64,000 nt of DNA. Source: Pocillopora verrucosa. Lineage: Eukaryota > Cnidaria > Anthozoa > Scleractinia > Pocilloporidae. The position numbers and the translations under genes were made by a program. Location: NCBI RefSeq assembly GCF_036669915.1, contig NC_089319.1, positions 21,057,885-21,121,884 of the forward strand, read 5' to 3'. Shown in pieces: positions 1 to 64,000 of this stretch. Within the stretch, counting starts at the first letter, position 1, and each line of letters starts with the position of its first letter. Under the pieces are notes generated by a model. That model was not told where the DNA came from. It worked only from the letters and a program-made list of their open reading frames with translations, and searched no databases.

Positions 1-77
1 ACCCCTTCCCTAACTCAACAACAGTCAACTGATAACAAGCAAGGGTTAATGTCGGGTTAAGGGGGGGGGGGGTAGGT
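1..77. repeat. Foldback element (ACCTACCCCTCCCC arms), left-truncated
   Basis: Short inverted-repeat element whose arms read roughly ACCTACCCCTCCCCTAACC and its complement. The left arm is cut by the window edge. The right arm carries a run of 12 G (61-72) where other copies have a mixed GGGAGGGG tract. Full copies occur at 20250, 33521, 36674, 44282 and 63034, and a single arm at 12018. The copies at 1, 44282 and 63034 occupy the same place in the array unit. No coding capacity; likely a non-autonomous mobile element. Confidence 0.6.
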
Positions 78-153
78 ACGCAATTGCTCTGACTCTGGCT
101 ATGACCTCGAACAAATATGTATGTCGTTATAAATTAACACAATGTTACGAATA

Positions 154-348
154 ACAGATAATTTGGTGTTAACAACTGAGTTGAAAACATAAATTGGCCA
201 CCGTAAATAGTGTAAAGGCTGACGTTTCGAGCGTCGGCCCTTCGCCAATCGCTCTGACGAAGGACTAAGATCAAAATGTCAGCTTTTAACCTCTTTACGG
301 TGGCCAATTTACGTTTTCAACTCAGTTGTTAACCCTAAATTATCTGTC
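154..348. mobile_element. MITE-like foldback element (ACTGAGTTGAAAAC / GGCCACCGTAAA arms)
   Basis: About 195 bp with long terminal inverted repeats. The left arm runs from ACAGATAATTT through GTTAACAACTGAGTTG and TTGGCCACCGTAAA; the right arm is its near-perfect complement ending AAATTATCTGT. The centre holds a smaller stem around GACGTTTCGAGCGTC. Orthologous copies lie at 44434-44628 and 63187-63380, a diverged full copy at 17104-17229 and one arm at 15300-15396. Non-coding, probably a non-autonomous DNA transposon carried along by array duplication. Confidence 0.65.
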
Positions 349-562
349 ATACTCTCTCACCGACGCAGCACCACAGTTTCCTTAGGTGACGAATCATAGT
401 TTCAATTTATCTTTGAAAACTTCCTCAAAAAAATCAAATGGAGTCGCAATCAAATGAAATAGCAACTTTTTTTATCTTCGGTTGAAATTAATGTAAGGAA
501 ATGATCCTCATCGGTAAGCTGTAATTAAAAGAAATTGCAGAAAAGAATCTTGAAAAAGTTCA

Positions 563-690
563 GGCCTCGACCAGATTCGAACCTCTTCTTTTAGACACTA
601 ATTGGGCGCCACAACCACCTGAGTTACGAAACCACATGTTCAGAGCAAGGCCTGGGGGCAGTTGTCGGTGGGCCTCGCTTCAAAACAAAT
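563..690 (-). mobile_element. tRNA-derived SINE-like element
   Basis: Read on the complement, this block has an A-box-like stretch (CGTAACTCAGGTGG) and a B-box-like GGTTCGAATCT about 45 bases apart, in the order of a tRNA gene. No acceptor stem or plausible tRNA fold follows, so I call it a tRNA-derived SINE head and not a tRNA gene. The same element is at 44842 and 63596 in the other copies of this array block. Confidence 0.45.
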
Positions 691-1827
691 GAAGCTGATC
701 TTGAGTCGCCAACCGGCTGATATGACCGAGACCGGAAACATTAAGTATAAAGTTTCGAGAGTAACTCAAAACAGGTAAAATGCAGCAAATGAATTAATTT
801 TCAAAAATATTACCAATTACTTTCGTTACCCTGAAATTATCAATATTATCAAAAATAAAGTTGCCAATATGGTCAACATGAACAGCGAGAATTTCGGGAA
901 CGAATCATAAACGTACTAGTTTTTTGCCACAACGTGTTAATAATTACTCCAATGGACGAGGGTACATTGATTCATCATCACTTCCTGGCAGCATGTTTGG
1001 TAACTAGGTTAAGCCTTAACCTAGTTACCAAACATGCTGTCGGACAGCCCATAAAAATAAACAAACTCAGTGCAGCTTCGTTAGAAACTACTCAGAGTCC
1101 CTTGATGGACGATATCAGATAACTTCTATCGGCCACGTTTGCATTTGATACAATAAAAGGTTATCAAGTCTCTTATTTACAGTTTAACCCTTTAACTCTC
1201 AAAAGTGTTTAACATCTTACTTCTCCCTATAATATCCATACATTATCCAACAAACAAGTGATAAGAAAACACAAACGTATCAGTAGTTGTTATCTTGATC
1301 TAACACCAAATTCTCGTCATTAGTTTACAAGTAAATGTGTGGCAGCTAGAGGGGAGAGTTAATTAATCAGATCTTGGAAGTTATGTCCTCTGTTAGGTTT
1401 CGAAACATCGACATCAACTTCCTTTCCTGTCATTAATAAAATTCACGACAACTAATAATCATTCCATACAAACAACAGGACTTTCCCTAAAATAGTCAAG
1501 CAAACAACTGTTTGTCAAGATAACCTGGGAGAGACTTACTTTAGCTTACGTACTGCTGCCCTAGCAGCCGGACTGTTCACACGGTTTGGTCTTGAGTCAG
1601 GAATGTAAGAAGAGATGAGGCGAGGAAAGTGTCATTTAAAAGGTAAAAAAACACGAATGTATGTCTAACACTGAGTCACTGGCCTTTCCTTGAGCCACTT
1701 AACTGACAGGAAACAACAACAATCAAATCTCATCTGAGCAAGTTAACATCAAATACAAAAGCGGAGAGCAATAAAATTCTTCGCTTCAGACAACAACCTA
1801 AGACATTTGACGTTTACATAAGGCATC
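691..1827 (+). promoter_or_regulatory. 5' flank of the first group 1 gene
   Basis: No gene seen. The block is repeated nearly base for base at 44966-46096. It holds a long perfect palindrome (990-1038, listed separately). The last 330 bases are shared with the flanks of all four group 1 genes (20840-21173, 34110-34444, 45770-46096). The closest conserved piece, about 40-75 bases before the ATG, contains ATACAAAAGCGGAGAGC followed by AATAAAAT, a possible core promoter or leader. The ATG at 1828 is the first one in the conserved coding frame. Promoter role is inferred only from conservation between copies that may be recent duplicates. Confidence 0.35.
990..1038. repeat. Perfect palindrome, 24-base arms, 1-base centre
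   Basis: Arms 990-1013 and 1015-1038 are exact reverse complements around a single C at 1014. The copy at 45271-45319 keeps 23 of 24 pairs. It can form a cruciform. It lies about 0.8 kb before the group 1 ATG in both copies. Confidence 0.75.
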
Positions 1828-3444
1828 ATGAGCAGCAATATGCTGATAGAGGTGTTTGGCCAGATCGTATTCAGTTTTACAAGAGGCGTGACAGAGCATT
1901 ACAACCCAGAAGAACCTGAATCAATGGCTTTTGGTTACGATCCTCTACAGGGGACTGGTTTGGAATGGAACTATCAACCTGTTGAGGAGGTTACTTATCA
2001 GGAATACAGCGAGAGAGAAGCAACTAGCTTGGACTATTTAATGGCCTGCAGTCCTAAGGTAAGAATCATAAACGCATGCTCATCAGACGACAATGAAGAA
2101 ACACACGAAAACAGCTCACAAGATGACGAAGATAAAGCAATGGCGTGGAAGCGATTAAGACCATCTGCTCTCCACACTGCTTGGAAATCAATGTACTTTG
2201 GAGCCTCGATCTCACTTCTAACTGCTACTGTCATAGGTTCACTATACATATTGATTTCATTTCTACTGTACAAAACTGTAAACAACTGCGAATTTTACCC
2301 AAAGAAATCCATTCCTGTGAAAGTTCAATGGTTAAGATCAGTATCAGATATAATGTGTTGTAACATCTTGTATAATAGTTTTTTGGGGGTAGTCCTATTT
2401 CTCTTTCGACCTTATCAGATCAAGGGAATAAGAAAAAAACTTATTTTAGCGAGCTGCTGTGGATTTCTATTGGATGCACTTTACCGCGTGTCTCTTCAAG
2501 CCCTCGGAATGTCCCATTCTAAACTTTCTACGATACAAAAGCTTCCACTGTACTTTCTCGTTGCTTTAAGTTTTTCTTGGCAAATACATCTTGTAACAAA
2601 TCATTTTTTATCACGACAATCAACAAGGCAGAGGATTACGTTTTTCTTTCAAGTGGCAATTGTTCCTGTATCTATTATCATTCTTGCAATTCCGGTGGCC
2701 GAGATCATCTACCCAACTTTTAATAAACAAACAATGAATGGCAAACTATTAATCGCTCTCTTTGCGCCTCTAATTGGAGTCGTTCTAAAGGTTACCTCAC
2801 GAATTTGTGTTCAGCGGCTTCACCGGGATTACATTCATCCGGGATATTCATATGTCTTACTGGCACCGTTGGTCGGCTCTTCGGCGATAATGTTTCGTGT
2901 TTTACAAGCAGATCTCGGCAGTTTACAATCCATCGCGATTCTAGGGATAACTCACGGGTTTGTGGAAGTAATCGAAAGAAGCGCAATGGTCTTCATTGAT
3001 CATATTTGCCACTCGATTTGGAAAAGAACAGCCGCTCCTTGGGGAAGTTTTCGCACTCCTCGCCGTGAGAGGCTAATGGCTGATATTACTATTATGAGCA
3101 TGCTGTTTGAATCAACTGCTATAGTTTCCGTCAACGGCTGTTTGTATAAGTTCAATTTCCTTCAAAACACCTCTCTATTAGAAGCGTTGGAGCCTTTTGC
3201 TCTAACAACTTGTCTTCAGTTGGTGATTGAGTGGTTTTTCACCAGCGTATCCCTCGCGATCGAGATTCACCATCAGAACATGGCTGTCATGGCTGTTTGG
3301 CGAAGAAGATGGAAAAGACATACTTCAGTAGCACTTACAACTTCAGTGCTCATAGCATTATGGACTAGCACACTTCTGTTAATTATTGTACATGGAAGAT
3401 TTAACGAGTCTTCGAATCAACCTTGTAAGATGCCGTTTACTTAG
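1828..3444 (+). CDS. Multi-pass membrane protein, group 1, copy A (intact)
   Basis: Single open frame of 538 residues; family not recognised. Residues 1-120 are hydrophilic with an acidic, Ser-rich stretch at about 84-103, then AMAWKRLRPS. About 11 hydrophobic segments follow, near 124-147, 172-193, 204-224, 240-260, 270-295, 306-325, 341-360, 366-388, 417-438, 455-480 and 500-521. The loop at 404-420 (PWGSFRTPRRERLMADI) is nearly invariant in all six copies (one R-to-G change in copy E), as are VNNC near 151-154 and the C-terminal CKMPF. With a cytosolic N-terminus and 11 segments the last Cys and the VNNC Cys would be on the same side. Compared with copies C and E it lacks two residues (LY) after NGCLY, an in-frame 6-base loss. 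It is followed by a candidate AATAAA at 3929. Role unknown; a transporter, receptor or scaffold are all possible. Confidence 0.82.
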   Translation: MSSNMLIEVFGQIVFSFTRGVTEHYNPEEPESMAFGYDPLQGTGLEWNYQPVEEVTYQEYSEREATSLDYLMACSPKVRIINACSSDDNEETHENSSQDDEDKAMAWKRLRPSALHTAWKSMYFGASISLLTATVIGSLYILISFLLYKTVNNCEFYPKKSIPVKVQWLRSVSDIMCCNILYNSFLGVVLFLFRPYQIKGIRKKLILASCCGFLLDALYRVSLQALGMSHSKLSTIQKLPLYFLVALSFSWQIHLVTNHFLSRQSTRQRITFFFQVAIVPVSIIILAIPVAEIIYPTFNKQTMNGKLLIALFAPLIGVVLKVTSRICVQRLHRDYIHPGYSYVLLAPLVGSSAIMFRVLQADLGSLQSIAILGITHGFVEVIERSAMVFIDHICHSIWKRTAAPWGSFRTPRRERLMADITIMSMLFESTAIVSVNGCLYKFNFLQNTSLLEALEPFALTTCLQLVIEWFFTSVSLAIEIHHQNMAVMAVWRRRWKRHTSVALTTSVLIALWTSTLLLIIVHGRFNESSNQPCKMPFT

Positions 3445-4681
3445 AACTGAAGAATGAAGCATACAAAGCACCAAGTCTTCTCTTGGTTTACGATTACAAT
3501 CGTTTCGATATAACTTCAGTAAGAGCAGTCCAGTAACCTACGCAGCCCAATATGGAATCGACTTTGTCGATGTATCGAATCGACTCGCATCGAATCAACT
3601 TCAAAGATAAATCTTGCCCATAGGTATCTAATATTAAGGTCAAGTTAAGATAGAACTCTACACTTGACAGGATTGTGCGTTTAGTTATAACAGTGCTTTT
3701 ATCAAGACATGCATGTTGGAAAAACCCGTATAGGTAATGACATAATTATAAAGTATTCAATGTAATACAGAATACAAAATGAAATGGAGATATTTTTACA
3801 TTATAATATCATTAACAATAGATCTCGCTTTCCTTGATAACCTAGAAGATGAACCTTTCCCTACCAGAAAAGCGTTAAGTGAAAACAAAATTTGTCGATC
3901 ATGGGAAAATTGATAAATAATTTTTGTGAATAAATGGAAAATTGAGTGCTATTAACCTACCATTGGCGACAAAAGTTGTTAACACATTGACCTTTTCAAC
4001 CTCCTATTACTTCAGTTTTATCTATTTTGCCCTTGTTCCTTGATTCCATGAACCTTTGGGGGGAGGGGTGGGGGGGCTTATCATTGATTTAGAGAGTGGT
4101 TGAGAAATGACAAATAGGAAAGTTTTGTAGGGAAAGCAGGATAATGGACGGACGGAATCCGAACTGCACAAGGAAAACCCGCAAATGACTTATTACTTTC
4201 CTTTTCACGAGAAAACAAAAGAAAATAAATTGAGAAAATCATTAGAAAAATAATGAGAATTGTTCAATTTACACTTTTGTGGAATGCATGAAACACAGCC
4301 TAACCAAGAATTTTGAGTAATCATATTATCATATGACACTTGTCATTCACGTCAGCTTATTTTTGCAATTTTTTTTTATCAAGCGAAATTTGCGAAATTA
4401 ATTAATGTGTAACATTCGTTTCATAGAGCATGATTATTGTAGGATACATTAAATCATTGTAAAAAAGGTAACGTAAAAGATTCGGCAAGTGACGAAAGTA
4501 ACGAAAACGAACTTTCTCTATAACAGCTGCGTGACAAAAATTATGGTATGGTTGGAGACTGACAATCCGTACCCCCACCCTGTTAAATTTTACATCTCTC
4601 ACAGTTGAACGTTACTGGGCACTAACATCAGTAAACTTGTAAAATTTTCAGTTCGCTCTGCACTCGATTTACGCGTCCAAA
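3445..4681 (+). other. 3' flank of copy A, shared by the other group 1 genes
   Basis: Probable 3' UTR and spacer, repeated at 22803-24044 and 47720-48962. Candidate poly(A) signals occur near 3929. A G-rich tract at 4058-4076 (runs of 6, 4 and 7 G) is present in all three copies and could form a quadruplex. No conserved ORF: open frames differ between copies. Confidence 0.5.
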
Positions 4682-5107
4682 ATGAACCGAGGGAAAAAAA
4701 GTCTTTAGTTCTTTTCCCTTCCTTCATGTACCCAAGTCTACCTTGTAAGTCAATAACATCGTTTACAACGGAAGAAATCAATTCAAATCCCCGTGGTTCC
4801 GCTCGATCGAATTTGATGCAACCAAAACAACTCGAAGAGTGCAATTAGAAACAACCTCGGCGTCATCACAAAATTGCGTCAAACCCTCCATAGACGACTT
4901 TCGAAACGATAATATGACCCAGTATCAGCGACAGAAGCAAGGAGGTGTTATAATTAATTTTCTACCGGCCATTTATATTTTTGGAGCACTTGCCTGGAAC
5001 AGATCACGAACAAGCTTCACATGAGCTCTGATGTTGCTGGTGCGACTTTCATGGCGGCTGGAAGCTGAGCCCCTCAGTTGTTTGCCTCGTTAATTGTTCG
5101 TGTTTGA
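4682..5107 (+). pseudogene. SLC24: SLC24 (NCKX) exchanger 5' fragment, copy 1, broken
   Basis: Fragment of a K+-dependent Na+/Ca2+ exchanger, recognised from the pieces AIYIFGALA, SSDVAGATFMAAGS and SAPQLFAS, which match the start of the first alpha repeat in the SLC24 family. Compared with the copy at 48963, it has lost the bases for an early hydrophobic stretch and about 30 bases for the CDDNFVPS segment, and carries a stop inside GSSAP. The reading frame also shifts after the MQPKQLEE region, as in the 48963 copy. No downstream exchanger exons follow, so it cannot encode a transporter. Confidence 0.7.
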
Positions 5108-6060
5108 TTTGGTTTGCTTGATCAGGCAAAGTGAATGATATTCCTCACGCTCGGTACATTTTCCTTGACCAGGCGAAATAAAATAACGTTTTAGGGAAAG
5201 GAAAATGGTGACAGACTCCTATGATTTTTTAATGAATTCTTCAAATGTAATTCTGATCCTGACGATCTCGGTCTACCAAAATAGAACATCTAAAGCGGGC
5301 TTATAAAAGACATCCACATAGTTGCAAAGGAAAACTCAAGACAAAGCCAAGAATAGCGTGACATTTAAAGCAATAGACAATTATTCAAACGACATCCAAC
5401 GGGGAATCCCCTCTTGATACAACAGATGGCGATGTGGTTTCCTGGAAGTAACATTTTAATCACTGCAGGGAGTTTAAAGGTTGACACTCAAGGAGAAATT
5501 TAGAATCTCGAATAACCGTAATGACGCCATTTTCGTCTTGACATTTCACTAAGGAAGCACAACTTTGCACATCCTGCAGCAGGGAGTGTAATACTTGCCA
5601 GAATCTCATTATAATTTTTTCATTGTTTGATTTACAATTGACTTCCTTTTGTTGAAACGTGTCACTATAATAAACAGACTTGTTTGACTTGTGTTAATCT
5701 TAGTCTAAGCAACTCTACTCGTAGTCAAAAGACTGATCCGCACTAATTTTGAGGAATGAAGCGAGATACAGCGGCTGAGGCTTTTACCAATATCTTCATG
5801 TCAAAAATAGAAAAAAGGTATTATCGCCGAAAGCTAAACTAAACCGCTACTTTGGAAGAGCATATTAACGACGCTTATTAACAGACAGGCGTAACCGATC
5901 ACATCACAGGAGAGAGAATATTATTCTCAAAGGAAAAGGATGAAGACAACAACAAAATGACTCATGGAACGAGAATCAAATCAATATCGGAGTTAAGACC
6001 TGTATGTTCTAAAATTGCAGCATAGCTCTGACATTATTAACTTACAGCAGAAAAATACTA
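5108..6060 (+). other. Spacer after the SLC24 fragment (repeated block)
   Basis: The first ~250 bases (TTTGGTTTGCTTGATCAGGC onward) are a repeated block, also at 24400, 26592, 49446 and 51483. The rest matches 24640-25400. No gene seen. It includes a TTTACAATTGACTTCCTTT block that also recurs after small-gene exons (11580, 33000, 57190). Confidence 0.5.
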
Positions 6061-6480
6061 TAGCTTCAAAGTTGGTTATACATTAAGAATATAGGACGAG
6101 TTAGCTTTAGAAACTCTTTACCGTGACCAATTTAGAGCAACTTGGGACACTTTTGTTCCAAGTTATGCGCACAACTTGGAACTGGAGTGTTCCAAGTTGA
6201 GCGTACAACTTGGAACTGGAGTGCTCCCAGTTGTGCGCGTTCTTCTCTAATAATTTCTTGGTTGATTTATTAATTTATTCCTTTATTAATTTCCTTTGTC
6301 TTCCTTTGTCTCTAAAATATCAAAACAAGTACATAAAACAATGGAATGTGGTTTTGCCAAATAGCATTGACTTCTGTTTCCTTACTGACGTCATTACAAC
6401 AAATCAACGGTTTTTATTGGCTGTCGGTGTTATTGACTTTACTACAGCAACACAGGTTCTTTTCAGTCCGGTACTGGATG
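6061..6480 (+). promoter_or_regulatory. Orphan S2-type promoter region with 34-bp palindromic repeats
   Basis: This stretch matches the 5' flanks of the S2 small genes at 25380-25600 and 49850-50300, but the S2 gene that should follow is missing: homology stops at about 6480 and Fox DNA begins. Positions 6156-6240 carry 2.5 copies of a 34-bp repeat built on a palindrome whose half site is TTCCAAGTTGTGC. In the 49972 copy the palindrome is perfect over 26 bases. Confidence 0.55.
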
Positions 6481-7265
6481 CACTCACGCTTACAGGATGG
6501 TGGGCTGGCCTTTGTGGCGGGCGTTACTTTACTCTCTGATTTTGCGGTAGACTCTAAGGATTCTGCCCGAGCTATCTGTGTACTACTTGTTAGCGTCTCA
6601 TGCTCTTTAGCCTTTTCTTGCGCAGCGGAAGTTGTTGTTGAGTTTTCAGAGCTTGTTGTCTTTGTGTCGGCGGAAGTGCTATGCTCCTTTTTGTCTTGAT
6701 TCTCGGTGTTGTTGCTGCTTTCTGACGTTGTTTTATCCTTCTTTCTGAAGCGTTTTCGTCTTCGCAGGTAGCTTCCATTCTCGAACATGTTCAAACTCTC
6801 GGGATCCAAACTCCAGAAACTTCCTTTGCCCGGTTTCTTATCATCCCTTGGCACTTTGACGAAGCACTCGTTTAAAGAAAGATTGTGTCGGATTGAGTTT
6901 TGCCAGCCTTGTTTATTCTCTCTATAATACGGAAATCTGTCCATGATAAATTGATATATTCCACTAAGTGTTATTTTCTTCTCTGGTGCACTCTGAATTG
7001 CCATAGCAATAAGCGCGATGTAAGAGTATGGCGGCTTTACCATCTCGTGTCTTTGATGCGGCACATGTTGAGTGCGTGGAATAGGAGGATAGAGGCGATC
7101 TTGCCTCGCTTGATATTGTCCGTGTGCGGGATAAACAGGGAAATGAACGGACGAGTAATGAGACGCGGTGGGCCGATAAAATTCGTAGCCTTGATTTCCG
7201 TACATCGGCGTGATCATGTTGTTGTTTGTGGCAGGCGAGTTGGCTGGATATGGATACATGGACAT
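6414..7265 (-). CDS. FoxC: FoxC-like forkhead transcription factor, chimeric C-terminus
   Basis: Single-exon frame of 283 residues from the ATG at 7265; a GTG just before it is not used as a start in animals. Residues 1-76 are Tyr/Pro-rich. The forkhead domain spans about 77-171 and begins [11 protein letters not shown], contains the recognition helix in [12 protein letters not shown] (121-132) and [12 protein letters not shown], and ends [13 protein letters not shown], which fits the FoxC group best, with FoxL1/FoxF less likely. A Ser/Thr/Lys-rich tail follows. The last ~22 residues (from about ECIQYR) are encoded by bases 6414-6480, which are array DNA homologous to S2 gene promoters, so the natural C-terminus has been lost and replaced. 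The nuclear DNA-binding role follows from the family. Whether this copy is functional is unknown. Confidence 0.75.
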
Positions 7266-7610
7266 CACGGCTCAAAAACTATGCCCGCTTTGAACTTGGT
7301 CGTAAATGATTTGATAAAAGCGTCCTTGCATGCACTTTGATTGATATCTGCTCTTTGCACGAGTCACGCGCACAAAATAGACACACTGTAATAAGATGTA
7401 AATTCGTTTGTCACCTCTTGATCGAATTACACCCAGTTATGTAGCAGGCCGGTTATGCAATTTTAAGCGCGCCAGCCAATCGCAGTGAGTGCTGCTATCT
7501 CGGGCCACACACACAGCTTATCACTCCATTAGCTGAGCAGAGCTACCGTTTCATTGCCCTTTTACTTTTCCACCCAATTGCATTATTTCTGCTGTCAACA
7601 CCATATCAAC
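7266..7610 (-). promoter_or_regulatory. Upstream region of the Fox gene
   Basis: This ~345 bp 5' flank is present three times: here, at 9527-9870 and, in part, at 9891-10072. It contains a CCAAT box inside GCCAGCCAATCGCAGTG. Near identity of the three copies indicates recent duplication. Core promoter position not determined. Confidence 0.45.
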
Positions 7611-9118
7611 AAGTAGCAATTGTTCAGCTTATGATACGCGTAGCCAGAAATCATTGGCGCAAGAGCGACACGCCACAAGGGAAGTGTACTAATTGCTTGT
7701 AACGGGGCACTTCACAAAGCGTAAAACCATGCGTGTTATTTCGAACTAAGCGCAATCATTCCAGACTAGAATTTGCGAGAGTAGTTACCGCAAATTGGGT
7801 TAAGTGTGCGCTGGTGTTTTTTGTTTGGTTAGGTTTGTCCCGAAATGGGACAATAGGGAGCCATCTGGAAATACTGCATTGGACAGAAGTGAATACCCGT
7901 AACATGTGGGGTACATCGGTCTTTAATGTCATAGCCGATTCTTTTAGCGACTGTGTGATGAATTTATTGGAAATATGATTTGGGTCGTTGTTCTCAGTGA
8001 GATGTTTATCAGAAGAAGAACACTACAACGGCCGAGGCTTAACTTTTGCCACTATTTTCATGACAAAAGCAGAAAAAGGGTATTATCACCTATAGCAGAA
8101 CTAAATCTTATTAATCATCAATTTCCATCGAATCCTTCATTAACCTTTGTTGTATATCAAGAGGTTTTTTTTCTCCCTGTATAATCAATCGTCCTTAATC
8201 TTTCTCGACGTCTGAGGCTACATAGACATTCATAATCACCGCGGCTGTGGATGATTTAATGATCAAAAGTATTTTCTATGGTTATATACGGTTTGAGTCC
8301 TCATACGTCGAGTATTGCACGAGAGAAACCTTAAATAATTGTGTGACTCCTAGTTCACCATGATCAAGCTCCCCTTGCTCTACACCTGGCTGGAGGCTTT
8401 ATATCGAGGCAGCACAACAAGCTATTCCTTGAGAGAGCAGCACTTACTCGGATTAAATCAAATTAACTTTGTAATGGGGTGTCATTTACTGTCAAAGCTA
8501 CAGCCTCTCTTGCCATTTCATGGCTACATATTATTTTTATATCTGTCATCGTTGTCCAGAATGTAAGGAGCAGAAATCTTTTTAATAATATTTGAAGTCT
8601 CTGATCTAACTGTTCTCGATAGGACCTCTTCTGTTGCGTTTTTTTTTTGTCAAGAACTTTATCGTAATCTTTTAGCGCGCTTGGTTGTCTCAAGAAAACA
8701 ACGGATTTGGCGTTTTCGGTTTGAGTACGTTGTTACGTACCAAAACAACTTAATATGCGAGGTAAAAGCATTCAAAGCCAATCCTGAGGATTTAAAACGT
8801 CAGTTATTTGTATTCTATCATGTAAATAAAAGAAAACAAATAGGTATCATGCTAAATATTACCCTGGTCCCTTTTATGTCATTTATGATAACAAAACACG
8901 GAAATTAGCATGTGCTAATTGATAAGCTTCAAGAGTGTTGGCGTGAGTGACATGAGAAGACCGCTATTTTAAGAACAAAATAAAGTTCTTTCGTCTGGTC
9001 CTTTGAACTGGTGCCGGATGTGTTGCGACGAAGGCTGGCCTATTGGAGAAAAAGTGACGTCATGAACGAGCATAGAGAGGGGTTTGTTTGACGAGGCTTG
9101 TGTGTTTAAAAGTCGCAG
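7611..9118. other. Spacer between the two Fox copies, no gene seen
   Basis: Mosaic of blocks found elsewhere in the array: 7975-8220 matches 27400-27640, and 8345-8450 resembles 30970-31080. The stretch 8800-9150 is duplicated at 10163-10465, where it leads into an intact S1 gene. Short open frames here are not shared with the matching copies. Confidence 0.45.
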
Positions 9119-9150
9119 TAGATAAAATCTTCAAACATTTTCGAGGTTAA
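9119..9150 (+). pseudogene. Severed 5' leader of an S1 small gene
   Basis: The leader typical of S1 genes (GATAAAATCTTC ... TTTTCGAGGTT) is present but cut after GAGGTTAA by Fox-derived DNA. The remainder of the same leader resumes at 10084, after another GAGGTTAA. The gene was apparently split by an insertion. Confidence 0.6.
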
Positions 9151-9526
9151 AAGAAGAGTTTTGCCAGCCTTGTTTATTCTCTCTATAATACGGAAATCTG
9201 TCCATGATAAATTGATATATTCCACTAAGTGTTATTTTCTTCTCTGGTGCACTCTGAATTGCCATAGCAATAAGCGCGATGTAAGAGTATGGCGGCTTTA
9301 CCATCTCGTGTCTTTGATGCGGCACATGTTGAGTGCGTGGAATAGGAGGATAGAGGCGATCTTGCCTCGCTTGATATTGTCCGTGTGCGGGATAAACAGG
9401 AAAATGAACGGACGAGTAATGAGACGCGGTGGGCCGATAAAATTCGTAGCCTTGATTTCCGTACATCGGCGTGATCATGTTGTTGTTTGTGGCAGGCGAG
9501 TTGGCTGGATATGGATACATGGACAT
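9131..9526 (-). pseudogene. FoxC: Truncated FoxC-like copy
   Basis: Second copy of the Fox N-terminus and forkhead start. It is identical in protein to residues 1-124 of the copy at 6414-7265, then breaks inside the forkhead domain right after GWQNS and runs seven unrelated codons to a stop. Homology to the first copy spans 9156-9870. The recognition helix is incomplete and the wing region absent, so it should not bind DNA as a forkhead protein. Confidence 0.8.
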
Positions 9527-10083
9527 CACGGCTCAAAATTATGCCCGCTTTGAACTTGGTCGTAAATGATTTGATAAAAGCGTCCTTGCATGCACTTTGA
9601 TTGATATCTGCTCTTTGCACGAGTCACGCGCACAAAATAGACACACTGTAATAAGATGTAAATTCGTTTGTCACCTCTTGATCGAATTACACCCAGTTAT
9701 GTAGCAGGCCGGTTATGCAATTTTAAGCGCGCCAGCCAATCGCAGTGAGTGCTGCTATCTCGGGCCACACACACAGCTTATCACTCCATTAGCTGAGCAG
9801 AGCTACCGTTTCATTGCCCTTTTACTTTTCCAACCAATTGCATTATTTCTGCTGTCAACACCATATCAACATATATCAACATTGATATCTGCTCTTTGCA
9901 CGAGTCACGCGCACAAAATAGACACACTGTAATAAGATGTAAATTCGTTTGTCACCTCTTGATCGAATTACACCCAGTTATGTAGCAGGCCGGTTATGCA
10001 ATTTTAAGCGCGCCAGCCAATCGCAGTGAGTGCTGCTATCTCGGGCCACATACACAGCTTAACACTCCATTAATTAGGTTAAT
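9527..10083 (-). repeat. Second and third copies of the Fox upstream region
   Basis: 9527-9870 repeats the Fox 5' flank of 7266-7610. After a short ATATCAAC junction, 9891-10072 repeats 7340-7532 once more in the same orientation. The rest (10073-10083) is a junction before the S1 leader resumes. Confidence 0.75.
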
Positions 10084-10163
10084 GAGGTTAATTCGATAAC
10101 GATAATTCGATAACCCTGTCACGATAATTCGATAACCCTGTCAGAGATGAAAAAATTTCTACC
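10084..10163 (+). pseudogene. Broken S1 small gene: resumed leader and first codons
   Basis: GAGGTTAATTCGATAAC restarts the S1 leader interrupted at 9150. A ~22-base piece containing ATTCGATAACCCTGTCA is repeated in tandem. The ATG at 10147 starts MKKFL like the intact copy at 10481, then jumps to the unrelated block that also occurs at 8805. Only about five codons remain. Confidence 0.55.
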
Positions 10164-10480
10164 TGTATTCTATCATGTAAATAAAAGAAAACAAATAGGT
10201 ATCATGCTAAATATTACCCTGGTCCCTTTTATGTCATTTATGATAACAAAACACGGAAATTAGCATGTGCTAATTGATAAGCTTCAAGAGTGTTGGCTTG
10301 AGTGACATGAGAAGAATGCTATTTTAAGAACAAAATAAAGTTCTTTCGTCTGGTCGACCTTTGAACTTGTGCGGATGTGGTGGAAACTAGAGGGTTGTTT
10401 GACGATGCTTGTGTGTTTAAAAGCCGCAGTAGATAAAATCTTCAAACATTTTCGAGGTTCATTCGATAACCGTGCCAGAG

Positions 10481-10690
10481 ATGAAAAAATTTTTATATGG
10501 TGCACTCTTTGGTGCATTTCTTGGTGTAATTGTGACAATCCTGTACTTGAAGCTGTGGAAGAATAAAGAAAGAGTGAAAGAGAGAGGAAGAAGACGACTG
10601 AGTGGATGTAATAACCCGCCTGAGAAGCAGCCTGTAGAAAATGACGAGAGACCCGCGAAGATGCCTCAAGAACACGAAGAGAGGTTTTAG
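10481..10690 (+). CDS. S1 small single-pass membrane protein, copy 1
   Basis: 69 residues: short N-terminus (MKKFLYG; other copies start MEE), one hydrophobic helix at about 6-24 with GAFLGV, a basic stretch to about 43, then an acidic tail with NNPPEKQPVENDER and EHEERF. Positive charge after the helix suggests the C-terminus is in the cytosol. The ATG is preceded by the leader GAGGTTCATTCGATAAC common to all S1 genes. A donor (GTGAGT, exon end 10697) lies 7 bases after the stop, and an acceptor after CTTTATTCGACAG gives an exon from 11311 with AATAAA at 11371. Function unknown; family not recognised. Confidence 0.65.
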   Translation: MKKFLYGALFGAFLGVIVTILYLKLWKNKERVKERGRRRLSGCNNPPEKQPVENDERPAKMPQEHEERF

Positions 10691-11310
10691 ATCAAATGTG
10701 AGTACAGATTTATCTCTGAAAAATTAGTTTCTAAACATTTAGGCCGCCAAGTAAATATTGAGTGATGTGGAAAGTGCACACAGTTACTTAATGATTTAGA
10801 AATGATAATTTTAGAATCAAAAAGCGTGGTTTGGCTTGGAAAATTATATTATTATATTATACTATAATTTCGTTTTGGTTATGAATATCCTTTTACCCCG
10901 AACTCACAAAATCTGATTGTTAATTCTCCCCTCAGACTGCTGGACATTTCCTTGTAAATTAGTTTTGAGAATTTGGTGGCAGATCAAGATAACAAACTTA
11001 ATCTAATAAGTTTAAGTATTCTCATTAACTGTTTGCTGCATAATGTTTGGATATTTTGGGGAGAAGTTACATATAGAGGTTAATTGGTTGAATTTCTGTC
11101 TAATTTTGAGACGTATGATGTGCTTAGAAAGCAAAACATCCGAGAAATCTTCATATTTTTTGAAATGGTGTCCATTTCCGGCGACCGGCGGTCTCATTTC
11201 GGTCCTAGCTTTCTCTTGCGTAACACGCAGTTTTTAGACATCCGGCTGTGAAATGAAGTATGAATTAAGAACAGAATTTGTCATTTTATATTTTTTGCTT
11301 TATTCGACAG

Positions 11311-11395
11311 ATGCCGGGAGCGCTGAGATCAAATTTCCTGGCATTTCTTCAGGCTGTTTTAATGTACGAAAATAAAGTTATAAACTGTTGTATTA
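11311..11395 (+). other. 3' UTR exon of S1 copy 1
   Basis: Exon predicted from a strong acceptor (Py-rich, ATTCGACAG) matched by the donor at 10698. It contains no extended frame and ends near the AATAAA at 11371-11376. The same exon is at 37725 and 56925; a version at 32731 has lost the AATAAA. Confidence 0.55.
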
Positions 11396-12017
11396 ATTGG
11401 TGATTTAACTCGAATGTATTAGGTTACGTTGATTTCTTGTGGTCGTGAGAATGAATCGTTTATATCATGACCAGTAACGTTTAACTTACATAGAACATGA
11501 AGCATCAGTCGCGAGTATATGCTTGTTAATTATTTGTTTTATTAGAAGTTTTTTTTGTATCTCATTTTTTTTTGGTTTGATTTACAATTGATTTCCTTTC
11601 GTTTAAACGAATTTTGAACTTAAAGTTACAGTTCGTGTCGCTTTGAATTAATAAACAAACTTGTAGGTCTGATGTCTTCATTAGTTTTTGTCTAAACAAC
11701 TTTATCTGTGGCCAAAAAACTGTAGAAAAACTTTCAGGAGAACAGGCTATCCATTGGTATTTTCCTGGTGCTGGATAACTTGCGATGAACTTCGTGTTTT
11801 TCCTGAGTTTTACTGAGGGTGAGCAGTGAATTTGCCGCACGTTTTCAGGTATCGGAAAACGTCAGTTTAATGTTGAATTTCTCAGTCATTCGCCATTTCG
11901 GAAAATAAACAGTGAACGCATGTTTTTTTGCCGTGATTCGTTACATGAGGCTACATAACTCCGCCATATGACTTTGGAAAAATTCGGTTTCCTCTTTTAG
12001 CACGATTAAGTTCCCTT
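11396..12017. other. S1 downstream block, no gene seen
   Basis: Spacer shared with 32830-33180, 37800-38160 and 57000-57360. Contains T-rich tracts and a TTTACAATTGATTTCCTTTC block. No conserved frame. Confidence 0.5.
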
Positions 12018-12055
12018 ACCTACCCCTCCCCTAACCCAACATTAACCCTAACTTG
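12018..12055. repeat. Single arm of the ACCTACCCCTCCCC foldback element
   Basis: One arm plus AACCCAACATTAACCC, without the matching right arm within 200 bases. See the full copy at 20250. Confidence 0.5.
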
Positions 12056-12156
12056 TAATCTTTCTTGGTTTTCACCCACGTGACTTTTGCCTTGACGACG
12101 GTTGCTATCCGCCATGTTGGTGCCCAAACAAATAGTTACAAATGCGCTTGTAGTAA

Positions 12157-12344
12157 GGTGTGAGTGAGAAAGTAGAAATTGTTCTTTGTGTAGTTTTGGG
12201 CTGTGGAAGCAGAAGTGATCGGGACAAAGGGATTGGATTTTATCGAATACCATCAGTTATTAAAAGTAAGTCTTCCTTCGAAGAAGAATTGCCAACAGAG
12301 AAGAGAAGAAAGTAGATACAAGCGATAAGTCGCAGCGACACGAT
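12157..12344 (+). pseudogene. THAP-domain-like exon with a nonsense codon at the expected Trp
   Basis: Frame beginning near 12157 reads CVVLGCGSRSDRDKG, then FYRIPSVI, then EKRRK, a TAG at 12313, and IQAISRSD, ending at a donor-like GTGAGA (12345). This is the order of a THAP zinc finger: Cys-x4-Cys, FYRIP, RR(K/R), Trp, ISR. The TAG lies exactly where the conserved Trp should be, one base from TGG. No start ATG remains and no downstream C2H exon was found. THAP domains occur in host DNA-binding proteins and P-type transposases; which this came from is unknown. Confidence 0.5.
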
Positions 12345-13150
12345 GTGAGAATAAAAGTAAAGATAGACTAGCACGGACTCCCCATGTGGCTTTCGTGGTC
12401 GCGTCGCATTACTACCTTCAAATTATATTTTTTGCTCTCACAAGCATGTCTTAAAGAGATTTTCCCTTTTTATCAAAAACGATCGGAGGTTTTGTAAAAT
12501 CTGTTTTCAGCAAGGGCTGATTGTGTATCAGACTCCATTTTTCCATCAATATTTGTTTGAAATTTTTAACTTCCGGGTGGTACGTTGTGACGAAAGGCAA
12601 TAAACGTTCGTGACCTTTCGGCTTTTGCGTATGTTTATAGGCCGATTGTCAAGAGGCAAAGTTGACACGAGGCGAAGTGCGTCATTTGGAAAGTCTCGGT
12701 CTGCCTCTAATGAGTTTTGATGTCCCAGATGGAATTTTTTGCGAATCTTTCCCCTTTGAACACCGCGGTATCGAGAAACGTGATTTGGTTGATTCTCTGA
12801 TATTTCAGTCGTAAATTTTATAGTAGGGTGGAAATAGTTAGCCCGCTTAATGAACCGATTTACCTCTTTTCTGTCGCAATCCCGAAGGGAGAAAACGTCA
12901 TTAATGTAACGTTTTCATCCTTTTGGTTTGGTTTCGCTTTGTTGGATTAATCTCTTTTCAGTTTCCGCCATGAAAATATTGGCAAATAACACTGCTATTT
13001 TCATACCCAAAGTAGTTCTACGTTTTTGGAGGAAGCTCTCCTCAATGAATTAAAACGAATTTTCTTTAAGGTTTAAGCCGAGCATTTCCGTGAGGTAGTT
13101 CGTTGGGATCGGTGCGTTATGATTGAAGAACTTTTTGTATGTCTCTCATA
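12345..13150. other. Non-coding stretch after the THAP-like exon
   Basis: AT-rich, no array homology noticed and no supported frame. Could be remains of the intron following the THAP-like exon. Confidence 0.35.
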
Positions 13151-13400
13151 CTATATTCGTTCCTTTTTCTTGACGTACATTTGTGTCTCACTTTTTGCGA
13201 CAATCCAAATGTCTGCAAGAGGATCGTTCATCCGTTGCGAATGCCTCACCTTCGCCACAACTACAATCTTGTTCACAATCTCTGCTCCTTGGACCGATGT
13301 TACCAAGCCAGACACCATTTGGTTGTACGCCTCAAGACTTTTGAATGCTTTCAATTGCTCATTTGCACAATAACTTGTCTCCAGAACTAAATTAGAAAGA
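13151..13400 (-). pseudogene. Fragment of a SWIM/YqaJ-type repetitive protein
   Basis: On the complement the frame reads ETSYCANEQLKAFKSLEAYN, then VSGLV and AKVRHSQRMNDPLADIWIVA. From memory this resembles the segment just before the SWIM zinc finger in a gene family very abundant in anthozoan genomes (often with THAP or YqaJ nuclease domains). The Cys-His SWIM motif itself is not seen. Short and isolated; the identification is tentative. Confidence 0.35.
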
Positions 13401-13749
13401 AGGTCCGAGACTTCTATCAGGGACAGACATTCTGAGTTGAATTCAGTGCTCGCTTCGAATGGTTACTGGATCGACACCAACCACATAAATTTTCTTAAAA
13501 TATCGCTCGAACGTGGCTTTCTAAGCCCTCCGCTTAGTTCAAAAGCACAGATATCCTAAGGAGAATATTCTCTTGTGATTCTGGATTTTTTCACCGGAAA
13601 TACCCATAAAACAAAGTATTTGAAAGAGGGCACGGTAGAGATGGCGATATATTTGCTTGAAATTTCACACCTGAGATGAGCACCAACATGGCGGACGCTT
13701 AATTTGCATAAATGTATGACGTCAGCTGCATACCGAGAAATCATGTTAA
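13401..13749. other. Spacer, no gene seen
   Basis: No array homology or supported frame noticed. Ends at the 8-bp tandem repeat. Confidence 0.35.
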
Positions 13750-13797
13750 GACGTTGAGACGTTGAGACGTTGAGACGTTGAGACGTTGAGACGTTCA
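13750..13797. repeat. 8-bp tandem repeat (GACGTTGA)6
   Basis: Six copies of GACGTTGA in direct tandem, the last with one change (GACGTTCA). It lies about 110 bases before the S1 gene at 13906. No spacers, so not a CRISPR array. Confidence 0.9.
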
Positions 13798-13905
13798 GAT
13801 TGTTAAGTTACTAGTTGTTTACACTGCCGGTGAGGCGCGTGTGTGGAGCCGCCGTAGATAAAATCTTCAATCGTTTTCGAGGTTCATTCGATAACCCTGT
13901 CAGAG

Positions 13906-14115
13906 ATGGAAGAAATTTTATGTAGTGCACTCTTTGGTGCATTTCTTGGTGTAATTGTGACAATCCTGTACTTGAAGCTGTGGAAGAATAACGAAAGAGT
14001 GACAGAGAGAGGAAGAAGACGACTGAGTGGATTTAATAACCCGCCTGAGAAGCAGCCTGTAGAAAATGACGAGAGACCCGCGAAGATGCCTCAAGAACAC
14101 GAAGAGAGGTTTTAG
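13906..14115 (+). CDS. S1 small single-pass membrane protein, copy 2
   Basis: 69 residues, MEEILCSALFGAFLGVIV start, basic stretch after the helix, then the standard tail. The leader (GAGGTTCATTCGATAACC) and the donor GTGAGT at 14123 are intact. The usual second exon is missing: homology to the 31932 unit stops near 14265, a SINE follows, and it resumes at 14546 (matching 33219). The CDS is fine, but the normal 3' UTR exon and poly(A) site are deleted, so transcript processing may be impaired. Confidence 0.6.
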   Translation: MEEILCSALFGAFLGVIVTILYLKLWKNNERVTERGRRRLSGFNNPPEKQPVENDERPAKMPQEHEERF

Positions 14116-14329
14116 ATCAAATGTGAGTATAAATTTGTCACTGAAAAATTTGTTTCTAAAACTGTAGGATGCCAAATAAATATTGGGTGATGTGGAAAGT
14201 GCTTACAGGTACATGAAAGTGATCATTTTAGACGAATTATTAAGATTTTCATCATCCTTAATTTATTCGGCGAAAATATCTATATGAATAATCAGATGCG
14301 CCTTACAAGTTACAAACCCACCCAACCCA

Positions 14330-14546
14330 ACCATCACACAGTAATCTCGTGCGTGGGAAATTAACGTCTCCTACCCCAAACCCTGCAGGAGACGGGACCT
14401 CCGGCTTAACGTCTTATCCGAGAAGACGAAGCAAGGTGAGTGAAGCGACTTGCTTAAGGCCACAACGTAGTGCCCCATCCAGGACTCGAACCCGGGCCGT
14501 CCGACCCAGAGTCCAGCGCTCTGATCACTGGGCCACTCACGCCTTT
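14330..14546 (-). mobile_element. tRNA-derived SINE
   Basis: On the complement: GTGAGTGGCCCAGTGATCAG (A box), GCGCTGGACTC, then CCCGGGTTCGAGTCCTGG (B box), followed by a tRNA-unrelated body rich in CGTCTTCTCGG and GGAGACG. The internal promoter spacing fits RNA polymerase III. The body and the lack of acceptor-stem pairing mark it as a SINE, not a tRNA gene. It replaces the section of S1 downstream DNA that would hold the 3' exon. Confidence 0.75.
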
Positions 14547-15299
14547 TGGGAAGAATACCGAAAGATGCGTCACTTGAAAATGACCTGAACTGTTCCCTTT
14601 TACGATTGAGAACGAAAGGTGAGCAAACGATTGCGTGACTTCCAAATTGACAGTTCCTTATGCAAATTATTTTGTGAAAAGTTTCGGGGATTCCCCTACC
14701 AGAAAGACGTCATGTCTCACTTGAGAAGTCGCCTATAGCTCAGAATCAAAAGAGGAAATTTGAACTAGAGTAAAACCTAGACTTGGTGTGAAATTAATCC
14801 CGTGTACGTGTTATAAACGTGTTAATGACAGGAATGGGATTGCTAAAAGGAGTTAGGAAAATGTCATTCAGGAGATGAATTCTTTTTTTTAATTAGTAAC
14901 TTGCTTGTTCACACACGATAACGAGCTTTTTGATATTACCGACAGAAATAAAGCTTATTACGAAATTGTTCGTCGCTTATACTGTACTTACACTCTGCTC
15001 GCTTCTTCTCTTTAATGCCGGAAAGCGGATTTTTTGCAAAGAACTGAGAATTAAAGTATGGTTGCCTGGAGGCTCAGAGTATTCTGAACTGTAGTTACAG
15101 CATTTAAAATTATTAGGTGGCGCATTCACTTCACTAACTTAAACTGTTTCGAAGTGAAATAAAGTAAATACTCGTTTTGTCACGAGCGTGATACAAAGAA
15201 AGACTCCGTGTCTCACCCCCACAAATATCAAACCCTCTACCGTCGAATTTAACCATCGAATGCTCTGACACGAAGCTGCAGAGAACTCGATGGTGAGCT
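14547..15299. other. Spacer, S1-type downstream DNA then unique sequence
   Basis: 14546-14740 matches 33219-33425. The remainder is AT-rich with no supported gene. Confidence 0.4.
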
Positions 15300-15396
15300 G
15301 GACCGTTAGTAGGGCTAACGCTCGAAATGTCAGCTTTTTTTACCCTTTACTGTGGCCAATTTACGTTTTCAACTCAGTTGTTAACACTAAATTACC
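15300..15396. repeat. One arm of the GGCCAC foldback element
   Basis: Right arm with CTCGAAATGTCAGC, TGTGGCCAATTTACG and CAACTCAGTTGTTAAC; the left arm is absent. Compare 154-348. Confidence 0.55.
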
Positions 15397-17103
15397 CTTT
15401 GGATTAAAAAGACATTAGAGTGGTTTAGCAAGAGGATAAGAAACTGGGTCGAGAACGCCGTCGCGTTGTGTTGAAAGATGTAGCAGTCGTTGCAACGAGA
15501 ATCATCACTTCGGCTTTTTAAAGATCACCATCACCTTTGAATTTTCGGTTTTATAGACCACTCTAAGGACAACGAAATTATCTTTTTTGAGAGTTATATA
15601 ACAAGCGCAAACAGAGGATAGTTATAGATACGGCAAGTAAGTTGTTGATATGAATGAATCCACATGGGCGATTAAACTTTAAAATTAGTCCATTTCAGTT
15701 TAGTCTCGAGTCTGCTGATCATCTATTAAATTTTGAAGCCCACGAAATAGCTTTTTTTCTATGATTTGTGTCGCTGTCATTTCCTTTCGTGCTACTAGAT
15801 TTCAGCACTATTCGATTTTCTTCATAATTTTGCAAAGGATAATTTGGAAATCGTCGTCGTTTTTCCCCTTGTTTACTGAATATTCTTTTGAGCACCACCT
15901 TCTTAGAGTTGAAATACATTTTGAACGGAATTATCAGAAGTTATAGCGAAAAAATGTAGAAACCAAGCGACCCAACGATGGAGTTGTTTACGATGAGTTC
16001 CTATTTATCCGTGAAAGAATGAAATTAACTCAAGCTAGTCACCAACGAAACGGTTAGACTTAGGAGTAAGACTTCCTTCCTGTTTTGTTTTGTTTTTTTT
16101 TCGTTTTTGTTTAATTTAATTTTTTTTAAACGAATGAAGTCGTTCAAGACTGAATCAAATTAATAGATTCAGAAAGCCGTGCCGAAATCAAGTTGATTGT
16201 CATTTTATTTCGAAGCGAGAGCATGACTTTCTTGTCTTAGTTTTCACCGGCCCTGATCAAAAAATTTCAAACATAAAAAAGTGCATACCTGAGCTATTCT
16301 CAATTTTTTTTCATCTCTGGCTTCAATTCGCAGAAAATTTACTTACCGATTGGGTTCCACAAATACTTTGCGCTTAGTGATAAAACTGCAAGCGACTAAA
16401 AACAAAGCATAGAACGTTCCCCAGTTTTTGGGAAGTAGATGATGTAACTAACACAGTGTTTACTCTTTGACATCACGGCGGCTATATTGTTTAATTTACC
16501 TGAACAAATAAACTTTGATGGCTAATTCAGTATTCTCGGAAATTTATCTATTTTCCTTTGTAAACGCACGCGCGCAAATAAAAGGTAAAACTGATTAAGA
16601 CGTAAAGTTGCTCAAAGGTAAATTAAATGTATATTAATTAAAAACCCTCTTTTGTGCCAAGAAAGAGACCACTTAAAGGATGCTAAAAGATTTACGTTAT
16701 TAAAGTTCCCCTTATGTTAAAGATTCATGAAAGGTAGCGGTTAGCTTTTGGATATTTCGGTTTAGAATTAAAGACGCCTAAAGCTTAAGTCAACCTTTAG
16801 GGATGCTTTAGGTTTTGCTTAAAGACACTGAAATAAGAGCATTCGTCCTGTGTAAAATGATTGACACAATGGACTTCACCTACTCTTCTGTTAAGGTAAA
16901 AAACGAACGAAGCGCGTTCTTGTGAGGCGAGTGATTTACACCCGTCCGGTAAACCGATAGAAAGTGGGATATATTGTATTTATAATAAACTTAAAACAAA
17001 ACACAATATATTTCAATTTTCTATGGGTCCAAGCGACAGGTTATTTGACCAATCAGGGCGCTCGTAGTTTCTCAGTTATTTCATTGATAGGGTATTTGGT
17101 TTT
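15397..17103. other. AT-rich spacer, no gene seen
   Basis: Mostly unique. 16340-16590 shares a block with 39230-39370 and 58430-58580 (CGATTGGGTTC ... AGTACTTTG and ACATCACGGCGGCTATA), placing this stretch before a lost group 2 gene. No conserved frame. Confidence 0.4.
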
Positions 17104-17229
17104 AATAACTGCGTTGATAACGTGAATTGGCCACCGCTACGAGTTTTAAAGCTGACGAGGGATAACGCTCGAACGTCAGCTCTGAACTCCTTACGATGGC
17201 CAATTTCACGTTATCAACTCAGTTGATAA
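17104..17229. mobile_element. Foldback element, diverged GGCCAC family copy
   Basis: Both arms present (TTGATAACGTGAATTGGCC and its complement), with an inner stem around CTCGAACGTCAGC. Shorter than the 154-348 type. Confidence 0.65.
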
Positions 17230-17507
17230 AACAAAATCACCCTGTTATACTCTCCCACCGACGCAACACCACAGTCTCTTTAGAAACCTACCCCATTAAT
17301 GTTATAAATAGCCTGATTTATTAGATCTTTTGCCAAGTTGTTGTTCTTTTTCCTGTCATCCTGTATGTGAATGTGTGTGGGTCCTCAGTTTGCACATCAG
17401 TACCAAATGCTCTGAAATATCACCAAAATTAATCATCAAGATCTATTGCTAAAGCTGCAGTTAAAAAAACTACATAGTCGTTTTGTTTCTCTTCTTCTTT
17501 CGTACAG

Positions 17508-17629
17508 GAGCTTCGTGAACTTGTTGGTCTTCATCATGACGTTCAGCTTCTCTGTCTTGAGTTACACGTGAAACAGTTTGTTGGTGAAAGGCTGTTGCTT
17601 TTACTGGAGAAAATGGACCCGATTGACAG
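17508..17629 (+). other. Orphan coding-like exon, 122 bases
   Basis: Flanked by a Py-rich acceptor (CTTCTTCTTTCGTACAG) and a donor (GACAG then GTGAGA). The enclosed frame is open over 40 codons, beginning ELRELVGLHHDVQLLCLEL and ending EKMDPID, Leu-rich and probably helical. The protein is not recognised. No partner exon was found within a few kb on either side, so it may be a fragment of a gene moved with a duplication. Confidence 0.4.
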
Positions 17630-17750
17630 GTGAGACAGCACAGCTACAAGTTAAAATATAATTTTTATTTACATCAAATATTGATGTAAATATTTCGATA
17701 AAGTTTGCTTCACAAGGCATGATCATTCCATGGTGAAGGTGAAATGACGG

Positions 17751-18300
17751 TTGAAAGCTTTGAAAATGATCGAAGAGAGACAATGAAGTCATCGAAATTG
17801 TACGGTTTGGATCATTGCCGTATTCCAACCACCCAGCATTTCCAGAAAATTTTGAGAAACCGCAAGATTTTACAAAGTTTAAATCTCGAAACCGGTTAAA
17901 ATGCTGTAAATGTTTGTTTTTTCGTCCTGATTACTCAAAACAAACTCTGTGATAATCAGATTTTTATTCTGAGAAAAGAAAACTAGATAGATAAAAGATA
18001 AATGGATAAATGAGTTTATAAAAACGACTAAAAGAAAGATACCCTGGAGCTGCGTGGCACTGAGTAGCAAAGTATTCAGTAAACATGAAAAGAAAGGTGC
18101 CATGTTTTGGATGATGGTTTCCGTAAATGTAGTTTATTCTGGGTTGTTATGCTCTGTCGCGCCTCGCGTAAAACTGAACACATTATGACCAAAGACCTCA
18201 GTCAGTGTACTGCTACTCATGGCGCTGTTCAAAGTGTTTGACAGACAATGATCAGAAAGGCGGAATTCTATTTCTCTTAAATTAGGTGAGCCTTTCCTTT
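17751..18300. repeat. 550-bp direct repeat, copy 1
   Basis: Essentially identical to 18399-18948. The last ~180 bases also match 40640-40810 and 59430-59600, part of the 5' flank of group 2 genes. Confidence 0.85.
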
Positions 18301-18328
18301 AACTTTCCTTTCTTTCCTTCCTTTCCTC

Positions 18329-18402
18329 AACATAGTGACCAGCTCCCAGTTAATCTCTCTTTATTCATTTACAGTTAATAATCAAATTAGTGTTTCACTT
18401 GA
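18329..18402. repeat. 74-base inverted repeat, left arm
   Basis: Exact reverse complement of 19066-19139. The two arms enclose the second copy of the 550-bp direct repeat. Confidence 0.8.
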
Positions 18403-18948
18403 AAGCTTTGAAAATGATCGAAGAGAGACAATGAAGTCATCGAAATTGTACGGTTTGGATCATTGCCGTATTCCAACCACCCAGCATTTCCAGAAAATTT
18501 TGAGAAACCGCAAGATTTTACAAAGTTTAAATCTCGAAACCGGTTAAAATGCTGTAAATGTTTGTTTTTTCGTCCTGATTACTCAAAACAAACTCTGTGA
18601 TAATCAGATTTTTATTCTGAGAAAAGAAAACTAGATAGATAAAAGATAAATGGATAAATGAGTTTATAAAAACGACTAAAAGAAAGATACCCTGGAGCTG
18701 CGTGGCACTGAGTAGCAAAGTATTCAGTAAACATGAAAAGAAAGGTGCCATGTTTTGGATGATGGTTTCCGTAAATGTAGTTTATTCTGGGTTGTTATGC
18801 TCTGTCGCGCCTCGCGTAAAACTGAACACATTATGACCAAAGACCTCAGTCAGTGTACTGCTACTCATGGCGCTGTTCAAAGTGTTTGACAGACAATGAT
18901 CAGAAAGGCGGAATTCTATTTCTCTTAAATTAGGTGAGCCTTTCCTTT
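18399..18948. repeat. 550-bp direct repeat, copy 2
   Basis: See 17751-18300. The near-identity implies a very recent duplication or an assembly artefact. Confidence 0.85.
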
Positions 18949-19065
18949 AGTAACCTTTTGTGTTCTTTGTGGATTTTACGGTTTCGAACCCATTCAAAGT
19001 AGAGCAAGGTTATGAGTTAAACCAAACAAGATAATAATGAAGAACAAGTTATGCTGCGTTGGTGG

Positions 19066-19139
19066 TCAAGTGAAACACTAATTTGATTATTAACTGTAAA
19101 TGAATAAAGAGAGATTAACTGGGAGCTGGTCACTATGTT
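19066..19139. repeat. 74-base inverted repeat, right arm
   Basis: Exact reverse complement of 18329-18402. This orientation is the one found at the corresponding place upstream of group 2 genes (about 40935). Confidence 0.8.
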
Positions 19140-19204
19140 GGATCCAAATAAACCTTCGAAGTGGCGAATAATGGCTATAAACATATGAAATTCATTTGTG
19201 CGCA

Positions 19205-19309
19205 CTGCGGTTGAAGAAACGAATATAGAATCGATCCTCGCAGTTACTGCTACTTCAGTAGTGTTCATAACTGCAAGGATCGATCCTATATTTGTTTCTT
19301 CAACCGCAG
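19205..19309. repeat. Long hairpin, 42-base arms, 21-base loop
   Basis: Arms 19205-19246 and 19268-19309 pair at 39 of 42 positions. In RNA one of the three differences would be a G-U pair. Size resembles a small-RNA precursor or a tiny foldback element. Absent from the equivalent flanks at 40.9 and 59.7 kb. Confidence 0.55.
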
Positions 19310-19699
19310 AGCAGAAAAATGATTTTCATATGTTTCCAGCCATTGTAAATGGATTTTATCCATTTATTAAGACCATGGAACAAAGAAAGAATATGACCCT
19401 CCTTCGAGGTTTCGAAACTCAAGTGACACACTATTTGATTATCAACTAGAAGTGGGTAAAGAGAGATTAACTGGGAGCTGGTCATTATGTTGGATCCAAA
19501 TAAACCTTCAAAGTGGTGAATAATGGCTGTTATCAGCGGATAAAGGGAAATTAACTTTGAAATACAACGAGCCGAAACGACCTGACTACACATGGCGATA
19601 ATGTGGGAACATGCAAAAGGAATTAAAATGACTGTCACGCCCTTATAGTCAGCTGAAAGACATCCGGTGTTTGATTTGAATAATGTGGGAACATATAAA

Positions 19700-20020
19700 T
19701 GAATGTTATTCATTTATTAGGAGCGTGAAACGGGGTTTCGAATCTCCATATCCTCAACCAACCAAGCGCAACGTACATGTTTGAGGTCTTTACTCTTAAT
19801 TGGTCTTCACGTATCGTAAAATTGTGGATGAAATCTTCTTGAAATTGCCTTCTCCCCTTGGAAAAAGTTTCGTGTTTAGAACCTGTCATTTGGTTTTAAA
19901 CGAATTGAAACTCCCTAAAATTATACATAAGCATACTCCTGATGGTATTGTCTTGCTGATATCAAACAATACCAACAACCCAGTGTTGCTGATCACACGA
20001 CAAACATTGCATGTGAAATG
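19700..20020 (+). other. Deletion scar of a group 2 gene
   Basis: Up to about 19829 the sequence follows the 5' flank of group 2 genes (as 41230-41290: GTATCGTAAAATTGTGGAT). From there it follows the group 2 3' flank (as 43866 onward: GAAATCTTCTTGAAATT). The ~2.6 kb between these points in the intact unit, including the whole gene, is missing. The frame at 19800-20021 is a by-product of the junction. Confidence 0.65.
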
Positions 20021-20249
20021 AAAACCAAAGAGTAAAAGGAAAATGTCTTATTCCTCAAATTTTGCAGCTTAAAAAAAATTACTGAAAGTTACAGCCTTGA
20101 TTCTGAAAAGAGAAATTTTTTTCTTCGAGCACACACAAATCAACTGAAATAACGCAAATAAAGCGTCTCTGAAAACATTGAAAAGATAAATGGTGCAAAG
20201 TTCTTGTGAAAGACACCAGAGAACAATGTCAGTATCTGACCGTTTGCGC

Positions 20250-20326
20250 ACCTACCCCTCCCCTAACCCAACAGCAGTCAACTGATAGCAAGTAAGGATT
20301 AGTATCGGGTTAAGGGAGGGGTAGGT
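20250..20326. repeat. Foldback element (ACCTACCCCTCCCC arms)
   Basis: Complete copy: left arm from 20250, right arm ending GGGAGGGGTAGGT at 20326. Lies about 0.85 kb before a group 1 gene, as do the copies at 33521 and (farther, with the MITE and SINE) 44282. Confidence 0.65.
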
Positions 20327-21173
20327 ACGCAGTTGCTCGGACTCTAGCTATGACCTTGAACAAATATGTATCTTGTTATCAACGAACATAAGGTGACGAA
20401 TCCCAGTTTCAATTCATCCTTGAAAACTTCCTAAAAAAGATTAAATGTAGTCGCAATCAAATAAAATAACCAATTTTTTTTATCTTTGGTTGAAATTTAT
20501 GTGAGGAAATGATCCTCATCGGTAAGATGCAATTAAAGAAATTGCTGAAAAGAATCCTAAAAAAGTTCGGGTTAGTTGTTATCTTGATCTGACACCAAAT
20601 CCTCGCGATCGTCAATAATTTACAAGTAAATGTATAGCAGCTAAAGGGAGAATTAGTTAATCAGATCTTGAGAGTTATGTCCCCTGTATAGTTTCGAAAC
20701 GTGCCGCTACAAAGTCTCGAAACATCGACATCAACTTCCTTTCTTCTCAATTATAAAATTCACGACAACTAATAATCATTTCATAAAAGCAACGAGACTT
20801 TCCCTAAATTAGTCTAACTAGTTGTTCGACGCCTTTGAAAAATAACTTTAACAGTTGTTTGTCAAGATAACCTGGGAGAGAATTCCTTAAGCTTACGTGC
20901 TGCTGCCCAAGCAGCCGGACCGTTCACACGGTTTGGTCTTGAGTCAAGAATGTAAGAGGAGATAAGGCGAGGAAAGTGTCATTTAAAAGGTAAAAAACAC
21001 GAATGTATGTTTAACACTGAGTCACTGGCCTTTCCTTGAGCCACTTAACTGACAGAAAACAACAACAATAAAATATCGTCTGAGCAAGTTAACATCAAAT
21101 ACAAAAGCGGAGAGCAATAAAATCCTTCGCTTCAGACACCAAACTAAGACATTTGACGTTTAGACAAGGCACC
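20327..21173 (+). promoter_or_regulatory. 5' flank of group 1 copy B
   Basis: Nearly identical to 33598-34444 before copy C. Compared with copies A and E it lacks the GGCCAC foldback element, the SINE and the palindrome. The last ~330 bases are the shared group 1 upstream block. Confidence 0.4.
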
Positions 21174-22802
21174 ATGAGAAGCAATACGCTGATAGAGGTG
21201 TTTGGCCATATCGTATTCAGTTTTACACGAGGCGTGACAGAGCATTACAACCCGGAAGAACCTGGATTAATGGCTTTTGGCTACGATCCTCTACAGAAGA
21301 CTGGCTTAGAATGGAACTATCAACCTGTTGAGGAGGTTACTTATCAGGAATACAGCGAGAGAGAAGCAACTAGCTTGGACTATTTAATGGCTTGCAGTCC
21401 TAAGGTAAGAGTCATAAACGCATGCTCATCAGACGACGATGAGGAAACACACGAAAACAACTCACAAGATGACGAAGATAGAGCAATGGCGTGGAAGCGA
21501 TTAAGACCATCTGCTCTCCACACTGCTTGGAAATCAATGTACTTTGGAGCCTCGATCTCACTTCTAACTGCTACCGTCATAGGTTCACTGTACATATTGA
21601 TTTCATTTCTACTGTACAAAACTGTAAACAACTGCGAATTTTACCCAAAGAAATCCATTCCTGTGAAAGTTCAATGGTTAAGATCAATATCAGATGTAAC
21701 ATGTTGTAGCATCATGTATAATAATTTATTTTTGGTAGTCCTATTTCTCTTTCGACCTTATCAGATCAATGGAATAAGAAAAAAACTTATTTCAGCGAGC
21801 TGCTGTGGATTTCTATTGGATGCACTTTACCGCGTGTTTCTTCAAGCCCTCGGAATGTCCCATTCTAAACTTTCTACGATACAAAAGCTTCCACCGTACT
21901 TTCTTGGTGTTGTAATTATATCTTGGCAAATACATCTCGTAACGAATCATTTTTTTCTCGTTTCACGACAATCAACAAGGCAGAGGATTACGATTTTCTT
22001 TCAAGTGGCAATTGTTCCTGTATCTATTATCATTCTTGCAATTCCGGTGGCCGAGATCATCTACCCAACTTTTAATAAACAAACCAAGAATGGAAAACTA
22101 TTAATCGCTCTCTTTGCGCCTCTAATTGGAGTCGTTCTAAAGGTTACCTCTCGAATTTGTGTTCAGCGGCTTCACCGGGATATCATTCATCCGGGATATT
22201 TATATGTCTTACTGGCGCCGTTGTTCGGCTCTTCGGCGATCATGTTTCGCGTTTTACAAGCAGATCTCGGCAGTTTACAATCCATCGCGATTCTAGGGAT
22301 AACTCACGGGACTGTGGAAGTAATCGAAAGAAGCGCAATGGTCTTTATTGATCATATTTGCCACTCGATTTGGAAAAGAACAGCCGCTCCTTGGGGAAGT
22401 TTTCGCACTCCTCGCCGTGAGAGGCTAATGGCTGATATTGCTATTATGAGCATGCTGTTTGAATCAACTGCTATAGTTTCCGTTAACGGCTGCTTGTAAT
22501 TGTATAAGTTCAATTTCCTTCAAAACACCTCCTTATTAGAGGTGTTGGAGCCTTTTGCTCTAACAACTTGTCTTCAGTTGGTGATTGAGTGGTTTTTCAC
22601 CAGCGTATCCCTCGCGATCGAGACTCACTATCAGAACATGGCTGTTATGGCTGTTTGGCGAAGAAGATGGAAAAGACATACTTCAGTAGCACTTACAACT
22701 TTAGTGCTCATAGCATTATGGACTAGCACACTTCTGTTAATTATTGTGCGTGGTAGATTTCAAGAGTCTTCGAAGCAACCTTGTAAGATGCCGTTTACTT
22801 AG
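21174..22802 (+). pseudogene. Group 1 membrane protein, copy B, nonsense codon
   Basis: Reads as the other group 1 genes from the ATG at 21174 (MRSNTLIEVFGHI) up to VSVNGCL, then a TAA at 22497-22499 where copies C and E have TAT. The frame stays open in phase after the stop to 22802 and ends CKMPFT. Translation would give 441 residues, losing the last two membrane segments and the conserved C-terminal Cys. One base separates it from an open gene, so it may be a recent pseudogene, a segregating allele, or a sequencing error. Confidence 0.75.
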
Positions 22803-24044
22803 AACTGAAGAATGAAGCATAGAAAACACCAAGTCTTCTGTAGGTTTACAGTCGTTTCGATATAACTTTAGTAAGAGCAGTCACGTACCCTACGCAGCCC
22901 ATGTATCGAATCGACTCGTATCGAATCAACTTCGAAGATAAATCTTGCCTATAGGTATCTAATATTGAGGTCAAGTTAAGATAGAACTCTACACTTGACA
23001 GGATTGTGCGTTTAGTTATAACAGTGCTTTTATCAAGACATGCATGTTGGAAAAACCCGTATAGGTAATGACATAATTATAAAGTACTCAATGTAATACA
23101 GAATACAAAATGAAATGGAGATATTTTGACATTATAATATCATTAACAATAGGTCTCGCTTTCCTTGATAACCTCGGAGATGAACCTTTCCCTCCCAGAA
23201 AAGCGTTCAATGAAAACAAAATTTGTCGGTTATGGGAAAATTAATAAATAATTTTTGTGAATAAATGGAAAATTGAGTGCTATTAACCTACCATCGGCGA
23301 CAAAAGTTGTTGACAAATTGACCTTTTCAACCTCCTATTACTTCAGTTTTATCTATTTTGCCCTTGTTACTTGATTCCATGAACCTTTGGGGGGAGGGGT
23401 ATGGGGGGTCTTATCATTGATTTAGAGAGTGGTTGAGAAATGACAAATAGGAAAGGTTTGCAGGGAAAGCAGGATAAAGGACGGACGGAATCCGACCTGC
23501 ACAAGGAAAACCCGCAAATGACTTATTACTTTCCTGTTAACGAGAAAACAAAAGAAAATAGATTGAGAAAATCATTGGAATTAGAAAAAAAATGTGAATT
23601 GTTCAATTTCCACTTTTGTGGAATGCATGAAACACAGCCTAACCAAGAATTTCACGTAATTCTATTTTCATACGACACTTGTCATTCACGTCAGCTTATT
23701 TTTGCAATTTTTTTTATCAAGCGAAATTTGCGAAATTAATTAATGTGTAGTATTCGTTTCATAGAGCATAATTATTGTAGGATACATTAAATCATTGTAT
23801 CCTTTACGATAATCACAGAGTTTTATTTTACGTAAAAGATTCGGCAAGTGACGTAAGTAACGAAAACGAACTTTCTCTATAACAGCTGCGTGACAAAAAT
23901 TATGGTATGGTTGGAGACTGACAATCCGTACCCCCACCCTGTTAAATTTTACACCTCTTACTGGTTGAACGTTACTGGGCACTAACATCGATCAGTAAAC
24001 TTGTAAAATTTTCAGTTCGCTCTACACGCGATTTACGCGTCGAA
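22803..24044 (+). other. 3' flank of copy B
   Basis: Matches 3445-4681 and 47720-48962. Contains AATAAA at 23243 and 23260 and a G-rich tract near 23389. The open frame at 23440-23739 is interrupted in both sister copies and is not taken as a gene. Confidence 0.5.
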
Positions 24045-24399
24045 ATGAAGCGAGGAAATAAAGTCTTAACTCGATTTGCAATTCTAGTTCTTTTCGCTTA
24101 CTTCATGTACCCACGTCTACTTTATAAGTCAATAACATCGTTTACAACGGAAGAAATCAATTCAAATCACCGTGGTTCCGCTCGGTCGAATTTGATGCAA
24201 CCGAAGCAGAGGTGTTGTAATTCATTTTCTTTTGGCCATTTATACGTTTGGAGCATTGGCCTCAATATGCGACGATAACTTCGTTCCCTCGCTGGAACAG
24301 ATCACGAACAAGCTTCACATGGGCTCTGCTGGTGCGACTTTTATGGCGGCTGGAAGCTCTGCCCCTCAGTTGTTTGCCTTGTTAATTATTCGTGTTTGA
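24045..24399 (+). pseudogene. SLC24: SLC24 (NCKX) exchanger 5' fragment, copy 2, deleted
   Basis: Starts MKRGNKVLTRFAILVLFAYF, a signal-anchor-like N-terminus, and keeps ASICDDNF-type and GATFMAAGSSAPQLF pieces. An internal deletion of about 120 bases removes the ETTSASSQNC segment and shifts the frame; GATGTT of SDVAG is also missing. The acidic residue expected in the GSSAP(E)LF signature of active exchangers is Gln here. Confidence 0.7.
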
Positions 24400-25450
24400 T
24401 TTGGTTTGCTTGATCAGGCAAAGTGAATGATATTCCTCACGCTCGGTACATTTTCCTTGACCAAGCGAAATAAATTAACGTTTTAGGGAAAGGAAAATGG
24501 TGACGGACTCCTATGATTTTTTGATGAATTCTACAAATATAATTCTGATCCTGACGATCTCGGTCACTTTACCAAAATAGAACATCTAAAGCGGGTATAT
24601 AAAAGACATTCACATAGTTGTAAAGGAAACTCAAGACAAACCCAAGAATAGCGTGACATTTAAAGCAATAGACAATTATTCAAACGACATGCAACGGGGG
24701 AATCCCCTCTTAGTACAACAGATGGCGATGTGGTTTCCTGGAAGTAACATTTTAATCACTGCAGAGAGTTTAAAGGTTGACACCCAAGGAGAAATTTAGA
24801 ATCTCGAATAACCGTAATGACGCCATTTTCGTCTTGACATTTTGCTAAATAAGCACAACTTTGCACATCCTGCAGCAGGGAGTGTAATACTCGCCAGAAT
24901 CTCATTGTAATTTTTTTTTATTGTTTGATTTACAATTGACTTCCTTTCGTTGAAATGCATTTTGAACTAAAAGCTACAGTTCGTGTCACTATAATTAACA
25001 GACCTGTTTGACTTGTATTAATCTTGGTCTAAGCAACTCTACTCGTAGTCAAAAGACCGATCCGCACTAATTTTGAGGAATGAAGCGAGATACAACGGCG
25101 GAGGCTTTTGCCAATATCTTCATGTCAAAAATAGAAAAAATGGTATTATCGCCGAGAGCAAAACTAAACCGCTACTTTGGAAGAGCATATTAACGACGCA
25201 TATTAACCGATCACATAAGGAGAGAGAATATTATTCTCAAAGGAAAAGGATGAAGACAATAACAAAATAACTCATAGAACGAGAATCAAATCAATATCTG
25301 AGTTAAGACCTGTATGCTCTAAAATTGCAGCATAGCTCTAACATTATCAACTTCCAGCAGAAAAATAAACTGGCTTCAAAGTTGGTAATACATTAAGAAT
25401 ATAGGACGAGCTAGCTTTAGAAACTCTTTACCGTGACTAATTAAGAACTA
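24400..25450 (+). other. Spacer between SLC24 fragment and S2 gene
   Basis: Same order of blocks as 5108-6060; first part again the TTTGGTTTGCTTGATCAGGC repeat. No gene seen. Confidence 0.45.
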
Positions 25451-25663
25451 CTTCGAACACTCTTGTTCCAAGTTGTGCGCACAATATCATTGGTTTCGTT
25501 TTCTTACTGACGTTAATACAACAAATCGACGGTTTTTATTGGCTGTCGGTCTTGTTGACTTCACTAGAGCAACACAGGTTCTTTTCAGTCTGGTACTGGA
25601 TAAATTGTAGTGAAAGTCTTGAGTTTAAATCGACTTGCATCGGTATCCGACGAACTTGATAAA
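25451..25663 (+). promoter_or_regulatory. 5' flank and leader of S2 copy 1
   Basis: Matches 6140-6480 and 49960-50347, but the 34-bp palindromic repeat is reduced to one incomplete unit at 25466-25485. The leader carries TCCGACGAACTTGATAAAATG, conserved before all three S2 start codons. Confidence 0.45.
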
Positions 25664-25900
25664 ATGTCCCCAAAGGAGCTTCTTATTAGTTTAGTATGCG
25701 GTGCCATAAGCGGAGTTATCGTGGCATGGCTTTTCCTTAAATTTTTGGAGAGTGAAGGATCTCAGCTAAGAGGAGGACATAAGGAGATGAAAGAAGTGAA
25801 AGACGAACGGGACGATCGTAATAATCCCGCGGCTAAGTTGCCTGAAGAAAATGATGATAGGCCCGAGAAGAGAGCTCAAGAACATGAAGAAAGGCTCTGA
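25664..25900 (+). CDS. S2 small single-pass membrane protein, copy 1
   Basis: 78 residues from the ATG at 25664; an upstream in-frame GTG is not a eukaryotic start. MSPKELLISLVC leads into a helix with GAISGVIVAW, then a mixed-charge tail with NNPAAKLPEENDDR and EHEERL. The tail aligns with the S1 tail (NNPPEKQPVENDER, EHEERF), so S1 and S2 are homologous. Donor GTAAGT at 25905 lies 4 bases after the TGA, and the acceptor near 26194 opens a 3' UTR exon. Function unknown. Confidence 0.65.
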   Translation: MSPKELLISLVCGAISGVIVAWLFLKFLESEGSQLRGGHKEMKEVKDERDDRNNPAAKLPEENDDRPEKRAQEHEERL

Positions 25901-26194
25901 TAAGGTAAGTTTTTATTGCATTATTTTATTTCAAATGTCAAACCTATAGATGGAAACGTGAACATTTCGCGCTTTTTAGTTTAATAACATTCAAGTGTTT
26001 TGTTTCTGCTTTAGGCGCCATTAAATTTGCATATCATGTCTGGCTTAAAACACCTGACCAGGCGTATTTTTTTCGTTGTTGACGGCATTTAATAAAATTG
26101 TCAACATATCCATGACGTTACAAGAAGGGTCAGGCCGTTTCCGGTCGTTTGGATTCCCGTGCTTATTCCTTTATTTATTTATTTCAGTCAACAG

Positions 26195-26600
26195 ATACAA
26201 AGAACTATCGAGAAAGAATGTATGCTGTAGCTGGCATTTGCTGTGGGAACCTAAGACATTTAGAACTGAGAACTGTATATGTGTGATACAAATTATTTGT
26301 AATATGTTAAACTTTTTTTCTGTAGGTTTTGGAATTTTTAATTGACCGTTTAGTAAATGGTACACTAAATCATGTCAAAAGTGTTAACAATCGAAAGCCA
26401 AACAACTTGATCGATGCTATTTTCATGCTATTGATATTTTATTGTTTAGTGGAAAACTTACTTTGATGCCACCTTTCTTGGAGATTTTTATACCTTCAGT
26501 TTTAGTTCAAGTTGAGTGATCGTAAACATTGAATTACTTTTCATTGTTCGCGCGTGATTTGTTTCGTAGACTAAGCTAAGTGAATAAAGTTGTTTGTGCT
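26195..26600 (+). other. 3' UTR exon of S2 copy 1
   Basis: Begins after ATTTCAGTCAACAG (an alternative acceptor is 7 bases earlier). The first bases, ATACAAAGAAC, resemble the start of the S1 3' exon (ATACCGGGAGC). A poly(A) signal AATAAA is at 26584. The frame is not conserved in the 50348 unit. Confidence 0.5.
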
Positions 26601-27700
26601 TGATTTGGTTTGCTTGATCGGGGAAAGTGAATAATATTCCTCGTGCTTGGTACGTGTCCTTGGCCAGGCGAAATAAAACGACGTTTTAGGGAAAGAAAAA
26701 AGTGACGAACTCCTACGATTTTTTTAATGAGTTGTACTCGTACAATTCTGATCCCGACGATCTCGGTCACTTTACCAAAATAGAACATCTAAAGCGAGCC
26801 CGTCAAAGACATTCAGACAGTTGCAAAGGAAACTGAAAACACAGCCAAGAATAGCGTGACATTTAAACCAAGAGACAATCATTCTAACGACATCCAACAG
26901 AGGAATCCCCTCTTGGCACAACAAATGGCGATGTGGTTCATGACCTCGCTGCGAAAAGAATAATTTTTCTTCCCATATACTTTTTGCTCACCGGTCCGAG
27001 AACAAGAAAGCAACGAGAACATCTATAGTCTGCTACGCATTTCCTTGTAAATTAGTTACGAGAATTTGGTGTTAGATCAAGGTTACAACTTCTAACTGAC
27101 GAGTTTAAGTATTCCCATCACCTATCTGCTGGATAATGTGTGGATATTAAAGGGAGAAGTAACATTTTAATCATTTCATAAAGTTTAAAGGTTAACAGCC
27201 GAGAGGAAATTTAGAATCTCGAATAACCGCAATGACGCCATTTTCGTCTTAACAATTCACCATGGAGTAGGTACAACTTTGCATATTCCATAATAAACGG
27301 ACTTGTTTGACTTGTATTAATCGTATTAGTCTAAGCAACTCTACTCGTTGCCTAAAGACCGTTCCGCAGCAATTTTGAGGAATGAAAAGTAGCGGTCGTT
27401 GTTTTCAGTGAGATATTTATCAGAAGAAGAACACTACTTTCATGACAAAAGCAGAAAAAGGGTATGGAGCAGAACTAAATCTTATTAACCATCAATTTCC
27501 GTTCGAGTTTTATCGCTTTCTGCGGTCGAATCCTTCATTAACCTTTGTTGTTTATCAAGAGGTTTTTTTTCTCCCTGTACAATCAATCGTCCTTAACCTT
27601 TCTCGACTTCTGAGGCTACATATACATTCATAATCACCGCGGCTGTGGATTATTTAATGATAAAAAGTATTTCTTTTCTTTTCTTTTCTTTTCTTTCCTG
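26601..27700. other. Spacer, repeated blocks
   Basis: 26601-26830 is another copy of the TTTGGTTTGCTTGATC block. 27390-27640 matches 7975-8220. A short (TTTTC)n run sits at 27671-27697. No gene seen. Confidence 0.45.
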
Positions 27701-27704
27701 TTTT

Positions 27705-28207
27705 GTCAGGTGGCATTATTCCGAAATCGTAATACGGCACCGTATTAAGCGATCACCCAATATTTAGCGGTCGGTTTTCAAAGTCCCGAAATTTCTACCC
27801 CTTAGTTACTATCATTTTCTATTAAGCGGTCTTTACTGAGTCACCTTTAAGTGAGTACCAATGGCCTGTTTGTATCGTGTCCCACTAGTAGTGAACGGAA
27901 CTCAGGGGTGAAGGTTGTCTCGGGCACCCGAGACCATGAAAACGGCGCCTGAAAGCGGGAGAACTCCAATAAAGCTAAGTATAATCTTTCAAGTAAAATT
28001 CAATTCATATTCATATCTTGAAATCAATGTTCGTAGTATTTCTGTGCGAGTCTTTGAACATCTAGTTGACAGTTGTGATATAAAATGACGTTTTTCAACG
28101 TTTCTTCATATTAGCCCAAATCTGTGGATTCTGTTTTAAGCAGTCAACCTATTGGCGTTCATTCCGCCAATTCCCGTGGGTGACCGCTAAATAAAGGTTT
28201 GACTGAA
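27705..28207. mobile_element. Remnant of a DNA transposon with GACCGCT(T/A)AATAAAGGTTTGAC ends
   Basis: Left part has CGTATTAAGCGATCACCC and TAAGCGGTC; right part ends GGGTGACCGCTAAATAAAGG and TTTGACTG. These are inverted with respect to each other, as in transposon termini. The right-end piece recurs at 51835-51897 and a weaker one at 30726. No transposase frame. Confidence 0.4.
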
Positions 28208-28820
28208 ATCCGTCAATCACCATTTCTGTGAGGCGTGTTTTGTATTATGCTTTATCTTTTACTGTACGAGTCATCAAGGGTTTACCGTGTTTTGCTTTTC
28301 TACGAAACTTGACCTAAAAAGCACCTACTCTGGCTTTGTCTCCGAGTCTCCACTCATGCATTTGGTCGTATTACTATCATATTTTAAGTTAAGCATATTT
28401 ATCACGCATGGTTCATTTGGCGTCTTACCGAACGAAACGTTCAAATAACTGGATATGCGTTAAGAAGGTTGATAAACAAAAAATTTGCATAAATGGATAT
28501 CGTTGACTCTTTTATGTTTAACATGTGCTCTAAACCTATATTCTGTGCAAAAATTGCTCAGAAATACCAAACTTTTTAAGGCCTTTACAAGAATCGCAAA
28601 AAGTTGCTTTAAACGCCAAAAGCTACTCAAAATTTGCCGAGTGCAATCGAGACAGGCCTTTACGTAGCATGCCATTTTTTTATTTTTTCTCCGAAGGCAG
28701 GTGCCGTAACCGTCATCATACTACATAAATATTTAATTTTTTTTAAAAAATTTGCTAAGCTAGCTACGCCAGCCTGCCAAACAGCCGAAACTCACATCAA
28801 GAATGTCAACTCAAGCGCCG
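28208..28820. other. Spacer, no gene seen
   Basis: AT-rich, no supported gene. Ends at a large foldback element. Confidence 0.35.
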
Positions 28821-28821
28821 A

Positions 28822-29275
28822 CTATGCTATGCCATGCACGAATGGGCCTCAGCGTACCGGACTCCAAAATTCGTCAGAAAGAGGTCATCTCGGGTAGATT
28901 TCCGATTACGAAAATCCGAGCTCGCCCGATGTTGTCTTCGTGATGAAGGCCCATCAGAAATCTACCCGAGATGACCTCTGGTGTTTTAATATCCTCCTTT
29001 TGACAGATTTCGTGGAGTCTGTAATATAGGTTAGCAACAAAAAAAAAAAATGCAAAGATCTTAACGCTAATACAGAGACATGAGTAAAAACGAAGTACAT
29101 GTTCGTATCCACTCTATTATGCGGGTCAAAAATGCTAAATAGGGCCTTTATCACGAGCACAACATCGGCGGAGCTCGGATTTCGTAATCGGAAATCTACC
29201 CGAGATGACCTCCTTCGGACGGATTTTGGAGTCCGGTACGCTGAGGCCCATTCGTGCATGGCATAGCATGACGTC
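28822..29275. mobile_element. Large foldback element, ~135-base arms
   Basis: Arm 28822-28955 is a near-exact reverse complement of 29137-29272. Recognisable pieces are GGCATAGCAT, GGAGTCCGGTACGCTGAGG and GGTCATCTCGGGTAGATTTC. A third short copy of the last piece lies at 28961-28985. It ends about 120 bases before the S2 gene at 29393 and replaces the promoter seen before other S2 genes. Confidence 0.7.
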
Positions 29276-29392
29276 ATAAAATGTTCAAACGCTATGGAAA
29301 CGGTGGCGAATTTGGCAGTAGATTTCGAGTTAGCGGGTGTAGTGTTAAGCGAGACGTGGTAAATAGATTTGGTTTCCGACGAACTTGACGAA

Positions 29393-29632
29393 ATGTCCCC
29401 TAACAAAGTTCTTTGGAGTGTAGTATGCGGCACCATAAGTGGCATTATCACCGCATGGCTTGTCTTCAAATTTTTGGGAGGTAAGGGGTGTGGACCGAAA
29501 GGGGCGCGAGAGGAGATCGGAGAAGTGAAAGACGAACCCAATGATCTTAACAACCCTGCGGATAAGTTGCCGCAAGAAAATGATGAAAGACTTGACAAGA
29601 GGGCAGAAGAACACGAGGAGATGCGTTATTAA
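29393..29632 (+). CDS. S2 small single-pass membrane protein, copy 2 (diverged)
   Basis: 79 residues, MSPNKVLWSVVCGTISGIIT start, helix to about residue 28, then a Gly/Lys-rich link and a tail with NNPADKLPQENDER and EHEEM. It is the most diverged S2 copy. The leader TCCGACGAACTTGACGAAATG is kept. The donor after the stop (GTCGGTG, 29634) is weaker than in other copies, and a 3' exon starts at 29894 (TTAACAG then ATATAAAGAGC). Conservation of frame and tail despite divergence argues for a protein under constraint. Confidence 0.6.
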   Translation: MSPNKVLWSVVCGTISGIITAWLVFKFLGGKGCGPKGAREEIGEVKDEPNDLNNPADKLPQENDERLDKRAEEHEEMRY

Positions 29633-29893
29633 GGTCGGTGTTCAAACTATTATTTTAGTTGAAATGCTCCCATTATCCTCTGATAAACGCCATCAATCGT
29701 TATATAATTAGCATTTTCACAAAGTAAAACAGCAGACTGCTTTTCGTTACGTCACCGTAACGTGGCTTTAAGTCACGTGTTGTGATTTCGGGGTAGCGTT
29801 ACACGACAGCGTCCGAAGAATCGGTGGCCAGTTACACATAACTGAGGAAGATACTGAAACCCTAGTGATGCAATTTTTTCTTTAATTTAACAG

Positions 29894-30080
29894 ATATAAA
29901 GAGCTGCCAAAGAAGAACGTATACCGTAGCTAGCATTTACTGTGTGGGAACTTATTGAGCGAAGAATTTTTACTAAGAGCTGATATCTCTATGCATTACT
30001 GTGTGGGAACTTATTGAGCGAAGAATTGTTAGAGCTGATATCTCTATGCATAACAACTTCCTAGCCCCAAGTCATAAGTT
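29894..30080 (+). other. 3' UTR exon of S2 copy 2
   Basis: Starts ATATAAAGAGCTGCC after TTTAATTTAACAG. A ~50-base piece (ACTGTGTGGGAACTTATTG ...) is duplicated in tandem at 29938 and 29998. End not defined. Confidence 0.4.
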
Positions 30081-31931
30081 TTTGTTGAAGCTTTTGGAGC
30101 ACTCTGCTGATAGTTTTTTTATGATTTACTGTGAGGTATGACTTGTCCATAAAGTAACAAACTTCTTCGGTGACAGTTATTTATTTGTGAGTAGACAACC
30201 CTTTTTCATAGGCTATCAACACATGAAATATTTTGTGTAAAAGAAAAGTTACATTCAAGGTCCGCTTTTTCAATCTTTTTGTATCTTAAGTCTCGCTTAA
30301 AGTTCTGTTGTCAATCAGAGTAAACTTTAAAGAATATCGTATTATTCGCGCGTGATTTGTTTGCGGAATAGATAATCGCTCTGTCCTAGGAAAAAGACAA
30401 ATTTAACAGCTTCCGCACAATTATTTTGTGAATTATTCGCTTATAATTCTGATATTGAAGTTGTTGGCTGCATTACAAAGAATAAGACATCTAAATGGGA
30501 CATAATCGGGAAGTCAAGAAAAATTCGGGAACAAACTGTAAACAGAACCGGTCATTGGGTTATTTTTAAACCGAGAGATTATTATGCAATTACATCAGAG
30601 AGGGGAATCCCCGTTCCAGCGCTGGATCCAATTCAAACGGATCAATAATTCTCTACTTTGCATTGAGCTATTTTTGATGGTTCTTTTCATCTTCCTAGAG
30701 GGAGAATGTTATCCTCGATTAAACGTTCATCCCGCCATTTCCCATGGGTGACCACTCAATACAGGGATAAGTTCAACACATTTATCACGCTAGTTCCTCA
30801 CCGGATTAACATGATAACGTCGCATACGGTCTCTTGAACCCAATTCGGTCGTTTCGTTGCCACATTTGAAGACTGGCACATTTTTCTTACTAGATTTGCA
30901 ATGGTTATTGGCGCTGTTTGAGTCCCCATACGTCAAGTATCAAACGAGAGAAACCTTAAATAATTGTGTGAATCTTACTTCGTCATGATTAAGCTCCCCT
31001 TCCCTACACCTAGCCGGAAGCTTTATATCGTAGCAGCACAATATGCTATTCCTTGAAAGAGCAGCGCTTACCCGTAAGAAGCAGAAATCTTTTCACCAAT
31101 ATTATTGACTGCTTTCGATAATCTCTTCTGTTGCGTTTTTTTTTTTTTTTTCAAGAAATTTATTTGAGATCGTAATCTCTTAGTGAGATTGGTAGTCTCA
31201 AGAAAACAACGGGTTTCGCGACTGAAGAAATTACGCCGTCAGTTACTGGGCCAGGCGTAAAGTCTTACTGCATGTAAATAGAGACTAAATGGAATTACTA
31301 AATGAAATTACGCCGTTAGCTAGTGGTGTAAAATCCTACAGTAGATATAAATCCGACTGGAAACAAATTACTTATTACGACCTCAACACGGACAAAGTGT
31401 GTAATTCATTAAGAATTCCGGTTTTAATCGACGACTTCAACCCTGACAAAGAGTGTAATTCTTCGAACCGGTTTCGTGCATATGTATAAGCACCTAGTAA
31501 CGCGTGACTTATTTTACGTCACGTTCCACTAGGATTCTTAGATGGATGCTGTGTACCTGTTTCGATGCGGTCGGAGAATCTAGGATAGATCGAGCAATTC
31601 GAATCGAACCACGTCTGGTGTTTTGACCGTAATTTGGAAAGCTTTGTTTGCTAAGTGGATAAAGATAAAGCAGATGTAGTTTAGAAAATGGTTTGGATCT
31701 TTGAAATTCATAGAGATTTCGTCCATGAAAGTTATGCAAATTCACGCCTGAAATTGAAGCGAAACGTAACGTGAACTTATCGTTTACATAAGTTTGGCTA
31801 AATTTAAAAGTAAGCCAAACATAATTAAGTAATTCATCACGCGCCCCAAATAGGGGTCGTCCTACGCTTTGAACGCAAACGTCACAGTATAATCTTCAAA
31901 CATTCTCAAGGTCCATGTAATAACCCTAGAG
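30081..31931. other. Spacer before S1 copy 3
   Basis: Contains a transposon-end remnant near 30726-30780, a block related to 8345-8450 near 30970-31080, and a 66-codon frame at 31289-31489 without other support. The S1 leader begins near 31890 but is less conserved (GGTCCATGTAATAACCC). Confidence 0.4.
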
Positions 31932-32141
31932 ATGGAAGAATTTTTATGTAGTGCACTATTTGGTGCATTTCTTGGTGTAATTGTGACAATCCTGTTCTTG
32001 AAGCTGTGGAAGACTGAAGAAAGAGTAACAGAGAAAGGAAGAAGACGACCGAGTGGATGTAATAACCCGCCTGAGAAGCAGCCTGTAGAAAATGACGAGA
32101 GACCCGCCAAGATGCCTCAAGAACACGAAGAGAGGTTTTAA
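31932..32141 (+). CDS. S1 small single-pass membrane protein, copy 3
   Basis: 69 residues, MEEFLCSALFGAFLGVIVTI start; KTEERVTEKGRRRPSGCNN differs slightly from other copies; standard tail. Stop TAA, donor GTGAGT at 32149. The second exon (from 32731) has changed the CGAAAATAAAG poly(A) region to GAGAAAGAGC, so the usual poly(A) signal is lost. Confidence 0.62.
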   Translation: MEEFLCSALFGAFLGVIVTILFLKLWKTEERVTEKGRRRPSGCNNPPEKQPVENDERPAKMPQEHEERF

Positions 32142-32730
32142 ATCAAATGTGAGTATAAATTTGTCTCTGAAAAATTAGTTTCTAAAACTGTAGGATGCCA
32201 AATAAATATTGGGTGATGTGGAAAGTGCTTACAGGTACATGAAAGTGATCATTTTAGACGAATTATTAAAATTGCTAAAATTTTTGATGACCCCCGAACC
32301 CCTCTAACGCTGATTACAATTTATTTGTGACTGAGTAGAGTGCACTTCCAGCCTGTAAATAATTAAGATGATGAGATCACAAACTCTATCTGATAAGTTA
32401 AAGTTTTCTCATTACCTGTTTGCTGGATAATGTATGGACATTACAGTGAGAAGTTACATTTCAATCGCTTCTGATATTTTATAGGTTAATAGGTTAAAAT
32501 TCTGTCGAATGGAAACGTCGCATCAAATTTAAGCTTAAAGAGCGAAAATAGCCGAAAGGAAAATTTAAAATCTGAAATTTCGCTTGCCGTAGCTCTGAAC
32601 CGCATAGATGTCATTTCCGTCTAGGCTTCTGCTTGTGCTTGAAAGATTAATTCGGAATACATTCGGCAGTGTAATGAATAACAAATTATAATAGAATTGG
32701 TAATTTTATATTTTTTGTTTTATTCGACAG

Positions 32731-32815
32731 AAACCGGGAGCGCTGAGATCAAATTTCCTGGCATTTCTACATGCTGTTTTAATGTACGAGAAAGAGCAGC
32801 GTAAAAACTGTAAAT
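32731..32815 (+). other. 3' UTR exon of S1 copy 3, poly(A) signal lost
   Basis: Acceptor TTTATTCGACAG intact; body matches 11311 and 37725. AATAAA absent. Confidence 0.5.
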
Positions 32816-33520
32816 GTGTGATTTAACACGTATGTCACAGGTTATGATTGATTTCTTGTAGTCGCATGAATGAATCGTTTTTATCATTATCAGTAACGTT
32901 TAACTTACATAGAACTTGAAGTATCAGTCGCGCGTATATGATTGTGAATTGTTTGTTTTATTAGGAGTTTTTCTTTATTTTCATTGTAATTTTTTTGTTT
33001 GATTTACAATTGACTTCCTTTCGTTTAAACGAATTGTGAACTTAAATTTACAGTTCGTGTCGCTTTAAATAAATAAACAAACCTGTATGTCTTGTATTAA
33101 TTTTCACGGTCTGAACAACTTTACCTGTAGCTGAAAGACTGATGCTTGGCAATTTTGAGGAATGAAAAGGAGCGGTCTTTGTTTTCAGAGAGTTATTTAT
33201 CAGAAGTTCTACTCCGAAGATTTTGGGAAGAATACCGAAAGATGCGTCACTTGAAAATTACCTGAACTGTTCCCTTTTACGATTGAGAACGAAAGGTGAG
33301 CAAACGATTGCGTGACTTCCAAATTGACAGTTCCTTATGCAAATTATTTTGTGAAAAGTTTCGGGGATTCCCCTACCATAAAGACGCCATGTCTCACTTG
33401 AGAAGTCGCCTATAGCACAGAATTGCAAATAAAGCGTCTCTGAAAACATAGAAAAGATAAATGGTGCAAAGTTCTTGTGAAAGACACCAGAAAACAATGT
33501 CAGTATCTGACCGTTTGCGC
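32816..33520. other. S1 downstream block and rearrangement junction
   Basis: Follows the S1 downstream pattern to about 33422, then switches to DNA matching 20155 onward (GCAAATAAAGCGTCTCTG), the 3' side of a group 2 unit. A group 2 gene is therefore missing here too, by a larger deletion or unequal exchange. Confidence 0.5.
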
Positions 33521-33597
33521 ACCTACCCCTCCCCTAACCCAACAGCAGTCAACTGATAGCAACTAAGGATTAGTATCGGGTTAAGGGAGGGGTAGGT
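33521..33597. repeat. Foldback element (ACCTACCCCTCCCC arms)
   Basis: Complete copy, near-identical to 20250-20326. Confidence 0.65.
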
Positions 33598-34444
33598 ACG
33601 CAGTTGCTCGGACTCTAGCTATGACCTTGAACAAATATGTATCTTGTTATCAACGAACATAAGGTGACGAATCCCAGTTTCAATTCATCCTTGAAAACTT
33701 CCTCAAAAAGATTAAATGGAGTCGCAATCAAATAAAATAACCAATTTTTTTCACCTTTGGTTGAAATTTATGTGAGGAAAAGATCCTCATCGGTAAGATG
33801 CAATTAAAGAAATTGCTGAAAAGAATCCTAAAAAAGTTCGGGTTAGTTGTTATCTTGATCTGACACCAAATTCTCGCGATCGTCAATAATTTACGAGTAA
33901 ATGTATAGCAGCTAAAGGAAGAATTAGTTAATCAGATCTTGAGAGTTATGTCCCCTGTATAGTTTCGAAACGTGCCGCTACAAAGTCTCGAAACATCGAC
34001 ATCAACTTCCTTTCTTCTCAATTATAAAATTCACGACAACTAATAATCATTTCATAAAAGCAACGAGACTTTCCCTAAATTAGTCTAACTAGTTGTTCGA
34101 CGCCTTTGAAAAATAACTTTAACAGTTGTTTGTCAGGATAACCTGGGAGAGAATTCCTTAAGCTTACGTGCTGCTGCCCAAGCAGCCGGACCGTTCACAC
34201 GGTTTGGTCTTGAGTCAAGAAAGTAAGAGGAGATGAGGCGAGGAAAGTGTCATTTAAAAGGTAAAAAACACGAATATATGTTTAACACTGAGTCACTGGC
34301 CTTTCCTTGAGCCACTTAACTGACAGAAAACAACAACAATAAAATATCGTCTGAGCAAGTTAACATCAAATACAAAAGCGGAGAGCAATAAAATCCTTCG
34401 CTTCAGACACCAAACTAAGACATTTGACGTTTAGACAAGGCACC
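33598..34444 (+). promoter_or_regulatory. 5' flank of group 1 copy C
   Basis: Near-identical to 20327-21173. Contains the shared group 1 upstream block in its last ~330 bases. Confidence 0.4.
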
Positions 34445-36072
34445 ATGAGAAGCAATACGCTGATAGAGGTGTTTGGCCATATCGTATTCAGTTTTACACG
34501 AGGCGTGACAGAGCATTACAACCCGGAAGAACCTGGATTAATGGCTTTTGGCTACGATCCTCTACAGAAGACTGGTTTAGAATGGAACTATCAACCTGTT
34601 GAGGAGGTTACTTATCAGGAATACAGCGAGAGAGAAGCAACTAGCTTGGACTATTTAATGGCTTGCAGTCCTAAGGTAAGAGTCATAAACGCATTCTCAT
34701 CAGACGACGATGAAGAAACACACGAAAACAACTCACAAGATGATGAAGATAGAGCAATGGCGTGGAAGCGATTAAGACCATCCGCTCTCCACACTGCTTG
34801 GAAATCAATGTACTTTGGAGCCTCGATCTCACTTCTAACTGCTACCGTCATAGGTTCACTATACATATTGATTTCATTTCTACTGTACAAAACTGTAAAC
34901 AACTGCGAATTTTACCCAAAGAAATCCATTCCTGTGAAAGTTCAATGGTTAAGATCAATATCAGATGTAACGTGTTGTAGCATCATGTATAATAATTTAT
35001 TTTTGGTAGTCCTATTTCTCTTTCGACCTTATCAGATCAAGGGAATAAGAAAAAAACTTATTTCATTGAGCTGCGGTGGATTTCTATTGGATGCACTTTA
35101 CCGCGTGTCTCTTCAAGCCCTCGGAATGTCCCATTCTAAACTTTCTACGATACAAAAGCTTCCACCGTACTTTCTTGGTGTTGTAATTATATCTTGGCAA
35201 ATACATCTCGTAACGAATCATTTTTTTCTCGTTTCACGACAATCAACAAGGCAGAGGATTACGATTTTCTTTCAAGTGGCAATTGTTCCTGTATCTATTA
35301 TCATTCTTGCAATTCCGGTGGCCGAGATCATCTACCCAACTTTTAATAAACAAAGCAAGAATGGAAAACTATTAATCGCTCTCTTTGCGCCTCTAATTGG
35401 AGTCGTTCTAAAGGTTACCTCTCGAATTTGTGTTCAGCGGCTTCACCGGGATATCATTCATCCGGGATATTTATATGTCTTACTGGCGCCGTTGTTCGGC
35501 TCTTCGGCGATCATGTTTCGCGTTTTACAAGCAGATCTCGGCAGTTTACAATCCATCGCGATTCTAGGGATAACTCACGGGACTGTGGAAGTAATCGAAA
35601 GAAGCGCAATGGTCTTTATTGATCATATTTGCCACTCGATTTGGAAAAGAACAGCCGCTCCTTGGGGAAGTTTTCGCACTCCTCGCCGTGAGAGGCTAAT
35701 GCTGATATTGCTATTATGAGCATGCTGTTTGAATCAACTGCTATAGTTTCCGTTAACGGCTGCTTGTATTTGTATAAGTTCAATTTCCTTCAAAACACCT
35801 CCTTATTAGAGGTGTTGGAGCCTTTTGCTCTAACAACTTGTCTTCAGTTGGTGATTGAGTGGTTTTTCACCAGCGTATCCCTCGCGATCGAGACTCACTA
35901 TCAGAACATGGCTGTTATGGCTGTTTGGCGAAGAAGATGGAAAAGACATACTTCAGTAGCACTTACAACTTTAGTGCTCATAGCATTATGGACTAGCACA
36001 CTTCTGTTAATTATTGTGCGTGGTAGATTTCAAGAGTCTTCGAATCAACCTTGTAAGATGCCGTTTACTTAG
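34445..36072 (+). pseudogene. Group 1 membrane protein, copy C, one-base frameshift
   Basis: Open from the ATG at 34445. In the conserved RRERLMADI, one G of ATGGCT is missing at 35700/35701, so the frame runs into LMLILLL and stops at 35717-35719 (424 residues). The correct frame resumes right after and runs to CKMPFT at 36072, including VNGCLYLYKF. Otherwise it is nearly identical to copy B. The break removes the last three membrane segments. A single-base indel can also be an assembly error. Confidence 0.75.
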
Positions 36073-36673
36073 AACTGAAGAATGAAGCATAGAAAACACA
36101 AAGTCTTCTGTAGGTTTACAGTCGTTTCGATATAACTTTAGTGAGAGTAGTCATGTAACCTACGCAGCCAATGAATCGAATCGACTTTGTTGATGTATCA
36201 AATCGACTTGTATCGAATCAACTTTAAAGATAAATCTTGCCCATAAGTCTCGAATTTTAATGTTTAAGATAGAACTATGCACTTGACAGGATTATGTGTT
36301 TTGTTATAACAGTGCTTTTATTAAGACATGCATGTTGGAAAAACCCGTATAGGTAATGACATAATTATAAAGTATTCAATGTAATACAGAGTACAAAATG
36401 AAATGGAGATATTTTGACATTATAATATCATTAACAATAGATGTCGTGATTAGAACCGTCCAATTTATCAAATCTAATGCACGTAACTGTACAATAATCA
36501 ATTATTATTTGTATATACATATGGGATGGAATGTCAATAATGACAGGAGATTAAGTTTAGAGATAAAACAAAAGATTGCGTGGGCAGACGGAAGTAGATT
36601 CGTACACATACGATCTACATTCAAATAACTCAGAAAAATCCTGTCATCTATTTCAGCGTGATAAAGTTCCCTT
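36073..36673 (+). other. 3' flank of copy C, truncated
   Basis: Matches other group 1 3' flanks to about 36440 (CATTAACAATAGATGTCG), then diverges. The SLC24 fragment and S2 gene normally following are absent, so this unit lost them. The frame at 36398-36628 is not shared. Confidence 0.5.
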
Positions 36674-36750
36674 ATCTACCCCTCCCCTAACCCAACATTA
36701 ACCCTTACTTGCAATCAATTGACTATTGTTGGGTTAGGGGAGGGGTAGGT
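36674..36750. repeat. Foldback element (CTACCCCTCCCC arms), best-paired copy
   Basis: Arms 36674-36697 and 36727-36750 pair almost fully (GGGTTAGGGGAGGGGTAGGT on the right). About 140 bases before the S1 gene at 36893. Confidence 0.7.
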
Positions 36751-36892
36751 GGGCAGTAACTCAGGTACTGATATTGATCCAAACACAGAGGTGTCTACCA
36801 GTTGCTTGGGCTGTTAACGACGCGCGTGTGTGGAGCCGCTGTAGATAAAATCTTCAATCATTTTCGAGGTTCATTCGATAACCCTGTCAGAG

Positions 36893-37102
36893 ATGGAAGA
36901 ACTTTTATGTAGTGCACTCTTTGGTGCATTTCTTGGTGGGATTGTGACAATCCTGTACTTGAAGCTGTGGAAGAGTAAAGAAAGAGTAACAGAGAGAGGA
37001 AGAAGACGACTGAGTGGATTTAATAACCCGCCTGAGAAGCAGCCCGTAGAAAATGACGAGAGATGCGCGAAGATGCCTCAAGAACACGAAGAGAAGTTTT
37101 AG
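36893..37102 (+). CDS. S1 small single-pass membrane protein, copy 4
   Basis: 69 residues, MEELLCSALFGAFLGGIVTI start with an extra Gly in the helix, KSKERVTERGRRRLSGFNN, and a tail with NDERCAKMPQEHEEKF. Leader GAGGTTCATTCGATAACC intact. Donor at 37110, 3' exon from 37725 with AATAAA at 37785. All processing signals look complete. Confidence 0.68.
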   Translation: MEELLCSALFGAFLGGIVTILYLKLWKSKERVTERGRRRLSGFNNPPEKQPVENDERCAKMPQEHEEKF

Positions 37103-37724
37103 ATCAAATGTGAGTACAGATTTATCTCTGAAAAATTAGTTTCTAAACATTTAGGCCGTCAAGTAAATATTGAGTGATGTGGAAAGTGCACACAGGTACT
37201 TAATGATTTAGAAATGATAATTTTAGAATCAAAAAGCGTGGTTTGGATAGTAAATTATAATTTCGTTTTGGTTATGAATTTCCTTTCACCCCGAACTCAC
37301 AAAATCTGATTGTTAATTCTCCCCTCAGGCTGCTGGACATTTCCTTGTAATTTGGTTTTGAGAATTTGGTGTCAGATCAAGATAACAAACTTTATCTAAT
37401 AAGTTTAAGTATTCTCATTAACTGTTTGCTGCATAATGTTTGGATATTTTAGGGAGAAGTTACACATAGAGGTTAATTGGTTGAATTTCTGTCTAATTTT
37501 GAGACTATGACGTTACATAAAATTATATGCTTAGGGAGCAAAATGAAGGAACCTTCAAAATCTAAAATTCTCGCTTGTCGAAACATTACACGTCATGACG
37601 TCATTTCCGTTTAAGCCCTCCAGTTTCTCTTGCATAGCACGGAGCTTTCCGACATTCGGCCGTATAATGAATTATGAATTAAGAACAGAATTTGTCATTT
37701 TATATTTTTTGCTTTATTCGACAG

Positions 37725-37805
37725 ATACCGGGAGCGCTGAGATCAAATTTCCTGGCATTTCTACAGGCTGTTTTAATGTACGAAAATAAAGTTAAAAACT
37801 GTTAT
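37725..37805 (+). other. 3' UTR exon of S1 copy 4
   Basis: Starts ATACCGGGAGCGCTGAG after GCTTTATTCGACAG; poly(A) signal at 37785-37790. Confidence 0.58.
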
Positions 37806-40800
37806 ACTAATTTGTGATTTAACTCGAATGTATTAGGTTACGTTGATTACTTGTGGTCGTGAGAATGAATTGTTTATATCATGACCAGTAACGTTTAACT
37901 TACATAGAACATGAAGTATCAGTCGCGAGTATATGCTTGTAAATTATTTGTTTTATTAGGAGTTTTTTTTTTGTATCTCATTTTTTTTGGTTTGTTTTAC
38001 AGTTGATTTCCTTTCGTTTAAACGAATTTTGAACTTAAAGTTACGGTTCATGTCGCTTTGAATTAATATACAAACTTGTAGGTCTGATGTCCTTATTAGT
38101 TTTAGTCTGAACAACTTTATCTGTGGCCAAAAGACTGATCCTTGGCAATTTTGAGGAATAAATAGGAGCGGTCGTTACTTTGAAGATTTTAGCGAGATTG
38201 CCCAAAGATGCGTCACCTGAAAATGACCATAACTATTCCCTTAAGGATTGAGAACGAACGGTGAACAAAAGATTGCGTGACTCAAAATTGACATTTCCTT
38301 ATGCAAATTATTTTGTGAAAAGTTTCGGGGATTCCCCAGTCTGTAAATGACGTCAAATCTCACTTGTGCGGTACAGAATCGAAGGAGAAAATTCGAACTA
38401 AAGATGGTGAGCTGAACCGTTAGTAGAGGGGGGCTTTGGGGCCTATTAGAAACCGCACAACCGTAGAAAAAATCATCCAATACCGAAAAACCGAAAAAAA
38501 ATGCGATCAAAACCGAAAACCGCACGCAAAACTGTCAAAACCGAGACATTTTCACATCCCAGTTATTAAAACCCTGATCGATCCGATACAGTGGTGACAA
38601 GTGAAACATACAGAGTAAACTACACTAATTTCATTACAGGATTTATAAAGGCCATGGACTTGGCATTCGTATCTTCTAGTATCTGCTTAAATTAACAGTT
38701 GCTCTCCCCAGGACCTCTAGCGTGGTCTCTGCGGACCCAGCAGCTGGTAATGGAGCCTAGTTAAATTAAAGGAATTCGCACAAAAGTCCCTTATAGGATT
38801 GCAATTTTGCAGTCGCAAAAAGCTATAGCTCAGGAAAGTTTCATCGAAAATCCCTAATCTAACATTTCCATTTACGAACTAAGAGCTGAAATTTGTAGAT
38901 TCAATTGGAATGTTGAATCAACTTGGTCACCAACTTCGAGGTGGCGTTGATAAAAAAACCTGCCCTACGTGTAGCCATACCCTCCCCTCCCCCACCTTGC
39001 CGAAAATCCCAATGCCCCCCCCCCTTAGTAGGTTCGGTTAGTTGGATAAACGGAATAGGTCGTCTTTAATGACATCCTGTTGCTTGCGTGGACGTGCGTT
39101 TCCTGTAGTAATTTTTCACGGCTGAGCTATTTTGGAGGATGCTTGACAGCAGGTATCAAGAAATTTCGATTTCAACAAAGATCGTCGTTTCTGAAACGAA
39201 AAAATACTCTTTGATACTTCAGCGTTAAGTTTCCGAGAATTGACTTACAGATCACTCACGGCGGCTATACTGTATAACGTAAAAAATAAGCTTTGGTGGC
39301 CATATCAGTATTCTCGGAATTTGGTCTATTTTCTTTTGTAAACGCACGCGCGCAGATGAAAGGTAAAACTTATAAGTTACGTGAAGTTGCTCTCTAAAAT
39401 GATTGTAGCTTCCGTTGAGGAAAGATGGGAAACCATCATTTATCAAGCTACCCACGCAGTATAAAAAGTGTCGCACGCGAAAGTAACTGAGGATATTCGA
39501 CTCCTCAGTGGAAAACTGCAGTATAAGAAATTTTCAATGGTTATACCGTTATTATGTTTTACAAAATGGACACAAGGCACCAGAAAAATTATGATAACTT
39601 TGAGCAACAGAAGTTAACGATCTCATTACTAAACACCATCAGTATTCGACCAGAAACACAAAGAAAGAAATTGCAAAGACAGGAAACCGAACACACTAGT
39701 GTCAAGAGTTTTTAATGACTTGTGGGCTGCAATGTCAGCCTCCATCAATTCTCGAGTAAAGTGTTGACACAATTCTCCTTATTTTAATTAAGAGAATTAT
39801 TGCTAATTTATCATTTTATGAACCTCATCGTAGCTGTCCAGTCACCATAATTCAAACTTCTCAGTTCAACATGATTTAGATCATAGGATCATAGCTTTTC
39901 AAAGTAAGATTAGGGAAGGTTCATATCATATTTGCTCTGTTTGTAACAGAATACTATACAGAAAAACTGTGATCCATGCAGTTAAAAAAAACAAATGTAC
40001 AACACTCAGCGAGAACTATTTACTGAGTTGTATACCCATGATTCCTTTCCGTCTTGGAATGACTTCTCACCTATCGCCTGGTGACAATCTTTTTTGAAAT
40101 AGGTGTATGCCCTTGGCCAGACTTGAGCTCACTATTTCAGTATATTAGTCCAACACCCCTAGTATCACTACCCTTGATGTCAAGGATTCAGTTCCATCCA
40201 GGTATCCCAGTTACCCTGCTCACAGGGTCTAGTTGAATAATAATTGCTAACCAAATAAAATGAAATGACATAAATTGAAATACGACATTGAAATTATCAT
40301 TTTTTTTTCTTTTGTTGGTTTTTTTCATTACCTTTTTTTCCTCAGTGAATTCCTGCGTTTGTATCTTCTGGTTCATGGTCTTCCTTGTGGAGGAGGCACA
40401 GTTCTTCCAGCCATGGTCCTCGATAATATCTAACGGGCGTAAGCTAAGTTTCATGGTACCGTTGTCTTCATAGCAAATTTGGATAACTGTTCGTCTAGGG
40501 CTATCGTCTGTTCGTTTTGGGTTATCTCACTACTTTGACTTTTGTAACGCTACATTCTTGATAAATAACTTTCATCAAAAGGTTGTTAGATCCATTCGCG
40601 ACCCGTACTTTGTAGAGGATCGAAGCCAAAAGACTACGCCGTAAATGTAGTTCATTTTGGGTTGTTATTCTCTGTCGCGCCTCGCGTAAAACTGAACATA
40701 TTATGATCAAAGACCTCATTCAGTGTCCTGCTGCTCATGGCGCTGTTCAAAGTGTTCGACAGACAATAATCAGAAAGGTGGAATTTTATTACTCTTAAAT

Positions 40801-41533
40801 TAGGTGTCCCTTTCCTTTCGTAACCTGTTGCGTTCTTTGTGGATATTACGGTTTCGAATCCATTCGAGTCAGAGCAAGGTTCTGAGTCAAACCAAACAAG
40901 ATAATAACGAAGAACAAGTTGTTAGGCTCCATTGGTGGTCAAGTGAAACACTAATTTGATTATCAACTATCAGTGGATAAAGGGAAATTAACCTTGAAAT
41001 ACAACGGACCGAAACGACCTGACTAAACATGGCGATAATGTGGGAACATGTAAAAGGATTTAGAATGACTACACGCCCTTATAGTCAGCTGAAAGGCATC
41101 CGGTGTTTGATTTGAATGATGTGGAAACATGTAAATGACTGTTATTCATTTATTAAGAGCGTGGAACAAAGAAAAAATATGACCCTCCTGCAAGGTTTCG
41201 AACCTAAAAACCCTCAAACATCCAAGCACAACATACATGTTTGAGATCTTTACTCTGAACTGGTCTTCACGTATCGTAAAATTGTGGATAAATATCCTCC
41301 TAATACGCAGTAACTTCCTTCTGACGTAAAGCAGTATCAAACCTGATACCACAGCAGATCGTCTGGAACCCGATGATAAATACTAAAATAACAGCGCTAT
41401 GCATGATTAACGAAACTGGAACTGATATATAACTTGGAATAATATTTCAGTTTCCAAATTTATATTAATATCAATATAACAGTCACCCATCGCAGTACAA
41501 GGATTTTAAACCTCCTTTTTGAGCATATCTCAA
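37806..41533. other. Long spacer before group 2 copy D
   Basis: No gene supported. Parallel to 57000-60290. Includes a degenerate AAAACCG-rich tract (38449-38546, copy at 57639-57740), the ACATCACGGCGGCTATA block, and a 60-90 codon open stretch on both strands near 40188-40473 also present at 58929-59265, whose ends differ between copies. 40640-41290 is the group 2 upstream flank, also at 59430-60050 and, damaged, at 18150-19829. Confidence 0.4.
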
Positions 41534-43147
41534 ATGTCTAGCGTTACACTCATAGCTGAGGCTTTTGGCCATATCGTGTACAGTTTTACACGAGGTGTAA
41601 CAGAGTATTACAACCCAGAGGAACCTGAGATAACGGCGCGGGTTTTTGATCCTTTACTGAACAATGGACGCGAGTGGTTTCACCATCCTGTCGACGAGGT
41701 CATTTATCAACAATACAGCTACAGAAAGGCCACGGCTCAGGACTATCTACCTTCCAGCGATGTCCGTGCGAGGCTTATCGACGCCTCTTCCGTAGAGCAC
41801 CCAGAAGTACCAGACAGTCAAATAGAGGGAGATGAAGCAATGGCTTGGAAGCGACTCAGACCATCCGTTCTCCTCTCAGGTTGTCAATCAATGTACATTG
41901 GCTCTCTGATTTCATTTTTAACGGCTACCTTTGTAGGTTCAGCGTTCATACTGACATCGTACATATGTTACGAGACTGTAAACAACTGCCAATTCTACCC
42001 AAAGGAGTCTATTCCAATAAGAATACAGTGGATGAGATCGATCTCGGATATCATTGCCTGTGCCTTCCTTTACATTTGGTTCTTGGTGTATTTGCTATTT
42101 CTTTTCCGTCCGTATCAGTTAAAAGGAGTGAAAAGAAAACTATTTTTAGTCTGTTGTGTGACGTACTTCTTGGATTCACTTTATCGCTTGGGTCTTTAAG
42201 TCCTGAATATATCCCATTTCAATCTATCTTCAGTGCAGAAGATTCCTATAAATATTTTGTTCGTCACGAACGATTGCGTCCAGGCATATTTATTGACTAA
42301 ACATTTCCGCCCTACAACGAAGAAAGGACAGCTGATTTTGTTCCTTCAACTGATAGTACCTGCTTATTTTTGTTTGTTTCTAGCCATTCCAGTGGCATCG
42401 TTGATTTATCCAGCTTACATTAAACAAGACAATGAAGGGAAATTACTAATCGCTCTATTTGCTCCTCTCATTGGAGTCGTACTCGAAGTCATCTCACGAA
42501 TTTTTGTTCAGCGCTTATGCAACATTACTCATCCGGGATATTCGTATGTCTTACTGGCGCCGTTGTATTGCGCTTCGGCGGTTATGTTCCGCATTTTACA
42601 AGCGGAACTAGATAACTTAAAGTCCATCGCTATTATTGGGATTATTCACGGCGCTGCAGAGGTCATAGAACGAAGCACCATGGTTGCAATTGATCATCTG
42701 TGCCATGCGATTCTGAAAAGAGAATCAACTCCTTGGGGAAGTTTTCGCACTCCTCGCCGTGAGAGACTAATGGCTGATATCGCTATCATGAGCATGTTGT
42801 ATGAATCAATTGCTATAGTGTCTGTAAACGGCGTTTTATACTTGTATCAAATGATATACTTACAAAACGAAACCTTTGTAAATTTACTCAAGTATTTTGC
42901 CATTTTCACTTCTGTTCCACTGGTGATCGAGTGTTTCTTTATCACCCTATCGATTATGATCGCTACACGCTATCAGAATATGCCTATCATGGCCATATGG
43001 CGAAGAAGATGGAAAAGACATATAGTTCTGGCGATTATTACGTCAGTGTCTGTAGCAAATTGGACCAGTACAAACCTTTTAGTGATTGTCCATCAGCGCT
43101 TTGCTGAAGATTCGTCAAATAAGACTTGTAAAATGCCGTTTAGTTAA
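41534..43147 (+). pseudogene. Group 2 membrane protein, copy D, nonsense codon
   Basis: Starts MSSVTLIAEAFGHIVYSFTR at the ATG 41534 and is co-linear with copy F throughout. A TAA at 42197-42199 stands where F has CAA (Gln) after YRLGL, cutting translation at 221 residues in the third membrane segment. The frame stays open in phase to CKMPFS at 43147. Other differences from F include VVLEVIS for VVLKVIS and AYIKQ for AYNKQ, perhaps relaxed constraint. The AATAAA at 43286 is intact. Confidence 0.78.
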
Positions 43148-44281
43148 GTTGGCATATGATTACCACCTTTGCTTCCTCAAAATAGGATACTTTGTAGATG
43201 CATTTTGTTTTGTTTTTCGTCAGTTTTCTATTCATTCTCGTCTGCATGCTTTCGGACAGGTAGTGAAATAAGCTTCATTTGTGAAAATAAATAACGAAAG
43301 AGGGCAAATAAAATCTTGAGTTCGGTCTGTGAAACCGTGATGATGACTGGCACGCCTTTTAGTCAGCCAAAAGGCATCCTGCAGCGGTTTAAAATTATTT
43401 TTGTAAGTAACGTCACTCCAAGACTTGAGGTTCTTCTAGCTAAGTGGTGGCATGCACAGTTCTTTAAGGTGTGGTTGTTAACAGAATTCATTTGTCAAAC
43501 AGGGTATCGGTTTTACCAGTTTGGGTCTAAAATTGGGTTTGGTTTTCCATTTCACCTGAACTCGGTGTCTTGATTGGTGTGTGGAGAGAAAGGAGCAGAA
43601 ATTATGTAGGAACAGAAATTGTGACTGATTATGCAACCCGCTGTGAAATCATTGCTTCTGAAATTGGTACACGTTCGCATCTCACTAATTAAAAGCAGCC
43701 ATTATACTTGTTATCCTGTGACTTAAATTCGTCGCTGTCGATGTTACAGCTGAGTTCTAGACCAAGAAGTCGGGTCGAGTGTCCGGCATGACTACGCTCT
43801 GGATTTTTAGGGTCATGTCTGTGGAGGGAAGGTAAGGCGGTTTTGAGAAGGATGCCGCACTTTCCCCATGCGAAATCTTCTTGAAATTACCTTCTCCCCC
43901 TGGAAAAGGTTTCGTGTTTAGAATCGAAACTCCCTAAAATTATACATAAGCATACTTCTGATGGTGTTGTCTTGCTGATATCAAACAATACTAACAACCC
44001 TGTATTGCTGATCACACAACAAACATTGCATGTGATATGAAAACCAAAGAGTAAAAGGAAAAGTAAAGAAATGTCTTATTCCTCAAATTGTACAGCTTAA
44101 AAAATTACTGAAAGTTACAGCTTTGATGGTGAAAAGAAAAATTGTTTTTTGCGAGCTTTTACAACACGTAAATCAAATAAAAATTGTAAATAAAGCGCCC
44201 CTAAAAACAATGAAAAGATAAATGGTGCAAAGTTCTCGTGAAAGACACCGGGGAACAATGTCAGTATCTGAGCAACTACGC
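43148..44281 (+). other. 3' flank of copy D
   Basis: Repeated at 61905-63033 and partly at 19830-20249. Poly(A) signal AATAAA at 43286. An 85-codon frame (43316-43573) is identical in the 62 kb copy but lacks an initial ATG and probably reflects recent duplication. Confidence 0.5.
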
Positions 44282-44358
44282 ACCTACCCCTCCCCTAACT
44301 CAACAACAGTCAACTGATAACAAGCAAGGATTAATGTCGGGTTAAGGGAGGGGTAGGT
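44282..44358. repeat. Foldback element (ACCTACCCCTCCCC arms)
   Basis: Complete copy. Marks the start of the unit that repeats 1-1827 of the window. Confidence 0.65.
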
Positions 44359-44433
44359 ACGCAATTGCTCTGACGCTGACTATGACCTCGAACAAATATG
44401 TATGTCGTTATAAATGAACACAATGTTACGAAT

Positions 44434-44628
44434 AACAGATAATTTGGTGTTAACAACTGAGTTGAAAACATAAATTGGCCACCGTAAATAGTGTAAAGGC
44501 TGACGTTTCGAGCGTCGGCCCTTCGCCAATCGCTCTGACGAAGGACTAAGATCAAAATGTCAGCTTTTAACCTCTTTACGGTGGCCAATTTACGTTTTCA
44601 ACTCAGTTGTTAACCCTAAATTATCTGT
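44434..44628. mobile_element. MITE-like foldback element (GGCCAC family)
   Basis: Near-identical to 154-348 and 63187-63380. Confidence 0.65.
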
Positions 44629-44841
44629 CATACTCTCTCACCGACGCAGCACCACAGTTTCCTTAGGTGACGAATCATAGTTTCAATTTATCTTTGAAAA
44701 CTTCCTCAAAAAAATCAAATGGAGTCGCAATCAAATGAAATAGCAATTTTTTTTACCTTCGGTTGAAATTTATGTAAGGAAATGATCCTCATCGGTAAGC
44801 TGTAATTGAAAGAAATTGCAGAAAAGAATCTTGAAAAAGTT

Positions 44842-44965
44842 CAGGCCTCGACGAGATTCGAACCTCTTCCTTTAGACACTAATTGGGCGCCACAACCACC
44901 TGAGTTACGAAACCACATGTTCAGAGCAAGGCCTGGGGGCAGTTGTCGGTGGGCCTCGCTTCAAA
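44842..44965 (-). mobile_element. tRNA-derived SINE-like element
   Basis: Same as 563-690, one change near the B box (GACGAGATTCG for GACCAGATTCG on the + strand). Confidence 0.45.
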
Positions 44966-46096
44966 ACAAATGAAGTTGATTTTGAGTCGCCAACCGGCTG
45001 ATATGACCGAGACCGGAAACGTTAAGTATAAAGTTTCGAGAGTAACTCAAAACAGGTAAAATGCAGCAAATGAATTAATTTTCAAAAATATTACCAATTA
45101 CTTTCGTTACTCTGAAATTATCAATATTATCAAAAATAAAGTTGCCAATATGGTCAACATGAACAGCGAGAATTTCGGGAACGAATCATAAACGTACTAG
45201 TTTTTTGCCACAACGTGTTAATAATTACTCCAATGGACGAGGGTACATTGATTCATCATCACTTTCTAGCAGCATGTTTGGTAACTAGGTTAAGCCTTAA
45301 CCTAGTTACCAAACATGCCGTCGGACAGCCCATAAAAATAAACAAACTCAGTGCAGCTTCGTTAGAAACTACTCAGAGTCCCTTGATGGACGATATCAGA
45401 TAACTTCTATCGGCCACGTTTGCATTTGATACAAAAAAAGGTTATCAAGTCTCTTATTTACAGTTTAACCCTTTAACTCTCAAAAGTGATTAACATCTTA
45501 CTTCTCCCTATAATATCCATACATTATCCAACAAACAAGTAATAAGAAACACAAACGTATCAGTAGTTGTTATCTTGATCCAACACCAAATTCTCGTCAC
45601 TAGTTTACAAGTAAGTGTGTGGCAGCTATAGGGGAGAGTTAATTAATCAGATCGTGGAAGTTATGTCCTCTGTTAAGTTTCGAAACGTCGACATCAACTT
45701 CCTTTCCTGTCGGTAATAAAGTTCACGACAACTAATAATCATTCCATATAAACAACGGGACTTTCCCTAAATTAGTCAAGCAAACAGCTGTTTGTCAAGA
45801 TAACCTGGGAGAGACTTACTTTAGCTTACGTACTGCTGCCCTAGCAGCCGGACCGTTCACACGGTTTGGTCTTGAGTCAAGAATGTAGGAAGAGATGAGG
45901 CGAGGAAAGTGTCATTTAAAAGGTAAAAAACACGAATGTATGTCTAACACTGAGTTCCTTGAGCCACTTAACTGACAGGAAACAACAACAATCAAATATC
46001 GTCTGAGCAAGTTAACATCAAATACAAAAGCGGAGAGCAATAAAATCCTTCGCTTCAGGGACCAAACTAAGACAATTGACGTTTACAAAAGACACC
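44966..46096 (+). promoter_or_regulatory. 5' flank of group 1 copy E
   Basis: Repeats 691-1827, including the palindrome at 45271-45319 and the final shared upstream block. A 15-base piece (CACTGGCCTTTCC) present before copies A-C is missing near 45955. Confidence 0.35.
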
Positions 46097-47719
46097 ATGA
46101 GTAGCAGTACGCTGATAGAGGTGTTTGGCCATATCGTATTCAGTTTTACAAGAGGCGTGACAGAGCATTACTACCCAGAAGAACCTGAATCAATGGCTTT
46201 TGGTTACGATCCTCTACAGGGGACTGGTTTGGAATGGAACTATCAACCTGTTGAGGAGGTTATTTATCAGGAATACAGCGAGAGAGAAGCAACTAGCTTG
46301 GATTATTTTATGGCCTGCAGGCCTAAGGTAAGAGTCATAAACGCATGCTCATCAGACGACGATGAAGAATCACACGAAAACAATTCACAAGATGATGAAG
46401 ATAGAGCAATGGCGTGGAAGCGATTAAGACCATCCGCTCTCCACACTGCTTGGAAATCAATGTACTTTGGAGCCTCGATCTCACTTCTAACTGCTACCGT
46501 CATAGGTTCACTATACATATTGATTTCATTTCTACTGTACAAAACTGTAAACAACTGCGAATTTTACCCAAAGAAATCCATTCCTGTGAAAGTTCAATGG
46601 CTAAGATCAATATCAGATACAATGTGTTGTAGCATCATATATAATAGTTTTTTTTTGGTGGTCCTATTTCTCTTTCGACCTTATCAGATCAAGGGAATAA
46701 GAAAAAAACTTATTTCAGCGAGCTGCTGTGGATTTCTATTGGATGCACTTTACCGCGTGTTTCTTCAAGCCCTCGGAATGTCCCATTCTAAACTTTCTAC
46801 GATACAAAAGCTTCCACTGTTCTTTCTCAGTTTTGTAAGTTTTTCTTGGCAAATACATCTTGTAACGAATCATTTTCTATCACGACAATCAACAAGGCAG
46901 AGGATTACGTTTTTCTTTCAAGTGGCAGTTGTTCTTGTATCCCTTGTCATCCTTGCAATTCCGGTGGCCGAGATCATCTACCCAACTTTTAATAAACAAA
47001 CCATGAATGGCAAACTATTAATCGCTCTCTTTGCGCCTCTAATTGGAGTCGTTCTAAAGGTTACCTCACGAATTTGTGTTCAGCGGCTTCACCGGGATTA
47101 CATTCATCCGGGATATTTATATGTCTTACTGGCGCCGTTGTTCGGCTCTTCGGCGATAATGTTTCGTGTTTTACAAGCGGATCTCGGCAGTTTACAATAC
47201 ATCGCGATTCTAGGGATAATTCACGGGATTGTGGAAGTAATCGAAAGAAGCGCAATGGTCTTTATTGATCATATTTGCCACTCGATTTGGAAAAGAACAG
47301 CCGCTCCCTGGGGAAGTTTTCGCACTCCTCGTGGTGAGAGGCTAATGGCTGATATAACTATTATGAGCATGCTGTTTGAATCAACTGCTATAGTTTCCGT
47401 CAACGGCTGTTTGTATTTGTATAAGTTCAATTTCCTTCAAAACACCTCCTTATTAGAAGTGTTAGAGCCTTTTACTCTAACAACTTGTCTTCAGTTGGTG
47501 ATTGAGTGGTTTTTCACCAGCGTATCCCTCGCGATCGAGACTCACTATCAGAACATGGCTGTTATGGCTGTTTGGCAAAGAAGATGGAAAAGACATACTT
47601 TAATATCACTTACAACTTCTGTGCTCATAGCATTATGGACTAGCACAATTCTGTTAATTATTGTGCATGGAAGATTTAAGGAGTCTTCGAATCAACCTTG
47701 TAAGATGCCGTTTACTTAA
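46097..47719 (+). CDS. Multi-pass membrane protein, group 1, copy E (intact)
   Basis: 540 residues from the ATG at 46097 (MSSSTLIEVFGHIVFSFTR). Same layout as copy A: acidic hydrophilic N-terminus with SSDDDEESHENN, about 11 hydrophobic segments, TVNNCEFYPKKSIP loop, PWGSFRTPRGERLMADI (G replaces the R of all other copies), VNGCLYLYKF, and CKMPFT end. It differs from A at scattered positions, many in hydrophobic segments (for example SFVSFSWQIH, VVLVSLVILA). One of three intact copies here. Family not recognised; located in a membrane by sequence only. Confidence 0.84.
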   Translation: MSSSTLIEVFGHIVFSFTRGVTEHYYPEEPESMAFGYDPLQGTGLEWNYQPVEEVIYQEYSEREATSLDYFMACRPKVRVINACSSDDDEESHENNSQDDEDRAMAWKRLRPSALHTAWKSMYFGASISLLTATVIGSLYILISFLLYKTVNNCEFYPKKSIPVKVQWLRSISDTMCCSIIYNSFFLVVLFLFRPYQIKGIRKKLISASCCGFLLDALYRVFLQALGMSHSKLSTIQKLPLFFLSFVSFSWQIHLVTNHFLSRQSTRQRITFFFQVAVVLVSLVILAIPVAEIIYPTFNKQTMNGKLLIALFAPLIGVVLKVTSRICVQRLHRDYIHPGYLYVLLAPLFGSSAIMFRVLQADLGSLQYIAILGIIHGIVEVIERSAMVFIDHICHSIWKRTAAPWGSFRTPRGERLMADITIMSMLFESTAIVSVNGCLYLYKFNFLQNTSLLEVLEPFTLTTCLQLVIEWFFTSVSLAIETHYQNMAVMAVWQRRWKRHTLISLTTSVLIALWTSTILLIIVHGRFKESSNQPCKMPFT

Positions 47720-48962
47720 AACTGAAGAATGAAGAATAGAAAACATCAAGTCTTCTGTAGGTTTACAGTCGTTTCGACATAACTTTAGTAAGAGCAGTCA
47801 CGTACCCTACGCAGCCCATGTATCGAATCGACTCGTATCGAATCAACTTCGAAGATAAATCTTGCCCATAGGTATCTAATATTGAGGTCAAGTTAAGATA
47901 GAACTCTACACTTGACAGGATTGTGCGTTTAGTTATAACAGTGCTTTTATCAAGACATGCATGTTGGAAAAACCCGTATAGGTAATGACATAATTATAAA
48001 GTACTCAATGTAATACAGAGTACAAAATGAAATGGAGATATTTTGACATTATAATATCATTAACAATAGGTCTCGCTTTCCTTGAAAACCTAGGAGATGA
48101 ACCTTTCCCTACCAGAAAAGCGTTAAATGAAAACAAAATTTGTCGGTTATGGGAAAATTAATAAATAATTTTTGTGAATAAATGGAAAATTGAGTGCTAT
48201 TAACCTACCATCGGCGACAAAAGTTGTTAACACACTGACCTTTTCAACCTCCTATTACTTCAGTTTTATCTATTTTGACCTTGTTACTTGATTCCATGAA
48301 CCTTTGAGGGGAGGGGGTAGGGGGGTCTTATCATTGATTTAGATTGTGGTTGAGAAATGACAAATAGGGAAGGTTTGCAGGGAAAGCAGGATAAAGGACG
48401 GACGGAATCCGACCTGCACAAGGAAAACCCGCAAGTGACTTATTACTTTCCTGTTCACGAGAAAACAAAAGAAAATAAATTGCGAAAATCATTGGAATTA
48501 GAAAAATAATGAGAATTGTTCAATTTCCACTTTTGTGGAATGCATGAAACACAGCCTCAACAAGAATTTCGAGTAATCATATTTTCATTTGACACTTGTC
48601 ATTCACGTCAGCTTATTTTTGCAATTTTTTTTATCAAGCGAAATTTGCGAAATTAATTAATGTGTAGTATTCGTTTCATAGAGCATAATTATTGTAGGAT
48701 ACATTAAATCATTGTATCCTTTACGATAATCACAGATTTTTATTTTACGTAAAAGATTCGGCAAGTGACGTAAGTAACGAAAACGAACTTTCTCTATAAC
48801 AGCTGCGTGACAAAAATTATGGTATGGTTGGAGACTGACAATCTGTACTCCCACCCTGTTAAATTTTACACCTCTTACTGGTTGAACGTTACTGCACACT
48901 AACATCGATCAGTAAACTTGTAAAATTTTCAGTTCGCTCTACACGCGATTTACGCGTCGAAA
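47720..48962 (+). other. 3' flank of copy E
   Basis: Matches the flanks of copies A and B. G-rich tract near 48306-48326. No conserved frame. Confidence 0.5.
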
Positions 48963-49447
48963 TGAAGCGAGGAAATGAAGCGAGGAAATAAAGTCTTAAC
49001 TCGATTTGCAATTCTAGTTCTTTTCGCTTGCTTCATGTACCCACGTCTACTTTATAAGTCAATAACATCGTTTACAACGGAAGAAATCAATTCAAATCAC
49101 CGTGGTTCCGCTCGGTCGAATTTGATGCAACCAAAACAACTCGAAGAGTGCAATTAGAAACAACCTCGGCGTCATCACAAAATTGCGTCAAACCCTCCAT
49201 GGATGACTTTCCAAACGATTATATGACCCAGTATCAGCGACGGAAGCAAAGAGGTGTTGTAATTCATTTTCTTCTGGCCATTTATATGTTTGGAGCATTG
49301 GCCTCAATATGCGACGATAACTTCGTTCCCTCGCTGGAACAGATCACCAACAAGCTTCATATGGGCTCTGATGTTGCTGGTGCGACTTTTATGGCGGCTG
49401 AAAGCTCTGCTCCTCCGTTGTTTGCCTCGTTAATTGTTCGTGTTTGA
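48963..49447 (+). pseudogene. SLC24: SLC24 (NCKX) exchanger 5' fragment, copy 3 (best preserved)
   Basis: Starts with a duplicated ATGAAGCGAGGAA. The second ATG (48975) reads MKRGNKVLTRFAILVLFACF, a hydrophobic N-terminus, to a stop at 49155. The next segment is in another frame: ETTSASSQNC, then QRRKQRGVVIHFLLAIYMFG, CDDNFVPSLEQ, SDVAGATFMAA and SSAPPLFASLI. This is the SLC24 order up to the first alpha repeat. The frame change is shared with copy 1, so it predates duplication. GSSAPELF of active exchangers is ESSAPPLF, losing the key Glu. It ends in a stop and no later exons are present. Confidence 0.75.
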
Positions 49448-49971
49448 TTTGGTTTGCTTGATCAGGCAAAGTGAATGATGTTCCTCGCGCTCGGTACGTT
49501 TTCCTTGACCAGGCGAAATAAATTAACGTTTTAGGGAAGGGAAAATGGTGACGGACTCCTATGATTTTCTAATGAATTCTTCAAATATAATTCTGATCCT
49601 GACGATCTCGGTCACTTTACCAAAATAGAACATCTAAAGCGGGTATATCAAAGACATTCAGATAGTTGGAAAGGAAACTCAAGACAAAGCCAAGAATAGC
49701 GTGACATTTAAAGCAAGAGACAATTATTCTAATGACATGCAACAAGGGAATCCCCTCTTAATACAACAGATGGTGATGTGGTTTCCTCGAAGTAACATTT
49801 TAATCACTGCAGGGAGTTTAAAGGTTGACGCTCGAGAAGAAATTTAACATTATCAACTTACAGCAGAAAAATACAATGGCTTCAAAGTCGGTAATACATT
49901 AAGACTACGGGACGAGTTAACTTTAGAAACTCTTTACCGTGACCAATTTAGAAAAACCTGGAACACTCTTG
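49448..49971 (+). other. Spacer between SLC24 fragment and S2 promoter
   Basis: Begins with the TTTGGTTTGCTTGATCAGGC block; shorter than at 5108-6060 because about 500 bases are absent near 49845. No gene seen. Confidence 0.45.
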
Positions 49972-50347
49972 TTCCAAGTTGTGCGCACAACTTGGAAATG
50001 GAGTGTCCCAAATGGAGCGCACAACTTGGAACTGGTGTGCTCCAAGTTATGCGCGTTCTTCTTCAATGATTCCTTGGTCAATTTATTAATTAATTCCTTT
50101 ATTAATTCCCTTTGTCTTCCTTTGGCTCTAAAATATCAATAGAAGTACATAAAACAATGGAATGTGGTGTATTTTCGCCAAATGCCATTGGCCTCCGTTT
50201 TCTTAATGACATCAATACAGCAACTCGACGGTTTTTATTGGCTGTCGGTCTTATTGACTTCACTACATCAACACAGTTTCTTTTCAGTCCGGTACTGGAT
50301 GAATTGTAGTGAAAGTCTTGAGTTTGGTATCTGACGAACTTGATAAA
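49972..50347 (+). promoter_or_regulatory. S2 promoter region with 34-bp palindromic repeats
   Basis: 49972-49997 is a perfect 26-base palindrome (half site TTCCAAGTTGTGC). It is the start of 2.5 units of a 34-bp repeat to 50055, as at 6156-6240. Ends with the conserved CTGACGAACTTGATAAAATG leader. A regulatory role is inferred from position and symmetry. Confidence 0.5.
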
Positions 50348-50584
50348 ATGTCCCTCAAAAAGCTTCTTATTTGTTTAGTATGCGGTGCCATAAGCGGGGT
50401 TATCGTGGCATGGCTTCTCCTCAAATTTTTGGAGAGTGAAGGATCTCAGCTAAGAGGAGGACATAAGGAGATGAAAGAAGCGAAAGACGAACAGGATGAT
50501 CGTAATAACCCCGCGGCTAAGCTGCCTGAAGAAAATGATGATAGGCTCGAGAAGAGAGCTCAAGAACATGAAGAAAGGCTCTAA
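50348..50584 (+). CDS. S2 small single-pass membrane protein, copy 3
   Basis: 78 residues, MSLKKLLICLVCGAISGVIV start, helix to about residue 28, then FLESEGSQLRGGHKEMKEAK and the tail NNPAAKLPEENDDR with EHEERL. Very close to the 25664 copy. The donor after the stop is GTGGGC (50589) in place of GTAAGT, somewhat weaker. A 3' exon is expected from about 51084 with AATAAA at 51470. The full S2 promoter with palindromic repeats is present. Confidence 0.66.
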   Translation: MSLKKLLICLVCGAISGVIVAWLLLKFLESEGSQLRGGHKEMKEAKDEQDDRNNPAAKLPEENDDRLEKRAQEHEERL

Positions 50585-51083
50585 TAAGGTGGGCTTTTAT
50601 TGTATTATTTTATTTCCAATGTCAAACCTATAGACGGAAACGTGAACATTTCGCGCTGTATGGCCTGTCAAAAGTTAACTTTTTGGTGTTTTGTTTCTGC
50701 TCTAGGCTCAATTAAATATCATATCATACATCATATATGGCCTTACACCTGACCAGGCGTAACTTTTTCGTTGTTGACAGCATTTCATGAAATTGTAAAA
50801 ATATCCAAGATGTTACAGTGGTCAAAGGGTCAGACCATTTCCGGTCAGTTGGATTCCCATGTTTTTTTATTGTTTATGTTCGTTGAAGATCGGTGAGATT
50901 ATATATGCGGTGGCTTCAGTGCAAACAGTCTGCAATAAGCGCTCGCTTATTGGTCTGTCGCGCGAGAAGCACGTATGCCGATAAGCATATTTGTGTAAAG
51001 GTCATTTTTTGGCATTCTCGTGGTCTCTAAATAAAGAAAGAACAAAAACCCAAGTAATACGATTTTTGTCTTTCAGTCAACAG

Positions 51084-51490
51084 AGAAAGAACTATCAAGA
51101 AAGGATGTATGCTGTAGCTGGCATTTGCTGTGGGAACCTAAGACATTTAGAACTGAGAACTGTATATGTGTGATACAAATTATTTGTAATATGTTAAACT
51201 TTTTTACTGTAGGTTTTGGAATTTTAACTGATCGTTTAGTAAATGGAACACTAAGTCATGTCAGAAGTGTCAACAATTGAAAAGGCAAACAACTAGATCA
51301 ATGCTATTTTTATGCTATTGATATTTTATTGTTTAGTGGAAAACTTACTTTGATGCTACCTTTCTCGGAGATTTTTATACCTTCAGTTTTAGTTCAAGTT
51401 GAGTGATCGTAAACATTGAAGTACTTTTCATTGTTCGCGCGTAATTTGTTTCCAAGACTGAGCTAAGTGAATAAAAATGTTTGTGCTTGA
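51084..51490 (+). other. 3' UTR exon of S2 copy 3
   Basis: Follows CTTTCAGTCAACAG; matches 26195-26600 and ends near AATAAA (51470). Confidence 0.5.
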
Positions 51491-52138
51491 TTTGGTTTGT
51501 TTGATCAGGCAAAGTGAATAATATTCCTCATGCTTGGTACGTTTTCCTTGGCCAGGCGAAATAAAACGACGTTTTAGGAAAAGAAAAACGATGACGAACC
51601 CCTACGATTTTTTAATGAGTTGTACTCGTACAATTCTGATCCTGACGATCTCGGTCACTATACCAAAATAGAACATCTAAAGCGGGCACATCAAAGACAT
51701 TCAGACAGTTGCAAAGGAACGCCAACGAACGTAGTATTACTGTGCAAGTCTTTGAACATCTAGTTGACAGTTGTGACAAATGACGTTTTTCAACGTTTCT
51801 TCATATTAGCCCTAATCTGTGGAATCTGTATTAAGCAGTCAACCTATTGGCGTTCATCCCGCCCATTCCCGTGGGTGACCGCCTAATAAAGGTTTGAGCT
51901 TCAAGAGTGTTGGCGTGAGTCACATGAGAAGGCTGCTATTTTAAGAACAAAACGAAGTCCTATTGTCCTTTCCTTTGAACTAGCGTGACGTAAGATAAAC
52001 TGCACTAGCGTGACGTAAGAGAAACTGCACTGAGTCATAAACTAGAATTTTCGATGGTTTTTTGCTTCTTATGTTTAAAAGTCGCAGTAGATAAAATCTT
52101 CAAACATTTTCGAGGTTCATTCGATAACCCTGTCAGAG
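51491..52138. other. Spacer and S1 leader
   Basis: TTTGGTTTGTTTGATCAGGC block to about 51720, transposon-end remnant at 51835-51897 (as 28140-28206), then the S1 leader from about 52090. A ~20-base piece with CACTAGCGTGACGTAAGA is doubled at 51977-52022. Confidence 0.45.
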
Positions 52139-52348
52139 ATGGAAGAACTTTTATGCAGTGCACTCTTTGGTGCATTTCTTGGTGTAATTGTGACAATCCT
52201 GTACTTGAAGCTGTGGAAGAATAAAGAAAGAGTGACAGGGAGAGGAAGAAGACCACCGAGTGGATGTAATAACCCGCCTGAGAAGCAGCCTGTAGAAAAT
52301 GACGAGAGATGCGCCAAGATGCCTCAAGAACACGAAGAGAGGTTTTAG
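52139..52348 (+). CDS. S1 small single-pass membrane protein, copy 5
   Basis: 69 residues, MEELLCSALFGAFLGVIVTI start, KNKERVTGRGRRPPSGCNN and tail NDERCAKMPQEHEERF. Leader intact. Donor GTGAGT at 52356. Its intron has been enlarged to about 4.6 kb by the tandem repeat at 52651-56600; the 3' exon survives at 56925 with AATAAA at 56975. Confidence 0.66.
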   Translation: MEELLCSALFGAFLGVIVTILYLKLWKNKERVTGRGRRPPSGCNNPPEKQPVENDERCAKMPQEHEERF

Positions 52349-52650
52349 ATAAATTGTGAGTACAAATTTATCTCTCAAAAATTAGTTTCTAAACATTTAG
52401 GCCGCCAAGTAAATATTGAGTGATGTGGAAAGTGCACACTGGTACTTAATGATTTAGAAATGATAATTTTAGAATCAAAAAGCGTGGTTTGGCTAGTAAA
52501 TTATAATTTCGTTTTGGTTATGAATTTCCTTTCACCCCTAACTCACAAAATCTGATTGTTAATTCTCCCCTCAGGCTGCTAGACATTTCCTTGTAAATTG
52601 GTTTTGAGAATTTTGTGTCAGATCAAGATAACAAACTTTATCTAATTTTG

Positions 52651-55600
52651 AGAGGGCACGGTAACGAATCTTGCAATCTGATTGGTTCCTAACCCTGTCA
52701 GTATTTTCCTATCTCTGCCCACGGGCCACGGTAACGCTTTCGTGAGTCGCCGAGTACATCGCAACTTTCGTTGCCATTTTTCATAAATATATCTTGTTTT
52801 TCCGGCTGGGCAGTGTTTTTAAGCAAGCACGTCGGTCACTACCTCAAGCCGATAAATAACTTATGAATCCTCTCTTTTCTCTCTATCAAATCACTTTGGT
52901 TGACAGAAAAATATTGGTTTCAGAATGAATTTGTATAAGTAATTGTGTCATTACGTTGGTTGACAGGCGGCCTAAAAACCGTCTGCAATTAACTTTAATC
53001 GTTCACAAAAAGTACATAGAAACTTAAAACGTGAAGTGTTTGGTTACAGTTAAACTGAACGATGGAACTTTCATTAATTTAATATCTGAATTTTCTCAAA
53101 CAATTTGTTCGTAGTGAAAGAGCGAGCGAAGTTTTAATTTAAGTTCTACAACAAATAAACGCTCTCGGTGATTCTTTCCAAGTCCGTTCAATTTGGACAT
53201 TTGTGCCGTAAATTGCACAACAGAAACTGAAGGAATTTATTGAGAAAAAGCCGCATTAAATCCCTGTGTGTTTCGTTGGAGTGTGCCATTCGAATTTAGT
53301 TTTTGTGGAGGAAAGATCAGATTTGCACACGCCATTGCAGCAAACAAACGAACAAACTCTCACAACTTCAAAATAAAAAATTTGAATTTACTCACAGTTA
53401 CTTTCCTCGCCGTTTACTTAACGAACAGAGGTAAATCTTCCTACATGAATGAATCGTCGATGAGAGTGAGTAATACTTTCCGTTGGATCATCAACTGTTT
53501 TTGAAGAAAACATTGTCGTGACAGTCTTTGCCAAACTAGTTCCGTTGTTTTTCAAATCTTCTTGCGCTTTTTTTTTTCTTATGCGCTCTCGAATTGACAG
53601 GTGTCAGATTGTGACAGATACTTGTAAAAATAATGTTTCAAAGTTTGTTAAGAAGCCTTTTAAATCACCTTTATCGTTACGGAAATGAAAATGTTTCGGT
53701 GAGGCATCTCTCTTTAATTTGCATCACCTCTATTTTAACCAGTTACTCGCTCAAAAATTGTACAGTTTATGGAAGATCTTACCGCATTTACAGCCCTAAA
53801 TCATTCGGGTTCTTTCGGAAAGAATCTCGTCAAGTTTTAAAAAAATAAATATGTTATTTCAGTATTTTCAAACCTCAGTCACAGTTTTTCACCATACGGA
53901 CCTCCCAGCCGGCAAATAACATATATTTATTGTTTTTTTAGAGGGCACGGTAACGAATCTTGCAATCTGATTGGTTCTTTACCCGGTCAGTATTTTCCTA
54001 TCTCTGCCCACGGGCCACGGTAACGCTTTCGTGGGTCGCCGAGTACAACCCAACTTTCGTTGTCATTTTTCATAAATATACCTCGTTTTCCGGCTGGGCA
54101 GTATTTTTAAGCAAACACGTCGGTCACTACCTCAAGCCGATAAATAACTTATGAATCCTCTCTTTTCTCTCTATCAAATCACTTTGGTTGACAGAAAAAT
54201 ATTGGTTTCAGAATGAATTTGTATAAACAATAGTGTCATTACGTTGGTTGACAAGCGGCCTAAAAACCGTCTGCAATTAATTTTAATCGTTCACAAAAAG
54301 TACCCTGAAAGTTGAAACGTGAGGTATTTGGTTACAGTTAAACTGAACGATGGAACTTTCATTCATTTAATATCTGAATTTTCTCGAGCAATTTGTTCAT
54401 AGTGAAAGAGCGAGCGAAATTTTAATTTAAGTTCTACAACAAATATACGCTCCTGGTGAGTCCTTCCAATTCCGTTCAATTTGGACATTTGTACCTTAAA
54501 TTGCACAACAGAAATTGAAGGAATTTTTTGAGAAAAGGCCGCATTACATTCCCTTGTGTCTCGTTGGAGTGCGCCGTTCGAATTTAGTTTTTGTGAAGGA
54601 AAGATCAGAGTTAAACACGCTATTACAGCAAACAAACGAGCAAACTCTCACAACTTCAAAATAAAAAAATTGAATTTACTCACAATTACTTTCCTCGCCG
54701 TTTACAGAGGTAAATCTTCGTACATGAATGAATGGTCGATGAGAGTGAATAATAATTTCCGTGAGATCATCAACTGATTTTGAAAAAAACATTGTCGTGA
54801 CTGTCCTTGCCAAACTAGTTCTGTTTGTTTTCAAATGTTCCTACGCTTTTTTTTTTCTTGCGCGCTCTCTAATTGACAGGTGTCAGATTGTGACAGATAC
54901 TTGTAAAAATAATGTTTCAAAGTTTGTTTGGAAGCCTTTTAAATCACATTTATCGTTACGGAAATAAAAATGTTTCGCTGAGGCATCTTTCTTAAATTTG
55001 CATCACCTCTATTTTAACTACTATTTACCCACTCAAAAATTGTTCAGTTTATGGAAGATCTTGCCGTATTTACGTCCATAAATTATTCGGGTTCTTTCGG
55101 AAAGAATTTCGTCAAGTTTAAAAACAATAAATATGTTATTTACCGGCTAAGGGTCGGTCCGTATGGTGAAAAACTGTGACCTCGGTCTTGAAAATTCTGC
55201 CCTCGGCCTACGGCCTCGGGCAGTATTTCCAAGACCTCGGTCACAGTTTTTCACCATACGGACCTCCCAGCCGGCAAATAACATATATTTATTGTTTTTT
55301 TAGAGGGCACGGTAACGAATCCTGCAATCTGATTGGTTCTTTACCCGGTCAGTATTTTCCTATCTCTGCCCACGGGCCACGGTAACGCTTTCGTGAGTCG
55401 CCGTGTACATCTCAACTTTCGTTGCCATTTTTCATAAATATACCTCGTTTTGCCCGCTGGGCAGTATTTTTAAGCAAACACATCGGTCACTACCTCAAGC
55501 CGACTTATGAATCCTCTCTTTCTCTCTCTCAAATCAATTTAGTTGACAAAAAAATATTGGTTTCAGAATGAATTTGTATAGGCAATGGTGTCATTACGTC

Positions 55601-56601
55601 GGTTGACAAGCGGCCTAAAAACCGTCTGCAATTGATTTTAATCATTCACAAAAAGTACTTAGAAAGTTAAAACGTGAGGTATTTGGTTACAGGTAAACTG
55701 AACAATGGAACTTTCATTCATTTAATGTCTGAATTTTCTCAAAGAATTTGTTCGTAGTAAAAGAGCGAGCGAAGTTTTAATTTCAGTTCGACAATAAATA
55801 TACGCTCTTGGTGAGTCTTTCAAAGTCCGTTCAATTTGGACATTTGGACCATAAATTGCACAACAGAAACTGAAGGAATTTATTGAGAAAAGGCCGCATT
55901 AAATCCCCTTGTGTCTCGTTGGAGTGTGCCGTTCGAATTCAGTTTTTGTGGAGGAAAGACCAGATTTACACACGCCGTTGCAGCAAACAAACGAGCAAAC
56001 TCTCACAACTTCAAAATAAAAAATTTGAATTTACTCACAATTACTTTCCTCGCCGTTTACTTAATGAACAGAGGTAAATCTTCGTACATGAATGAATCGT
56101 CGATGAGAGTGAATAATACTTTCCGTTATATCATTGATTGTTTTTGAAGAAAACATTGTCGTGACAGTCCTTGCCAAACTAGTTCCGTTGTTTTTCAAAT
56201 CTTCTTGCGCTTTTTTTTTTCTTACGCGCTCTCTAATTGACAGGTGTCAGATTGTGGCAGATACTTGTAAAAATAATGTTTCAAAGTTTGTTTGGAAGCC
56301 TTTTAAATCATCTTTATCGTTACGGAAATGAAAATGTTTCGCTGAGGCATCTCTCTTTAATTTGCATCACCGCTATTTTAACTACCATTTACTCACTCAA
56401 AAATTGTTCAGTTTATGGAAGATCTTGCCGTATTTACTGCCCTAAATCATTCGGGTTCTTTTGGAAAGAATTTCGTCAAGTTTAAAAACAATAAATATGT
56501 TATTTACCGGCTAAGGGTCGGTCCGTATGGTGAAAAACTGTGACCTCGGTCACAGCTTTTCACCATACGGACCTCCCAGCCGGCAAATAACATATATGTA
56601 T
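52651..56601. repeat. Tandem array of three ~1.3 kb units
   Basis: Units begin AGAGGGCACGGTAACGAATC at 52651, 53940 and 55302 (1289, 1362 and ~1300 bases). Units 2 and 3 end in a foldback: CGGTCCGTATGGTGAAAAAC ... its complement, then CAGCCGGCAAATAACATATA. Unit 1 keeps only the right arm. In unit 2 the loop also holds CCTCGGCCTACGGCCTCGG. Frames of 60-90 codons recur in each unit but differ in ends and lack domains. Probably a non-autonomous element amplified in tandem. It interrupts the S1 intron, compared with 37400. Confidence 0.75.
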
Positions 56602-56924
56602 CCTCATTAACTGTTTGCTGCATGATGTTTTGATATTTTAGGGAGAAGTTACATATAGAGGTTAATTGGTTGAATTTCTGTCTAATTTTGAGACTATGAC
56701 GTTACATAAAATTATGTGCTTAGGGAGCAAAACAACCGAGAGACCGAGAAATCAAGGAAACTCACATGCAGCAGCGCTAAACTGTCATGATCTCATTTCC
56801 GTCTAAGCCCTCTAGTTTCTCTTGCATAGCAGAGTTTTCAGACATTCGGCAGTGTAATGAATTATGAATTAAGAACAGAATTTGTCATTTTATATTTTTT
56901 GCTTTATTCGACAGATACCGGGAG

Positions 56925-57000
56925 CGCTGAGATCAAATTTCCTGGCATTTCTACAGGCTGTTTTAATGTACGAAAATAAAGTTATAAACTGTTATACTAA
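56925..57000 (+). other. 3' UTR exon of S1 copy 5
   Basis: Acceptor GCTTTATTCGACAG, exon start ATACCGGGAGC, AATAAA at 56975-56980. Confidence 0.55.
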
Positions 57001-60000
57001 TTTGTGATTTAACTCGAATGTATTAGGTTACGTTGATTTCTTGTGGTCGTGAGAATGAATCGTTTATATCATGACCAGTAACGTTTAACTTACATAGAAC
57101 ATGAAGTATCAGTCGCGAGTATATGCTTGTAAATTATTTCTTTTATTAGGAGTTTTTTTTGTATCTCATTTTTTTTGGTTTGTTTTACAATTGATTTCCT
57201 TTCGTTTAAACGAATTTTGAACTTAAAGTTACAGTTCGTGTCGCTTTGAATTAATAAACAAACTTGTAGGTCTGATGTCTTTATTAGTTTTAGTCTGAAC
57301 AACTTTATCTGTGGCCAAAAGACTGATCCTTGGCAATTTTGAGGAATAAAAAGGAGCGGTCGTTACTTTGAAGATTTTAGCAAGATTGCCCAAAGATGCG
57401 TCACCTGAAAATGACCATAACTATTCCCTTAACGATTGAGAACGAACGGTAAACAAAAGATTGCGTGACTTCTAAATTGACATTTCCTTATGCAAATTGT
57501 TTTGTGAAAAGTTTCGGGGATTCCCCAGTCCGTAAATGACGTCATGTCTCACTTGTGCGGTACAGAATCGAAGGAGGAAATTTGAACCAAAGGTGGTGAG
57601 CTGAACCGTTAGTAGAGGGGGGCTTTGGGACCTATTAGAAACCGCACAACCGTAGAAAAAGTCATCCAAAACCGAAAAACCGCAAAAAAATTCGATCAAA
57701 ACCGAAAACCGCATGCAAAACTGTCAAAACCGATACATTTTCACATCCCAGTTATTAAAACCCTGATCGATCCGATACAGTGGTGACAAGTGAAACATAC
57801 AGAGTAAACTACACTAAATTCATTACAGGATTTATAAAGGCCATGGACTTGGCATTCGTATCTTCTAGTATCTGCTTAAATTAACAGTTGCTCTCCCCAG
57901 GACCTCTAGCGTAGTCTCTGCGGACCCAGCAGCTGGTAATGGAGCCTAGTCTAAAGGAATTCGCACAAAAGTCCCCTATAGGATTGCAGTTTTGCAGTCG
58001 CAAAAAGCTATAGCTCTGGAAAGTTTCATCGAAAATCCTTAATCTAACATTTCCATTTACGAACCAAGAGCTGAAATTTGGAGATTTAATTGGAATGTTG
58101 AATCAACTTGGTCACCAACTTCGAGGTGGCGTTGATAAAAAAAACCCACCCTACGTGTGGCCATACCCTCCCCTCCCCCACCTTGCCGAAAATCCCACTG
58201 CCCCCCTCCCTTAGTAGGTTCCTTTGGATAAACGGAAAAGGTCGTCTTAAATGACATCCTGTTGCTTGCGTGGACGTGCGTTTCCTGTAGTAATTTTTCA
58301 CGGCTGAGCTATTTATTTTTGGAGGATGCTTGACAGCAGGTATCAAGAAATTTCGATTTCAACAAAGATCGTCGTTTCTGAAACGAAAAAAATACTCTTT
58401 GATACTTCAGCGTTAAGTTTCCGAGCATTGACTTACAGATTGGGTTCGACAAGTACTTTGTGCTCAGTGATACAACTCCAAGCGACAAGGAGCCGAGCAT
58501 AAGACATTCCCCAGTTTTAGGGAAGTAGATGATGCAACTAGCGCAATGTTTCTCTTTGACATCACGGCGGCTATACTGTATAACGTAAAAAATAAGCTAA
58601 TTTATCATTTTATGAACCTCATCGTAGCTGTCCAGTCACCATAATTCAAACTTCTCAGTTCAACATGATTTAGATCATAGGATCATAGCTTTTCAAAGTA
58701 AGATTAGGTGACAACCTTTTTTGAAATAGGTGTATGCCCTTGGCCAGACTTGAGTTCACTATTTCAGTATAGGACAGGAAACCGAACACACTAGTGTCAA
58801 GAGTTTTTAATGACTTGTGGGCTGCAATGTCAGCCTCCATCAATTCTCGAGTAAAGTGTTGACACAATTCTCCTTATTTTAATTGAGAGAATTGCTAATT
58901 GGCCTTGGCCAGACTTGAGCGCACTATTTCAGTATACTAGTCCAACACCCGTAGTATCACTACCCTTGATCTCAAGGATCCAGTTCCATCCAGGTATCCC
59001 AGTTACCCTGCTCACAGGGTCTAGTTGAATAATAATTGTTAACCAAATAAAATGAAATGACATACATTGAAATACGACATTGAAATTATCATTTTTTTTC
59101 CTTTTGTTGTTTTTTTTCATTACCTTTTTTTCCTCAGTGAATTCCTTCGTTTGTATCTTCTGGTTCATGGTCTTCCTTGTGGAGGAGGCACAGTTTTTCC
59201 AGCCATGGTCCTCGATAATATCTAACGGGCGTAATCTAAGTTTCATGGTACCGTTGTCTTCATAGCAAATTCGGATAACTGTTCGTCTAGGGCTATCGTC
59301 TGTTCGTTTTGGGTTATCTCACAACTGCGACTTTTGTAACGCTACATTCTTGATAAATAACTTTCATCAAAAGGTTGTTAGATCCATTTGCGACCCGTAC
59401 TTTATAGAGGATCGAAGCCAAAAGACTACGCCGTAAATGTAGTTCATTCTGGGTTGTTATTCTCTGTCGTGCCTCGCGTAAAACTGAACATATTATGATC
59501 AAAGACCTCAGTCAGTGTCCTGCTACTCATGGCGCTGTTCAAAGTGTTCGACAGACAATAATCAGAAAGGTGGAATTTCATTACTCTTAAATTAGGTGTC
59601 CCTTTTCTTTCGTAACCTGTTGCGTTCTTTGTGGATATTACGGTTTCGAATCCATTCGAGTCAGAGCAAGGTTCTGAGTCAAACTAAACAAGATAATAAC
59701 GAAGAACAAGTTGTTATGCTCCATTGATGGTTAAGTGAAACACTAATTTGATTATCAACTATCAGTGGATAAAGGGAAATTAACATGGCGATAATGTGGG
59801 AACATGCAAAAGGATTTAGAATGACTACCACGCCCTTATAGTCAGCTGAAAGGCATCCGGTGTTTGATTTGAATAATGTGGAAACATGTAAATGACTGTT
59901 ATTCATTTATTAAGAGCGTGGAACAAAGAAAAAATATGACCCTCCTGCAAGGTTTCGAACCTAAAAACCCTCAAATATCCAAGCACAACATACATGTTTG

Positions 60001-60290
60001 AGATCTTTATTCTGAACTGGTCTTCACGTATCGTAAAATTGTGGATAAATATCCTCCTAATACGCAGTAACTTCCTTCTGACGTAAAGCAGTATCAAACC
60101 TGATACCACAGCAGATCGTCTCGAACCCGATGATAAATACTATAATAACAGCGCTATGCATGATTAACGAAACTGGAACTGATAGATAACTTGGAAGAAT
60201 ATTTCAGTTTCCAAATTTATACTAATATCAATATAACAGTCACCCATCGCAGTACAAGGATTTTAAACCTCCTTTTTGAGCATATCTCAA
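57001..60290. other. Long spacer before group 2 copy F
   Basis: Parallel to 37806-41533 with internal deletions and re-ordered blocks around 58600-58920. AAAACCG-rich tract at 57639-57740. The last ~850 bases are the group 2 upstream flank. No gene supported. Confidence 0.4.
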
Positions 60291-61904
60291 ATGTCTAGCG
60301 TTACACTCATAGCTGAGGCTTTTGGCCATATCGTGTACAGTTTTACACGAGGTGTAACAGAGTATTACAACCCAGAGGAACCTGAGATAACTGCGCGGGT
60401 TTTTGATCCTTTACTGAACAATGGACGCGAGTGGTTTCACCATCCTGTCGACGAGGTCATTTATCAACAATACAGCTACAGAAAGGCCACGGCTCAGGAC
60501 TATCTACCTTCCAGCGATGTCCGTGCGAGGCTTATCGACGCCTCTTCCGTAGAGCACCCAGAAGTACAAGACAGTCAAATAGAGGGAGATGAAGCAATGG
60601 CTTGGAAGCGACTCAGACCATCCGTTTTCCTCTCAGCTTGTCAATCAATGTACATTGGCTCTCTGATTTCATTTTTAACGGCTACCTTTGTAGGTTCAGC
60701 GTTCATACTGACATCGTACATATGTTACGAGACTGTAAACAACTGCCAATTCTACCCAAAGGAGTCTATTCCAATAAGAATACAGTGGATGAGATCGATC
60801 TCGGATATCATTGCCTGTGCCTTCCTTTACATTTGGTTCTTGGTGTATTTGCTATTTCTTTTCCGTCAGTATCAGTTAAAAGGAGTGAAAAGAAAACTAT
60901 TTTTAGTCTGTTGTGTGACGTACTGCTTGGATTCACTTTATCGCTTGGGTCTTCAAGTCCTGAATATATCTCATTCCAATCTATCTTCAGTGCAGAAGAT
61001 TCCTATAAATATTTTGTTCGTCACGAACGATTGCGTCCAGGCATATTTATTGACTAAACATTTCCGCCCTACAACGAAGAAAGGACAGCTGATTTTGTTC
61101 CTTCAACTGATAGTACCTGCTTATTTTTGTTTGTTTCTAGCAATTCCAGTGGCATCGTTGATTTATCCAGCTTACAATAAACAAGACAATGAAGGGAAAT
61201 TACTAATTGCTCTATTTGCTCCTCTCATTGGAGTCGTTCTCAAAGTCATCTCACGAATTTTTGTTCAGCGGTTATGCAATATTACCCATCCGGGATATTC
61301 GTATGTCTTACTGGCGCCGTTGTATTGCGCTTCGGCGGTTATGTTCCGCATTTTACAAGCGGAACTAGATAGCTTAAAGTCCATCGCTATTATTGGGATT
61401 ATTCACGGCGCTGCAGAGGTCATAGAACGAAGCACCATGGTTGCAATTGATCATCTCTGCCATGCGATTCTGAAAAGAGAATCAACTCCTTGGGGAAGTT
61501 TTCGCACTCCTCGCCGTGAGAGACTAATGGCTGATATCGCTATAATGAGCATGTTGTATGAATCAATTGCTATAGTGTCTGTAAACGGCGTTTTATACTT
61601 GTATCAAATGATATACTTACAAAACGAAACCTTTGTAAATTTACTCAAGTATTTTGCCATTTTCACTTCTGTTCCACTGGTGATCGAGTGTTTCTTTATC
61701 ACCCTATCGATTACGATCGCTACACGCTATCAGAATATACCTATCATGGCCATATGGCGAAGAAGATGGAAAAGACATATAGTTCTGGCGATTATTACGT
61801 CAGTGTCTGTAGCAAATTGGACCAGTACAAACTTTTTAGTGATTGTCCATCAGCGCTTTGCTGAAGATTCGTCACATAAGACTTGTAAAATGCCGTTTAG
61901 TTAA
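60291..61904 (+). CDS. Multi-pass membrane protein, group 2, copy F (intact)
   Basis: 537 residues from the ATG at 60291 (MSSVTLIAEAFGHIVYSFTR); an upstream TTG in frame is not used. Same architecture as group 1: hydrophilic N-terminus (YYNPEEPEITARVFDP), a shorter acidic stretch, MAWKRLRPS, about 11 hydrophobic segments, TVNNCQFYPKESIP, GKLLIALFAPLIGVVLK, PWGSFRTPRRERLMADI, and CKMPFS end. Divergence from group 1 is strongest in the acidic linker and in segments 2-5. It is the only intact group 2 copy in the window. Poly(A) signal AATAAA at 62038. Function unknown. Confidence 0.85.
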   Translation: MSSVTLIAEAFGHIVYSFTRGVTEYYNPEEPEITARVFDPLLNNGREWFHHPVDEVIYQQYSYRKATAQDYLPSSDVRARLIDASSVEHPEVQDSQIEGDEAMAWKRLRPSVFLSACQSMYIGSLISFLTATFVGSAFILTSYICYETVNNCQFYPKESIPIRIQWMRSISDIIACAFLYIWFLVYLLFLFRQYQLKGVKRKLFLVCCVTYCLDSLYRLGLQVLNISHSNLSSVQKIPINILFVTNDCVQAYLLTKHFRPTTKKGQLILFLQLIVPAYFCLFLAIPVASLIYPAYNKQDNEGKLLIALFAPLIGVVLKVISRIFVQRLCNITHPGYSYVLLAPLYCASAVMFRILQAELDSLKSIAIIGIIHGAAEVIERSTMVAIDHLCHAILKRESTPWGSFRTPRRERLMADIAIMSMLYESIAIVSVNGVLYLYQMIYLQNETFVNLLKYFAIFTSVPLVIECFFITLSITIATRYQNIPIMAIWRRRWKRHIVLAIITSVSVANWTSTNFLVIVHQRFAEDSSHKTCKMPFS

Positions 61905-63033
61905 GTTGGCATATGATTACCATCTTTGCTTCCTCAAAATAGGATACTTTGTAGATGCATTTTGTTTTGTTTTTCGTCAGTTTCTATTCTCGTCTGCATA
62001 CTTTCGGACAGGTAGTGAAATAAGCTTCATTTGTGAAAATAAATAACGAAAGAGGGCAAATAAAATCTTGAGTTCGGTCTGTGAAACCGTGATGATGACT
62101 GGCACGCCTTTTAGTCAGCCAAAAGGCATCCTGCAGCGGTTTAAAATTATTTTTGTAAGTAACGTCACTCCAAGACTTGAGGTTCTTCTAGCTAAGTGGT
62201 GGCATGCACAGTTCTTTAAGGTGTGGTTGTTAACAGAATTCATTTGTCAAACAGGGTATCGGTTTTACCAGTTTGGATCTAAAATTGGGTTTGGTTTTCC
62301 ATTTCACCTGAACTCGGTGTCTTGATTGGTGTGTGGAGAGAAAGGAGCAGAAATTATGTAGGAACAGAAATTGTGACTGATTATGCAACCCGCTGTGAAA
62401 TTATTGCTTCTGAAATTTGTACACGTTCGCATCTCACTAATTAAAAGCAGCCATTATACTTGTTATCCTGTGACTTAAATTCGTCGCTGTCGATGTTACA
62501 GCTGAGTTCTAGACCAAGAAGTCGGGTCGAGTGTCCGGCATGACTACGCTCTGGATTTTTAGGGTCATGTCTGCGGAGGGAAGGTAAGGCGGTTTTGAGA
62601 AGGATGCCGCACTCTCCCCATGCGAAATCTTCTTGAAATTACCTTCTCCCCCTGGAAAAGGTTTCGTGTTTAGAATCGAAACTCCTTAAAATTATACATA
62701 AGCATACTTCTGATGGTGTTGTCTTGCTGATATCAAACAATACTAACAACCCTGTATTGCTGATCACACAACAAACATTGCATGTGAAATGAAAACCAAA
62801 GAGTAAAAGGAAAAGTTAAGAAATGTCTTATTCCTCAAATTGTACAGCTTAAAAAATTACTGAAAGTTACAGCCTTGATGATGAAAAGAAAAATTGTTTT
62901 TTGCGAGCTTTTACAACACGTAAATCAAATAAAAATTGTAAATAAAGCGCCCCTAAAAACAATGAAAAGATAAATGGTGCAAAGTTCTCGTGAAAGACAC
63001 CGGGGAACAATGTCAGTATCTGAGCAACTACGC
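61905..63033 (+). other. 3' flank of copy F
   Basis: Repeats 43148-44281 closely. No gene supported. Confidence 0.5.
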
Positions 63034-63110
63034 ACCTACCCCTCCCCTAACTCAACAACAGTCAACTGATAACAAGCAAGGATTAATGTCGGGTTAAGGG
63101 AGGGGTAGGT
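63034..63110. repeat. Foldback element (ACCTACCCCTCCCC arms)
   Basis: Complete copy; start of a further array unit. Confidence 0.65.
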
Positions 63111-63186
63111 ACGCAATTGCTCTGACGCTGACTATGACCTCGAACAAATATGTATGTCGTTATAAATGAACACAATGTTACGAATA

Positions 63187-63380
63187 ACAGATAATTTTGT
63201 GTTAACAACTGAGTTGAAAACATAAATTGGCCACCGTAAATAGTGTAAAGGCTGACGTTTCGAGCGTCGGCCCTTCGCCAATCGCTCTGACGAAGGACTA
63301 AGATCAAAATGTCAGCTTTTAACCTCTTTACGGTGGCCAATTTACGTTTTCAACTCAGTTGTTAACCCTAAATTATCTGT
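63187..63380. mobile_element. MITE-like foldback element (GGCCAC family)
   Basis: Third copy of the element at 154-348. Confidence 0.65.
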
Positions 63381-63595
63381 CATACTCTCTCACCGACGCA
63401 GCACCACAGTTTCCTTAGGAGACGAATCATAGTTTCAATTTCTCTTTGAAAACTTCCTCAAAAAATCAAATAGTGTCGCAATCAAATGAAATAGTAATTT
63501 TTTTTTACCTTCGATTGAAATTTATGTAAGGAAATGATCCTCATCGGTAAGTTGTAATTGAAAGAAATTGCAGAAAAGAATCTTGAAAAAGTTCA

Positions 63596-63720
63596 GGCCT
63601 CGACCAGATTCGAACCTCTTCCTTTAGACACTAATTGGGCGCCACAACCACCTGAGTTACGAAACCACATGTTCAGAGCAAGGCCTGGGGGCAGTTGTCG
63701 GTGGGCCTCGCTTCAAAACA
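63596..63720 (-). mobile_element. tRNA-derived SINE-like element
   Basis: Third copy of the element at 563-690. Confidence 0.45.
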
Positions 63721-64000
63721 AATGAAGCTGATCTTGAGTCGCCAACCGGCTGATATGACCGAGACCGGAAACGTTAAGTATAAAGTTTCGAGAGTAACTC
63801 AAAACAGGTAAAATGCAGCAAATGAATTAATTTTCAAAAATATTACCAATTACTTTCGTTACCCTGAAATTATCAATATTATCAAAAATAAAGTTGCCAA
63901 TATGGTCAACAAGAACAGCGAGAATTTCGGGAACGAATCATAAACGTACTAGTTTTTTGCCACAACGTGTTAATAATTACTCCAATGGACGAGGGTACAT
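63721..64000 (+). other. Start of another group 1 upstream flank, cut by window end
   Basis: Matches 691-970 and 44966-45250, ending just before the palindrome. A further group 1 gene is predicted about 0.85 kb beyond the window. Confidence 0.6.

What the first reader, a model, noticed from the sequence alone, without database searches (positions are those of the whole stretch)
1828..61904. Unrecognised ~540-residue, ~11-segment membrane protein family in a two-group tandem array
Six copies share a hydrophilic acidic N-terminus, about 11 hydrophobic segments and near-fixed motifs (PWGSFRTPRRERLMADI, TVNNC, CKMPF), yet I cannot place them in any known transporter or receptor family. Both groups keep an intact member, which suggests two retained roles. 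This is the best candidate here for an undescribed system.
Basis: partly seen in the sequence, partly recalled or inferred. Interest (0 to 1): 0.75.

Follow-up and report, generated by a model that had tools for sequence, protein, structure and literature searches.

The report
Coral-expanded 11-segment membrane protein family
Stony corals carry tandem arrays of a membrane protein with no recognised relatives, in which one half varies strongly between copies and the other half is nearly frozen, as expected of a sensing or transport family whose specificity is diversifying, although its function is untested.

The parts
1828..3444 (+). Copy A, group 1, intact single-exon ORF, 538 aa
21174..22802 (+). 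Copy B, group 1, one in-frame stop at codon 442
34445..36072 (+). Copy C, group 1, frameshift near 35,700 inside the PWGSFRTPRRERLM motif
41534..43147 (+). Copy D, group 2, one in-frame stop at codon 222; 97% identical in protein to F
46097..47719 (+). Copy E, group 1, intact, 540 aa
60291..61904 (+). Copy F, group 2, intact, 537 aa from the ATG
40571..40744 (-). Antisense remnant of the family's N-terminal ~55 residues, 5' of copy D
   Evidence: 53-57% identity, best E 4e-12
59363..59536 (-). Antisense N-terminal remnant, 5' of copy F
18785..18874 (-). Antisense N-terminal remnant (28-31 residues)
18137..18226 (-). Antisense N-terminal remnant (28-31 residues) in a perfect 551-base tandem duplicate
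41026..45248 (+). Duplicated block carrying D, 98.4% identical to 59782-64000, which carries F
44286..49304 (+). Duplicated block carrying E, 93.7% identical to 1-4995, which carries A
20154..23152 (+). Duplicated block carrying B, 97.3% identical to 33425-36440, which carries C

Best explanation
A coral-expanded family of 11-helix membrane proteins that works as a variable recognition protein: most likely a ligand-gated channel-type receptor. Shown by sequence: single-exon genes, tandem segmental duplication with broken copies (birth and death), hypervariable helices 2-5, near-invariant helices 6-10 with charged residues inside the helices, two invariant cysteines (C154 between TM1 and TM2, C534 near the C-terminus). 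Predicted: 11 helices. Inferred from charge bias: N-terminus and the PWGSFRTPRRER and RRRWKRH loops inside, C-terminus outside, so that the two cysteines could form an outer disulfide. Inferred as mechanism: helices 2-5 form the ligand half that is diversified copy by copy, and helices 6-10, with invariant R324, R355, E378, E381, R382, D389, D417, E426, N434 and E468, form the common conducting or gating core, coupled to the N-terminal acidic tail. Residue numbers count from base 60285, two codons before the ATG of copy F.
For: Family size and tandem arrangement: 1146 and 1170 hits at E<=10 in two searches; one listed members on one 33.5-Mb Oculina contig (told by equal contig length), several with neighbouring LOC numbers. 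Structure: pLDDT 79.5, pTM 0.81 with 150 rows. Variability: mean entropy 1.23-1.69 bits in TM2-5 against 0.45-0.78 in TM6-10 over 149 rows, many variable sites swapping polar and non-polar residues. The same contrast in young paralogues: pN/pS in TM2-5 0.89 (A-E), 1.49 (A-B), 0.75 (B-E), 1.73 (A-C), 0.90 (C-E) against 0.30, 0.28, 0.23, 0.42, 0.37 in TM6-10; Fisher p 0.004-0.04 for nonsynonymous changes in those five of six group-1 pairs (B-C not tested), p 0.00003 for A-F; synonymous changes did not differ in A-E, A-B and B-E (p 0.19-1) and were borderline in A-F (p 0.055). Invariant charges within helices, 149 of 149 rows. Overall constraint: corrected dN/dS 0.27 between groups.
Against: No sequence or significant fold match to any receptor, channel or transporter. 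Helices 2-5 may be lipid-facing or under relaxed constraint; entropy shows no helical face in TM2-5 (permutation p 0.35-0.98), which argues only weakly against that. In TM2-5 pN/pS exceeds 1 in two pairs only, on 4-4.5 synonymous changes; B-E also exceeds 1 in TM11 and the C-terminus (1.13), outside the proposed ligand half; D-F shows no contrast (p 0.73). The group-1 pairs share branches and are not independent; the Fisher counts were rounded. Loops such as L1, L4 and L9 are variable too. No expression data, no ligand.
Confidence: 0.4

Rival explanations
1. Secondary transporter or exporter: the charged TM6-10 residues are a coupling-ion site and TM2-5 a substrate site varied between copies, for example for metabolites exchanged with symbionts.
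For: Invariant acidic and basic residues within helices, common in ion-coupled transporters (general knowledge). Sub-threshold MFS_1 match in 2 of 42 members, best E 0.0009.
Against: MFS_1 scored 16.1 bits against a cut-off of 33.4 for copy F; no MFS chain among the 50 VIA-align rows shown for either model, which excludes nothing; 11 rather than 12 helices predicted.
Confidence: 0.25
2. Divergent TMEM16/OSCA/TMEM63/TMC-type channel or lipid scramblase without ligand recognition; the variation tunes gating or membrane interaction.
Confidence: 0.17
3. Mostly neutral passenger array: recent segmental duplication copies the genes, the coral tolerates them, and TM2-5 drifts under relaxed constraint.
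For: Three of six copies are broken; the duplicated blocks carry other sequence too.
Against: dN/dS 0.27 between groups and pN/pS 0.23-0.42 for TM6-10 between young copies; both groups are older than the Pocillopora-Oculina split and still have intact members.
Confidence: 0.1
4. Polytopic membrane enzyme, for example an acyltransferase, with the conserved HG at 374-375 and acidic residues as catalytic centre.
For: H374 in 98.7% of 149 rows beside invariant E378, E381, R382, D389; 11 helices are typical of MBOAT enzymes (recalled); HHAT chains appear in Foldseek at E 0.68 and 1.1.
Against: No MBOAT match in the Pfam scan of 42 members; no HHAT among the 50 VIA-align rows shown for either model, which excludes nothing.
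Confidence: 0.08

Closest known systems
TMEM16 (anoctamin) / OSCA-TMEM63 channel and scramblase superfamily
   Same: Best structural alignments of both predicted models; ~10-11 helices
   Different: No Pfam match, profile test uninformative; C-terminus predicted outside; middling Z and high rmsd; no large cytosolic domain between helices as in OSCA (recalled)
Tandemly amplified coral receptor families, e.g. rhodopsin-like GPCR orthogroups (PMC10236652, section 13 read)
   Same: Tandem duplication, coral amplification, multi-pass membrane protein
   Different: 11 predicted helices, no GPCR match in Pfam
Insect odorant/gustatory receptors and GRL proteins (recalled, no call)
   Same: Inside N-terminus, outside C-terminus (predicted here), variable ligand half plus conserved core, birth-and-death gene arrays
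   Different: 7 helices and ~400 residues; no Pfam match here
Conserved 'dark' orthogroups of stony corals (PMC13044578; abstract, results section and passages read)
   Same: Taxonomically narrow, unannotated, often membrane proteins
   Different: The parts I read name no family recognisable as this one; whether one of its 244 orthogroups is this family was not checked

Membership tests
TMEM16/OSCA/TMEM63/TMC superfamily | Shared 10-11 helix fold | tested here: inconclusive
TMEM16/OSCA/TMEM63/TMC superfamily | Match to the family's Pfam models | tested here: not met
   Of 21 families listed for 42 members at E<=10 none is Anoctamin, RSN1_7TM or TMC (model names recalled)
TMEM16/OSCA/TMEM63/TMC superfamily | Profile-profile similarity | tested here: inconclusive
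   Probability 0.2-0.4%, reversed controls 0.2-0.6%, but the OSCA-TMEM16 positive control reached only 0.4-0.7% (default local mode)
TMEM16/OSCA/TMEM63/TMC superfamily | Calcium-binding acidic residues on TM6-8 (TMEM16; recalled) | tested here: inconclusive
   Invariant E378, E381, E426, E468 in TM8-10, but no residue-level superposition is available
Major Facilitator Superfamily | MFS_1 profile above cut-off | tested here: not met
   16.1 bits against 33.4 for copy F; 2 of 42 members matched weakly, best E 0.0009
Major Facilitator Superfamily | 12-helix pseudo-symmetric fold | tested here: inconclusive
   11 helices in the models; no MFS chain among the VIA-align rows shown
Rhodopsin-like GPCR | Seven helices and a 7tm_1 profile match | tested here: not met
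   11 helices; no match in 42 members
Insect OR/GR and GRL receptors | Seven helices and the family profiles | tested here: not met
   11 helices; no match in 42 members
MBOAT acyltransferases | MBOAT profile match | tested here: not met
   No match in 42 members
Chemoreceptor-like repertoire (works like) | Ligand response of individual members | not testable with these tools
   Needs heterologous expression
Chemoreceptor-like repertoire (works like) | Variable half, conserved core, birth and death of gene copies | tested here: met
   that the variable half binds ligands is inference

The most novel reading that the evidence does not exclude
Stony corals turned an 11-helix protein of the TMEM16/OSCA type into a repertoire of tens to hundreds of single-exon channel receptors per genome, with a copy-by-copy diversified ligand half and a frozen ion-conducting half: an independent animal chemoreceptor (or partner-recognition) superfamily.
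Probability: 0.13. Interest if true: 0.88.

Novelty: new variant of a known kind. Interest (0 to 1): 0.52.

Why it matters
How corals sense prey, symbionts, neighbours and settlement cues at the receptor level is poorly known (general knowledge). A family of this size, invisible to domain annotation, would be missed in studies that filter on annotated genes. The split between a variable and a frozen half gives a direct, testable prediction of which residues set specificity, and the possible TMEM16/OSCA resemblance, if confirmed, would extend that superfamily to a new job.

Tried and rejected
Prokaryote or virus relatives: scans of viral contigs and genome contigs with alignment A1, each seeded by two peptide patterns only, found none (19 and 107 pattern stretches, none confirmed). 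Viral fold library: no significant match. RNA genes: no Rfam match at gathering score and no tRNA in the window. A mobile-element origin was not tested directly; no Pfam or PHROG domain of an element was found in the copies. The TMEM16 link by sequence: profile comparison with three sequences and with 120 fungal homologues added gave nothing beyond the controls (score 22.0; reversed family 23.2; 20 block shuffles 13.8-24.1, one of them higher), but the positive control scored 21.2, so this is a failed test, not a negative. VIA-align listed GPCR chains only over short parts and no MFS or MBOAT chain among the rows shown; absence there excludes nothing. A Pfam scan of the second forkhead region and of ORF 28954-29598 failed because the first stretch has stops; the forkhead copy was read in a script instead and the other ORF was not scanned. 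Literature: searches (listings, up to 20 rows each) showed no title or abstract start that describes this family; I read parts of three papers only (PMC10236652: section 13 and passages; PMC13044578: abstract, results section and passages; PMC12314368: passages). LOC111343942 and LOC131774171 occur in no held paper.
Full report
What is there. The window encodes six copies of one protein on the + strand: A 1828-3444, B 21174-22802, C 34445-36072, D 41534-43147, E 46097-47719 and F 60291-61904. The DNA pattern for the PWGSFRTP motif occurs six times against 0.01 expected in shuffled sequence. A, E and F are intact single-exon reading frames of 537-540 residues. B and D each carry one in-frame stop (codons 442 and 222) and C one frameshift. 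A is about 91% identical in protein to B, C and E; D and F are 97% identical; A and F 57%. Four antisense fragments match only the first 28-57 residues, so remnants of further copies exist.

How the array arose. Self-comparison shows duplicated blocks of several kilobases: 1-4995 with 44286-49304 (93.7%), 41026-45248 with 59782-64000 (98.4%), 20850-24202 with 45783-49132 (94.9%) and 20154-23152 with 33425-36440 (97.3%). Bases 1-967 match 63038-64000 (97.2%), so the array continues beyond both ends. The closest pairs, B-C (dS 0.021 over the shared part) and D-F (dS 0.028), could in principle be two haplotypes assembled in line; the other pairs have dS of 0.069 or more.

Whose genome. Copy E is letter for letter the database entry P0126, listed on a contig of 23,802,514 bases; a named Pocillopora verrucosa protein, P0132, is on a contig of the same length. 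The window is therefore that species or a very near one. The own-genome search was unreachable throughout, so genome-wide copy number in Pocillopora is unknown.

Family size and distribution. With copy F, 1146 proteins had E<=10 among 7992 scored candidates; with copy A, 1170 among 7996. These totals include an unknown number of chance hits near E 10, and only the best 120 of each are listed, all below 1e-200. Every named row is a stony coral (Stylophora pistillata, Oculina patagonica, Pocillopora verrucosa), called uncharacterized or hypothetical; most rows are unnamed. By equal contig length, 22 listed members lie on one 33.5-Mb Oculina contig (20, two more), several with neighbouring LOC numbers, and 15 on one 1.41-Mb contig. 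No relative was found in viral or prokaryote contigs, with two seed patterns each. I therefore call it coral-expanded; restriction to corals or to Cnidaria is not shown.

Age of the two groups. In a midpoint-rooted tree of 169 tips (164 homologues and five window copies; C and one fused model left out), D and F group with Stylophora P0003 (support 1.0) and, more loosely, with Oculina P0006 (0.39, then 0.92-0.96 for the wider clade). A, B and E group with Oculina P0019 and P0048 (0.76, then 0.98). Both groups thus predate the Pocillopora-Oculina split.

Known families. No Pfam model reached its cut-off for three window copies or any of 42 members (the lowest E was MFS_1, 0.0009, matched by 2 of 42). 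NCBIfam and PHROGs gave nothing at E<=0.1 for three copies, and PDB sequences gave nothing by profile and only E 0.8 hits with copy F.

Topology. The loops PWGSFRTPRRE (5 K+R) and RRRWKRH (6 K+R) are strongly basic and fall on the same side as the N-terminus if there are 11 helices, so N inside and C outside is the likeliest arrangement (inference by the positive-inside rule). The other loops are nearly neutral and decide little, and one consensus sequon (332) falls on the side that I take as inside. Only two cysteines are invariant, C154 between TM1 and TM2 and C534 near the C-terminus (149 of 149); both would be outside and could pair. A sequon at the TM9-TM10 loop, outside in this topology, is present in 76 of 149 rows and one near the C-terminus in 58 of 149.

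Variable half and frozen half. Over 149 rows, mean entropy is 1.48, 1.23, 1.45 and 1.69 bits in TM2, TM3, TM4 and TM5, against 0.78, 0.76, 0.62, 0.45 and 0.75 in TM6 to TM10; TM1 (0.92) and TM11 (1.12) lie between, and the loops after TM1, TM4 and TM9 are variable (1.47, 2.31, 1.65). Many variable sites swap polar and non-polar residues. The near-frozen half carries charged residues inside helices that never vary in 149 rows: R324, R355, E378, E381, R382, D389, D417, E426 and E468, and also N434. Among young group-1 paralogues pN/pS in TM2-5 is 0.75-1.73 and in TM6-10 0.23-0.42; nonsynonymous changes differ between the two parts in all five pairs tested of six (p 0.004-0.04, rounded counts), while synonymous changes do not in the three of those pairs tested (p 0.19-1). 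A-F shows it too (p 0.00003; synonymous p 0.055), D-F does not (p 0.73). B-E also has pN/pS 1.13 in TM11 and the C-terminus. The group-1 pairs share branches, so this is one repeated signal rather than five. It fits relaxed or diversifying selection of helices 2-5; values above 1 rest on few synonymous changes.

Reading. The pattern of a frozen, charged core with a diversifying half, single-exon genes, tandem arrays and frequent broken copies resembles chemoreceptor or recognition repertoires (general knowledge). I take a receptor-channel as likeliest (0.40), a transporter next (0.25), then a plain TMEM16/OSCA-like channel or scramblase (0.17), a neutral array (0.10) and an enzyme (0.08). None of the functional steps is shown.

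Prior work. Pervasive tandem duplication in corals, with expanded orthogroups dominated by membrane receptors, adhesion and signalling, is published (PMC10236652, section 13 read). Conserved 'dark' coral orthogroups, many putatively membrane-associated, are also published (PMC13044578, results read). Tandem expansion by non-allelic recombination is proposed for Acropora (PMC12314368, passages).

Noticed in passing
6414-7268 (-): Single open reading frame with a forkhead DNA-binding domain (Pfam Forkhead E 5e-41) inside the array region.
   Followed up: partly
9134-9532 (-): Second, truncated forkhead copy: the frame leaves the domain part-way; the 717-base block 9156-9871 is 99.4% identical to 6895-7611.
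   Followed up: partly
17751-18301 and 18399-18949: Perfect 551-base tandem duplicate, each copy with an antisense N-terminal remnant of the membrane protein family.
   Followed up: partly
52646-56551: Three head-to-tail units of about 1.2-1.3 kb, 91-92% alike, of unknown nature.
   Followed up: no
154-350, 44435-44631, 63187-63383: Self-complementary ~197-base palindromes (82%) repeated in the duplicated blocks, perhaps a small inverted-repeat transposable element.
   Followed up: no
28954-29598 (-): Open reading frame of 214 residues without an assignment; its Pfam scan did not run.
   Followed up: no
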